From positions 179,633,449 to 179,697,448 of the forward strand of contig NC_133122.1 in the NCBI RefSeq assembly GCF_033568475.1: a stretch of 64,000 nt of DNA. Direction: 5' to 3'. The position numbers and the translations under genes were made by a program. Positions 1-64,000 of this stretch are shown in pieces. The notes under the pieces were generated by a model. The model had not been told where the DNA came from and did no database searches. It saw only the letters and a program-made list of their open reading frames with translations. The stretch comes from Henckelia pumila (taxonomy: Eukaryota; Streptophyta; Magnoliopsida; Lamiales; Gesneriaceae). How positions within the stretch are numbered: the first letter of the stretch is position 1; each line of letters opens with the position of its first letter.

Positions 1-605
1 CAGCACCAAGAAGGGGCTCGTGGAATCATTATTAAAATCTTAAAAGAAAAATAAATCTCAATGATACGCACACACTCGATGGCAGCATATCCCTTCACCT
101 CGCTTCTCATTGCATTTCAGACAATTATCCAGCTGTCGGACATAAATCACCTAAGTTTTACACAATAAAAATGTCTCCACATAACCATCACCAGCTTACA
201 ATAGAACACCAATTAAAATCAGGATAAATAAAGCCCTCACTAGCACAATACAGCCGACGAATTTCAGTCCAACAAGTTCCAACCAGCAAACAAACAGAAG
301 GAAAAGGACAAGGAAAATATAATTCAGCACCAAAAATCAGTGATAAAGATACAGGAGCAGCATGCATGGGAGGCTTCAAAATCTGCAGCAGCAAAGGACA
401 AACCAAGAAGTTTTGGGGAGGCGTGAAGCTGTGATAGTTATGCCTCTGAGATTTTATAAAAACGTGTAACTCACAATTTAGCGTTTGGAATCTAGGAGAA
501 TCAAGGTTTTGTGCAATAGAGAAGTCTGGGGTATAACATATATTTATATATATACATTATACACATTTGCACACACAGAGAGAAACAGTTTTAGATTGAT
601 TGTAC

Positions 606-3600
606 CTTCATGATTGATAAATCATCCATAGGTAAGTCAGGTGTTCTATTTAACATAACTCCCAAAGCATTCTTCATGGCAATTTGCATGGCAGCTTCAA
701 TTTCTTTAGAAGCCTCTAAGGCTGTGGAATTGGCAGCAGCAACTACAGTAGCAACTGTTCCCAACTTTGAGGACCCATTTCCACTTAAGGTATTCACCGC
801 TTCTTTATGCACCCTTAAGACCAATTGTGTTGCTCTGTATTTTCAAAGGCAAAACCAAATTCAAAAGAGAACACAGCATCACAGTATATTTGATTTTTTG
901 AAATAAAAAATATAGATCAACTTGAATCAGCAAGAGGGCGGGTGGAAAGAAAATCAGCTAAAGAATTGAAGGTGCATTAACCACGAGATTAATTCACGGG
1001 AAAGTATTAAATGAGAGAAAATAAGGTGAAAATTGAAAATTCCAAATTTACTTTCCCTATTATGGCTACTCCCACCAAAGGCACTACCGTTTACCCCCAG
1101 CGAGTCACAGGCCGCACCCATAACACAATACTCTCCCTAACAGTGCTACCAAAACTCACTCACGAATTGTCTGACAAAATAACTAATCCTCCCCACTACA
1201 CATGTAACATCTCACCATTTCTCCCATTGGGTTCCCCTACCATAAACTTTAGTGAAAGATTCTTTGTGCTATTTGGAGTGTTTTGTATCTCATTGTAACA
1301 TACTATATTTCCCTAAGAAAAAGTCTGTAACAGTCCTAACATTATAGCATACATGCTGCATGTTGCTTGCATATTAAAGGTACAATCTACAACTACGTAT
1401 GACAGGAGAAAGAATTCAACACTCACTGTAAAGTAGACACCCAAGCTCTAGCAGCAGCAGGCGTTTCTGCACAAAGAAAATAATCGTGTTTCTGTGGTGT
1501 CCCAATATCTGATAAGCAAGTTAAGTGTTGAAAAATGCAAATGCTATGATGTTTAACCATTAAGGGAAAAAAAAATGGAATACAAATGTAACATGATTGT
1601 ATTCAGAAACTCGGAATTCCAACACTCCACCATCACCATCACAAATAACTTTTTTTATTCTACTCCCACAGAAAGAAAAAAGAAACCAGGTGAAGAAAAG
1701 TGAATATTCACGTGTTAGTATGGATACAGAAACAGCATCCATCATACTTTGGTAGTCCTCTGAATCAAGGAAAAAAGGAGAATGAATGATGTTAATAAGA
1801 CTATTCACCAATTGAAGGACAGGTATCTGCTCAAATCTAAAATAACATATCAACAAGTTTAAAACGTAACAAAAATAAGAATATTACTGGAAATTCACAG
1901 GAGATACTGTTATAGTGCTGTTTGCATCAAATTTTATTGTTCCTTTGACTGTTGGCTCATTTCTTCTCACCCTGTGCATCCAAACCAAGAGAAACTTAAG
2001 TAGGCAGTACATCTTTACTTTAGAAAAACCGAAGACAGATTAATCTGCAGCGTCTTACTTGTACTCCATTTTCCCAGTCGTTGGATCTAAAATCACCCAC
2101 CTCTCATTCCATTTCCTCAGCTGTTAAAGAGCATAATTTAATCATGTCGACTAATTTGACAAGAAACAGTACAGATTCCCATCGAAATCAAAGATTTTTT
2201 TTTAAAAAAAATAAAGTTCGCTTTTCTCCATAAATTCCACATCAACAGCCATAAATTTTCAATTTATGGTGCCTCTTTGTCACGGTGTCACTTATCCCCA
2301 CCTATAACAAGACTACTCAAGAACACGAGTCACGTGACTACTAACCGTGAAACAGTATATGCGACAAAATTAGAACAGTTTATGATGCAAATAATCTGAC
2401 CAACCTCCTCCCTCTGAAACCAAACAATTGTTCATTGTACCCATCAAAGTTCCAAACAACTCCTTTGATGGTTATTTGACTATTTCAACTTACACCATTG
2501 TTCTAAGACATAAAGCTGGGTTAACCATCCAATGTCTATCCAAAGACATTGCACTTCGACACCTATTACTGATGATGTGGGTACCAATCCTTCATAGCAG
2601 TGATCCCTACCCAAACACTATCTCAAACTATCAATTAACATTCTCTTTCCCTGCATCCATGCTGACAGATTGAAAATCATTTGTTCCTAATTTAGCGTAT
2701 TTCATTAATTATCAAAGATACAGATGCTGACTGCTCTAGAAGCCACATCGTCATCCAAAGGGCTCGTCTGAAAATTATATTACTAGCAATAAAAGAAAAA
2801 AAAAGGTAAACCATGGGAAATCTAGATTTATTAGAAGCGACGGTGACAACTAGTGGTTATAATACTATAAGACATTTAAAACATCCATGGCCTGATCGAA
2901 CTGACCCCATGCTGAATACTTACTCGTACATTAATGAATAAACATCAATCAAACACGAACATGATCACAAAATGATAGTCAAAATAACAAAAGATGACAA
3001 ACATTTAACATGGTGGCAATTGACAATGTTTTGCTCTCTTCCTGTTACTATGATTCGATCTCCCCGCGCCTTTCCCAACAACCAGGTGTTCCTTTGAGTC
3101 CCACACCATATTCACGTAACAATGCTTATGCTCCTTATCACGTCTCTCCAAGAACGAAACAAAACCCCACTAAGATACCAGTTTGCCCATTGTAAAACAC
3201 ACACGGACCAGCCCGTGATTGAAAAATTAAAAAGATCAGATCAAATTGATAAAAATATAAATAAGTTTCCTAGAATTTTAGAACATGATCAGAAAAAAAA
3301 ATTAAAAATTATACACAAAATTTATGATAGGGTACAAAATACCGTCAACCATGAAACAATTAACTAGCATTCCCTTACAAGCAACGTAACCACAAAAAAG
3401 AAATGAAAATTACCGTTTCGGATCGTTTGAGGAGTGGGCCTTGCAGTAAATTTCTGCCTGAGCTGGTCGCCAGCTGTCTCTTGATCTTCTCCAAACTCGT
3501 CTTTGTATCCGCATCTCCCTGAATCATCAAATTATAAGGAAAGATGTTTGAAGATCCGACCATATCAAACAACCTACAATTACAAACAAACAATTTCAAG

Positions 3601-3639
3601 GGATAGTGAACTCACAAGAGAAGCTCCATTCGAACTCAT
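606..3639 (-). CDS. SWAP70: SWAP70-type PH-domain protein, 5' part (partial)
   Basis: I joined seven coding exons on the minus strand: 3639-3616, 3518-3414, 2120-2059, 1971-1888, 1759-1728, 1508-1427 and 834-606. All junctions are GT-AG and the 618 nt stay in frame for 206 residues. Exon 7 ends at a good donor (AAG|GTAC), so the gene continues beyond the left edge. The N-terminus reads MSSNGASL. A pleckstrin-homology fold covers about residues 32-132 (LLQGPLLKRSE at its start, ARAWVSTL in its last helix), followed by the conserved LSGNGSSKLGTVATVV segment typical of plant SWAP70-like proteins. Family knowledge: PH domains bind phosphoinositides, and plant SWAP70 is linked to Rho-GTPase (ROP/Rac) signalling. 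The C-terminal coiled coil is outside the window. The assignment rests on family recognition by eye; exon phases agree throughout. Confidence 0.85.
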
Positions 3640-4509
3640 GGTGATCGATGATTTTAGAAGGGTATCTGTCGAATGGAAACTCCAAAATCGATGAATGATC
3701 GCAAATCAGGTGAGGGTTTTTAGTTTAGGGTATATATATATAATGTATCAAACCATGTCGTCTTGTTGTTTGGCTGTTGGACTATTTCACTGTGTTGGAC
3801 TTGCAGGTGGAACCGACTCATTTTTACACTACACTTGCTTTTTTTACTTTTCACCGTGACTTTTGTAAATATAGTCGAAAATATTTTCGTTATACCGATT
3901 CAATCTAATTTTTTTTAAAAATAAAATTATTATTTTTAAATCAATATTATTATTTTCCATTGAATGAATCAAGTCGACATTATAAGATCGTATCACATCA
4001 GATATTTTAATGTTACTTACTTTTTACATTTTTCTTACCACTATTTGTTTTTTGTATTTATCTATCTCGCATGTTATAATTTTTATGCTTGATAAGAACA
4101 TAAGTATCAAATGCATAAAGCGTAGAAATACCGAATACTGGAATAGTTAATCTAAATGACCCCTACGTATATATGCATGAGCTATAATTTTTTATTCTGA
4201 AAATTTTATATAATACGGACTGACTTTTATTGGATCCAATGCTAATTATCTCAGTGGATGATTATCTGTGAAAAATCTGTACAAGATATTTTACGATCTC
4301 GACTGGCTGAAAAGGGCCTTAAATATAGTCTCACTGGGGTTATAGTTTGGGCCTAAGAAGAATTTGAAGTGGACTGATATGAAGGTCCAATAAAAGCCCA
4401 AGATAGACTCGGAAATGATGTCAGGTATTCGGTTCGGGTTACATGGGGATGGGGAGCTCCTGTCTGGGTTCGTGCAATGTTCCGTGAATCATTGCAGTGA
4501 AGAAGGGCG
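3640..4509. promoter_or_regulatory. Divergent intergenic region between SWAP70 and VPS34
   Basis: About 870 bp separate the two start codons, which face away from each other, so this stretch must hold both 5' leaders and probably both promoters. It is AT-rich in the middle (about 3880-4260), with a short TA run near 3730-3742. No longer ORF or repeat was recognised. Individual promoter elements cannot be assigned with confidence. Confidence 0.5.
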
Positions 4510-7500
4510 ATGGGTGTAAACGAATTCCGATTCTTCTTGTCATGCGACATTAATCTTCCTCTCACTTTCAAAATCGAACGTTTGGAAGGGAAACTACCTC
4601 CTCTTAAGCCTCCTGATTCGGGTAATTAACCAAAATGGTTGTTCGATTTTTTTGGAAAAGGTTTAATTGATTTGGTGGGTGTGGATTTTAAGTGTTGGTA
4701 TAGAATGATGTTGATTGTTTCTTTTCCTCCTTTGTGTGAACATGGAAGTGCGGCTTTTTGTTAGTATCAAATGGGCTGGCTGCAGGTTGTACTGTATATT
4801 GGATTGTGGTATTGCTAGTTCTATTTGGGACATCTTCGATTTTAGTGAGCTTTTAATTTGAGGTACCGATTGTAATAGGATATATTGAATTATTCAGCTG
4901 ATGGTGATTGTACGGTAGAAGAGAGGAAACCGGAGTTATACGTTGAGTGCATGTTGTATATTGATGGTGCACCTTTTGGACTCCCAGTGAGGACAAGGTT
5001 CGCTCCGTGTGTACAATTTTTAATGTTTTTTTGTTTTTTTGGCTCGGGGATGTGTTTTCCGCCCCAATTAATGGGCTTTTTTTTGGGAAAACTGTAGGTT
5101 GGAAACCTCAGGTTCATCAGTTTCTTGGAATGAACTGATCACACTGAGTACGAAATATCGGGATTTGACAGCAAATTCACAGCTTGGTATAACTGTAAGT
5201 CTTCAAGTGTGGTCATTATAATCCCCCTTGGAGTTAAAATGTTTGTGGTGTTCAATTTTTTCTGAAAATTTATTTTGTAACTGTGATTTTTAGTTCTTAA
5301 TGGGTGATTTCCATAGGTAGATTTCACAGTTTAATCTTTGCATATTGCCTTCTCTTTAAACTTCTATAAACAGACCATGATATTTCATATGTAGGTTTAT
5401 GATGTTTCGTGTAATGAAAATGAGGAAGTGGTCGGTGGAGCAACCGTTAGGCTGTTTAACCTGAAGAAACAGCTCAAGACTGGGAAGCATAAACTTAGGC
5501 TTTGGTCGGGCAAAGAAGCAGATGGCTCCTTAAACACTACTACTCCTGGAAAGGTTTTACCTTTTACTAGTCATTGTGACTATGTCATTTTACTTAAATA
5601 GTAATATCCATGAGATTTTTTTGATAATGGCCTTGTTTGGGAGGATGATAGGTTCCAAAAGATGAGAGAGGAGAATTAGAGCGTTTGGAAAAGCTTGCAA
5701 ATAAGTACGAGAGAGGTCAGATTCAAAGAGTTGATTGGCTGGACCGCCTTGCATTCAAATCCATGGAGAAAATTAAGGACCGTGAAAATAGTAAAAACGG
5801 GAGTTCTCATTTATATGTGGTCGTTGAATTTTGCAGCTTCGAACATCGCATAGTTTTCCAGGTAATTTCTGTGCGCATGAATATTTTGATACTCTGTGAT
5901 GTGCTTGAGTTACAAGTGCAATAGAGCGACTCTTCATAATTTTATTTTTTAAAAAAATAAAAAATAAAAACTCGTGTCTGAAGGTAGTGTGTATGGCATG
6001 GACTCTAATTGCCCTTCTTCTTGTTATCGGAAACAAAAATTATTGATATGATAAAATGCACAATAGAATGATGAGATATTCTTATGATCAGTCTATAAAA
6101 AAACAGTGGCATCCTAGTTAAATATCAATTCTTTGCTAGGGCCTTTCATTCTATTATAGCTGATAAAGTTTCACGATGGGAACCTGACCAAACGTTGGAG
6201 CTAATGGTAAATATAAACAAGACTACGTAGAACTGATGGAAAACTTTAAAGAGAAAGATTTCATGAAGATTGTACCATCATTGCTAACTACTCAAACAAC
6301 AAAGCCTATGTGCTTATGTCTAACATCTCAATTGTGGGACTCCTGTTTTATCTATCCAAAGATACCCTTGGCACAGGGTTGGTTTTCATCTCTTTGTATC
6401 CGTGAAAATTGCACACACCGCGATTGTAACCTAGAATTGAAAGTTCAGAAACCAATTTCTGCACCACTAAGCTAATTGATTGGTAAATGATCGTGCAGAA
6501 AGGGTTGATTTCATGGAGAATTGGCATTAAAAGCTGAGCAGTGTTAGTTATGCAGTATAGTGTGTGTTAAGTACACAACCAACTAAAAGCTTAAAATGTC
6601 GTTTCAGTATAGTTTTGACAAGTTCTCACAGCCAGTTTGCCTCTTTGCATCATTTATATTGTTATGGGCTTGGGCCTATGAGTAACGGTGGGCTTGGGTT
6701 TAGGGAATAGTGGGCTAGATCCAAATAGGGTTATTAGTTATTTTGTACGCGTTGATCATAAAATGGGGTAGGAGTAGTTATTTTGGGGAGTTATTGAATT
6801 TTATGATAGTATTTGCTAGCAATGCTAGGGGAGAGGGAAGTGTTATGGATTATGCCGGAGTGATCATGACGATAATGTAATTGCGGAATAAAATAATCAA
6901 CAAGAACACCAAAGATTTACGTGGTTCACCCAATATAGGCTACGTTCACGGAGCTGCTGCAAATATTTATTACCGGAGAAATATTACAAGTGTAAACAAA
7001 ACACTATATCTCTCACACGATCCAAATACCCGAGTATTACCGAGAAAATATTTCTCTAACTCACACAAGAGAACACTCAAGAAAACCCAAGAAAATCTTT
7101 TTTCTTAACTCTCTTTTCTTTTGCTCTCTCGCTCTTTGGGATGCTTAAACTGATGGGGAAGGAGCTCTATTTATAGAGCTCCTTCACGCGTCCTCTACGC
7201 GTCAATTAAATGACGATGCATTTAATTGCTTCCCCTACCTCCACCAGCCATCGTCCCAACTTCCACCAATCACCATCATTTGCCACCTAACAAATCTCCC
7301 ACTTGAAGACTTGATTTCAATCATGGCTTCACACAGTCAATAAAGCAGCTCATGCTTCCTTTCTTATATTTTGCAGTCCATGTCGTCTTTCATGGCTAAC
7401 TCCCACTTGATTGAATCATCATTTTGCATCGCTTCTTCAAAGGTATCCGGTTCACCTTTTTCAGTCAGCAAAATATAGTGAAGTGCAGGGGAGTATTTCT

Positions 7501-10500
7501 GAGGTGGTCTGATTGTTCTCGACGATCTCCTGAGTTCAATCACTGAAGTTTGTGGATCAACATCTTGTGCAACAGTTTCTTTATCTTTCAGGTTACTGGT
7601 TTCCGACTCATTCATAGGAATATCCATCAATGGTATTTCATCCGTCTTCTTGACTTCAGGACATTCATCACCAGCTCCAACGCTTGACCTGTCCTTGTAC
7701 ATCACATACTCATTGAATATTACATCTCTGCTCCAAATGATCTTCCGATTTTGGTCATCCCAGAACCGATAACCAAACTCATTATCTCCATAACCAATAA
7801 AGAAACACTTCTTTGATTTCGGATCAAGTTTCGTTTTGTTGGCTGAATCGATGTGAACATATGAGAGACAACCAAACACTTTAAAGAACGAAAGGTTTAC
7901 TCTTTTGCCGCTCCAGACCTCCTCTGGTATTTTGCAATCTAGTGGTACCGAAGGTCCTCTGTTGATCAGATACGCTGCAGTGTTAACTGCATCAGCCCAG
8001 AATGATTTCGGCAGTCCAGCGTGCAATCTCATGCTCCTGGCTCGCTCATTCAGGGTCCTATTCATCCTCTCAGCTACACCATTCTGTTGAGGAGTACCGG
8101 TAATGGTTTTCTCCATCTTGATCCCGTTCAGTGCACAATACTTCTTGAACTCATAATCTTCATATTCTCCTCCGTTATCAGACCGTAAGCACTTCACCTT
8201 CAAGTTGGTCTCATTCTCCACCATGACTTTCCACCTCTTAAAGGTCTCATAAACATCAGATTTATTTTTCAAAAAATAAACCCAGACCTTCCTGCTCGAA
8301 TCATCGATAAATGTGACATAATATTGTGAGCCTCCAAGGGATGTCACAGAAGATGGTCCCCACACGTCAGTATGAACCAGCTCCAACTTTGTTGCTTTCG
8401 GTTCTCTACCGCCTTTCGAAAAGTTCACCCTTTTCTGTTTTCCAAGAACACAAATTTCACACAATTTGTGTTCAACAGTTTTTAACTCCGGTAGTTTTCC
8501 TTTTGACATCAGCATCTTCATTCTTTTCTCACTCATATGTCCAAGTCTACAATGCCATAAACTTGAGTTAGCTCCAGCATCCACAGCTGCTAACATGTCT
8601 CTACAACTGGAAGTCATGTACAGGGTTCCAGTTTTCGTTCCTCGAGCAATAATCATGGCTCCTTTGCTCACTTTCCAAGATCCATCACCAAAAGTCACTT
8701 TATGGCCTTCGTTATCGAGCTGTCCCACTGAGATCAGATTTCGGGTCAACTTTGGTACATGCCTCACTTTTTTGAGCTTCCAGATGGATCCGTTTGACAT
8801 TTTCAAACTGATATCACCCATACCAGCTATTTCCAACGGTTTTCCATCAGCCAAGAAAACCTTTCCGTAATTACCAGCAATGTAATTACTAAATACCTCA
8901 CGATCACCGGTTTGAAATGAAGCTCCCGAATCCATAACCCAAGAATCAATCGGGCTTTCCATTGATAGTACTAAGGCATCATGTACATCCTCAGTAACAA
9001 CATTTGCATTATTTTTGGGTGATCTACAGTCCTTTTTCATGTGACCAGTTTCACCACAGCTCCAGCACTTCAATTTCTTTTCAAATGTGTTTTTGTCTTT
9101 TCCACTCCTTGATTTGGATCTGCCACGCCATCGGTTAGAACATTTTTCGCTACTCCTGCCCCTACTTCTGTTTTCGAGATTTAGGGCAGATCTCGATGAT
9201 TTCGCTTCTCCCGAATCCCTCCTGCGAACTTCTTCACCAAAGATTCGATCTCTGACATCATTGAATTGTAACTTTCCCTTTTCCAGCAGAATTGCTAATC
9301 GCTGCCCGCATCGGCTCCCAAACATTTGGTAAAGACGCCAAAAGAATAAGTGCACGGATCTCATCATCAAAATGAATTTCAACCGATGTTAGCTGGGAAA
9401 CAATCGCGTTGAATTCATTGATGTGTGCCGCCACCGAAGCACCTTCCTCCATTTTCAAGTTGAATAACCTTTTTATGAGGAACAATTTATTATTTGCTGA
9501 TGGCTTCTCGTACATGTTTTGATAAAATGGACATCATCTCCTTCATGGTTTTTGCCTCCGCCACGTTGTGTGCCACGTTCTTTGTTAGGGTCAATCGTAT
9601 TACCCCTAACACTTGTCAGTCAAGAAGCTCCCACTCATCATCCTCCATCTTTTCTGGCTTCACCCCGGATAGAGGTTGATGTAGCTTCTTGCTATACAGA
9701 TAATCTTTAATCTGTAACCGCCAGAACGTAAAATCTGTACCGTCGAACTTATTGATTCCTGGTCTCGATCCGTCATTTCCGGCCATTGCTTCTCCTGCCT
9801 TAATAAAATTTCAAAAAAACTTTTTTGGATGTGGAAGATCAGACAAAGCTGCAACCACAGAGCATACTCAGAATTTTAAGAAATTTTTCACCAAGGCTTC
9901 CGGACACCGTAACCGCTCTGATACCAGTTGTTATGGATTATGCCGGAGTGATCATGACGATAATATAATTGCGGAATAAAATAATCAACAAGAACACCAA
10001 AGATTTACGTGGTTCACCCAATATAGGCTACGTCCACGGAGCTGCTGCAAATATTTATTACCGGAGAAATATTACAAGTGTAAACAAAACACCATATTTC
10101 TCACACGATCCAAACACCCGAGTATTACCGAGAAAAATATTTTTCTAACTCACACAAGAGAACATTCAAGAAAACCCAAGAAACTCTTTTTTCTTAACTC
10201 TCTTTTCTTTTGCTCTCTCGCTCTCTGGGATGCTTAAACTGATGGGGCGCGTCCTCTACGCGTCAATTAAATGCCGATGCTTCCCCTACTTCCACCTGCC
10301 ATCGTCCCAACTTCCACCAATCACCATCATTTGCCACCTAACAGGAATATGTTCTGTAATGAATATGTTCTGCTCTAGGGGCCGTTCTTCTTGTGAGAAT
10401 TGGTCATTTTCTTTGTAAACCGTATTAGTATTTGCTTAATATAATTATTGTGTTGTGTATTCTCGTTTTACTGGTTTTGTTGGTGTTATGTTGATTGAGA

Positions 10501-13500
10501 CCTAACATATATCATAACATCCAGTGAATGGTAAAAGTAGATACTAACTTAAGCATCAAATTTGGTTTGCTTCAGTTTATTTTAGCAACCTTATTGCATT
10601 CGGTTGTTTTAACGACAGCAAATAAGGTCTTGAAGTTACCATATCCATACTGTCAATTTTTATAATGTTTGATTCCTATCTTGCATCATCCAGTTATGTT
10701 TTTAAACTTTTTTTAAAGTATGTTGAACTAATTATAATTTTGGTTTATTTGTTAATTAGGTGCTTATAGGTTTGACCTTTGATTACTTTGATTTGTAGGA
10801 GTCCGGAGCAAATTTTTTACTGCCTTCTCCAATAGCTTCAACAAATGAGCTTGTCACAGTTTGGGATCCTGAAGTGGGAAAAATGAATCCTTCCGAGCAC
10901 AAGCAGCTGAAGCTGGCTAGAAGTTTAAATCGTGGCATCATTGACAGAGATCTTAAGCCAAGCTCTACAGAAAGAAAGTAAGTTTTGCTAATCCAAGAAC
11001 TTGATTCCTGTTGTTCTTTCATTCATTGTTTAATCTGTTTATTTATTTATGTTTCTGCTAAAATGATCTCTATCCATATGATTGATTGGAGGCACTGTTG
11101 TTTTTTTTTTTTTGTCAATAACTTTCTCTGCTGTAGCTAATCAAATACCATGTAAAAATTTAGGTCTATACAAAAGATAGTAAAATATCCACCTACAAGG
11201 ACATTAAGTGGAGAGGAGAAGCAATTTCTCTGGAAATTCCGTTTTTCATTGATGTCAGAAAAGAGGGCTCTCACAAAGTTTTTACGATGTGTTGAATGGA
11301 GTGATGTTCAGGTATTGTTACAGTAAATCTATTAGGTAATTTGTTGTGAAATATATGTTGGTGTAATAAAATGTTTGTTGGCTTTTAATGCTATCATTAG
11401 GGTAAAGTCGTCTTCTATGTTATAGATTTATTGGATACACTCACAAACCCCTTCCTCAAGGTAACTAGTAGAGAAATTCTTGAAATGTACAGTGAAACTC
11501 GTTTAATGGTACAACAATGACTATAGTTGAGTATTCGGTGCATGGAAGAGGTTAGGATGTTGTAATTTAAATCAGTGAATTTGCATTTCATAACCTCCAT
11601 TTATTGTCATTGGTTGGCGGGTGAATCTTGTTTTTTCAGCTTTTCCTCTTGATGAAAAATGTGACTGTTGGTTTCAGGAAGCAAAGCAGGCCTTGGAACT
11701 GATGGGAAAGTGGGAGACAATTGACGTTTCCGATGCTCTAGAACTTCTATCTCCTGTTTTTGAGAGTGAAGAGGTTAATCATGTGCCTTGTTTGTATTTT
11801 ACTGGTGTACTCTTTTATGCTGTTGTCATATGTGTAGACTATTGTACAAAATCAGTTCCATAAACTATTGCATGCTATGCAGGAATTACTAATTTTCGCC
11901 TCTTTTTTTACTCTCTGTATAGCAAGTCTTGTTGTTTAAGAAATTTTCGTATTACTCCAACAATTTGGGCACTGTGTCCAGTTTGTTTTGTGAATTATGC
12001 CATTGTTTCACTCACTATAACATGAAGTGCTTTGGTTTTGGTTGGAAATGATATTTGCAGCTTTATTATGAAGAATAGGCTACAATAGGGGAACTCTCAC
12101 AATCTCAGGGACACATCTGTGAATTTGATTGATCTATTCTTTCATTTGTGGATTGAATTAGTTCGCTGACATCTCTTCAAGAAAATGTACTGCTTAGGTG
12201 CTATTAGAAACTATAAAGTGACTCTGAAGTTGTTGTGATGATTCTATCTTTATACCCAACTTTGTGACGAATGTTCCAATCTGTACATTGTACCATTTTT
12301 AGATTTTCAATCTCTGCCCTTGTAGTAAGTACTAAACAAAATTTCATAATACTAATCTGAACTCTTCAATAGGTCCGAGCGTATGCAGTGAGTGTGCTTG
12401 AGAGAGCTGGTGATGAAGAGCTTCAGTGCTACCTACTTCAACTGGTTCAAGCCCTTCGGTTTGAACGTTCTGATAAGTCTCGCCTGTGTCACTTCCTCGT
12501 GCAACGGTGTAAGTTTTTTCCGATAAATATCATAAATTTGTATGGATTTGAGATGTTTCCAAGCTCATTTCAAGGTTCGTGGGAATCTTTATTCAGCATT
12601 ACGCAATATTGAATTGGCTAGCTTTTTCCGGTGGTACGTTGCGGTAGAACTCCATGATCCTGCATATGCAAGACGATTCTATTGTGCCTATGAGATTCTG
12701 GAAGAGAGTATGTTGAAGGTACGAAGTTTCCTCTCTCTACATGTGTGTTTTGTTCTGGGGGGTTGGGAAGGGGGGTGTGGGGATTGGTTCCTGCTGAAGC
12801 ATTTGGTAGGCTCCTTCATTATTGCAATGCTATTTTTGCTGAATTGTATTTGAGGTTTGACCACCCATATCAGGAAGGAGATTTGCATGATTATCGACTG
12901 TTTAAAATGTTTTGAGGAAAAAGAAGACCTTCATTGTATAGAAAATGTGGATTATATTTCCATCCCTGTGTATTTGGCTTCTGGCAAATAGCCATTGTGT
13001 CCGATAAAATATGCGATGTGGCCTGGTATGGAAGGGAACTTTTAATATGATTGAAGCATGCATTATGAATAAAAGAAAGCAGCCAATATCTGACAAATAC
13101 TTGAGCATCATCATTGGATAAATAGTTCTGCTGTCTTTTTGCCCGCACTTTGGTCTAGTTATTGTTGGCTGACATGTTGTACATTTTTTTCAGTTGGGTC
13201 CTGCTGCTAATGGTGATGATGATGGTTTGAAGTTGTGGCAGAGTTTGGTGCGTGAGACCGAATTGACTGCTCAGTTGTGTTCAATCATGAGAGACGTGAG
13301 AAATGTGAAGGGTGGAACTCAGAAGAAGATTGAAAAGCTTCGGCATCTCTTGTCAGGCCTTCTGAGTGAGCTCACATACTTTGATGAGGTACTGCCCTCA
13401 GTGGCTTCTCCAACATGCATGTGCATCTGACCAGTTCAAAACATGTCATACATGTTGTTTTCCAATGTCAGTTCCATGGCCACGAACATAGTCTCACCCT

Positions 13501-15099
13501 AAGTATATGGATTTAAAGAGGTGATTTCATTTTGTCAGCCTATACGGTCACCTCTGGCACCTGGGGTCCTCATAACAGGAATCATACCGTCAGAATCATC
13601 AATTTTTAAAAGTGCATTGCATCCTTTGCGGTTGGCTTTTCGAACTGCAAGTGGGGGAAGCTGTAAGATCATATTTAAAAAGGGAGATGATCTCAGGCAA
13701 GACCAATTGGTAGGTAGATCCCAAATGTAATTGCACTTTGTGATTTGCAGGGTGATTTCTTTGCCATTGTGTGTAGTGTGTACTGAATCAAAGTTAATAT
13801 CAGGTTATTCAAATGGTATCATTAATGGATCGGTTGCTTAAATTGGAGAATCTCGACCTGCATTTGACTCCATATAGAGTGTTGGCGACGGGGCATGATG
13901 AAGGCATGCTTGAATTTATTCCATCCAAATCGTTGGCGCAGGTAAATAATTTGACAAAAGCTCTTGATAAACTATGTAAGTTTCAGGCTTAAATTTCACA
14001 TCCTTTAAGTTGATGCCATGGAGCCATCTTGATTCCTGAGCTTTATAAATTTGGTTTTAAGTGCATCAGAATTTCGCATGCTTAATTAAGTTAACATATA
14101 GAATACAAATAGATGATTAAATTACAATTTTCTGATTTAGCGTTCTATTGGTGATACTGCTCCCAAAATGCATGTATCGTTGAACGGAAGTAATTATTAT
14201 TTCTGAACTGTTCTTCCTCACTCTTCCAGATTCTATCAGAACATCGAAGTATTACAAGCTATCTACAAAAATTTCACCCTGATCCAGATGGACCGTTTGG
14301 AATCACTGCTACTTGTCTTGAAACATTTATTAAAAGCTGTGCTGGCTACTCAGTGATCACATATATTCTAGGCATTGGTGACAGGTGATTTTAATATAGC
14401 TTACTGTATGTTTTGTGCCTGTATCTCTAGTATCTTGAGTTTTTCTTATCAATGAGGCTCTAAAGTTACATATCTTCTTGATTAACAGGCACCTCGATAA
14501 TTTACTTCTCCAAGATGACGGCCGACTTTTCCACGTGGATTTTGGTTTTATTCTTGGTAGAGATCCGAAGCCCTTTCCACCACCTATGAAACTTTGTAAA
14601 GAAATGGTTGAAGCAATGGGTGGAGCAGAAAGGTATTAATCCAATAATTTAAGCCTACCAAATCAATTACATTTTCTTCTTCGATTTTTTTCAGTCATCT
14701 CCTTCCCCTTTTACTTTGCAGCCAGTATTACACGAGGTTCAAATCCTACTGTTGTGAAGCATACAACATTCTCAGAAAGTCGAGCAACCTAACTTTAAAT
14801 CTGTTTCACTTAATGGCTGGTTCGAACATTCCTGACATAGCTTCTGATCCTGAAAAAGGCATTCTTAAGGTGATATCTCCTTTTCCGTGATATTTATACT
14901 TCCAAACTGAACAGCATTTATGTTTTTCCCTTTGTAACTATGTCTTTCCTTGTCTATGTAGCTTCAAGAAAAATTCCGTCTTGACTTGGACGATGAGGAG
15001 TCTATTCATTTTTTCCAGGATCTTATCAACGAGAGCGTCAGTGCGTTATTCCCTCAAATGGTTGAAACCATCCATCGCTGGGCACAGTATTGGCGTTGA
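4510..15099 (+). CDS. VPS34: Phosphatidylinositol 3-kinase VPS34 (class III), complete
   Basis: The protein phosphorylates phosphatidylinositol at the 3-position for autophagy, endosomal and vacuolar traffic. Seventeen coding exons were joined: 4510-4621, 4898-4997, 5098-5194, 5395-5553, 5652-5861, 10799-10977, 11164-11311, 11678-11773, 12373-12508, 12597-12718, 13194-13388, 13539-13709, 13804-13941, 14230-14384, 14489-14632, 14722-14869, 14962-15099. The sum is 2448 nt, 815 aa plus stop, the usual plant length. Order: N-terminal C2 domain (about 8-190), helical accessory domain (about 290-470), lipid-kinase domain (about 540-800). Visible motifs are [10 protein letters not shown] (564-573), the catalytic loop GIGDRHLDN (669-677) across the exon 14/15 junction, and HVDFG (688-692). 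The C-terminus ends in HRWAQYWR, typical of the family. The start MGVNEFRFF matches the family N-terminus. Exon 9 uses the GTAAGT donor after 12508, giving an in-frame join. Intron 5 is 4.9 kb because of a retrotransposon, yet the reading frame is intact. Confidence 0.97.
6841..7292 (-). repeat. 3' LTR of the VPS34-intron Copia element (TATA-bearing)
   Basis: This 452-bp LTR starts TGTTATGG and ends CACCTAACA on the plus strand. It retains a perfect inverted repeat, 7158-7170 with 7173-7185 (13-bp arms, 2-bp centre), whose minus strand contains TATAAATA. The other LTR lacks this block. Confidence 0.92.
7364..9786 (-). pseudogene. gag-protease-integrase remnant of Tnt1-like element
   Basis: Gag would start at the ATG at 9786-9784. 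Its frame is broken three times: a stop codon (TGA at 9618-9616), a 1-bp insertion near 9513 and another small indel near 9290. From 9290 to 7364 one long frame is open. It holds the gag zinc knuckle [14 protein letters not shown] (near 9070-9030), protease DSGAS (near 8925), the integrase HHCC zinc domain ([16 protein letters not shown]) and the DDE core ([27 protein letters not shown]). The frame stops shortly after the integrase C-terminal region with DDMDCKI. Reverse transcriptase and RNase H, normally following in Copia, are absent, which indicates an internal deletion. Confidence 0.9.
9915..9926 (-). other. Primer-binding site, initiator Met tRNA type
   Basis: On the minus strand the sequence is TGGTATCAGAGC, two bases after the LTR end. 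It complements the 3' end of plant initiator tRNA-Met, the usual primer for Copia elements. Confidence 0.9.
9929..10343 (-). repeat. 5' LTR of the VPS34-intron Copia element (promoter block deleted)
   Basis: This 415-bp LTR is clearly homologous to 6841-7292 but lacks about 29 bp holding the palindrome with the TATA box, plus about 9 bp (ATTTAATTG region) nearby. Because it is the 5' LTR in the element's own orientation, the copy has probably lost its own promoter. Confidence 0.9.
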
Positions 15100-15950
15100 T
15101 TTAACACCAAAATGAGATTCGGGTAGGTAGGAATATTTATATAATCTTTTCATTCAACTGCGGTTGCTCTCTGTGCTTCACACCAACTTATGGATGCAGA
15201 AAGGCGACGTTGCTATGTATTATTAACGCGTAAATATCGATTGGTTTATAAACTTTGTGTTATTGCTATTTTTGTATATAAATTGTAAATAGTTTTATGA
15301 ACTCTTTAGAATGGTACACATTTTGAGATGTATGTTTCAGACCAATTTCTTCTACCGCTCCAGTTTTTGTTTTAGGACAACTAATTCACGGGCCTGAAAA
15401 CGAAAGGGGAAATGAACGTAGACTTGTTTTCCACTTGTCTTCTTGGCCTACTTTTTGGTGAGTCGTCTTCTTAATTATTGATGGCTCATTTTGGCGTTTA
15501 CAAAAAATGGACCAAACTATGATGAATTCCCAATATAATACTTGACCTTTTTTTGAATAATATTTTCCGATCGTAGAGTTCCTATAATCATATTTCTTGA
15601 CATCCTACAAGATAACACAGAAATATAAAAATAAAAAATAAACTACTTGTGAAAATGATTTCCATTACGATATTATCCACTTTCATATCTTTTTGACCAA
15701 GTGCGTGCGTCTGTGTGACCAGGCTACTAGCTACCCACTAGATTCGATTAATCAAACTGCCAAAAGCATATACCACCCTTTCACACTTCTTTTAAAAACA
15801 CAAACAAAAAAAGTCTCCCATGGAAACCCAGAAGATCGCAAATTCCCTTGGGAAACTTTGTGTATTGAGTCACTGTTGGAGTTGGGAAAATCTTATTTTA
15901 TATATAATATTTTGTCCTAACGTGGGTTTCGTGTGATACGTTATCACATA
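15100..15950. other. VPS34 3' flank, no further gene seen
   Basis: This holds the 3' UTR and downstream DNA. Short ORFs show no family resemblance and the composition is ordinary AT-rich intergenic sequence. Confidence 0.6.
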
Positions 15951-15959
15951 TCTTTATTT

Positions 15960-16100
15960 ACTAGAAACAGGTAGTCTGTCACCGTCGCGCACTACTGTCA
16001 CATATATTCACAATAAAAAGTATTATTTTTAGTATAAAAGATAATATTTTTCATAGATCCAGTCAAATAGAAAATACATCTCACAAAACCGAGTTCAGGT
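15960..16100 (+). repeat. Dispersed small repeat (copy 1)
   Basis: The stretch with ACAATAAAAAGTATTATTTT, then TAGATCCAGTCAAATAGA and a CTCACAAAA tail matches the arrangement found again at 31520-31662. It resembles a small interspersed repeat common in asterid genomes whose ends carry GAGAC...GTCTC-type sequence. The exact class (MITE or SINE) is uncertain. Confidence 0.5.
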
Positions 16101-16202
16101 TGTAAATTTGTTACATAATTTTATTTCCTATTAAAAAAATTAGTCGACTAGTAAATAAATTGGAATCAAGTCATCGTAGTCCATGATATGGATATGCACA
16201 AA

Positions 16203-16770
16203 CATATCTGTTGGAACAATGGAATCCGAATATCTCCACAATGATATGATATTGTCTATTTTGGGAGTAAACCTTCATGGATTTGCTTTTCGAATCACCC
16301 AAAAAGTCTCAAATCAATGTAGAGATATCCGGATTCTATTGTTCCAACAAATGATATCAGATTCATGGTCTGATCAAGTCAATGTGGGTGGAATCTTCGG
16401 AATACTTAAACGAAAGAGGAGAGAGCTCCTGATAAAAATCTGTGATAAGCTCTCGAGGGGTGATGCTCCCAGTATTTCATGTAAAGCGTGTGGTCCAATG
16501 CATTGAAGAGAAGTGGTCTCGATTGGAGCACAGATTGAGGGGAGACCTGGACCATGTGAATAATCGCAGGACTTCGTTTGAGGAGTGAATTGTTAGGTAT
16601 TCAACCAAAGTTTCACATGAAAAGATCATGAATTTATATATGAAATGATATTTTCATTGGTATGGGATCTTTTGGTTGATTCCAAAAGGCAAAACATGAG
16701 AATTTATGCCTAAAGTGGACAATATAATATCATTATGAAGATATCGGATTCCATTATTCTAACAATATCA
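16203..16770. repeat. Imperfect fold-back repeat, probable transposon remnant
   Basis: The left arm (about 16205-16325, containing GGAACAATGGAATCCGAATA) is matched in inverted orientation by the right arm (about 16640-16768, whose complement reads AGAATAATGGAATCCGATAT). An extra inverted copy of the tip lies near 16325-16352. The arms are roughly 75% alike by eye. No transposase frame was seen. Confidence 0.55.
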
Positions 16771-17844
16771 ATATGTAATTATTAATTGTCGCTAATTGAA
16801 TCACAAAACTAACAAATCCATGCACCCCCACGCAATATATTGATTATTGCTATCTAGCCTAGCCTAACAATCAATCATGGTTAATATTGGATGGAGGCAT
16901 GTAGAAGCGCCACCCAAAATGGAAATGAATGATTACACTATTTTGGGATAAAAGATGGTTAAAAAAAGAGATTGAATATTTTGATTTTCGCACCAAGTAT
17001 AAAGTCCATAAATATTTTGGGCTCGGAATTTGATAATTTCCTATTTTGTCTAGTAAATGCCGCATACTAGTTAAATGATTTTCAAACACATTAAATTATA
17101 AGATATGCGAAATTATTTGGAAAATTCAAATAACCCAGATATATCATTTAAAATGTATGCAACACACTCGAATATGTATTCTTTTTGGCAAGTTGTATCT
17201 TTCCAAAAATATGAAATCGAAACAATAATATTTGTGAAACGAAATATATATGCATATTAAAATGCCACTAATTAAGTGGTATGAAAATCTCACTGATCTG
17301 ATTCATGAATAAAGAAAAGGTAGCAATGATGTTCTGAAAAGTCCATCCACTGAACACTAACATTCCGTGGTTTTCTCTCTAATTAAATACGATTTAACTC
17401 ATATAATGTTGAATTACAACATTTTACTTACAAATATTTCATTGACATTGATATTTGTATTCGAAATCAAATCTTCTAAACAAAGAGAATTTTTGCACTT
17501 TTTATACAATCGGTACGAATCATTCAATTTCATATAATGAAATCATTCCCAATACAATTCGAATTTCATATAGTTTATGCTCAGTTCATTCGAATTTAGA
17601 AAAATAATCACGACACTTAAATTCGCCTTTTTTTAAAAAAATATTTATTACATAATTAAATCCATAAAATAATATTTTTTTTAAAAAAAGTCAGTCAACC
17701 GTTTGTCCACCACAGGTCAACTTCAAAACAGGTCAACATGCATGCTATGCTGATTATACATTTTTCCCTCTCAAATGTGTATATATATATATACACACAC
17801 TGACACACATTCATTATATTACATTCTTCTCAACAAATATTACA
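16771..17844. promoter_or_regulatory. Upstream region of the DiT2 gene
   Basis: This is AT-rich DNA without recognised coding potential. A CA/TA microsatellite (about 17778-17800) lies within 70 bp of the start codon and probably falls in the promoter or leader. No TATA box can be separated from the TA run. Confidence 0.4.
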
Positions 17845-18838
17845 ATGTCATCCTCCTCCTCCCACCACCTCCCCATCACCGCCGCAAGAACCACCACCAC
17901 CACCACCACCACCATCCGCCGCCGGCTCCTCGAACTCAACTGGAAAGGCGCGAGGCCAGTGCCTTTGATAATCTCCATCACCATCGGCCTCATCCTACGT
18001 TTCGCCGTCCCCAAACCTGACGCCGTGACCCACAAAGCTTGGTCTCTCCTGGCCATCTTCGTGACCACCATATCCGGCCTCATCCTCAGCCCATTGCCAG
18101 TCGGGGCCTGGGCGTTCGTCTGCATCACGGCCACCGTGGTCACCAAGACACTAACGTTCTCCGCCGCGTTCACGGCCTTCACGAACGAGGTGATATGGCT
18201 GATCGTGGTGTCCTTCTTTTTCTCGAGAGGTTTCGTGAAGACTGGTCTGGGGGATAGGATAGCCATGATCTTCGTGAGATGGCTGGGAAAGAGCACACTG
18301 GGTTTGTCTTATGGGCTGATTCTGGGAGAGGCCGCCATTTCCCCCGCAATGCCCAGCACTACTGCTAGAGCTGGTGGGATTTTCTTGCCCATCATCAAGT
18401 CTTTGGCCATGGCCGCCGATAGTAATCCCAAGGATGTCTCGTCCAGGAAGCTTGGTGCGTATCTCGTTCAATCTCAGATTCAGGTTCGTTAAATCATCTG
18501 TCGTTTTGTTTTGTGGAGTGGACACCAATTATTGATTCGTAAAAATATCGGCTTATTTCGTTCGAATATCCCTTCTTTTTTTTTCCCCCTGAATAAAATA
18601 AACCGAATCAATCGATCTTTCTTTCATTTTTTCATGTTTTTATCCCGAATTCATCGCACGACCACGAGTTCCCACTGTCTTAGATCATTGATTCAATTCT
18701 TGAGTTTTATAGTTTGATGAGTTCACTTGGTTAAGTAGTCATCCCTTTTTGCGGAGGATTTGCGGAACAAAGTTCGAATCTTTTACCAAATTGAATTTAG
18801 GATAATTAATGGCATTTAATAGGTCAATTAGTTTCAAA

Positions 18839-18874
<36 letters not shown>

Positions 18875-20516
18875 TAAAGAAAAATATTAAATCCCCTGAT
18901 GGGCAAATTATCCGGAAATGTGAATGGGATGATTGAGTGTGTTTCTTGGTATAATGGGTGATTGAGCATTTTTAGTTTGTGATGTGTGACAGTGCAGTAG
19001 TAGCTCGAGTGCTCTTTTCCTGACGGCTGCAGCTCAAAACCTCTTGTGTATCAAACTAGCCGAGAGCCTTGGCGTTGTGGTTCCGAATCGATGGATCACC
19101 TGGCTTAAGGCTGCTGTAGTACCTGCACTGGTGTCTCTTGTATCGACTCCGTTTATCGTGTATAAGTTATATCCCCCGGAAGTCAAGGCCACCCCAGATG
19201 CTCCTGCTATGGCCCGACGAAAGTTGGAGCAGATGGGTGGCATCAAGAGAGATGAATGGGTGTTGATGGGAATAATGCTTCTCACTGTTGCTTTGTGGAT
19301 TGCAGGGTATGTCGAATCCGGAGAGTTCATTTAACGGTGGACATCTGGAAGAAATGTTCATTTCATATGACATATATATAATGGGATTGCGATAACGACT
19401 AGTATAACACTGCTGGTTCCATCATCTTGCTCTCTAGAACAGATGCACACATATACACATGTACATATATTTATTCATCTCCCTGTCACTTGATAAAAAT
19501 TCGCTATGTCCGCGGATATGTAGAAGAATCGACTTCATCGAGTGATGTTTACTTGTTTGAAGTGAGCAAGAAGCATCAAATTTTAACAAAGCTGGTTGTA
19601 ACTCTGGAAATTCAAAATATTTTGATGCTATTTTACTTTTCTTTAACTGATTTTTCCTGCTTGTTTTGGACATTTCTGCGTGTGCTTTGCTGACTTAAAA
19701 TGCTCCTCTGAATTTGGATTCAGAGGTTGACATAATACAATTAGTCCTGATTATTGCTTTTCTATTTAGCTAGTTACCCTCTTACTCTGATAGGTGAAGT
19801 ATATTCATGTAAAACAATATGTTGTGCAGAGAAGCTCTCAACATGGCAAGCGTCATCGCTGCTATGCTCGGCTTATCATTGCTTCTGCTTTCTGGAGTCC
19901 TCGACTGGGACGACTGCTTAAGCGAGAAACAAGCATGGGATACATTGGCTTGGTTTGGTGTACTAGTCGGAATGGCGGGACAGTTGACTGCTCTCGGTGT
20001 CATACCTTGGATGTCTAAATGTGTGGCAGATTTTCTTAAATCTCTTTCAGGGGGCTGGTTTGGCGCGTTCTGTATACTTCAAACGACGTACTTCTTCATC
20101 CATTATTTATTCGCGAGTCAAACCGCCCACGTTGGAGCTTTGTACTCTGCATTTCTCTCTATGCATTTGGCATCTAAAGTTCCCAGTTTGTTGGCTACGC
20201 TTGCTTTGGCATACAACACCAATCTTTTCGGCGCAATCACACATTATAGCAGCGGTCAGGCCGCTGTCTACTATGGAGGTATATACACTTTGGAGTGGAT
20301 TTGGATGTTTCTTTTACATCGACCTTAAACATTTGAATCTTTGAGAATTATGATCTTGGATATATTTGATTAGTTGATATTTGTTTTTTCCGGTTCCCAG
20401 GCGGTTACGTAGATCTTCGCGACGTTTTTAGACTGGGTTTAGCAATAGCTCTGATCAATATTGTGATATGGGCATTGTTCGGAGCTGCTTGGTGGAAAAT
20501 CATAGGCCTGTATTGA
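17845..20516 (+). CDS. DIT2: Plastid dicarboxylate (glutamate/malate) translocator, DiT2 type
   Basis: Four exons, 17845-18483, 18993-19306, 19830-20278 and 20401-20516, join in frame to 505 aa plus stop. The protein is a polytopic membrane carrier of the DASS/SLC13 family. Visible family segments are GFVKTGLGDRIA, SPAMPSTTARAGG (near 170), FLTAAAQNLLC (near 222), NWDDCLS-type LDWDDCLSE, FASQTAHVGALY and the end WWKIIGLY. The pattern resembles DiT2 (glutamate/malate exchange in photorespiratory ammonia recycling) more than DiT1. Only about 35 residues precede the conserved core, with Ser, His, a run of eight Thr and several Arg. This is much shorter than the usual long transit peptide but still of plausible transit composition. 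Exon 1 is noticeably GC-richer than its surroundings. Whether the product is plastidial is an inference. Confidence 0.93.
18716..18840 (+). mobile_element. tRNA-derived SINE-like insertion in DiT2 intron 1
   Basis: A perfect RNA polymerase III A box (TGGTTAAGTAG, near 18728) is followed about 40 bp later by a good B box (AGTTCGAATC, near 18771), the spacing of a tRNA promoter. The segment cannot fold as a complete tRNA by eye. A TA microsatellite (about 18842-18870) follows it. It lies wholly inside the intron. Confidence 0.55.
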
Positions 20517-21485
20517 GTTCCCAACTAGCAGGTTAGCATTCTCGTTTCATTTTTCCTAATGCTTTTTTCCCCAGCAAATTTCACCTTTTTGTTCTTTTTT
20601 CTTAGAAAATGTTTGTTATAATTCGATCTCGAATCCTGAACTTCACACCTAGATAGCAGATCAACAATATATGCGTATAAACTTGGAGATTTATCAATCT
20701 ATTATTTTTTCCTCCACCTTTAGATGTTTCTTGAGGCGTATCTAATTTACTCAGATTAACTATAACCCATCAACCATATTTACACATATTTATTACACCA
20801 AATAAATGTATACTTTAATGCAATATTATTTAGTAATAAATGTTTACCTTTTTTTAAAAAAATAAATAAGAAATACCATTACGAAGGAGATATTAAAAGT
20901 CAAGTTTTACAATCTTCAACGATTGTCATAAAACAAAATATGCGCTTAAGTTTAGTTAATCTTTTGATAATAATGCTAGAAGTAGGAGCACCAAATGTTA
21001 GTCATTTGAAGTTGATCCTATTAAAACTTGATTCCAATTATGAAATTTTATTTTTAATTTGTTTTGGTTTTAATATCACAGGAGATGCTAATAATGCGAT
21101 GATGATTTCTTGATTTTGGAGCGAAGTGGATAATTGTAAAGTCTGAATTGATCAAAATTAAATGCTGCTGCTAACATAGTGATTGATGTATATCCATGTC
21201 ATGTCTTGGACATTCTTTATTTTTTGTGGAATATGCACTTGTTATTAATCGGTTACTTCTAGGCGTACTTCGACCATATATTTGGGATATTACTCACATG
21301 AGTTTTTTCATTTGATACAATCCATTGATTCTCGTGAAAATATACATATAATCTAATTATGACGAGCGGATTAATTCTTGGGACAAGAGGATGGAATGAA
21401 TATTACTAATAATTGGGTCTATTACTCGGATTATATATATATATACATGATGTCGAATATGTGAATTTATTTGCAGTCAACAGTA
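20517..21485. other. Intergenic DNA after DiT2
   Basis: This is the DiT2 3' flank and AT-rich intergenic sequence. No coding family, RNA gene or clear repeat was recognised. Confidence 0.5.
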
Positions 21486-21582
21486 TTCAGGGACGAATCC
21501 AGGAATTAAAGTTGGGGTGAGTTTGAATTTAATGTGATAAATTATATATTATTACAAGAAAATGAAATATATATATATATAC

Positions 21583-21615
<33 letters not shown>

Positions 21616-22075
21616 ACAAAAAAATTGTTACATTATACTATTAAAAAAGAAAAAATTTATTTTTGAGCTCATATGTTTGTCACTTTGTGATTTTGATTAT
21701 CTATGTTGTCATATTTCAATTTTAGTCTGTCAGTTTTGTTTTTTTTTTTTTTTTTACAATTTTAGTCTTTTTTTCGACTTTACAATGACATGAAAACAAT
21801 GCAATATTGATGTGTATAGAGTCGCACAGCACTTCCCATAAAAAGATACTAGCTAGAATTGCCAAAATTTTAAAATATTGGAGAAAAAAGTGAAATTTGA
21901 TAACATGAGGTTGTGCGTTAGAAGTTAGAACTAAGATGATGGGTTGAGCTTTTAGTGTGAAAAATATGAGTGTTAGTGGACTAAGTAAAAAACATACATA
22001 GTTAATAACAAAAATTTGAGGTGAGCTGCGGCTTAGAACTGACGTAATTAAGCTAAATCCATCCTTGATAGTGTT
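21486..22075. repeat. Possible hAT-like MITE
   Basis: The left end, CAGGGACGAATCCAGGAATT, is roughly the inverse of the right end, whose complement reads CTATCAAGGATGGATTTAGC. Such ends (CAGGG...GGATCCAGG) are frequent in plant hAT-derived MITEs. An internal TA repeat lies at about 21567-21614. No convincing 8-bp target duplication was found, so this is tentative. Confidence 0.35.
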
Positions 22076-23257
22076 TATAAGAGTTACGAAAAAGTAAATA
22101 TTTTTTTTGACAAAAATAAATAATAATATAATAACCCTTAACAAGTAACTCATACATGAGAAGTTATTGAACGAAAAGATATAGAGCATGTGTGATTTTT
22201 TTTTTAATCTGCAATTTTGGTATCTTTTGAAAAAGATTAATAGGAATTTAATTGTTGATTTTAAATTTAAATTTTCAGTGTATGTACTATGTAATTGGAA
22301 GTGATGATGATGACGAAGACTCAACTTTCCCACACTTTTGCGATCTATCTTTGGACGTGACCAGAAAAATGGAAAAGAAGCCAAACAAGAAAAGCTGCCA
22401 CCTTTAAGGGCTATCATGTTTTGCAAAATTCACTACACCAAATTTTTTTTTTCTTTTCCCTTTTTTTGGCTTTTTTTTAATGTTATATTATATATACTAT
22501 GAAACAGATCATATGCTATATATTTTGCATTTGGAAAATTATATTTCATTTAAAATTACAAAAAAAAATGTGACTGCAAAAGGTAAATCGAACATAGCTT
22601 CGTCTGAGATGTTTGTATTGTGAAGAGATGGGAGACATAAAAATAAACACGTTGATGCTCTCTAAAAATTGTTTGAAAATCATGGACAAATCGGTTCCAT
22701 GTGACTCATCCGATCGATGCCTTTATCAGACAGTATATGGAGTGTAAAATGGGAAGGAGAGTGAAAAAAAAAGAATTGTCCCCTTTGTAGGGAATGATGA
22801 ATTAGTATGTAACAAAAAATTATCATAGTTTTATGGTAAATAAAATACATTTATTCTCCTTCGTTATACCTTATTTTTTGACTTTTTCTTCTTGTTGGTA
22901 TGTATTGTTTATTTGTGTTACGAGAGTGATAGAAACTTGATTTTTGAGCTATTATATGGTTTAAAATACTAGAGTTGTATCATTAATATCGGTTATAACT
23001 TAAAGTATAACGACAAACGTTTGATCCTATAATTGATATCAAAGTCAGGGTTGCGTGTTCGACTGTCACGAATTGCAATGAATATAATTATCGAGAGATA
23101 GATTATTTGAGTGTAACAATTGTCCCTACTAAAAGAGTAAGAACGATTATTTTAGAGAACATCATATGCGATTCAAGCATTTATCGCAAGTCCACGCACA
23201 AATGTCTGAGGGTTATTTGTTATCGATTCCCAAACTATTCTATTTAATCTTAGGTTC
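22076..23257. other. AT-rich intergenic DNA, nothing recognised
   Basis: No coding, RNA or mobile-element signature could be supported. A short stretch near 23040-23080 (GTGTTCGACTG) is faintly like a pol III B box but lacks a partner. Confidence 0.4.
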
Positions 23258-23473
23258 TGTTTGCAAACTTTAAAAATAAGAGATTTTAGATTATTTTTTT
23301 TAACAAAATTATAAAAAAATATATATAAACACTTATTTTTAAAGATTACAAATACTAATGGACAGTGTTTGCAAACTCTAAAAATAAATAATTTATAGAT
23401 TATTTTTTTTAACAAAATTATAAATAAAAAATATATAAACCCTTATTTTTAGAGATTACAAATACTAACTAAA
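23258..23473 (+). repeat. Two-copy tandem repeat, unit about 108 bp
   Basis: A unit beginning TGTTTGCAAACT at 23258 is repeated at 23366 with about 90% identity by eye. Both units end in GATTACAAATACTAA. The unit is AT-rich and non-coding. Confidence 0.8.
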
Positions 23474-23811
23474 TATAATAATCACATCCGGTTTTCGTAG
23501 ATGAGAAATGTCCGAATAATATGGGGATATTTTTTCACACGTACGTATCCTTTGAATTAATTGACTTTGATGCATACCAACCAAATTTTTTTTAAAATTG
23601 CAAGTGTTTATAACTTGTCCCAATGAACTTGCCAGAGGTTGCATTTGTATCGATAGATTTTAAATCCATATAAAGTGGCATTTAGATTGATATAAATTTG
23701 AATATATTTTTATTATTTAGTATTTTATGTTAATTAAAATAATTTTTCAGTTTATTCAATAATTATATTATTTGAAATTCATTATATTTTGTATTATTAA
23801 TGTATAAACTA

Positions 23812-23812
<1 letters not shown>

Positions 23813-23846
<34 letters not shown>

Positions 23847-23848
23847 GA
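23813..23848 (+). repeat. AAAT microsatellite
   Basis: About nine consecutive AAAT/ATAA units form a simple repeat. Confidence 0.9.
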
Positions 23849-24149
23849 CGTGAATTTAAATTTTGATACCTATACCATCTTATTTTTTTTCTCCTTACAA
23901 GATAATGTTTAATTTTTAATACCAAATCCTAACACAGAAAAAGAAATTATATAAAAATATAAATCAATCTTCATTGATTGTCGTATATTATATTATATTT
24001 CAAAAAGATTAAAAAAATATCATCTCACTGTTGAAAATTTGTGGTGGTGGGCCACGTATTCTTCATTTGCATTGAATTTGGAGTTCATTTCATCTGACCC
24101 AAAGTCGCAAAATGCACCTAACCCCAGTCAGATTCTGACCACATGTGTA

Positions 24150-24791
24150 ACCCTGGTTGGTTTTATTTATAGATACAGAAACATTGCAAGTTGCAAGACT
24201 AGCCCAGCAGTGAACTGATCACTGATGCTGCCACTGATTTCCCCCCCTTCATCTTCTTTTGTTAAACTATTCTAGCCCCTGAACTTTAAAATGTTTCTTG
24301 AATTTGCTTTTGAGTAATCGTGTAACATAAAGATTAGGAAAGAAGAAAGAAAGCCACATCATATTTCGATTACTTGTGCTTTCGATCTTTTAGTCTGTTT
24401 TGCTTTTTGGTGGACTGGAATTGGCATCAAGATCTTTGTTTTTCTTTCTTGGGTTTTGGGTTTGGGTTTTCTTTTCTTTTTTTCTTCTTTCCGATGGGTT
24501 CAGAGTTGGAGGAAGTGATGGGAAAAAAAGGCGATGAGTATCATAGAAAGAACAAAAGACGCGTATTGAATTTACGTGCATACGAAACTGCACCTTTTGG
24601 GAAAGTTTGTGTGATGGGATATTGACCATCATGTCCCCTCATTCTGAGTGAAAATATTTGCTGCTGAAAGCCTGAATCGAATGAAATTAAACACATAATT
24701 CATTATTGAGTTGTTGGTTTCCAAGAAAATTCTGCTAACTAAAATCTTGTAGATATAGAATGCCATTTTCCAGTTAGCTGGATCATCAAGC
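24150..24791 (+). promoter_or_regulatory. Promoter and leader of the HD-Zip I gene
   Basis: A TATA-like TATTTATAGATA lies at about 24164-24175, some 620 bp before the start codon. The downstream leader is pyrimidine-rich around 24430-24492. If this TATA box is used, the leader is long and contains upstream ATGs, including the ORF at 24494-24625. A leader intron is possible but not demonstrable. Confidence 0.4.
24494..24625 (+). CDS. Candidate upstream ORF before the HD-Zip I gene
   Basis: An ATG after a CT-rich tract opens a 43-codon frame (MGSELEEVMGKKGDEYHRKN at its start, CVMGY at its end) that closes 166 bp before the HD-Zip start. It could regulate translation of the main ORF, as upstream ORFs do for some HD-Zip genes, or be chance. 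I do not recognise the peptide. Confidence 0.3.
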   Translation: MGSELEEVMGKKGDEYHRKNKRRVLNLRAYETAPFGKVCVMGY

Positions 24792-26072
24792 ATGAAGAGA
24801 CCAAATAGTTCGGATTCCTTGGGTGATTTGATGTCCATCTGTCCAGAGTCTACAGGTGATTAGCATTTATATTCCCCCTTTCTTATTTTTACTGTTGGTT
24901 TCATTTTTAATGGATCTGGTTTGTTAGCCCTTATATTCCAACATCCCCTCATTATGTTTTCTTGTCCCTGCACTATTTCCATTCATGATTTGTGAGGTTT
25001 TATAATCAAAGATTCAATCTTTTGTTTTCTTTAATTGGTAAGAATTTTTGTTTCCCTTGGTTTTACCATTTTGGGATCTCTTGTTTCTTGCCGTGGGACA
25101 AAATAATAATTACATGAATCATGATGATGTTCACTGTTGGTGGTGCTGATTCTCCGACTTGTGCAGATGACCATAATCAAGAAAACGATCCCGTGTATTC
25201 GGGGGAGTTTGGGAACTTTGTTGAAGGGTTAGTTGAAGAATCTAAGCATGTCATGGAGAAGAAAAGAAGGTTGGGGGTTGAACAAGTGAAGGCTTTGGAG
25301 AAGAATTTTGAAGTTGAAAACAAACTTGAACCTGACAGGAAAGTGAAGCTTGCTCAAGAACTCGGCTTGCAGCCGAGACAGGTGGCGATTTGGTTCCAGA
25401 ACCGCCGTGCGCGGTGGAAAACCAAGCAACTGGAAAGGGATTATGGCATCCTCAAAGCCAGCTATGACGCCCTTAAGCACAACTACGAAACTCTGCAGCG
25501 TGATAATGAAATCTTGGCCAAAGAGGTAGTAATCTGTTAGAAATAGCCTAAAAGTAGAATCTTGATTGTTTCTTGCCTCTCTTGATTCCATTTTTCTTTA
25601 ATCTACTTGTATTGTTTTGCAGATCCAAGTCCTAAAGTCGAAGGGTGATGAAGATGGCAAAAGTGAGAGTAAAGTTTCTGGGAAAGAAGAGGCAACAATG
25701 GTTTCTGACGGAGAAAAAGGTAAAGTTGGACATGAAACAGTCCCTTGTGAGCATAATAACCATGTGAATTATAATGGGAACAACGGATCCTCTGATAGTA
25801 CAGATTCGAGTGCAATCTTGAACGAGGACAATAGCCCACATCAATTCTTGGATTCTCGAAATGGATCCACCTCTTCTATGAATCTAAGTTTCAACTTTTC
25901 AGATTTCAAAGTGAGTGCAAGTGTTCTTGGAGATGCCCACAATCCTCAATCCCAGCCACAGTTCATCAAGATCGAAGAACACAATTTTCTTGATGAGGAA
26001 TCTTGCAGCTCTCTGTTTTCTGATGCCCAAGCTCCAACCCTCCATTGGTACTGCTCTGATGAATGGAATTGA
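24792..26072 (+). CDS. HD-Zip class I transcription factor, ATHB5/6/16 clade
   Basis: Exons 24792-24855, 25167-25525 and 25623-26072 join to 290 aa plus stop. The start [18 protein letters not shown] is the clade's typical N-terminus. The homeodomain covers about 53-107, with recognition helix [13 protein letters not shown] (94-106). A leucine zipper follows directly ([20 protein letters not shown] and beyond). The intron after the zipper's LAKE and the tail WYCSDEWN are family-like. Members bind CAATNATTG elements as dimers and act in ABA, light and growth responses in the nucleus. The middle region is acidic and Ser/Asn-rich, consistent with a transactivation region. The first exon encodes only 21 residues, so gene finders may miss it or start within exon 2. 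Confidence 0.95.
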
Positions 26073-28529
26073 AGATCATTCCATCAGACAAAAACAAAAC
26101 AAAAAGAAAAAGCTCTATAATAAGGCAAAAGTTGAAAAGAAGATGTATCAAACAAGATCAGGGCCATAGTCACCCAAAGCCAAGACAATTTTGTATAGTG
26201 ATATGAATCTTGGACTTAGCACATGTAATATTAAGCAGTGTCTTTCTATCTGATCGAGTGCTTGCACAAATCAAACAAAAGAAAGCGTGGGGGGCCAGAG
26301 GATGGTGCTCAGAATTCACGTGGGGTGTGGGGAAACAAGAGAGAGGCAGAAGCGTGTAGGTGTGAGGCAAAGGAATATAATTTCACTATCATGCTTTAAA
26401 TTATTCGGTTTCAAGAATTCCACTCCACAAAAATCTTGTCATGGTGGAAATTTGGTGCAAGTTATAAAGTGTGGCTAATATATATGCTTGTTTGCGTCTT
26501 TAGGCTGCTTGCTACTTCTCTTGATCTTTGATTTGATGCTGAATGTTTCCCTATCGTAAAGATCTGCTAGGAAATCAAATATAAAACTAGCTTGTGGTAG
26601 ATGGATCCGTATATGTAAACACGCATAGGATTTTAGTGTGTTCTTGGTTATGTTTCTCTGATCATAACAATGAAATTTCACACAAGTTGCTATAAAATCG
26701 TGTTACCGGTCAATTTTTGTAACATGGATTTTTCTATCCGATTCAATCCATGTAATAGTATCACTTTTAACTACGTGTATGAACTGAGTCGACCCATGAG
26801 AGCGTCTTTTTTCGAGACCTACACATGAAATTCTAGAGGAGAGGATATAAAATGCTCCGAGATTTTCCAGCGTTGCGGGTTCGATTCTCGTGTGCAGCAT
26901 ATTTTTTTCTGAAATATTGTGGGATATGCTCTGGGATTGGCCATGTTGCTGCCTCCTTCAGGTTTCTGCCGCTCGCGCACATCCTTCGATTTAACCTTCA
27001 CATGAGCCAATAAACCTCTGACTTATGTGAAATGGGATCCCCTTCAGGGTCAATCATTTGAGCAATGAGAATCCATCACTGGCGTTTCACTTGAGTGATG
27101 TTGGGTATGAAACTGCGTGACATAAGTAAATCGAGTTGTTAATAAATAGTAAGAAAATTTGAAGGTAATTCAATAATATCAGATAAATAAACATATATAA
27201 ATTGTGTGGTATTATTTTTTGAGGCAACGCTTGTATGAAAGAATTTTAAATATATGAATTTCGAGTTATTTTATGGTTAACAATAAAATAATAGATCAAA
27301 TTCTAAAAATACATATACTACATATTTACACATTAATTATATAAATTATAAAGCTTTTGATTAACAAAATTTTAAAATTTTGTCAACGAGAAACTGAGAA
27401 ATGCTTCCTAGAAGCTCTATCAAACACTACCTAAGGCCATGACTAATACATATCCTATATTTTTCATCATCTATCTTCCAAAATAAAGATCGGTAATCTC
27501 TATTTTTGAAAAACTTCTTCAATCCATATCCTCTAAATATTACCAAATACTCAATTTTTCAATTTATTTCCTTTACAAATACACAACATATATATTAAAA
27601 AAATTAAAAAAATTAAAAAAATGAACACTAAAATTAATTTAAAAAAATTATAAAAATGAATGGACCAAAAATATTTAAAAAATACAAAAGGACCATTTTG
27701 CAATTTTTGAGGATGATATTTTTGTAATTAATTCATCCTCTAAAATTGTGTGTGTGTTTACTTGACTTGATAACCATAGGATGAGATTGTTAATTCAACC
27801 TTTATTTCATGAGACATCTCATCCTTAATTATATAAGGTATAACATATCCTGAACAATATTTGTGAAAAAAAATCCACATAAATCCTAATCTACCCAATT
27901 TTTATTCCTTTTTTTCCCTCCCAATTTCTCACTCTTATAACCTAGTTAATCGATTTTATCTATTTTAAAATAATACATATTTTAATACCCAATAATTTTG
28001 ATACATGAAAATGACTCAAATGTGAATCAATAATAATTTACAATATTAAAAAAATAATTCAATCCAAAGTATATGAATACAAAATTAAACATAAAATTAT
28101 TTAACATAGGTGGAGGGTAAAACTGTAATTTGTCCTTCAATAATTATTTCAATACCAAAATTAGTAACTCAAATTAAATATGTTATTGTTTATCCATTAT
28201 TATTCCACCTCCTCCAAAATCATTTTAATAGTCCTAATATGATTTATCCACATGTAATCACATCCCACTAAATAAACGCAGCCTATATGTACAGTGATAC
28301 TTCATAAGCACTCTCCAAAATGGAGAGTGCGTATAGAGTAAGGTTGGTTTCACTCCTATATAATGTAGAAATCCCCTATTATAAAAGAGGGTCGGAGATG
28401 GGCTAACTGTTTAACATGAAATTAGTGGATTTGAAATCCATGTTATTACTTTTCTAAACAAAATAATATATATTTTAATATATTTGAAATCATGTCATCC
28501 AAACATATCATTTTTAGGTCCGAAAACAC
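26073..28529. other. Intergenic DNA between HD-Zip I gene and LTR repeat
   Basis: This holds the 3' UTR and AT-rich DNA with poly-A/T runs near 27590-27680. No gene was recognised. A hairpin with 9-bp arms (GCACTCTCC...GGAGAGTGC) lies at 28309-28331. A pol III B-box-like GGTTCGATTCTC occurs near 26877 without a convincing A box. Confidence 0.5.
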
Positions 28530-28666
28530 AAACAATCTTGATTTTGATGATGATAAAACTTGCAATTGTGTTTCTAACATATTTACTCAACTGTGCAGTT
28601 CTAACATCATATTGGGAATATTAGGGTTTGATTAACTTGTAATGAAAAATGGATTGACAGACCAGC

Positions 28667-29420
28667 TCTGGTGTAATTATCATATCTCTCAGTTTCATTA
28701 TCCAAATGAAATGATTCAGTATGAGTTGAAAAGATAAAAAGATGATCTACAAATCATCTTCACAAGTCGAATTATGAATCAGAGCCTAAGAAGATGATAA
28801 ATCCCGTTGAAATTTCCAGTTCTGCACAGGTTGCTAACAGATCTCAATATTTTACATAGTCTGGTATTTCGAGTATATCTCTCTCATACAAACTCAAAAT
28901 AGAGTGATTCTTGATTCCATGGAAATCTAAGAGAAAGGGCTACAACATTCATGTTTTTCACATTGCCCAAAAATCAGCAATCAAGAGATATAATCACTCG
29001 ATCAGACCACATTCACTCGCCTATTTTATCCTCGACCGCTTTGGAGAAGGCGTGGTATTTCAAGCATATCACTCTCATATGAAATCCAAAAGTAGTGCTT
29101 CTGTATGGTTGGAAATCCAAGACAAAAGTCTACAACTCTCATGTTCACCACTTTTCCCAAAAAGCAACGCATCAAGATCTATAAGACCTCGACCGCTCAA
29201 TATCTCCTCGGCCGCTGAGGTCCTCGACCGCTGAAAAGTCTACTCGAATGTTGTTGAGCAGCTCTGGTATTTCGAGCATAAATTTCGCATATGAACTCTG
29301 AATTGAGTGATTCTTGATGCGTTAGAAATCTAAAATGAAGGGCTACAACTTTCATGTTTATCACTTTGCCCAAAAAATAACGCAACAATAGATATAAACA
29401 CCTGAACAGACATAATTTAC
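28667..29420 (+). repeat. Tandem array of a unit of about 200 bp inside LTR S
   Basis: Units begin near 28667, 28862, 29053 and 29265 with CTGGTATTTCGAG-like sequence. They share GAGTGATTCTTGAT, GGAAATCTAAGA, GGGCTACAAC and CACTTTGCCCAAAA in fixed order. Copies differ by roughly 20-25%, and the first is the most degraded. Unit ends carry CTCGACCGCT motifs. Confidence 0.8.
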
Positions 29421-29701
29421 TAAAATAGTCGAGATGTTCTCACTTGGTCTCTCAACTGGTCGAGGTACTGTCACCTGCTCTCACTCGACTGCTTACCAAG
29501 CTTGTCACTTGCTCTCACTCGACCGCTCACCAAGCTTGTCACCTGCTCTCGCAAGCCGACTGCTCCAGATCTAGATCTATTTAATCGGTCAAAGCTACAG
29601 TCCAAAAATGCAAATATGACCGTTGTGTTGTCAGAAACAATACACAACATTTTTCAACAGTCATATTTCTTGTATCTATCGTTTATATCATTCTTGTAGG
29701 C

Positions 29702-29709
29702 TATAAATA
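29702..29709 (+). promoter_or_regulatory. TATA box of LTR S
   Basis: TATAAATA lies in GC-flanked context (AGGCTATAAATACAAG). It is about 145 bp downstream of the direct repeats with CTCGAC motifs at 29480-29556. Confidence 0.65.
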
Positions 29710-30343
29710 CAAGATCTGGAGATTGAGGAGAAGAGAGAGTGGAAGGACAAAATAATATTCAGCTAAGTTAGAGCTTTTCACATGAAGAGAGCGTCAAAAC
29801 AGATCCATTCAGCTAGTTGAGAGCTTGCCCTTGGTGTGAAGAACACAACAATTTTTTTGAACTTTCTAAGTCAAGTTCTTCGCACCCCAACTCATTCACA
29901 CACATTTGTTAGATGATTTGTATAGATTAGTTGAGCGAGGTTTTTGCACAAAGACGTTAAAGATCAGTGTTATGTCAATGTAGAGAGATTGAGAATCTAA
30001 GAGTTCCGACTTAGGCGATGGGGTAAGTCCTAAGGTTGGAGTGAGTGTATTAAAAGACGTTGTAATAGCCAAAGTCTTCTAGTGTATCCTTCAAGGGGAA
30101 GAAAGGGCGACGTAGGAGCGGTTGAGTCTCTGAATATCCATAAACAAATTCGTGTCTCTTTAATTTATCGCATTTACTTATTGTTGTTGTTTTTGGATGG
30201 TTTGTTGAAGTATTTTATGTGTTCTTTAAAATACTAAAATGTTGCATAAAAAATGTTTGATAAAATGATTCAACCAAAATGTTTTTATTATATCAACTTG
30301 CAATCTGTTCAAACAATTTTTCAAACGCTTAATCAGTTTTTCG

Positions 30344-30838
30344 CAATGTTCTAAAAAGCGCTAGGCGGTAGACGGGCGACGACTCATCGCCTAGCGCCTA
30401 GCCGCCTAGGCGGTTTTTTTTTTAAAAAAACCTAAATAATAAATAACTTGGGATATTCATGAGTTTTACTATAAAATATAATTTTTATATCTTATGTTTT
30501 TCAGTTTTTGTACGAAACTTTTATAAAATTTTAATAATAATAACAATAACAATAAATAGATATCAAGTCTTCGTATGTAATATGAGATTTAATATTTTGT
30601 TTGACTTTTTTTTCTGCGCTTTTTTTTTCCTATTGTGTTTGTTTCTCGCATCGCGTCGCGTCTCTCTCTTTTATTTTTTGATTTTTAATTTTTTTTAATA
30701 GAAATAGTAATTTCCTAGGCGGATTTTTGTCTGCCTAGGCGGCGAGATTAGGCGGGCAACGCCTAGAGACATAGCCTAACAAGAAAGCGAGGTGTTGGGC
30801 AACCGCCTATCGTCTAGGCGCCGTCTTTTAAAACACTG
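30344..30838. mobile_element. Non-autonomous TIR element (hAT-like MITE) inside LTR S
   Basis: Inverted termini read CAATGTTCTAAAAAGCG (left) and, on the complement, CAGTGTTTTAAAAGACGG (right). Both are followed inward by CCGCCTAGGCGG-like palindromes (about 30360-30412 and 30712-30825). The 495-bp element has no transposase frame. Target duplication is not clear beyond a shared T run. The GCCTAGGCG-rich ends are characteristic of a widespread plant MITE group. Confidence 0.7.
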
Positions 30839-30960
30839 TTTTTAGAGGGATTATTTCGAGTACTTTTCGCTTGGTTTTGTAACGAAACTTGATATAATTT
30901 CTCAGTGTTTGATTCATTTTCAAACATTTCAAGAATGAGCTATTGTAGCTCCTAAATATT

Positions 30961-31519
30961 TTTTAATGGGTATTCATCCCCTCTACTCCCGATCCCCAAT
31001 AATTATAAAAGTTTATTCAAATTGTGGATCACGTGAATGAAAAATTTAAATTGGTCTAAACTAATATCTAAATTTTTTCCAATAAATTATCAAAAATAAA
31101 ATACAGATACTATATAACAAATAAAAATAAATAAATAAAGGCCTGTCAAAGGCTTTCCAGTATTGGGCCTCCATCAATCAAGTTTACCACTCTGAAATGT
31201 GTTACTAATTATATGTTAATAATCGGTCCAGCACTTTAATTTGCTTTACGTTGCTTCAAATTAATCTTCCTATAGGTTTTATCATATGCTATATTTGATA
31301 TTATATTCCATATAAATTGACAGTATCGGGGCATCCTCAACGGCACAAAAGTATTTTAATATTATACGTAGAATTTTTCAAAATCTAAAATTTCTGTCTC
31401 AGAATAATTTACTTAAAAATTAAATATTCTCATCAAATCCTCCCCATATTGTTTAAACCGCTTTTGTTTCCTTTTTTTTTTTTTTGAGTTTAGTTCATAT
31501 TTTATATGCGAGTTGGACT
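30961..31519. other. AT-rich intergenic DNA
   Basis: Nothing coding or repetitive was recognised here. Confidence 0.4.
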
Positions 31520-31662
31520 CTTATTAGACGGTTTCACGAATCTTTTTCGTGAGATGACTTAACTACATTTGTATTTATACTAAAAAGTAATATTTTTTAT
31601 GAATGACTCAAATAAAAGATACCACTCACAAAATTAATCCATAAGATTGTCTCACAAAAGTT
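31520..31662 (+). repeat. Dispersed small repeat (copy 2)
   Basis: It begins AGACGGTTTCACGAATC, carries AAAAAGTAATATTTTT, TGACTCAAATAAAAGATA and ends GTCTCACAAAAG, so its ends are loosely inverted. It shares its middle with 15960-16100. A weaker third copy may lie at 35440-35545. Confidence 0.6.
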
Positions 31663-31897
31663 TTTATGTTTATATGCATCAATGTGTGCCAAGCATATAT
31701 CCACCATAGAAGTTACAAGTCATGTGCATCCATATTCCATAGTGTGTAAATGTATTAACTTATTTTTATGTTCAAAATCTTTTGTTCTCATCGAAGTTTT
31801 ACTTAACTTTAATTGAATTTAAGAATTTAAAATGATTTATGCATATAAATTGTTAGGTAAACGATTCAGATCTAGTAGCTTATTTTCAAAATTTATG

Positions 31898-32096
31898 CCC
31901 CATTTGATTTCAAAAACCAGTCCAAAAAAACACTTTTTTAAGTGCTTTTCAGTTAACAAGGTGTTTGGTTGATCAAAAAAGTGCTTAAATAAACACTTTT
32001 TAAAATCAAAATTAGAGCTTTTTTAAAAGCAAAAAATTATAGCTTTTAAAAGCACTTATTTTAAAAAATCTCTACAAAATCCAAACAGGCTCTTAT
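31898..32096. repeat. Probable MITE upstream of TSR2
   Basis: The ends CCCATTTGATTTC and CCAAACAGGCTC are partly inverted. The interior is a set of AAAAGCACTT/AAGTGCTTTT inverted motifs (about 31935-32065). The arrangement is typical of plant MITEs of about 200 bp. Target duplication was not established. Confidence 0.45.
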
Positions 32097-32357
32097 TTAA
32101 AATAATTTTGTATTCAATTCAGATTTCTGTTCAATTCTAACTTTCGAGATCAGGCTCGAGCAACTCGAATCGTTCACGAGTCGAGCTCGAATTTGAAATT
32201 AATATTCCATTGAGCTCGAAATCAAACTGAGTAGTGTTTTGTTGGACTCGACTTGATTGGATTCGATTGAAGTGCCACACATGCTATTTTTTTCTCCCCT
32301 TCGGAATCAAAACACAAAAACAAATTCACGAACAGCCGCCCAACGCTAAAGAACGAG

Positions 32358-34612
32358 ATGAACATCACGTTGACGGCGGACGCGGCGGCGCAGCTCCAAG
32401 AGGGAATTCAATTGGTGCTTTCTCGGTGGGCCGCCCTTCAAATGGCCGTGGAGAATAATTGGGGCGGCCGTGACTCACTACAGAAATCTCAGCAGCTCGG
32501 CCTCAATCTTTTTCATCGCCTCTGTCAATCCAAAGGTATCTTTAATCAGTTTGAATATTCTCACCTGTTGCTATTTGATGATTATCTTGTAAAAAATTTT
32601 GAGCACTCGCCTCGCAGCTGTCTTCAGTTTGTGGTCTCCACAGTTCGGATTCAAATATTGTGTTTATACATACATAGGTTAACTTTTCGACAAATTTCCT
32701 ATGAAATTATTAAAATTTGTGTAAATCATGTAGAAATAATTGAATTTAATGTTTTCTAGAATAAGTTTCAGAGACATCATTTGAGTTTCCAAATGCATTT
32801 TAAAACTCTTTCGAAACTTATGATGGAATTGAAACTTTAGTTCAAGCTTGATTAATTGTGTAGTAGTTAAAGTTGTTGTATGCTTGTTGCTGATGAATGT
32901 GAGTATATATGTGTTACCTTAATTTCCATTTGTCACTATTGATTTCTTCATTTGCGCAGAACAGGTATACATTGATGATTTAGAGGATATGCTTGATGAA
33001 TTCATGCTTTCTCTCAATACTGAGATAGGAGATGGTAGCATCGAAGAGGTAATCTTTCAATACACCCACGCCGGCTGACAACTTAATTTTGTGTTTAATG
33101 AATATGAGAAGGAAAAAATATCTCGATCTCTATTGTAGTTCCAAGCAGATTTTCATATGTAAACGTCATGTTCCTTGCATCATACAGTATTAGAAAGCTT
33201 GAATTTGTGCATAAAAACGTTACAACAATTTTATAAAGTATGGTTCGGGTGCTAACTTGATTCAGATTTCAACATTTCAGTTTCTTTAAGATCGGTTGAG
33301 AATTTTCCCATTTTGTCGGCGATACACTGGCTGACGAATAATTGTCACGATTTGCATATTTTGCAGATAGCAGAAAAGTTTTTGATAATGCGTGAAGAGT
33401 GCTTAGAAGGCAATTTCAGCACAATCAAGAGTTTGAAGGAAGCAGTTGCTCCTCGTATTTCTTATGTCAGACAGGTAATTATCACTCTTTTTGGGGATTG
33501 ATTCTTCGCTTTGGGAAAAAAATTTCAAGTTTGTTTGGTTAGTGTGTTTTCTGTTGTTTATAGTTGTAATGCCATCAGATGTTCTATTAGTGAGGAAGCA
33601 GTTATCAGATTTATGCATTTTTTTTTTCTCACAACCATGAGTTAAGAGATGGGTAACATGCTGGTATATATTGTTACATGTTACAAGCACCGCCCGACGA
33701 AGTGGGGACGGGGACACTATACCATGAGATTTAACGATTTAATCTATGGCTATTTAAAAAGCGTTCGTGATTCTGGTACTTGAGTTAAATTTTCCATGTG
33801 ATATGAGAATATAGTGGTCCGTTCTGAACTTCCATGCTTCCACTTAATTTTTATCTCCCCCAAGTTCTCACCTTGTGTACGAGAAAAACAATCATATGAA
33901 GATATTTTTTGTCTTTTATGTTTTGGAAATAGCAACAAGTAAGTTGGAGGGTGCATACCAAATGTTTTGGTATGAAATGTTGTATATGCACAAATTATGG
34001 GGTAGTTGGTGAATTAACCTTGGTTAAATTTTTTTTTTTCTTGTGAAATAATCCTCCCAAGTGTATTGCACTCATCAATAGTATGCACGAGTATTCCTAA
34101 AATATCATCCAATTATAGATACTAATTTTATTGCTTTGATGTTTCACTTGGTGAAAAAATAATACATTTTCACCTAAAACATGATATGAATTTGTATGAT
34201 ATTTTGGACAAGTTAAAAATGCTTCGATCTTCATGATGACTTTTTTGAGATGTATCTCAAAGTTCAACTTTTATATACATGGATCAATGTTAATTACTCT
34301 CACTTCGTTTTGCATCGTTGGCCAGGCAATGACAAAAAAATCTAGTGTTAGTCATTGTAATTTTTGAAATGCTATCTTGGTTATTTTCAGGCCGGCTCCA
34401 AGGACGAAGATGACAGTGATGATGATGATGATGAGATTTTGGGGGAAGTTACTCCATCTGAAATGGAGATTGATGCACCAGAATGCCAGTCTATCCTCAA
34501 TCAAAAGAACACCGTAACTGATGGAAGCTCTAACCTCGAAGAAAATGTACCCAAATTAGTAGACGGATGGACTGTAGTTACCTCCAGACATAATAAAGGT
34601 AGAAGGAATTGA
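32358..34612 (+). CDS. TSR2: Pre-rRNA-processing protein TSR2 homologue
   Basis: Exons 32358-32535, 32960-33048, 33367-33474 and 34391-34612 join in frame to 198 aa plus stop. The family's WGG motif stands at residues 35-37 (ENNWGGRDS). The YIDDLEDMLDEFM segment follows at about 62-76, then a very acidic stretch (DEDDSDDDDDE, about 130-140) and a C-terminal DGWTVVTSRHNKG. TSR2 proteins chaperone ribosomal protein eS26 and support 18S rRNA maturation. Length and domain order are usual for a plant member. The upstream frame from 32234 has no support as coding. Confidence 0.93.
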
Positions 34613-35342
34613 GTTCTATCATCAGAAATTTTGATATTTTCTTCAGGAGGTGGCGATTGTGTTTTTTTTCCCCTTTTTTGCCCATCTAGATAACCAACGA
34701 GGATTTCCTACACTATTTGTGTTCTGATAATGAATGGTTTGTTATTATACTGGTATTTCTGGCTATTCTGGCGCGACAAAATGGTAAACCTAGGAATTGA
34801 ATTTTTTTGAATGTGAATCATAACTCTTGTTCAATCGTTTTTACAATGCTAGCATTTTTTCTCTGATATATATTAAATTTATTATATATCTTGATGTATT
34901 AATTTTTTATCAATAATTTTTCTCACATAAATAAGTATGATTTAAGTTTAGTTTAGACCCCTAATACAAGTTCCTAGTTCCTAGTTCCTAGTTCCGTCCC
35001 TTGTAAGATAGTATGCATTGGATCCCAATGAGCCCAACAAAGATGAATTTTCCAAGGTTTTCAGGTTTAAGCGATGAAGTATTTGCATAATTATGTGGAG
35101 AATAAATTTATATGTATAAATTACTGTTTTGGAGCTTCAAAGATGCACATCCATGCCTCTTGAATTTGACGTTCAAATTCCATTTTGCAACTCTATTATA
35201 TCGCATTGTTAGCTTCAACATTGTTGTTGTTTTTTTTTTTTTTTGACGTGGGAACACGCAGCTGCTACCTCTCAGTGCGCATTGGGTAGACACCGCAACT
35301 GCTATCTCTCAATGCGCATTGGGTAAACCTCCAGACTAACGC
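34613..35342. other. TSR2 3' flank
   Basis: This is 3' UTR and intergenic DNA. A heptamer TTCCTAG repeated about 3-4 times lies at 34971-34996. Two imperfect copies of GCTGCTACCTCTCAGTGCGC-like sequence occur at 35260-35325. No gene was seen. Confidence 0.5.
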
Positions 35343-35415
35343 AGCTTGATTTTGATGATAACAAAACTTGTTATTATGTTTCTAACATATTTAATCAAGT
35401 GTGTAGTTAGTAGAT
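35343..35415 (+). repeat. LTR S copy 2, left fragment
   Basis: TTGATTTTGATGATAACAAA and GTTTCTAACATATTTAATCA match the start of LTR S copy 1 (28537-28600). The LTR is then interrupted by other repeats until 37858. Confidence 0.7.
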
Positions 35416-36229
35416 CAGTGCATATATCTATATAAATAGTTCTATTGTGAGACAATTTAATAGATAAATCTGTGATACGACTCAATCTTGCTTATATTTA
35501 TAATAAGGTAATGTTTTTTGAGATTATAATACAATCTTGATCCAAATTACAATTATAACTATATAAAATAACTGCCCACAGCTCAGTTCAAACGGAAGTT
35601 TAACGTGGACTCGAGACGTGCTTATCTCAAGAAAAAGAATTACAAAGAAAACTTCTAAATCTACCTACATAAATTAAGAAAACTACCCGCATTCAGCGGG
35701 AATCGAATAACTAGTATTATTTATTTCACAAAATATTTGAAATTTTCAACAAATTTTTCAAGAGAAGAATACTTATGGTTAACAATTGAGAAAATATATT
35801 GAAGTATTTGACCATCGTTGAAGTAGTGATATGAAATTAAGTTTTATTTAATAGTAAATTTTTTTCAAATAGTATTTTTTAAAATATAAAAAGAGTTTTA
35901 AAAAGATATATATCTTTTTCAACCTTCAAATTTTTTCTTAAATGTGCAAGCATCATGAATGAGAATATAACAAAATTAATAAAAATGTGAAATAACATCA
36001 TTAAATTTTAATTCCTCAAGTTTCGTTTATTTTATTTAAGTTTATTTTTTTGGTAGCATCATGAATTTAATATTTTTATTTTGAACATTGTGTAAAATTG
36101 ATTTAAATTTGGATAAAAACTCTAATAAATTTGTGTTTTATTTACAACTTGTTGAATGTTAAATATATAATAAATAATATAAAACTCAATTATAAATGAT
36201 ATAACACTACGCGATGTTAGTTTTAACAC
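35416..36229. other. AT-rich insert within LTR S copy 2
   Basis: No coding signature was seen. A weak match to the dispersed small repeat may lie at 35440-35545. Confidence 0.35.
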
Positions 36230-36478
36230 ACGAGTAGATGGAAGGATCAAACCGAGAACTTTTGAGAAATATTTGGCACGAAATCGGCAATGTAAAAATA
36301 TTTAGGACTGAACCGAAAACTTTTAGGAAACATTTAGGACCAAACCGGTAATGTATTAACATTTAGGACTGAATCGGGAACTTTTGGGAAAGATTTAGGA
36401 CCAAACCGGTAACATCCAAACATTTAGGACTAAACCGAAAATGTATCCAAACATTTAGGACTGAACCGGGATTTTTTC
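36230..36478 (+). repeat. Tandem repeat with unit of about 60 bp (ATTTAGGAC family)
   Basis: ATTTAGGACTGAACCG and ATTTAGGACCAAACCGG alternate in about four imperfect units, spaced by AACTTTTGGGAAA and ACCGGTAATGT. It lies directly before the LTR-like block 36480-37857. Confidence 0.75.
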
Positions 36479-36479
36479 C

Positions 36480-37857
36480 CTTTGTTTTAATTGCATATTT
36501 TGCTGCCGTTTTACTGTTGTTTTACATGCATTCATGTGTTTTTATTTAAGTTTTTGCTCATATGTCATGCATCATATCTACATAACATGCTCCCGGGTTT
36601 TTTTTTGTAGGAAATGACACTTTATAGGAAAATTCGATCAGAAATATTCTCGCTCAAGCTGCGGCTTTTGACCAATCGAGCGAGAGAGAAGTGAAGTGCG
36701 AGACAGATGATAAACTGCTCGAGCGGTACTCTTTGGCCGATCGAGTGAAGGGAAGAAGAAGATGCAGATCAGACTTAATTTCGCTCGAGCGGTAGTTTCT
36801 TACCGATCGAGCGCGATGGAGATTCGGAAAGATTTTAATTAAAAAGGAAATTTGCTTGTGAAGGACTCTAGCCTTAATTAATATATTTATCTCGAATTTT
36901 AGGGATCTTGTAATCAGTTTTAGACGGCTGAACACATGAAAACTCTTGGCGGCTAGGTTTTTCTTCTTATTTTCTTATATTTACGTTTTATTTTCTTGTT
37001 CGATTTTGTTGAGAAAATTCATGAGTATTTGTGGCTAAGTTTTATTCTTGGTAGAGGAAGACAAAACCTTTGAAGTTTATTTTACTCGTGAGATTTTGAT
37101 TTTCATTGTTTAATCTCTAATTGAGTATCAAAATTTGTTTGGCATTTATCATATGCTTGTATTTTTTATTATTGGCTTGATCACCTAATAATTTCTCATA
37201 CAATCTAAAGCTAAATTAGATATCAAATTCGTAATTATTTGATTCTTCTAATTTATGAAGCAACTATGATTAATTATTTTCGCTTGTGAATTTATTAATT
37301 CATAGGAACAACGATTGACTAGATTAAATACAACTGTTTGTGTTTGTGTTCTCTGAATTCATCAATTTCACTAGTTTGAATTCTACTTTAGATTTAAATC
37401 TTGATTGCTTGTATCTTGATTTATTTATTGGTAAGGGTTAATTTAGAACGCTTGTGTCTAATTAACTAAAATTAAAGTGAGATATGAATTAAATTTTCAA
37501 TGATGAATATTCAATGAGGATTAATTATTTTTAGAGAATCGATGACCGAGTGAATAACTTCAAGGGCGTATTCGATCGATACCAAGACTTATTTTTAATT
37601 GATTACTTCGTTATAATTTGAATCCTGCATGATAGTTGATAAAAATTATTTTGATTTGCTTTTAATTATTGTTAGTTAATCTCAAAATCTAAAAACCCAT
37701 TTTTATTTATTCTCAGTATTTTTTTAAGAACACGATAAATTTCACTTTTCTCGCGAGAACGATCCTTACTCTCGCTACTATATTTTATTTATCTGAGTTG
37801 AGTCGGATAATTTGGGCTCGATACGACTAAGCGCTACCATGCGATTGTACAAATTAC
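36480..37857 (+). repeat. LTR-like repeat (Ty3/Gypsy Tat/Athila style), possibly solo
   Basis: It has no coding region. Layout resembles the repeat at 38308-39647: a TTTTTGTAGGAAA motif (near 36604), a palindrome array (36649-36813), a TATA-like TTAATATATTTATC (near 36878), a long AT-rich stretch, and a GAGAACGATCCTTACTCTCG end motif (near 37757). Boundaries are estimates, and the element interrupts LTR S copy 2. Confidence 0.45.
36649..36813. repeat. Array of three imperfect palindromes
   Basis: Dyads are at 36649-36684 (CTCGCTCAAGC / AATCGAGCGAG), 36717-36750 (GCTCGAGCGG / CCGATCGAGT) and 36782-36813 (CGCTCGAGCGGTA / TACCGATCGAGCG). The third is closest to perfect. A TATA-like sequence follows about 65 bp later. 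Confidence 0.75.
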
Positions 37858-38065
37858 TTGTATAAATCAAAGTCTTCTAGTGGATCCTTCTGAGGAGGAA
37901 GAATGAGTGACGTAGGAGTTTATCTATGAACATCCATAAATAAATTCGTGTCTATTTTTTTTATTGCATTTACTTCTTATTGCTACTGTTTTTAACATGC
38001 ATTGTTGGAACATTTTCTTTGTTCTTCATATACATAAATGTTGCATACCAAGACTTGCGTTTAGT
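37858..38065 (+). repeat. LTR S copy 2, right fragment
   Basis: AAAGTCTTCTAGTGGATCCT, then GACGTAGGAG, then ATCCATAAATAAATTCGTGT match the right part of LTR S copy 1 (30075-30250). This shows that one S LTR was split by the block 35416-37857. Confidence 0.7.
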
Positions 38066-38307
38066 TGGTGTGATAGGATAACTGAGGGATATGATAAATT
38101 GGTTGATAAGGAATGGGAAATTTTATTGGGTCTGATTCCAGAGTTGTGTTTGATATGAATGATTATTAGTGTGTATATTGTTTGTTTTTTGTGATAAAAT
38201 AAAGGGATAGATATATATTTTATTGTGATGACTATAATACCCTTGTTAACTAATATTCTTTTCTTTTATTACGGAAAAGGAGATAAAGGCCAAAACCAAT
38301 AATTGAT

Positions 38308-39647
38308 TGATAAGTGCATTTTGTATGCATTAGTTCATGATAGATTTATGTTTATTTTGTGTGAATTCATATTATTTTTATGTGTTTTAGTGCATGTGTG
38401 TGTATTTCACTCTTTGGGTTAATTTTGTAGGAAAATATATTTTTGAAGAGTGAATTACGGACCAGCTTTGTTCAAAAAATCAAATTTAATTTTATAGAGC
38501 TACAAATCCGATCTTTACCCTTCAGATTAAATTTCAAGATGTTTGGAAGCTTCTGTCCAAATTTCAGCTTAATCCGACGGCTAGATCTTGAGATATGAAT
38601 TTTTGAAAATCGTCGCCCGGTGCAGAATTTTTGTACTGCGCGCGCGCGAGAATCAAGCTCGCGCGCGCGCGAGTTTCGTGTCCAGGCCTCTGCTTTTATG
38701 TGTTGCGCACGCGCGCGCGTGTTCAGGGGTCATATGTGTTCCGAAAAATCCTTGTTTTGAGAGGAAATTAACTGGTAGGTGTTCCGGACCATATATATAC
38801 AAGATATAACATATTTTTGAGGGTTTCGAAGTTCCAGAGAGCGCACAACACAGAGGAGGAGGCTACAAGGCTTGGGAGAGAAGATTTCTTCTTTCTTTTC
38901 TTCTTTTTATTTTTATTTTTGAATTATTATTTTTAATTATTGAGTAGTTTATTTTCAACCAAGACGGCGTGATTGGGCCGAACAAATTCATGTAGAAAAC
39001 TTGGATGTTTGTTTGGGATTTTTCAGAGTTGATTTTATTTTATTGATTGTTAGATTTATATTTATCTTGTGAATAGTCTGATCAACTGTTTGCTTGCATG
39101 TTAATCGATTCCAAGTCGACAGAGGAGGTATTGATTTTGATCACTCTGATAATTAACATATTGTAAAATCGACTAGAAATAGAATTCGGTTTCAGTGTGC
39201 GGTTTGGGTGTAAACTGAATTTTCACAAATATTTAATGCATTCAAATTTGATTAGAATTACGAAAGATTAGTTCATCAATATTTGAATAGGTTTGATTGT
39301 TCTAGAAATAGTCCTTTGAACAAATTAGGAGAATTCCCGTGAATTAAGATTAAATCTGAGTCCTGAATCGACTACATGTTACAAGATTTGTTCGGTACCT
39401 ACGTGTGTCTTGGTTGTCTTTATTTTAATTATTTTTATCTTTAGTTATTTTTATTCGTATTTCTTAAGCAGTTTTTATTTTATATTCTTATTTTATTTAA
39501 TTCAAAATATTTTATATTATTTTGTCTAGATTAAGTAAAATAATTAAATCTTGAGAATTGACAACAGTCCCTGTGGGATCGATACTTGGACTCTCAGTCC
39601 ACTTTACTATTACTTGACCTGGTGCGCTTGCCAGTAGATTTTTATCA
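38308..39647 (+). repeat. LTR-like repeat, probable solo LTR (Gypsy Tat-style)
   Basis: It starts TGATAAGTGCATTTTG and ends TTTTTATCA, giving inverted TGATAA/TTATCA termini. A TATA-like ATATATATAC lies at 38791-38800. The end region GTCCCTGTGGGATCGATACT (39566-39585) is typical of plant Gypsy LTRs. The 5-bp flanks do not match, so either the copy is rearranged or the limits are slightly wrong. Confidence 0.55.
38640..38721. repeat. CG-alternating palindromes upstream of a TATA box
   Basis: GCGCGCGCGAG pairs with CTCGCGCGCGC (38640-38650 with 38658-38668). CACGCGCGCGCGTG (38708-38721) is a perfect 14-bp palindrome. The TATA-like sequence is 70 bp further on. Confidence 0.8.
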
Positions 39648-39881
39648 AACCGATTTAGCCGGTCATTGATCTTCATCTACCGTGAAACCTCGATGGAGAG
39701 CCCTTGCTTCTGACCTTTTTCCCTTCTCGCAAAATTGAGGTGTCCGTCCTTATCTCCTTTATCAGGTACGTGTTACTACTCGCATTCTGGCTTCTAGCCT
39801 TCTGCAAATAAATTTTCTGTGTAGTAGCCCGTAACCAAATAAAGATATTAAGGAACTAATCGCATTTACTAAACTTGAGTT

Positions 39882-40138
39882 CAGACGCTCCGAAAGGAAG
39901 ATCGGAGGCTCCGAATGTGATCGGACGATCCGAGGCCAGGATCGGAGGCTCCGAACGTGTTCGGACGCTCCATCGGCAGGTTCGGACGGTCCGATCGGAG
40001 TTCAGTATTACGTCATTGCTTACGTCAGCAAGATGAAATCACGACTGACGTATTAATGGGACTTCAAACGCTCCGAAGTCGAGTTCGGATGGCCCGAACG
40101 TGTTCAGAGGCTCTGAAGTGTGGTTCGGACGGCCCGAA
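39882..40138. repeat. Array of at least seven TCGGA...TCCGA dyads
   Basis: Odd-centred palindromes occur at 39902-39914, 39921-39933, 39942-39954, 39982-39994, 40084-40098, 40103-40117 (TTCAGAGGCTCTGAA, perfect) and 40124-40138. The array ends 8 bp before the TATA box of LTR A. Confidence 0.85.
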
Positions 40139-40145
40139 CTCCGCC

Positions 40146-40153
40146 TATAAATA
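40146..40153 (+). promoter_or_regulatory. TATA box of LTR A
   Basis: TATAAATA in CGCCTATAAATAGGG context, directly after the palindrome array. It is the clearest core promoter in the right half. Confidence 0.75.
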
Positions 40154-41137
40154 GGGTGCCGAGCCTCATTTTCAGATGCACCAATCACATCTCTTCTCTC
40201 GATTCCTTGGTCTTCCAGCTTAGATCTAGGGCTTTCTAGGCGTCCCGTTGGGAATTCGGAAGTGGCACAGCGGTCCAAGCGTCGTAGCGGAGCTGTGGCC
40301 TAGTTTTGAGGCAATCGACAGCAAAGGGCTAATGACGGACGAAGGTATAAATTTTGCTTCCTAAAAATATTTAGGAGTATGCAATGACTTAGTTAAGGCT
40401 TTTAGAGCACTTTAATGATATTAGTATCATTCCGCAGTGTAGTGAGGACTATAGGCGTGAACTTAGAGCTGGTAGAGCTTGCCTAGTATTTGAGGTACGA
40501 AAGTACTGTTCGAGATATCCTGACTGAGTATGAATGTATTATGTGACTGCATGATTTATATGACATGATTTTATGCTGCATACATTTGCATCTTGAACTA
40601 TCTCTTTTGAGATGTCTGTTAGTAGGGTTTTACCCTATCTTATTAGTGGATGGACTTCCATCGATTTGGGTCCGGCGTATCCATTGGTATTTCGGTATGT
40701 GAGCCATCTCCTGAAGCGACGGCACAACGTGCTACATACCAGGGCCCGATATATCTTTGTTATCTGATTCTTGGCCTCTAGTCAGTAGGCGGTGCACTTG
40801 CATTCATGTATACTCTTACTCTCTTGCTTAGCGTTTTATGCTCACGTCTCATACTTTGTGTATCTGGACACCCTATTTCATGGGGCAGTTTTGCGATTGG
40901 ATGAGACGGGTGGATCCAAGAGGGGCTAGGCAGTGGATTGGCCAACTGGAGCTTCGTCTAGGTTTTTACAGTATTCGATTTGGGTGTATAACTATTTGGG
41001 TATTTGCAGATTTCTTTCCTTGGGATTGTATATTGTTATTGTTTCTGCAGTTTAATTCTGGTTTATTGTTTGGTTAAGTTAATTGCATGCCTAAATTTTT
41101 GATTAGTAGGTGATCTCGGTAAGGGTCACTACATTTA

Positions 41138-41149
41138 TGGTATCAGAGC
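41138..41149 (+). other. Primer-binding site of element A
   Basis: TGGTATCAGAGC, initiator Met tRNA type, lies 4 bp after the LTR end. Confidence 0.85.
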
Positions 41150-41208
41150 ATGCATAGTATTCTTGGAATTTAGATTTTGCATGAGATAACCGTAAGGTAA
41201 TTTTGTAG

Positions 41209-42728
41209 ATGGCGGATCACGGTGATCAGAGTAGCCATGGCAGTATAGGTGGACGTTGGGGCGATGGTGATCGGGAGCGTCGTCGAGAATGCCATCATCG
41301 TCGTCATGATGAGAACCATTTCAGTGTGCGCCGGTTCTTACATATGGGTCCTAAACCCTTAGTTGGAGGCGTGACTCTGGAGGATGCAGAGAATTGGCTA
41401 GATCGCATGGAGACTTGTTTCCAGACATTCCACTGTACTAAGGAGCAGAAGATGGAGACGCTTGGTTATCTTCTGGATGGGCGAGCCCGTAAGTGGTGGA
41501 GGTTTACTTCTGCACCATTCGTCACGGCGAGAGGAGTTGCCACTTGGGCCGAGTTCCGCACAGCTTTTCAGAAGCTATATTTTCCTCCTGCACTTCTTCG
41601 GGCGAAGGCGGGTGAGTTACTGAGTTTGCATCAGGGATCTATGTCTATTGATGAGTATCAGCAGAAGTTCTTTGACCTGTTATCCTATTTTCCTGAGATT
41701 GCTGATAACTCTGAGATGAAGTACAATATGTTCCTTCAGGGTCTTAACCCAGAGATTCATGACCGAGTTGCGGTTGATGATGATATGACTTACGAGGGCT
41801 TAGCAAGCCGTTGTCACCAGGCAGAGGATAGCATTCGACGTAACATGTCTTTCTCTCAGTCTAGGCCCGCGAGTTCTTTGGGTCCCCGTTTTCAGTCTTT
41901 CAAGAAGTTCGGATCGACTTCTTCTTCCTCTGGTTCCGATGGTGTTGTTCGTTTTGGGAAGAAAGAGAAGTGCGACCATTACGGGAAGAACCATCCGACA
42001 GACAGATGTCGTAAAGCTTTTGGAGCATGTTTCCGTTGTGGAGAGGTTGGTCATCTCCGGAGGGATTGTCCTTTAGCTGGGGGAGGCGGTTCAGGTTCAG
42101 GTTCAGGTTCAGGTTCAGGATCGGGTTCTCAGACTACCGTTCAGCAGAGGTCGCATGGACAGTCTGCTGGGGGTTCTCACTTGAAGCCGCGGGCTTCTGG
42201 CCAGGTGTTTGCCTTGAGACACGATCAGACAGTGGAGGAGAATGAGAAGGTCATCGCAGGTACATTTCTGTTATATGGCATACCCGCTCTTGTACTTATT
42301 GACACTGGTGCATCTCATTCTTTCATTTCTGCACGTTTTGTTAAGAGGCATAAGTTACCTTGCATTGCACTAGACGTAGTAGTTTCTGTTTCTACTTTGA
42401 CGGGTCAATCTGCTTTGGCTAAGCGTCTAGTGATGGGTTGCCCTTTGGAGTTTGAAGGGAAAATTCTGATAGCGAATCTCATGGTTCTTGCGATGGACGA
42501 TTTCGATTGTATTATGGGGATAGAATTGATGACTGCCTATCGAGCTTCAATGGGCTTCTATCAGAGATTAGTACGCTTTCATCCGAATGGGAGTGATAGC
42601 TGGTTTTTCTATGGTGAGGCGCGACCCCCGATGCCATTGGTATCAGCTTTAAGAGCCTGTTGAGCTCTAGAGTCTGGCGGGGAAGGTTACCTCATCTATG
42701 CAGTTGATTTGTCCGCTGAGAGCGTCGG
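41209..42728 (+). pseudogene. Gag-protease of Gypsy element A, truncated
   Basis: One frame is open from ATG 41209 to TGA 42661-42663 (484 aa). Gag core: ENWLDRMETCF, RKWWRF, EFRTAFQKLYFP. Next come a first Cys/His cluster (CDHYGKNHPTDRC), the knuckle CFRCGEVGHLRRDC and a Gly-Ser run encoded by GGTTCA repeats (42089-42125). Protease has DTGASHSFI near residue 366. Codons after the TGA continue the protease-linker frame to about 42728, so the stop is probably a C-to-T change in a CGA codon rather than the natural end. Sequence of element B then begins. Confidence 0.88.
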
Positions 42729-42820
42729 GGATCGACTTGTATTTGAGCAGAGGCTACTTTGCAATTTTCAAAAATTTTAGGGACTAAAATGCAAATTTGG
42801 AGATTATTAGATATTTAAGT
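42729..42820 (+). repeat. LTR B1, left fragment (5' truncated)
   Basis: It matches 56849-56940 of LTR B2 (GGGGATCGACTTGTATTTGA onwards). The first roughly 63 bp of the LTR are missing. Copia C starts right after. Confidence 0.9.
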
Positions 42821-44671
42821 TGAAAGAGTGGGTGCCCGGTGAGCCAACTTGTGGCTAAGGGCTTTTATGACTCTATGTATAAACAATATTTTGTTTAATA
42901 TAATTTACACTTTTATAATGACATTTACTTTATCTTTTATCTTATTATTATGTTGTGACATACTATAAGATGTTTAGATGAAGACCTTGAATATACTATA
43001 GTGTATGTAAGATGTGGTAGCACATGGGGATGACTATCATGAAACACATCTTAAAGTCACTGTATATTCTAAACAGTTCCTAGTCGATTGAGCCGTCCGT
43101 TAATAAGGATAAGGATCGCTCGAGATTGAGACTAGCGTTTGCGATGCCGAGTACCACGTTTCATTGGTATGGAACATAGAGATGTTCAAAGCATGCAAAT
43201 GGATATTCATATGATGAATGATCGAACTACCCTATCCGGACTTTCCAAGTGGTTATCACTTATCGAGTGGATAAAGTCCGCGGTTTTAGTTATACACCAT
43301 TAGTCCTTACTACTTGAAACATCATTGAGACTCTATATGCTAGTACTGTATTTTGACTCGTTTACCGAATCTATTGGGGTCATCAGGTGTCGGGATTGGG
43401 TACAGTTACGACACATATAGGAGTCGATGCTTTGTTGTCAAGGATTCACCACATACTTGCGAGTGTGGATATCCTATGCAATCTGAGGAGATATTAGTGT
43501 AACGAATCTCTGGCCAGAGTACATGATGTGTTTTAGGTTACTTGGTTTTCTAGTAGCACATGCGATGTCACTATTTGATCTTCAAGATACATTGCATAGT
43601 TATCGAATCTCGAACGACTCTCGATTTACCAATGGTTGTTGATTCGATCGGGATATATGGATGAAGGGACCGTACTGTACGCTAACCAAAATCTATTGGT
43701 TCTTGCAGGCACTATCAGTAATACCTAGGGAATCATGGGGCGATGTTGCTAGGCGCTCTTACCATGATTCGATGGGCAAGTCGGAAATTGTTGTTCCGAG
43801 TCACAAGGAGTTGTGAGCCCACGACTAACTGTATCCCTGAACCATTGAGGGTCACACAAGTAATGAATTTCTAATCCCCGTTGAGATAATTAAATTTAAA
43901 AAGTTAAATTTAGTGAATAAAGAAGTGGGACTTCTTATTTAAAAGTAGAGGGAGTAAGATTTCCTAAAATGACATAGTGATGGACATTTTTGGAAACCAC
44001 TGAATTCGGATTCAGAAAATTTATCTTGACTTTAAAAGATGCAGAAATGGTTTCTGTGCACATTGGTGAAATTGGTTTATCAATCTGAGTCACGATGAAT
44101 TTTATATTAATTTCTGAACATGCGAGCTTTGTTTGTCAGGCTTGAACTTATGACTAATGGGCCCTAAGCTGTTAGCAGCCCACATTATAAATAAGTTATT
44201 GCAGTACAGAAATTACACAACATAGGTCATAATTTTCGAAAACCCTAGAGCTCTCTTTCTAGAGAATTCGGCCGCCCCCCTCCCCTACTGTGTTCGAAAA
44301 TTCAGTCTGTGAATTTTTGAATTTGCAGACTGATTTAACAGATCATATCTGTTCTATCTCTTCGTAGAAACTTTTGATAGACTTTCTAGTGCAGTCTATC
44401 AGAGGGATTAAACTTCTGTTCGTGGACCTGATTGAAGAATTGTTCGTTCATCGGTTCCTGGGATATACAACAAGAGCAGATTAATCTGTTGGTGTCCATA
44501 ATCTCGCTTCGAGATTTTAAGGTAAAATTTATATTGTTTAAATTTTATATTATCAATTTTAATCGTAGGAATTTGATACCCATATGGAATCGTTCCATAT
44601 AAAATTTTAAAACTTTCGCTGCACCGGGTATTACTTTCTTTTTCGATCCGGAGAACGACCGTGTTCCAACA
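42821..44671 (+). repeat. 5' LTR of Copia C
   Basis: It starts TGAAAGAGTGGGTGCCCGG and ends CGTGTTCCAACA. A TATA box (ATTATAAATAAG) lies near 44184-44195. Confidence 0.95.
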
Positions 44672-44672
44672 G

Positions 44673-44684
44673 TGGTATCAGAGC
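44673..44684 (+). other. Primer-binding site of Copia C
   Basis: TGGTATCAGAGC one base after the LTR, initiator Met tRNA type. Confidence 0.9.
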
Positions 44685-44784
44685 CAGGTTTTTCTCGAAT
44701 TTTACGATTAAAATTTTATCGATTGTACAAAGCCTCGATTTTTCAGAAAAATAAAACGAAAAGAAAAAAAAAAAAATTTCGGGG

Positions 44785-44910
44785 CTGCCCGAAGGCAGCG
44801 AGCAGCGCCGCGTGCAGCCCTGCGCGCAGCTTGGCTGCACGCAGCAGCCCTGCGCGAGCTAGGGCAAGCGTTGCCCTAGCCCGCGTAGCTGGGCTGGACG
44901 AGTCCAGCCC
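44785..44910. repeat. GC-rich array of four hairpins in the leader of Copia C
   Basis: Stems are CTGCC(C)/GGCAG at 44785-44798, a 10-bp stem at 44810-44819 with 44833-44842, a 10-bp stem GCTAGGGCAA/TTGCCCTAGC at 44858-44880, and GGGCTGGA/TCCAGCCC at 44891-44910. The block begins about 100 bp after the PBS in an otherwise AT-rich region. Confidence 0.85.
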
Positions 44911-46467
44911 AGCGACGGGCGGGCAGCCCAGAAATTTTTTTATTAAAAAAAAAAAAATTAAATTTTTCGTGAATTATGAATTCTAGCCCAAAATGGTTTT
45001 GGGCCCAGTTTTTGGCCCGATTGAAAATTGTTTCAGTTGGTCCACGAGGCAATGGGTCAAAATTGTTTGAGCCCAAAAATTTTTTAAACTAAGAAAATTA
45101 ATTTTTGGATAAATTTTGAATTTTGGAAATTTATAAATTTAATCCAATAAATTAAATCTTTAATTATTAATTTTGGTACAATTGATAATAAAATATGATT
45201 TTATGTATAAAATTGGATTTTATATGTAAAATATGATTTTATGGATAAACTAGATAAAATATGATTTTATATATAAAATAAGATTTTATGTATGAAATAT
45301 GATTTTATTTATTTATATTTATTGCCATTGCATGATGTCCAATAAATTAATTTTTGAATTAAATATTATTGGATAAGGATGATCGATTGCCATGACCAAT
45401 ATTATAGGTGTATGTTAGGTTGTTTACATTTGGCTTTATTATTGATTGTTGGATTTTATTAATGGGCCTGGTTTATGGCCCAAATTTGATTTTATCATTT
45501 GAAATAAAAGTGGGCCTGGTTTATGGCCCGTTCCCACCCCTATAATGTATCCCTTTATTTGTCATAGTAATTTATTGTAAATTCACTAGAAATAGTGGGA
45601 GATTTTGAAGATGGAGGTGGGACCAGCAAGCAATGATAAAGACCGAAAAAATGTAAATTGGAAGCTTAATGTAATAGGATTGCATTGCATACTTGCATAT
45701 TACCTAGGATTGGACTTAGACTCGTGATTGGCAACCATGGGTCGATTAGTAATGGAATCGATCATTCTAAAATAATATATGATATTATTGTTGTATGCAT
45801 GTTTAGACTAAATTGTATGAATCCCGCAAGCATACAAATTTTAAATGATGAGACAAATTTTTAAAATTAAAAATCCCTCATTTTAAATATGATTTAAAAT
45901 TGATATCAAGATAAATAAAGGAAATTTAAATATTGTTTAAATGTTCCTACCTTCCATCAACGATCAATGTATGAGATGCTACCCGCGGATACGGTCCGGC
46001 TCATATTATTGGGGGGGCCCGTTCGTCGGAAAGCTGTACATTGGATCGACACATGTTGTAAGTTGGATGGAACTCCCATGGGATTGGCTCATATTATTGG
46101 GGATCCACATGGCGACCGTCCATCACAACTTAATATTGATGGGTCATCTTGACGTGTCACAATAAACGACGTCATATTATTGGGCCCTTATTGGACATGA
46201 GGTAAAAACATGGAGGTTGCTTTGGAAGCAATTGGGCTCTACCATTTGAAAATTATGGTTGACTGATATTATTCGGGACTATAGTTTGTCAATTGGACTC
46301 CATGTTCCCACTAAAGAAAATATTTCTCATCTTTCACTAGAGGGTAGTGAAATCGTTAAAATAGTGGGAGTGAGATTCATAAAATAAATTTCGCCTTATT
46401 TTATGTCTTAGTAAATTAATTAAACAATCACTGATTATTGTCTGTTTCTTTTCAGTATTTCATTAAG
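44911..46467 (+). other. Long non-coding leader of Copia C
   Basis: About 1.5 kb without a gag frame. It contains AT-rich tandem repeats with ATATGATTTTAT (45178-45310) and three dispersed TCATATTATTGGG motifs (near 46001, 46088 and 46171). Short ORFs show no known family. Confidence 0.6.
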
Positions 46468-47289
46468 ATGAATTCGCGCAATCCACTATTCTCTATTCTC
46501 GAACAAAACAAACTGACTGGCGCAAACTATATGGAATGGTTCCGTAAGTTGAAGATTGTCTTGACCTCGGAGAAGATGTTCTACGTGTTAGAAAAATCTC
46601 CTCCGAAGGAAGCACCAGCTGATATAAGTCCGGAAGAGTTGGCCAAACTTGATAAATGGTGGGACCATGATATCAAGGCCAAATGCTATATGCAAGCTTC
46701 GATGTCTGATGAACTCCAGAGGCGATTTGAGGATACCGTGAATGCTGCTGACATTCACGTACAACTCAAGGAACTTTTTGGGGCTCAATCGAGAGCTGAA
46801 AGGTTCGCTACTGTAAAAGAGTTAATGACATGTCGCATGCGTGAAGGGACTTCGGTCCGTGATCATGGGGTGCACGTGATTTGGCTCATTCAGAAGTTGG
46901 TAACGCTTGAATTGGTATTGGAGCATGAACTCAATGTGGACTTATTACTTCTCTCTCTTCCTTCATCGTTTGACGGTTTTGTGGTGAATTTCAATATGAA
47001 CAAGATAGAGGCCTCCCTTGAAGAGATGGTCAATATGCTTGTAACTTATGAAGCCACTTTAAAGAAGGATAAACCGGTTCTCTTGGTGGGCTCCTCTTCT
47101 TCTGCTAAGAAGGGGCCAAGTACAAAGGGTAAGAAACGTTCTGCCCCATCCAAGAAAACCGGACCTCAAACATGGAAAAATCCAAGGATGTTTGTCATCA
47201 CTGCAAGAAACCCGATCATTGGAAACGTAACTGCAAGGAATATCTTGAGCAGTTGCGAACTGCGAAGGGTATGTTTTATATTGAAATAA
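46468..47289 (+). pseudogene. Gag of Copia C, frameshifted at its end
   Basis: ATG 46468 opens the UBN2-type Copia gag (start MNSRNPLFSILEQNKLTGAN, then EWFRKLKIVL, LKELFGAQS). Near 47175 a short A run appears one base too short. The original frame then runs into unrelated codons and stops at 47289. The zinc knuckle and the rest continue in another frame. Confidence 0.9.
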
Positions 47290-50200
47290 ATGTTTCACTT
47301 AATACTACTTCTTGGGTATTGGATACCGGATGTGGATCTCACATTTGCAATGATTTGCAGGTGATGACAAGAAGTCGCAAGCTTAGGATGGGTGAGACCC
47401 AGCTGAGGCTCGGAAATGGTTCTAGAGTTGAAGCCAATGCTGTGGGAGACGTTTATTTAATTTTGCAGAACGATTTTAAGTTACTTTTGAGAGATGTTTT
47501 ATTTGTTCCAGACTTGATTAAAAACATTATTTCTGTTTCTATGCTTGATAGAGATGGTTTTTCTTGCAATTTTGTGAATGAGATTTGCAATATTTACAAG
47601 AATGAATGTTTGATTGGAAATGGACAACTTGAAAACGATCTATATAACTTAAAATTAAAAGACGTTCCAATAAATTATGTTGATAAACCGGTAACAACGA
47701 ACAAAAGGAAAATAGATAGTCAAAACCCGGCAAACCTTTGGCATGCTAGGCTAGGTCATATTTCCTCAAGGAGGATGAACAAGCTAGTGGGAGAGGGCAT
47801 GTTTGATATGTCTGATATTAACTCTCTACCTACTTGTGAGTCCTGCCTGAAAGGAAAAATGACTAAATCTCCTTTCAAAGGAAAACCTGAGCGTAGTCAA
47901 AATCTATTGGATTTGATCCATACAGATGTTTGCGGACCATTTAGTATTGGTACAAAATTTGGTCACACCAACTTCATTACCTTTACTGATGATTATTCTA
48001 GGTATGGGTACTTATATTTGATGAAATATAAGTCTGAATCATTTGAAAAGTTCAAAGAATTCAAGGCTGAAGTAGAAAACAAACTAGGTAAGAGTATTAA
48101 AGCACTTCGATCGGATCGAGGTGGAGAATACTTGAGTACCGAGTTTTTGAGCTATCTAAAAGAGAATGAGATTCTCTCTCAGTGGACTCCTCCTACGACA
48201 CCTCAGCTGAATGGAGTTTCGGAGCATCGCAATCGAACATTATTGGACATGGTTCGATCTATGATGAGTTTCACTGAGCTCCCACCTTCATTTTGGGGCT
48301 ATGCTCTTGAAACGGCGGTATTGTTGTTGAACAACGTCCACACTAAAGCAGTGAACAAAACACCATACGAGTTATGGAATGACAAAGCTCCTAAGTATTC
48401 GTACTTGAGGATTTGAGGATGTCCTGCTTACGTGAAGCAGACAGTGGGAGATAAGTTGGATAGTCGATCCACCTTATGTTATTTTGTAGGGTATCCGAAG
48501 AATTCAATCGGATATTATTTCTATCATCCTACTGAAACAAAAGTGTTTGTTTCAAGGAATGCCACCTTCTTGGAGAAGGAGTTCTTATTGGATAAGAAAG
48601 GCAAGATGATGGAACTCGAAGAAATTCGAGAAGAACCCGAGATACAAAATAATGATCCTACACCTCAGGAACCATTGATTGACACGCCTATTACTAGAAG
48701 ATCTGAGAGGACTTCTAGACCTCCTATTAGATATGGTTTTCTTCTTGAAGGGGATCAAAGTGAACCCGACATTGGATGTGATCCAAAAAACTTCAAGGAA
48801 GCAATTTCTGATGCGGATTCGAACTTATGGCTTGAAGCTATGCAGTCGGAAATAGATTCGATGCATACAAACCAAGTTTGGACTTTAGTAGATCCTCCCG
48901 ATGGAATTGTTCCAATAGGGTGTAAATGGATCTATAAGAGAAAACTTGGGCCTGATGGAAAGGTACTGACCTACAAGGCACGATTGGTGGCAAAAGGTTA
49001 TACTCAAAGACAAGGAGTTGACTATGATGAAACTTTTTCACCAGTCGCAATGTTCAAGTCCATAAGAATCCTTATTGCCATAGCAGCATGGTATGACTAT
49101 GATATATGGCAAATGGATGTGAAGACTGCATTTCTTAATGGAAATATTAAGGAAGAAATCTATATGATGCAGCCCGAGGGATTCACATCCATGAGAAGCG
49201 AGCATAAGGTATGCAAGCTTCAGAGATCGATCTATGGTCTCAAACAAGCATCAAGAAGTTGGAACCAGAAATTTGATGAAACAATAAAGGATTTTGGTTT
49301 CATCAAGAACCCGGAGGAACCGTGCGTGTACAAGAAAGTAGTTAAGGATGCTGTGACATTCTTAGTACTTTATGTTGATGACATCTTACTCATTGGGAAT
49401 GATGTAGGGATGTTGCAGTCAACAAAAATATGGTTATCAGGTAGATTCTCAATGAAGGATTTGGGTGAGGCGTCCTATATTCTAGGGATACAGATCTATA
49501 GAGATAGATCTAAGAGAATGATAGGACTTACTCAAGCTACCTACATCGACACTATATTGAAAAGTTTTTCAATGGATGAGTCCAAGAGAGGACATCTACC
49601 TATGTGTCATGGAGTCTCTCTATCCAAGTCTATGTGTCCCAAGACTGACGAAGAGATAGAGAAAATGACACACATACCATATGCGTCAGCCATAGGGAGT
49701 ATCATGTATGGGATGATATCTACCAGACGCGATGTGGCATTTGCTCTGAGTGTCACGAGCAGATATCAAGCCAATCCCGGTCAAATGCATTGGAAATCCG
49801 TGAAGGATATTCTTAAGTATTTGAGAAGAACTAAGAATGTATTCATGGTTTATGGAGGAAGAGAACTGAAATTGGAAGGCTATACCGACTCTAGCTTCCA
49901 AAGTGACGTGGATGACTCGAAGTCAACCTCTGGATTTGTGTTCATGCTCAATGGCGGTGCTGTCTCTTGGAAGAGTTCCAAGCAGGACACCACAGCGGAT
50001 TCCACCACTGAGGCAGAATACATTGCGACATCAGCTGCTGCTAAAGAGGCCGTTTGGATGAGGAATTTCGTCCAAGAGTTGGGCGTTATTCCTGAAGCTG
50101 TTGGTCCAGTCCCGGTGTACTGTGACAACACGGGTGCCGTTGCTCAGGAAAAGGAACCAAGGTCTCATCAAAGATCCAAACACGTACTGAGGAAATACCA

Positions 50201-50357
50201 CATCATCCGGGAGATCGTGGAAAGAGGAGACATCACTGTCGAGAGAGTGGCCTCTGCAGACAATATCACTGATCCACTTACTAAGCCCTTGCCAGGACCA
50301 TTATTTGACAAACATCGCGAAGCAATGGGACTACGTAATATGACTAGTTGGCTTTAG
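47172..50357 (+). pseudogene. Pol of Copia C with one internal stop
   Basis: In the new frame the zinc knuckle CHHCKKPDHWKRNC appears first, then protease DTGCGSH (near 47323), integrase (HARLGH, CESCLKG, TDVCGPF, RSDRGGEY), a TGA at 48414-48416, then RT (YVDDILLIG near 49371) and RNase H, ending at TAG 50355-50357. The stop follows the conserved YLRI and stands where family members have Trp, so it looks like a single TGG-to-TGA change. Apart from the frameshift and this stop the coding region looks intact. Confidence 0.9.
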
Positions 50358-50371
50358 GGCAAGTGGGAGAT

Positions 50372-52220
50372 TGAAAGAGTGGGTGCCCGGTGAGCCAACT
50401 TGTGGCTAAGGGCTTTTATGACTCTATGTATAAACAATCTTTTGTTTAATATAATTTACACTTTTATAATGGCATTTACTTTATCTTTTATCATATTATT
50501 ATGTTGTGACATACTATAAGATGTTTAGATGAAGACCTTGAATATACTATAGTGTATGTAAGATGTGGTAGCACATGGGGATGACTATCATGAAACACAT
50601 CTTAAAGTCACTGTATATTCTAAACAGTTCCTAGTCGATTGAGCCGTCCGTTAATAAGTATAAGGATCGCTCGAGATTGAGACTAGCGTTTGCAATGCCG
50701 AGTACCACGTTTCATTGGTATGGAACATAGAGATGTTCAAAGCATGCAAATGGATATTCATATGATGAATGATCGAACTACCCTATCCGGACTTTCCAAG
50801 TGGTTATCACTTACCGAGTGGATAAAGTCCGCGGTTTTGGTTGTACACCATTAGTTCTTACTACTTGAAACATCATTGAGACTCTATATGCTAGTACTGT
50901 ATTTTGACTTGTTTACCGACTCTATTGGGGTCATCAGGTGTCGGGATTGGGTACAGTTACGACACATATAGGAGTCGATGCTTTGTTGTCAAGGATTCAC
51001 CACATACTTGCGAGTGTGGATATCCTATGCAATCTGAGGAGATATTAGTGTAACGAATCTCTGGCCAGAGTACATGATGTGTTTTAGGTTACTTGGTTTC
51101 CTAGTAGCACATGCGATGTCACTATTTGATCTTCAAGATGCATTGCATAGTTATCGAATCTCGAACGACTCTCGATTTACCAATGGTTGTTGATTCGATC
51201 GGGATATATGGATGAAGGGACCGTACTGTACGCTAACCAAAATCTATTGGTTCTTGCAGGCACTATCAGTGATACCTAGGGAATCATGGGGCGATGTTGC
51301 TAGGCGCTCTTACCATGATTCGATGGGCAAGTCGGAAATTGTTGTTCCGAGTCACAAGGAGTTGTGAGCCCACGACTAGCTATATCCCTGAACCATTTAG
51401 GGTCACACAAGTAATGGATTTCTAATCCCCGTTGAGATAATTAAATTTAAAGAGTTAAATTTAGTGAATAAAGAAGTGGGACTTCTTATTTAAAAGTAGA
51501 GGGAGTAATATTTCCTAAAATGACATAGTGATGGACATTTTTGGAAACCACTGAATTCGGATTCAGAAAATTTATCTTGACTTTAAAAGATGCAGAAATG
51601 GTTTCTGTGCACATTGGTGAAATTGGTTTATCAATCTGAGTCACGATGAATTTTATATTAATTTCTGAACATGCGGGCTTTGCTTGTCAGGCTTGAACTT
51701 ATGACTAATGGGCCCTAAGCTGTTAGCAGCCCACATTATAAATAAGTTATTGCAGTACAAAAATTACACAACATAGGTCATAATTTTTGAAAACCCTAGA
51801 GCTCTCTCTCTAGAGAATTCGGCCGCCCCCCTCCCCTACTGTGTTCGAAAATTCAGTCTGTGAATTTTTGAATTTGCAGACTGATTTAACAGATCATATC
51901 TGTTCTATCTCTTCGTAGAAACTTTTGATAGACTTTCTAGTGCAGTCTATCAGAGGGATTAAACTTCTGTTCGTGGACCTGATTGAAGAATTGTTCGTTC
52001 ATCGGTTCCTGGGATATACAACAAGAGCAGATTAATCTGTTGGTGTCCATAATCTCGCTTCGAGATTTTAAGGTAAAATTTATATTGTTTAAATTTTATA
52101 TTATCAATTTTAATCGTAGGAATTTGATACCCATATGGAATCGTTCCATATAAAATTTTAAAACTTCCACTGCACCGGGTATTACTTTCTTTTTCGATCC
52201 AGAACGACCGTGTTCCAACA
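50372..52220 (+). repeat. 3' LTR of Copia C
   Basis: It is about 98.5% identical to 42821-44671 and is preceded by the purine tract GGGCAAGTGGGAGAT (50357-50371). Confidence 0.95.
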
Positions 52221-54242
52221 TAATTCCCTTTTGACTTTTCTCCTTCACTTCACCTCCTCCCCATCGCCTTCTCCTTCTTCTCCAACCTCCACGGACGCCT
52301 CTTTGATCTTCATGATTTCACCCCGAGCTCGATCCGTCCGTTGGAAATTAATTATGAAGGCAGATTTGCGATCACGACAGCGAGAGCTCCGTTATATCGT
52401 AAGTATTTCTCCGATCAAATTCGTTCTATTTTTTGGATATCGTTAGAATAGATTGAGTTGCGAGTATGTTGTTTTTGGCAGAGTTCTGATCGTTTATTCT
52501 CAGTCGGTTTTGAATTAGGACGTCGTTCGAAATTGTTAGGAATTTTGGAAGTTTATTCTAAAATTTGAGTTTTGAGATTTGTTGGGTTTGAAACTTTATT
52601 GTGGTTTTAGCATTGATATGAGTTGTTTGAGATGATGTACTGCTGTCTGTATTTCTGGTTTAATCAGTTATAACCATTATGCCGCCAGTTTGAGTTTTGG
52701 AATATCAATCGTTTATATTGATGAGATTTTGGATTTAGGAGTTGGAATTGAGTTTGAATGGTTTGAATTGGATGAATTGACTTTGGAATTCTTTTATATC
52801 TCCTTTCAGATTCAGTTTCAGATCGTGGAGTCCTGAATTGACAGAATTCGAATCGTTGAAGAAGTGATCAAGGTTTGGTATCGAGGTTATTCTATTCCTT
52901 GAATTGTTTCGAGTGATGTTTTGATTGAGCCTTTTGTGCTTGTAGCTTATCCGGATTTCAGCTACGCCAATCAAAGAAGACGTAAAAAATGACTTCAGAA
53001 TGGAATAGGACAATTAACTCGAATCCGGATTGATTCGAGTGTCCTAGGGAAAATCGTATACTTGCATGCTACTTGAAGTTTATGTTGTTTTTTGTTTGAT
53101 TTGCACTTGCATTCATATTGAGCCATTTACCTTTGTTTTGCGGGCAAGAGAGGCCCAGAGGAGTTAGATGTTCTGTGGACTATAGTTGAGTGACATTGGT
53201 TAGCAGATTTTTTTACCAATTGTCGAGAAACACTTTCTATAGGTGTCCAGAGTCTAGAGGAGTAAAATATGCACCATCCACCTCGATTGGGAGATTCGGT
53301 GATTTGGTGATATTTTGTCCTCGGAATCCCAATTGAGAGAAGAGAACCTTTACCTTGTGATTATCCAGACTTGATAATCCTGGTTTAAAGACATGCACTG
53401 AATTTTTATGCATTTTGATTTGGAGTTATTGACATGCTATTGAAAACCTTGTCTGGTTGTTTCATATATCGCGTTCGATATATTATTTGGTATGCATGTT
53501 TTGTCTCTTTTACTGGGAATTGTATTCTCACCGGATTTATCCGGCTGTTGTCTTGTTTTGTATGTGTACTTGGCAACAGGTGGGGCAGGTTCGAGTCAGA
53601 AGCTACATGACTAGATCGAGTTGGAAGGGATAGAAGGGAGACTCGGTTTAGAAGTCGAATTCAGCATGTCAAACTAGTTTATGTTTTGAAGTGAGTTTAG
53701 AACTCTAGCTTGGACTGATGGTTGTTGTTGCATGTGATTCGAATTTGTTATGTTTTGTAATCGAATTCGTTTGTATCGTTTTGCCTTGAATAAGCTAGAC
53801 TGAATCATGTTCTACTAGTTGAGATTGTATAACCCTAGAACCATCTTGTTTTGAAGCATGTATGATGTTTGGAGTGAGGTATGCATGTTGTATATTGAGA
53901 TGGGAAGTGTTGTGTTGCATGAAGAGAAGAGCATTTCTCTATTTTTATTTTCTGCAGAACTGTGCCGCTCAATCGGTTGATTATTACCGATCGAGCGAGC
54001 ACCCCTGAGTTGAGGCAGAAAGTGGGCATTTTTGTGTCCGCTCGATCGGTAAGATTTTACCGATCGAGCGGGGGCCTTTGTTAAGTCTCGGCAGAGACTT
54101 GGACTATATGGCCCGCTCGATCGGTAATGTTTTACCGATCGAGCGAGCACTGTTTAAAAAAAATATCTTTATCTCTTATTTGTTTATATCGATGATTGAT
54201 TGCATTATCTTAAGATTAGAGGATTAGAATCGAGGTCTCACA
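52221..54242 (+). repeat. LTR B1, right fragment
   Basis: It matches LTR B2 from 56936 to 58948 in order (for example TTTTCTCCTTCACTTCACCT). It ends GAGGTCTCACA before the PBS. Confidence 0.92.
53966..54145. repeat. Three hairpins in LTR B1
   Basis: Dyads are at 53966-53997 (12-bp arms, one mismatch), 54039-54070 (perfect 14-bp arms CGCTCGATCGGTAA, 4-nt loop) and 54114-54145 (perfect 14-bp arms). A small 7-bp stem (AAGTCTC/GAGACTT) lies between at 54083-54100. A T/A-rich TTTAAAAAAAATAT follows, and the LTR ends about 95 bp later. Confidence 0.92.
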
Positions 54243-54247
54243 TTAAG

Positions 54248-54259
54248 TGGTATCAAAGC
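54248..54259 (+). other. Primer-binding site of element B
   Basis: TGGTATCAAAGC, a one-base variant of the initiator Met tRNA site, 5 bp after LTR B1. Confidence 0.75.
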
Positions 54260-54631
54260 GATAAGTTCTTGGTTGAACTAGATTGAGCAGGGTAGTTCGA
54301 GTCCGCATGAATTGAATCCTCGCATGTGTTTAAATACCATGCGAGCATGCTTTATTATGTGAAGATTATTTGAATTGCATGATTTTGTGATTAAATTGTA
54401 AAGCATGAATTATATGGAATATAAACTGTAATTGTTTCTCAATTGCAATTGAATATTTTTGAGATAGAAGAAAATTGTTGAATAGAGATTATGGACACGA
54501 GATGATTGAGATTGAGATTGAGATGTTGTGTCCTAATGCTCTCGAAATTGAGATATGTGTTACTCGATGAATTGAACAGGAATCTTTTTCCATCGGAATC
54601 CGATTGAACGAGGTTGTTCTACGACTGAAGA

Positions 54632-55220
54632 ATGGACGTTACTCCGACGCCGATGGAAGCCTTGTTGATGAGGTTCCAGACCTTTCAACCCCCAAACCTG
54701 AGGAGTACAGAGAATGCGGTGGAATGTGTAAATTGGTTAGAAGAAATCGACCAGTTATTTGATTCTCTGGAATACAACGATGACCGTAGAATTCGGTTAG
54801 TATGTACCAACTGCAAGGGACTGCCAAAAGTTGGTGGATTTCTAGGAAGAAGGCATTAGAGAATCAAGGCTTGGTTGTTTTGTGGAGTTGTTTAAAGCTG
54901 AATTTCTTAGGTAAATTCCGTTCCAGAAATCGACCGTGTATAGAGGAAGTACCACTAGGGGTCTTTTGCAACCGAGAGGATAGTCATTCAAGAAGTATGG
55001 GAGTAGTTCTTCTAGCTTCAGCGGATCGAAACAGTCTGGTTCCGGACATAGTTCAGGATCTTTTGGTGTATCTTGCAATAATTGTGGAGGTCAACACCTC
55101 AGTGAGCATTGTCTCGGAATCTCTGGATGCTGCAATATCTGCCATCTGCCAGGACACTTTACTAGGAGAGATGTCCTCAACGTTATACCAGTGGATCTCA
55201 GTCGGGGAGTTCTTTTAGAC
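54632..55220 (+). pseudogene. Gag remnant of element B
   Basis: The ATG at 54632 opens a gag-like start (MDVTPTPMEALLMRFQTFQP, then NWLEEIDQLFDSLEY). The frame shifts near 54800 into the KSWWI-type segment and decays. Ser/Gly-rich sequence and two Cys/His knuckle remnants (NNCGGQH, then CCNICHLPGHF) are visible in mixed frames at 55070-55170. Much of the gag middle is missing. Confidence 0.75.
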
Positions 55221-56785
55221 CAATGGTTCAATAGGAAAGACAAGCTCGTGTGGTTCACTCATTTCAACCGCCGCACCAGAATCGACTTAGAGGCTCTTCG
55301 ATCATGAATCAACCTCCGATTCAACAGACGTTGAATCTTGCTCTCAACGAGGATCCGCAGACTTGTGTTGCACCCCATGATGACACAACAGGTAACCGTT
55401 GAGTATGATTTTATGCTCTTATTCTGATAGTTCTGTTACGCTCCTTACTTTCTTAACTGAGGATATTACTATGATGCACAATCTGCCTTTTGAGCTCTTA
55501 CTTTCCGTAGTTGCTATTGTCTGTCGTATGACCGCTTTATTTTAGAATTGTACGGAGGAATTCTCTTTGTATGCAGTTGATGTCCTAGAATCTAACCCGA
55601 ATTGGTTGATAAACCAGTGGTTAGAGAGTTTGCTGGTAAATTTTTTCAGATGAGATTCCTGGATTGCCTCTGAATTATGAGGTTAGATTCAGCAATGACT
55701 TGAGATCAGACATCATTAGCTGAGAGTTAGTAAGAAAGAGGTTTAGAAGACTGGATTTGGAATGAGTTATCCTCTATGACCGATGTCTTCCTCACTTCTG
55801 GTTGGAGTGTAGATCTGTTTTATGTTATCTACTATCGGTATTTCTCCTGAATGATGATTGATGCAGTTATGGTTTAGAGTTTGAAGCAGATATGAGAATT
55901 CGTTGAAGGAATTCAGATTGGGATAGTAGTTCGAGTTTCAGGTCAGTGCCGAGATCGTTTGTTGTGAGTAAGTGATTCTGTTATGCCAGATGTTTCGGGG
56001 AAAGCAGAGTATCTTGAGATTTGCACTTTGCAGTTATTCAGTATTCTTGATTTCGGTATTGATGATCTTTCAGTACTTGTCTATTCTTCTTATTGAGATT
56101 TTTGATGTATTCTTGTTCAGAGGAATCACGCTCTAGTCTAGACATCGAGACAACTGAAGACGCTCGAGACTCAATGTCTGAATCTGGACTTCGAGCTCGC
56201 AGCAATCTTATTGATTAGAGGGTCTGTTATCTATTGTCTTATGAGGAGATTTCCGTGATCTTCTCTAATCTTTAGAGTTGGAGTAATTGTTTCGCAGACG
56301 GAACCGATTATGAGGACAAAGAAGAAGATTAGATTGTATGAGATTCTGACTGCGAATCTTTTACCTGAGGATTTGAATGCAACAGCTGATGTCTTGAGCC
56401 GTAGGATTTGATCTTATTTTATCTACTATCTGTTTATGATTGACTGATTGATGAAATCTGATACCGTACTCCGTACAAAATGACTTTTAGTCAGGATCAG
56501 AGGATTGATATGTTGTCAGAGGTCGTCAGATGCCTTATTTTGCCGAAATCCGTCAGTTTAGATAGAGATCCTCGTTGCACTCGTTCTTTCGGCAAAGACT
56601 TCGAAGAGAATTTTGGTTGTTTTGATTACAACTTATTTCAGTTCAATATCCTCAGAACGACGGACAGCCAGATCAGATGAGTCGACTTTTGATTGACGGA
56701 TTTGAATGAGTAAATTGAGAGACAGAGTTCTTGTTGGAATCGTGTTTGATTTCGAGGACGAAATCTATTCTTAGAGGTGGAGAAT
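55221..56785 (+). pseudogene. Pol remnant of element B, most of RT lost
   Basis: The region is littered with stops. Recognisable pieces are an RNase H end resembling A-DVLSRR (56370-56406) and an integrase core piece (56550-56700: DRDPRCTRSF, then a TDSQ-like segment). The tail AGAGGTGGAGAAT precedes the LTR. RT is not recognisable. Confidence 0.6.
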
Positions 56786-58948
56786 TGTAACGCCCCAAAT
56801 TTATCTTAATTGACTTTAATTGAGATAATAAGAGATTATAGAATTCGGGGATCGACTTGTATTTGAGCAGAGGCTACTTTGCAATTTTTAGAAATTTCAG
56901 GGACTAAAATGAAAATTTGGAGATTATTAGATATTTAAGTCCTTTTTTACTTTTCTCCTTCACTTCACCTCCTCCCCATCGCCTTCTCCTTCTTCTCCAA
57001 CCTCCATGAACGCCTCTTTGAGCTTCCTGATTTCACCCCAAGCTCGATCCGTCCGTTGGAAATTAATTCTGAAGGCAGATTAGCGATCACGGCAGCGAGA
57101 GCTCCGTTATATCGTAAGTATTTCTCCGATCAAATTCGTTCTATTTTTTGGATGTCGTTAGAATAGATTTAGTTGCGAGTATGTTGTTCTTGGCAGAGTT
57201 TTGATCGTTTATTCTCAGTCGGTTTTGAATTAGGACGTCTTTCGGAATTGTTAGGAATTTTGGAAGTTTATTCTAAAATTTGAGTTTTGAGATTTGTTGG
57301 GTTTGAACCTTTATTGTGGTTTTATCATTGATATGAGTTGTTTGAGATGTTGTACTGCTGTCTGTATTTTCGGTTTGATCAGTTATAGTCGTTATGAGTT
57401 TTGGAATATCAATCGTTTATATTGATGAGATTTTGGATTTAGGAGTTGGAATTGAGTTTGAATGGTTTGAATTCGATGGATTGACTTTGGAATTCTTTTA
57501 TATCTCCTTTCAGATTCAGTTGCAGATCGTAGAGTCCTAAATTTACAGAATTCGAATCGTTGAAGAAGTGATCAAGGTTTGGTATCGAGGTTACTCTATT
57601 CCTTGAATTGTTTCGAGTGATGTTTTGATTGAGCCTTTTGTGCTTGTAGCTTATCCGGATTTCATCTACGCCAATCAAAAAAGAGGTAAAAGATGACTTT
57701 GGAATGGAATAGGACGATTAACTCGAATCCGGATTGATTCGAGTGTCCTAGGGAAAAGCGCATACTTGCATGCTACTTGAAGTTTATGTTGTTTGTTGTT
57801 TGATTTGCACTTGCATTCATATTGAGCCAATTACCTTTGTTTTGCGGGCAAGAGAGGCCCAGAGGAGTTATATGTTCTGTGGACTATAGTTGAGTGACAT
57901 TGGTTAGCAGATTTTTTTACCAATTGTCGAGAAACACTCTCTATAGGTGCCCAGAGTCTAGAGGAGTAAAATATGCACCGTCCACCTCGATTGGGAGAGT
58001 CGGTGAGTTGGTGATATTTTGTCCTCGGGATCCCAATTGAGAGAAGAGAACCTTTACCTTGTGATTATCCAGACTTGATAATCCTGGTTTAAAGACATGT
58101 ATTGCATTTTTATGCATTTTGATTTGGAGTTATTGACATGCTATTTAAAACCTTGTCTGGTTGTTTCATATATCGCGTTCGATATATTATTTGATATGCA
58201 TGTTTTGTCTCTTTTACTGGGAATTGTATTCTCACCGGATTTATCCGGTTGTTGTCTTGTTTTGTATGTGTACTTGGAAAAGGTGGGGCAGGTTCGAGTC
58301 AGAAGCTGCATGACTAGATCGAGTTGGAAGGGATAGAAGTGAGACTCGGTTTAGAAGTCGAATTCTGCATTTCAAACTAGTTTATGTTTTGAAGCGAGTT
58401 TAGAACTCTAGCTTGGACTGATGGTTGTTGTTGCATGTGATTCTAATTTATTATGTTTTGTAATCGAATTCGTTTGTATCGTTTTGCCTTGAATAAGCTA
58501 GACTGAAGCATGTTCTACTAGTTGAGATTGTATAACCCTAGAACCATCTTGTTTTGAAGCATGTATGATGTTGGAGTGAGGTATGCATGTTGTATATTGA
58601 GATGGGAAGTGTTGTGTTGCATGAAGAGGAGAGCATTTCTCTGTTTTTATTTTCTGCAGAACTGTGCCGCTCGATCGGTTGATTATTACCGATCGAGCGA
58701 GCACCCCTGAGCTGAGGCAGAAACTAGTGGGCATTTTTGTGTCCGCTCGATCGCTAAGATTTTACCGATCGAGCGGGGGCCTTTGTTAAGTCTCGGCAGA
58801 GACTTGGATTATATGGCCCGCTCGATCGGTAATGTTTTACCGATCGAGCGAGCACTGTTTTAAAAAAAATATCTTTATCTCTTATTTGTTTATATCGATG
58901 ATTGATTGCATTATCTTAAGATTAGAGGATTAGAATCGAGGTCTCACA
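56786..58948 (+). repeat. LTR B2 (3' LTR), complete
   Basis: It starts TGTAACGCCCCAAAT after a purine tract and ends GGTCTCACA, length 2163 bp. RT sequence of element A resumes directly after it. Confidence 0.9.
58668..58850. repeat. Three hairpins in LTR B2
   Basis: Same positions as in LTR B1: 58668-58699 (here perfect), 58744-58775 (one arm GCT instead of GGT) and 58819-58850 (perfect). The two LTRs have lost different base pairs. Confidence 0.92.
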
Positions 58949-59163
58949 CAGGGTACTTCGGTTTACTCCAAGATTGACTTGAGATCTGGGTACCATCAGA
59001 TGAGAGTCCGAGATCAGGACATAGCCAAGACTGCATTCCGTACTCGTTATGGGCATTACGAGCTTCTAGTGATGCCTTTCAGTTTGACTAATGCGCAGGC
59101 TATATTTATGGATCTGATGAACCGTGTTTCAGGGAGTTTTTGGATAAGTTTGTCGTGGTATTC
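58949..59163 (+). pseudogene. Reverse transcriptase of element A, fragment 1
   Basis: [13 protein letters not shown] and [20 protein letters not shown] are the Gypsy RT core. A 1-bp loss near 59128 shifts the frame before the break. The fragment ends GTATTC at the target site of D. Confidence 0.9.
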
Positions 59164-62100
59164 TGTAGTACCTAAAATCCAATCTACTAATTCGTATATA
59201 TTAAATTAAATAAATGTAATGGTTATTATTTTTTTTGTTTAATTGATTTAAATTCTTTATTTGAATTATGTGTTATTATAATATTATTTATTTATTAAAA
59301 TAATTTTATTGTACCAATTATTTAAGTAATGTTTTAAATTGTTTACGTTTACATGTTTAAATGATTTTAAATGCTTAGATTATTTATTTAAAAGCTTTTA
59401 TCTGCCTAAAAATCATTTTAAGTTTTTATTTTCGCTCGTGTATTTATTTATATGACTTTTAATCGTTCGTTTAGTTTGTTTAAATTATTTTATTCGCTCT
59501 GCTATTATTTAAATATTCTAATTATCGTCGTGACATCAAAATATTTAAAGTGTTAATTTTAATTGCTTGGATTTAATTGCTTAAGTTTTCTTTAAAGTTT
59601 AAGTTGCTCAAATATTTAAGTTATTTATTTTTGAGATTTTTGAATTCAGTAACTTCCAGTTCCGGCATACGGCGATGGTGGATTTTGGCAGTAAATTCCA
59701 AGATTTTATTTTAAAAGAGATAAGTTGGGAGGAATGATGAATTTAGACGAGAGTTTGATTTTTGAAGTTTCCGGGTGTCAGAAATCATTTTTTTTTATAT
59801 CACAATATTGGGCTTATTCTTTAACTTTTTTAAAAGTTAGAATTTTATTAAACTTGGGTTAGTAAAACCCAATATAATATTTTCAATTTGGGGTTTTTAA
59901 ACTTAGGAAATTTTATAAGTGTAAGTTTAGTAGGCAAAAAGTTGTAGTACTTTAAAGTTGTACTTTTAAAGCAACACTCACATCTACTATTATATACTTA
60001 CACCTATGCATACACAAACATACACACCTAACACTTAATTTATAACACAAAATAAACTTAAACCCTAGCACACAATACAACACACTAGCCGCCCCTTTCC
60101 GATTTATTTTCTCTCCATTTTCTCCAAGTTTTGGCCGCCCCTTCTCCTAGCTTTCCGGCTGCCGCTGTTCCTCCTCCCACCGCCGCCGTCGCCGGAAGTT
60201 CGCCATGGAAGGTCACCTCTAGCTGCTGGCCGATTTTCAGCTTCTGTCCCATCTATTTTCTTTGAGTTTTGGTCAAGTGAGGCAAGTATAGAATTTTCTT
60301 GGGCATTCAAGCTAGCTATTATGCTCTTGCTCTAAATATTTTATTTAATTTCGAAATGCATGTGATTTTCAGCATGTTAGGGTTCGTTTTCTTCACATTT
60401 TCAGCAAGGTTTATTGTAATTTTCGAAATTTTATTGAGCATGGATCTTAAGGAGTTGCATGGTGATTTGTGATTGGAAACATGAGGGGTTTTGAAGGCAT
60501 ATAGGCATTTTCGAAATTTAAGAAGTAGCATGCCCTAAATTTTTGAATTTATATGATGTTAGGGCTGTGTTTGAAGGTTGTGTATGCATTTTGTTGTTTG
60601 GCAATTGGCTTCATTGATTGTTCAAGAATTTAAGGCATTTTGGTGCATGATCTTGTTATTTTTGAATTATGGAGTTGAAGTATGATTGAGGGCTGCCTAG
60701 GTGCTTGTGTTAAGTCCTAAGAGGTGTTAATAGGTGTTTTTGGTGGTTGGGAATGAGGTAGAGTTAAGGAGAAAGGTCATGGAGTTGATTCCTCAAAGTA
60801 GTAGTGAAGTAGGATGTTGGATTCTTTGGGAAGGGGCTACTGAATTTGGGGCAGGGGAGGTACCAATTCTGGTCTGGTCGTGTCATGGGCTGGTCCTAAG
60901 TCAAGGTTATGATGTTGAAGTCACGTCGGTATAAATTGGGCTCGTTTCGGTTAAGATTTAGATAGGTTGAGGGTCATTTAAGTTGAAGGGTCGGAACAGA
61001 AATTTTAAGAGCAAAGTGTGAGCTGTTGAGTGATTGAATAAACTGAACGTGTTGAGAAACAATTTATGGGTGATGGCTGGTCCTAATTAAAATTTAGGAT
61101 GTGGTGGTAGCGTCGGTTCATTTTGAGAGCGAATCGAGTTAGTATTGGTCAAGTTAGGAATTTCTCAATTTGAGGTGTCTAGTGAAGAATTTTTTAAGGG
61201 GCTGTCCGGAAATGATTTTTGTTTGGATTGCTTGGGCTGTAAAATGAAGTCACAGCCTGGTCCTATGGTTAGTTTGTAGTGTTTGGAGAGTGTCGGTTTG
61301 AGAGAGGTTGAATTCGGTTAAGGTAAGATCGAGTTAAGGGCTTTTCGGTTTGATTGCTCGGGTTATGCCTTGTTTGTAAGAATTGGAGTTAAAGTTTGGG
61401 TACTTCACCTAGGGGCAGCCACTCACTCACCTAATACCCACATTTTTGTGTTGAGTTTCATTCCTAAATTTGCATACTTGTGTGCTTGAGTCTCGTCTTT
61501 GAGTCGAGCAAGTGTTTACAAAGGAAGTCGCTTTTATTCATGCATGCTAAGCATTTTGGAGTCGAGTCAAAGAAGGAAAAGAAAATATTTTTTTTGAACA
61601 AAGTGAGTTGATTGTGATAAGACAGAGTATTGTTGGGTTGGGGGATGCCTCACTCACTTGCCAAATAGACGGGTAGAACGAGATCGGGAGACATCCCGGG
61701 ATCCCTACCAAAATAGACGGGGAGTGTGAGATCGGGAGAAATCTCGGGATCCTTACCAAATGATAGATAAAGGGGTAAGTCACGTCGGGATAAATCTCGG
61801 CGTCTTGTCGGCATAGTGCACTATAGCCATTGATCGATCAAAAACAAAGGGTCACAATTCAAGGATCTAAGTTTACAGTTTCAGTTTCAGTATCAGTTTG
61901 ACTCGTCTTAATTTATTCAATTTTTCAGTCATGCATGAGTTTCAGTTAAGTTAAGAAATTTCAAGAGTTTCATAGCGTGAGTTGGCGTGTGTTCATTGTT
62001 TACAGGTTGTCTCATTCTTTTGTAGCATGCGCATTTTTACAGCTTAAGTTTCAAGTATATTATGTACAGTATTTTGAGTATTACTGCAGTTACTTTAAAC

Positions 62101-62577
62101 CCTATTTATTACACTGTTTATACTTGCTGAGTCATTAGACTCACTATGCTTGTTTGTTTGCCAGGTGAGGAGGAGTACCTAGGGACCGAGGGGCAGGATC
62201 CTCGAGGTTGAGGTCGCTGGTGGTGCAAGGCCCTATGACCGTTGCTGTTTTCTTTAGTTCCGCATAAGACTCTGTTTTGAAATAAAGAATTTTACTATGA
62301 GTAACTTCAGTATTAGCCAGGATGTGTTTCCCTGTGCTTGAATTTTTATGATTTGAAGTTTGTTATCGCTATTATTGCAACCGTGTGGGGTTGCCTTTAT
62401 TTTCGAAGTTTATGATTATCACAACTTGGATTTCTTGTATCACTTTTACTTCTTTATGTTAGAATTGATGCGTGTAACAGGGTGGTTTGTTTACTTTCAA
62501 ACAAGTCATGGCAAATTTTTTTAAAAATCCGTATTTTCTTTATTATTTAATTAAGATTAGAGGTTAGGGTCGTTTCA
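59164..62577 (+). repeat. Solo LTR D, 3.4 kb, with perfect target duplication
   Basis: It starts TGTAGTACC and ends GTCGTTTCA and is flanked by TATTC on both sides (59159-59163 and 62578-62582). It has no gag-pol frame and no PBS or PPT-bounded interior, as for a solo LTR of a long-LTR Gypsy family. A TATA-like TATTATATACTT lies near 59987. A GC-rich CCGCC stretch is at 60110-60210. Orientation is not certain. Confidence 0.75.
61660..61812 (+). repeat. Three-unit tandem repeat in LTR D
   Basis: Units of about 50 bp carry CCAAATAGACGGG, GAGATCGGGAGA and ATCTCGGGATCC-like parts. The third unit is divergent. Confidence 0.7.
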
Positions 62578-62690
62578 TATTCATTGACGACATTCTGGTG
62601 TATTCGTGTAATGCAGACGAGCATGTTTCTCACTTGCGGTTGATACTGCAGACTCTTCGGGATGAGCAGTTGTTTGCCAAACTGAGTAAG
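62578..62690 (+). pseudogene. Reverse transcriptase of element A, fragment 2
   Basis: It opens with the second TATTC copy and continues the RT catalytic region IDDILVYS, then [13 protein letters not shown]. It is cut again by the inverted element E at 62691. Confidence 0.9.
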
Positions 62691-64000
62691 TGTAAGACCT
62701 CGGTTCTAATCATCTAATCAAAAGTTAATCGTATCGATAAACAATCAAGATCCAAAAGATAAGACATAAAAGTAATGGAAATTTTTTAAAAAAAAAGTTG
62801 CCGCGCTCGATCGCATGAACTCGTGCGATCGAGCGCGCCATCCAGCAAAACACACTGCCGGGAAATTGGAGGTGCCGCGCTCGATCACATGAACTCGTGC
62901 GATCGAGCGCGCGCTCCTGCGCTTTCTTCTGTCCAAGAATAAAAGGGGCTGCGCTCGATCGTGCCAACTCGTGTGATCGAGCACACCCTGAGCCCAGAAA
63001 ACATTAGAAAACAGAACAGATTTTCCAAATTTCAACAACAATCCATCTAATCAAATTCAACATGAGTTCGACCAACATGCACAAGACAATACCATACAAA
63101 GTAGTTCTAAAATTATTCGTTTATTCCAAACTATTAGAACATGCTTCAATTCTAAGTTCCATAACAATTACAAAACGAGTTCGAATACATAAACGACTTC
63201 TAAATCACCAAGGCCTCACTCTATCAACTCGAACACCTAGCCATGCGATCTCTGACTCGGTCCTGCCCCACATGTTGCCAAGCACACATACAAAAACAAG
63301 ACAACAGCCGGATAATCCGGTGAGAATAATATTCCCAGTAAAGAGACTAGCATGAAATATCAGATAAGCATATCAAAACGAAATACATCAACTTCCAGAT
63401 ATTCAAATATCAACCATGCAAATCCAAGAGAAATCAAAATGAAATGCATGTCTTTAAAATCCGGGATTATCAAGTCTGGATAATCAAAATAGTTGTTGTT
63501 ATGCTTTTGGGATCCCGATGATGAGATCACATAAACAACTCACCAACTCTCCCGATCGAGGTGGTGCTACGTATCTCCATCCTCTAGACTTTGGTGCGAC
63601 TATAAGGAGTATGCTGACACTAGGCGAACCTCTACGCCTAGGCCACTCGCTTAAAAGCCCCCAAAACGTCTAACATAAAAGGGCCATCCTGCCCACTGAA
63701 ATCAATGATTTTGGCTCAAGATGATGAATGCAATGTAAATCATAAATCATTCAATAAAATCAAGTAATTCAATTAAATGCAAGTATGTGATTTCTTCGGA
63801 ACACTCGAATCAAGTCGGATTCGAGTTACTCGTTCCATTCAATTTTAAGTTGTCTTTTACCTCTTCTTTGATTCAAAATAGCTTCCAATCTCGATGGCAT
63901 AACGGAGCTCTTGCAGCCGTAATCGCGAATATATCTTCAGAATGAAATTCTTTCGGACGGATCAAGCTCGGGATGAAATCCCAAGAGCTTGAGAGGCGTT
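62691..64000 (-). mobile_element. Inverted LTR related to element B (E, runs off right edge)
   Basis: It starts TGTAAGACCTCGGTTCTAAT, the complement of the end of LTR B. Further matches in reverse order include CCGGATAATCCGGTGAGAAT (63307-63326) and TTATCAAGTCTGGATAATC (63467-63485). Identity to B is roughly 80% by eye, so it is a relative, not a recent copy. Only the LTR is in the window. Confidence 0.85.
62802..62985. repeat. Three hairpins in LTR E with a different stem
   Basis: Stems are at 62802-62837 (perfect 14-bp arms CGCGCTCGATCGCA / TGCGATCGAGCGCG, 8-nt loop), 62876-62911 (one mismatch) and about 62950-62985 (partly decayed). Distance from the LTR end (about 110-295 bp) matches that of the three hairpins in LTR B. 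Confidence 0.9.

Follow-up and report, generated by a model that had tools for sequence, protein, structure and literature searches.

Inverted half-sites held apart by spacers of fixed length are typical of dimeric DNA-binding proteins, such as the fungal Zn2Cys6 proteins (CGG-N10/N11-CCG) and the plant NLP-type N10 sites. In plant retrotransposons, CGG-CCG palindromic repeated motif (RM) boxes have been described upstream of the TATA box in Sireviruses, which are Ty1/copia elements (Bousios 2010, PMC2829016). In the sections of that paper used here, the dataset described is Ty1/copia, and the RMs are described as specific to Sireviruses and as lacking in classic copia elements. Palindrome clusters in the cis region of LTRs, with strong predicted secondary structure, have been linked to small RNAs (Bousios 2016, on the account given in PMC10760457). 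CpG islands in the 5' part of the LTRs of Del elements (Ty3/gypsy) were reported in monocot groups and as absent in the eudicot group, according to the portion of the report consulted (Cruz et al. 2014, PMC4029996).

The window analysed here is a stretch of 64,000 nt from Henckelia pumila (Gesneriaceae; GCF_033568475.1, NC_133122.1, positions 179,633,449-179,697,448, forward strand). A first-pass annotation had claimed that clustered short palindromes recur next to the core promoter in several unrelated LTR families of this window. GC-rich dyads numbered 29 in the window, against 6.6 ± 2.4 (sd) in shuffles and a maximum of 10 among 20 shuffles, and 233 kb of related loci contained 54 arrays against 0, 1, and 1 in controls; chance was thus ruled out as the origin of the whole dyad set. 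For single LTRs, we compared the 300 bp before the box or the array end with 300 shuffles and tallied the shuffles that reached the observed dyad count and score sum, respectively. The tallies were 0 and 0 for LTR A, 5 and 0 for the LTR B2 array, 26 and 0 for the LTR E array, 25 and 1 for LTR D, 19 and 6 for solo LTR F (one dyad), 101 and 5 for a Tnt1-like LTR (one dyad), and 159 and 59 for the window copy of LTR G, which by itself is therefore not above chance. Both LTRs of copia C had no dyad in this test (300 and 300).

Further copies were fetched best-scoring first or picked by hand from the 39 others listed for each family (29 each for A and B, 20 each for D and E, and 7 for G). The window duplicates L001, L009, and L039 were dropped before alignments, positional dyad counts keep the window copies, and for the spacing count in fetched loci L040 was dropped as well. 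For the random sample, the first 12 entries of a list of 60 drawn beforehand were used, each shortened to 1.9 kb. The genome-wide sites that were tallied one by one (55 of 12,852, 67 of 15,132, and 100 of 7,279) all came from one end of one contig. Loci L004 and L005, considered as an LTR pair, turned out to be a segmental duplication.

LTR A (39819-41132, forward strand), delimited by copy extents, is followed by the PBS-like TGGTATCAGAGC, and the downstream ORF (41209-42663) matches Retrotrans_gag and RVP_2, with a Ty3_capsid match below its curated cut-off; the element is thus Ty3/gypsy. Scanning revealed an array of TTCGGA-N3-TCCGAA dyads (39902-40139) with seven scored dyads, and more if degenerate ones are included. 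The last of them ends 6 bp before the TATA box TATAAATA (40146-40153, forward strand), which is exact in 26 of 30 copies; the seven dyads of the first-pass annotation are there, but the gap is not the 8 bp it gave. Over the 30 copies, LTR bins 0-400 had a density of 0.9-2.0 dyads per 100 bp, compared with 0.1-0.5 expected, and past the TATA box it was 0.07. Genome-wide, TCCGAAC lies 0-30 bp upstream of TATAAATA at 7,279 places (4,095 + 3,184), against 140 in the control (62 + 78). Among the 100 matches listed, 57 have a gap of exactly 6 bp, the commonest value, and 26-27 bp separates the two in another 33. Between two dyad clusters of the array sits a double TGACG element (40008-40027, reverse strand), which we take to be as-1/ocs-like; its sequence TTACGTCATTGCTTACGTCA is exact in 12 of 30 copies, and CpG transitions account for many of the variants listed. 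The A spacers, as we read the sequence, alternate like those of duplicated 40-bp units. Since a 40-bp tandem duplication could give the 19-21 bp spacing of the A dyads, helical phasing between them was set aside as independent evidence.

Two rigid two-part motifs were found genome-wide, GTTCGGA-N3-TCCGAAC and CGCTCGATCG-N12-CGATCGAGCG. When any spacer of 0 to 20 nt was allowed, GTTCGGA and TCCGAAC paired at 15,132 sites (control 62), and the spacer was N3 in 67 of the 67 sites listed. The CGCTCGATCG-N12-CGATCGAGCG motif occurred at 12,852 sites, and the same half-sites at the other spacings from 0 to 43 at 281 (82 for N0-11 and 199 for N13-43), so that 97.9% of the pairs of intact half-sites (12,852/13,133) have the N12 spacer. 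Reversed-pattern controls gave 0 for N12, N0-11, and N13-43 each. Spacings of N16, considered as a second class, were a register shift of the repeat. The length of the dyad spacer is fixed and its sequence is free: the 55 N12 sites listed have 42 distinct 12-mers, whose inner 10 bp differ on average at 4.88 of the 10 positions. Inter-dyad distances, in contrast, shift by 1-2 bp more readily than spacer lengths. The arrays thus consist of inverted half-sites whose distance is fixed and whose spacer is free, as in dimer sites. Half-site centers are 10 bp apart in the A type. In LTRs B, E, and G the motif is CGCTCGATCGG-N10-CCGATCGAGCG, with 11-bp half-sites and centers 21 bp apart, and E retains the CGCTCGATCG-N12-CGATCGAGCG frame. 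Since the sites of any one superfamily share descent, the thousands of sites represent far fewer independent events.

These rules bear on whether the dyads have any function, since tandem duplication and quasi-palindrome correction by template switching might have made them and copy number spread them. The alternating A spacers, the common ancestry of the B/E-type copies, the tandem repetition of the B and E dyad units (74-77% alike), and the chance-level window copy of G are all consistent with such an origin. It would not account well for a spacer length that stays constant across so many spacer sequences, for inter-dyad distances that vary more readily than spacers, or for arms that are better conserved than neighboring spacers once CpG is set aside (see below), and we consider it quite improbable.

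LTR B1 is split by copia C; its main part (52221-54242, forward strand; 95.6% to B2) contains dyads at 53966-53997, 54038-54071 (exact N12 site at 54039), and 54111-54148 (exact N12 site at 54114). LTR B2 (56787-58948, forward strand), delimited by sequence comparison, contains dyads 1 to 3 at 58668-58699, 58743-58776, and 58816-58853. Solo LTR E (62691-64000, reverse strand) runs past the window end and was defined by comparison with locus L109 and by its TSD, CTTAC; its dyads 3, 2, and 1 are at 62802-62837, 62876-62911, and 62952-62983. All of these dyads were found by scans. E cannot stand as an independent family, since its aligned parts are 68-75% identical to B; B and E form one superfamily, and the unrelated families of the first-pass annotation are fewer and less independent than claimed. 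Close B-type dyads are 72-74 bp apart in 17 of 20 pairs among the sites listed, and the exact B dyad had 0 matches in viral contigs.

The B/E array lies about 98-104 bp (medians) from the 3' end of the LTR. Three hairpins in each of B1, B2, and E were confirmed, but the A/T-rich tract after them was rejected as a proven core promoter: TATAAA or TATATA follows within 45 bp of the array in just 2 of the 30 copies of B and 1 of the 21 of E, and a TTTAAAA-like sequence in 20 and 5 of them, respectively. Near LTR position 150, more than 1 kb upstream of the array, B and E have TATTTAAG and a pyrimidine-rich stretch in common. The B/E promoter is ambiguous in position, and the array may itself be part of the transcript.

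LTR G (36480-37839, forward strand) was delimited from its extents in seven other copies, and some relatives have TGATA..TATCA-type ends. Its three dyads share one 32-bp frame. Dyad 1 (36651-36682) is diverged and was missed by the scans and read by eye, dyad 2 (36716-36747), also diverged, was found by a scan allowing up to 2 mismatches per half-site, and dyad 3 (36782-36813) is CGCTCGAGCGG-N10-CCGATCGAGCG, found by scan and with 77 exact sites genome-wide (control 0). The TATA-like TATATTTATC (36882-36891, forward strand), exact in 6 of 8 copies, lies 68 bp past dyad 3. The three dyads and the TATA-like sequence noted earlier for this block are therefore present, although the window copy is at chance level; over 8 copies, the array bin had 1.00 dyad against 0.21 expected. 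B/E and G differ in their ends and in the sequence at the primer-binding site and do not align elsewhere, yet they have the half-site in common. Locus L112 is a G-type LTR (72.5% over about 540 bp) with B-type arms. Locus L118, which aligns to L112 in the dyad only (37 bp at 97%), was considered as a third lineage with a B-type dyad and turned out to be B-related. A 3-kb stretch (L126), searched for the reverse transcriptase of element G, had only open stretches shorter than 100 aa, and no retroelement protein was recognized in it by eye. A 116-aa gag-like piece (L003) had no Pfam match, so that "Athila-like" is only a tentative description of element G, by resemblance.

LTR D (38308-39764, forward strand), defined from its sequence, ends in TGATAA..TTATCA, and 39 other copies of its 5' part were among the matches listed. 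As claimed earlier, it has CG palindromes (38638-38670 and 38708-38721, both from scans), and its TATA box ATATATATAC (38791-38800, forward strand; exact in 18 of 21 copies) is about 70 bp past them. A palindrome array beside the core promoter holds firmly for LTR A, moderately for D, and weakly for G, and is not supported for B/E, where the array is near the 3' end of the LTR. Enrichment near the TATA box was found genome-wide only for the A type, and neither the copia C LTR nor solo LTR F, both with TATA boxes, carries an array. The GC palindromes reported for copia C were found by scan in its leader, outside the LTR (44780-44917, forward strand), and are probably a different thing from the LTR arrays. 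In one Tnt1-like LTR the TATA box is inside a palindrome (7158-7185), as noted earlier, but this palindrome was not found in the other LTR of the same element. Reverse transcriptase is present in the window as fragments only. The observation that sequences differ while the architecture does not survives.

For the conservation, pairing, and G-U tests, the window copy served to define the dyads, a choice that favors arm pairing, and D and G were scored on one dyad each. In non-CpG columns, arms were better conserved than spacers in all five families (B.960/.850, E.964/.912, A.945/.908, G.867/.737, and D.957/.894, the last with 5 arm columns). With CpG columns counted, E arms (.903) had no advantage over E spacers (.907), and E loops were best conserved (.957). 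Within the arms, CpG columns were less conserved than non-CpG columns in every one of the five families, as methylation decay would give. This pattern and the CpG-rich arms would suit targets of a silencing or anti-silencing factor (a methylation reader or a repressor) rather than of an activator, and CpG islands have been reported near the TATA box in Sireviruses (in the sections used of PMC2829016) and in the monocot Del LTRs (likewise in PMC4029996). The 6-bp TATA distance common in the A type fits an activator or core-promoter factor better, and a silencing target seems very unlikely to us. At the level of DNA binding, it is compatible with the explanation that we favor.

The arrays might instead act as RNA hairpins, either as packaging or dimerization signals or as Dicer substrates for host small RNAs against the element. 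The B array has a predicted RNA fold of -107 kcal/mol (z -11.2 vs shuffles), the hairpins of B/E and of the copia C leader are close to the PBS, and in maize, according to PMC10760457, Bousios 2016 found that Sirevirus LTR palindromes attract an excess of small RNAs. Pairs 11-22 and 12-21 were complementary above shuffles (0/1000) in the 96 distinct spacers of the fetched loci, and an RNA stem would give the same covariation. Within families, partner shuffles reached the observed pairing in 15 (B), 26 (D), and 41 (A) of 500 cases, a weak excess, and E (492/500) and G (500/500) had none. However, the tests for selection on RNA structure were mostly negative. There was no excess of C-to-T changes, which leave a G-U pair (80), over G-to-A changes, which break the pair (92, P=0.40), compensatory cells within families numbered only 5 in A, 2 in B, 1 each in E and D, and 0 in G, and inner spacer positions in the genome-wide sites listed did not pair above shuffles, yet spacer length is fixed. 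Moreover, dyads 2 and 3 of the window G carry the same arm mismatch, and the A array is upstream of the TATA box and therefore outside the 5' end of the RNA. RNA hairpins are thus an unlikely explanation, and the packaging or dimerization role proposed earlier is disfavored.

Judging from sequence, the arrays are probably cis-regulatory DNA, composed of inverted two-part half-sites for putative dimeric DNA-binding proteins. Dimeric transcription-factor sites, also among the roles first proposed, survive as a candidate on the fixed spacing and the free spacer. We infer protein binding, the dimeric state, and an effect on transcription, with activation more likely than repression. Half-site centers would lie about one helical turn apart in the A type and two turns apart in the B/E/G type. 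In the A type, where the last dyad commonly stops 6 bp short of TATAAATA and its neighbor lies about 20 bp upstream of that dyad, bound dimers would adjoin TBP as an LTR enhancer. A wider and more tentative possibility is that phased inverted CGG half-sites form a promoter code common to both superfamilies of plant LTR retrotransposons, and that B/E and G came by the same 11-bp half-site and N10 spacer independently, or by exchange, because one putative dimeric factor, encoded by the host or by an element, drives or polices all of them.

Among known systems, Sirevirus RMs are the nearest. HOPIE CGGACCGTCCG and OPIE-2/PREM-2 CACCGGACTGTCCGGTG include CGGA-N3-TCCG, the core and spacing of the A type, and the grass CCGGAC/GTCCGG arrays mentioned in the first-pass annotation correspond to the latter (given in the part of PMC2829016 used here). 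The hosts of RMs are Ty1/copia, whereas element A is Ty3/gypsy by its ORF domain matches. The CGG-CCG core is present in the A type (CGGA-N3-TCCG) and the B type (CGG-N10-CCG) but not in E, D, or the GCGCGGGCGCGC family, and a position upstream of the TATA box is found in the A type but not in B/E. The B/E/G motif, with its 11-bp half-sites and N10 spacer, is not in Table 3 of PMC2829016, and in B/E it is at the 3' end of the LTR. RMs come in at least 8 copies per element; LTR A has seven scored dyads, and more with degenerate ones included, and B, E, and G have three. To the eye, our arrays are rich in CpG. Clustered LTR palindromes with a strong predicted fold are common to our arrays and to the LTRs of Bousios 2016, as far as PMC10760457 describes them, and the link to small RNAs is theirs. 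The word palindrome is absent from the main text of the Del CpG-island paper (PMC4029996). What is new here is the Ty3/gypsy host, the exact spacing rules, and one half-site common to two unalignable LTR types; since one further group of plant retrotransposons is known to have a comparable trait, the present arrays extend it. The arrays resemble Zn2Cys6 and NLP sites in their inverted half-sites, fixed-length free spacer, and helical phasing, a likeness of logic only. If the dyads bind protein, the N10 and N3 dyads would be an exact bait for a host factor controlling a large share of the plant's retrotransposons, and the palindromes of Sireviruses would be a general solution, reached by Ty3/gypsy elements too.

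By self-comparison, Pfam and the reading of element ends, the window consists of nested LTR retrotransposons, and this content points to a plant genome. LTR A (39819-41132) is followed downstream by the PBS-like TGGTATCAGAGC and then a Ty3/gypsy gag-protease ORF. LTR G (36480-37839) and LTR D (38308-39764) are further members. LTR B is present as B1 (52221-54242), whose 5' part is separated by copia element C (LTRs 42820-44671 and 50371-52220), and as B2 (56787-58948). Two LTRs are solo, F (59164-62577, TSD TATTC) and E (62691 to beyond the window edge, TSD CTTAC), and a Tnt1-like copia lies at 6841-10343. A repeat of about 180 bp occurs at 30070-30248 and 37868-38047 (78% identical).

As a set, the short inverted-repeat palindromes (dyads) pointed out in the first-pass annotation exceed chance: the window holds 29 GC-rich dyads vs 6.6±2.4 in dinucleotide-preserving shuffles (n=20, 500-bp blocks). 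LTR by LTR, A, the B2 array and the E array were above chance, as was D by score. The dyad count of the window copy of LTR G was reached by 159 of 300 shuffles and was not above chance; in the same test LTR F and the Tnt1-like LTR had one dyad each and the copia C LTRs none. In 68 loci (233,373 bases) picked by similarity around copies of A, B and G, we found 54 arrays with at least two strong dyads, of which 12 lay beyond the matched stretch of LTR, while shuffles of these loci gave 0, 1 and 1. Since these loci were chosen by similarity, random stretches were also sampled (12 drawn beforehand, 1.9 kb each). They contained 16 dyads vs 3.6±1.8 in shuffles (maximum 6 among 20), with at least two dyads in 5 of the 12. 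In L131, L132 and L135 the dyads were repeats of one type, and L133 carried three neighbouring GC-rich hairpins (1731-1814) that are unlike each other and differ from the LTR families here.

The units of the arrays are two rigid two-part motifs. The A-type motif, GTTCGGA-N0..20-TCCGAAC, has 15,132 sites in the genome (884,658,702 bases) and its control 62. Its spacer was N3 in 67 of the 67 matches listed of the 15,132, and the central triplets varied among those whose letters were displayed. The B/E/G-type motif, CGCTCGATCG-N12-CGATCGAGCG, has 12,852 sites; its halves occur jointly at 82 sites with spacings N0-11 and at 199 with N13-43. Among 55 matches listed of the 12,852, the outer G and C of the N12 were almost invariant and the inner 10 bp free, with 42 distinct 12-mers, a mean difference of 4.88 of 10 in the inner part and pairing there not above shuffles. 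In 17 of 20 close pairs among the matches listed, the starts of consecutive B-type dyads were separated by 72-74 bp. Exact sites of the asymmetric G form are rare (77 genome-wide). An additional palindrome, AAGTCTC-GGCA-GAGACTT, lies between B dyads 2 and 3 (54083-54100) and is mostly retained in B copies.

The claim that arrays stand beside the core promoter across families held for some families and failed for others. In 30 copies of LTR A, dyad density was 0.90-1.97 per 100 bp in LTR bins 0-400 (expected 0.11-0.46), also high in bin 800 (1.20), and 0.07 after the TATA box TATAAATA, which is exact in 26 of the copies. Genome-wide, TCCGAAC precedes TATAAATA by 0-30 bp at 7,279 places (controls 140), a count in which two half-sites before one box can count it twice; among 100 matches listed of these, the gap was 6 bp in 57, 26 bp in 25 and 27 bp in 8. 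In the window copies of D and G the TATA lies about 70 bp from the array, and the box is exact in 18 of 21 D copies and, as a TATA-like box, in 6 of 8 G copies. In B and E, the array is at the LTR 3' end: within the final 300 bp in B, at a median of 98 bp from the end (21 of 30 copies, end located), and at a median of 104 bp in E (16 of 21). Judged by sequence, a better candidate for the B/E promoter lies near LTR position 150, common to both. In the Tnt1-like copia, a TATA-centred 28-bp palindrome is found in one LTR only (7158-7185) and is absent from the other (about 10241-10254). The leader of copia C carries several GC-rich palindromes downstream of the PBS and ahead of gag (44780-44917), a position that suggests an RNA role unlike that of the LTR arrays.

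The remark that sequences differ and architecture does not was borne out by further arrays in the flanks. One, in an A relative, consists of TCGGACCGTCCGA dyads and is accompanied by as-1-like TGACATCATTGCTGATGTCA and by TATAAATA; another, at the end of a B/E-type LTR, has four GCGCGGGCGCGC units, then TTTTAAAAAATATATATA. In L037 a third, made of GGTCGACC palindromes, stands upstream of the LTR A there (by 507-747 bases) and is followed by TATATATA and a tRNA-like stretch. Thus dyad sequence changes between relatives and layout is constant. Between two dyad clusters of LTR A (40008-40055) are a tandem TGACG element, which we take to be as-1/ocs-like, and a third TGACG; in L016, an A relative carries a version with TGATGTCA.

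LTRs of the B/E and G types have one half-site in common. We retrieved 16 B-dyad sites together with their flanking sequence; L112 was in a G-type LTR and the other 15 apparently in B/E-type LTRs, five of which (L111, L117, L119, L121, L125) match the window LTRs mainly in the array. In the self-comparison of the window the two types did not align outside the dyad, their ends differ, and so does the sequence at the PBS position (TGGTATCAGAGCG in L118, assigned to the B/E type via other loci, vs TTTTGCCGTCGTTGTCGAGGA in L003), so the two types share the half-site through either convergence or transfer.

The arrays may be phased sites that dimeric proteins would recognise in DNA. From the sequence patterns, we hold phased putative dimer sites to be a moderately probable mechanism, and dimer recognition of DNA clearly more likely than a reading as RNA. 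In all five families (A, B, D, E and G), non-CpG columns were better conserved in the arms than in the spacers; once CpG columns were counted too, E arms equalled spacers, and the E loops were the most conserved part. Selection for RNA pairing should make C-to-T changes, which retain a G-U pair, better tolerated than G-to-A changes, which break the pair; no such bias was found (80 vs 92, P=0.40). Compensatory changes within families were few, and pairing above partner shuffles was weak in B, D and A and absent in E and G. Against recognition in DNA, pairs 11-22 and 12-21 covary among 96 distinct spacers of the fetched loci, and the predicted RNA fold of the B array is very stable; the covariation fits both a half-site extension and an RNA stem. 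A possible role of the arrays in hairpin-RNA silencing would be compatible with DNA recognition.

The array trait is real and orderly, and the general idea of LTR palindromes is already published for Sireviruses. Bousios et al. (2010, PMC2829016) describe, as a feature specific to Ty1/copia Sireviruses, palindromic boxes that precede TATA and number up to 32 per element; with a single exception they have a CGG-CCG core. Some of these boxes hold CGGA-N3-TCCG, as in the A-type here, but their host is Ty1/copia, whereas element A here is Ty3/gypsy. Excerpts of other papers report a concentration of such structures in Copia LTRs, with maize Ty3 lacking an obvious peak (Martin et al. 2023, PMC10760457), and 5' CpG islands in Del LTRs of monocots, not eudicots (Cruz et al. 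2014, PMC4029996); LTR promoter palindromes are not described in the sections available of PMC6911290, PMC11656987 and PMC12786077. A full-text literature search of partial coverage found no report of fixed-spacing arrays in Ty3/gypsy, which is weak evidence of novelty. The additions here are the Ty3/gypsy host, the spacing rules and the half-site found across LTR types.
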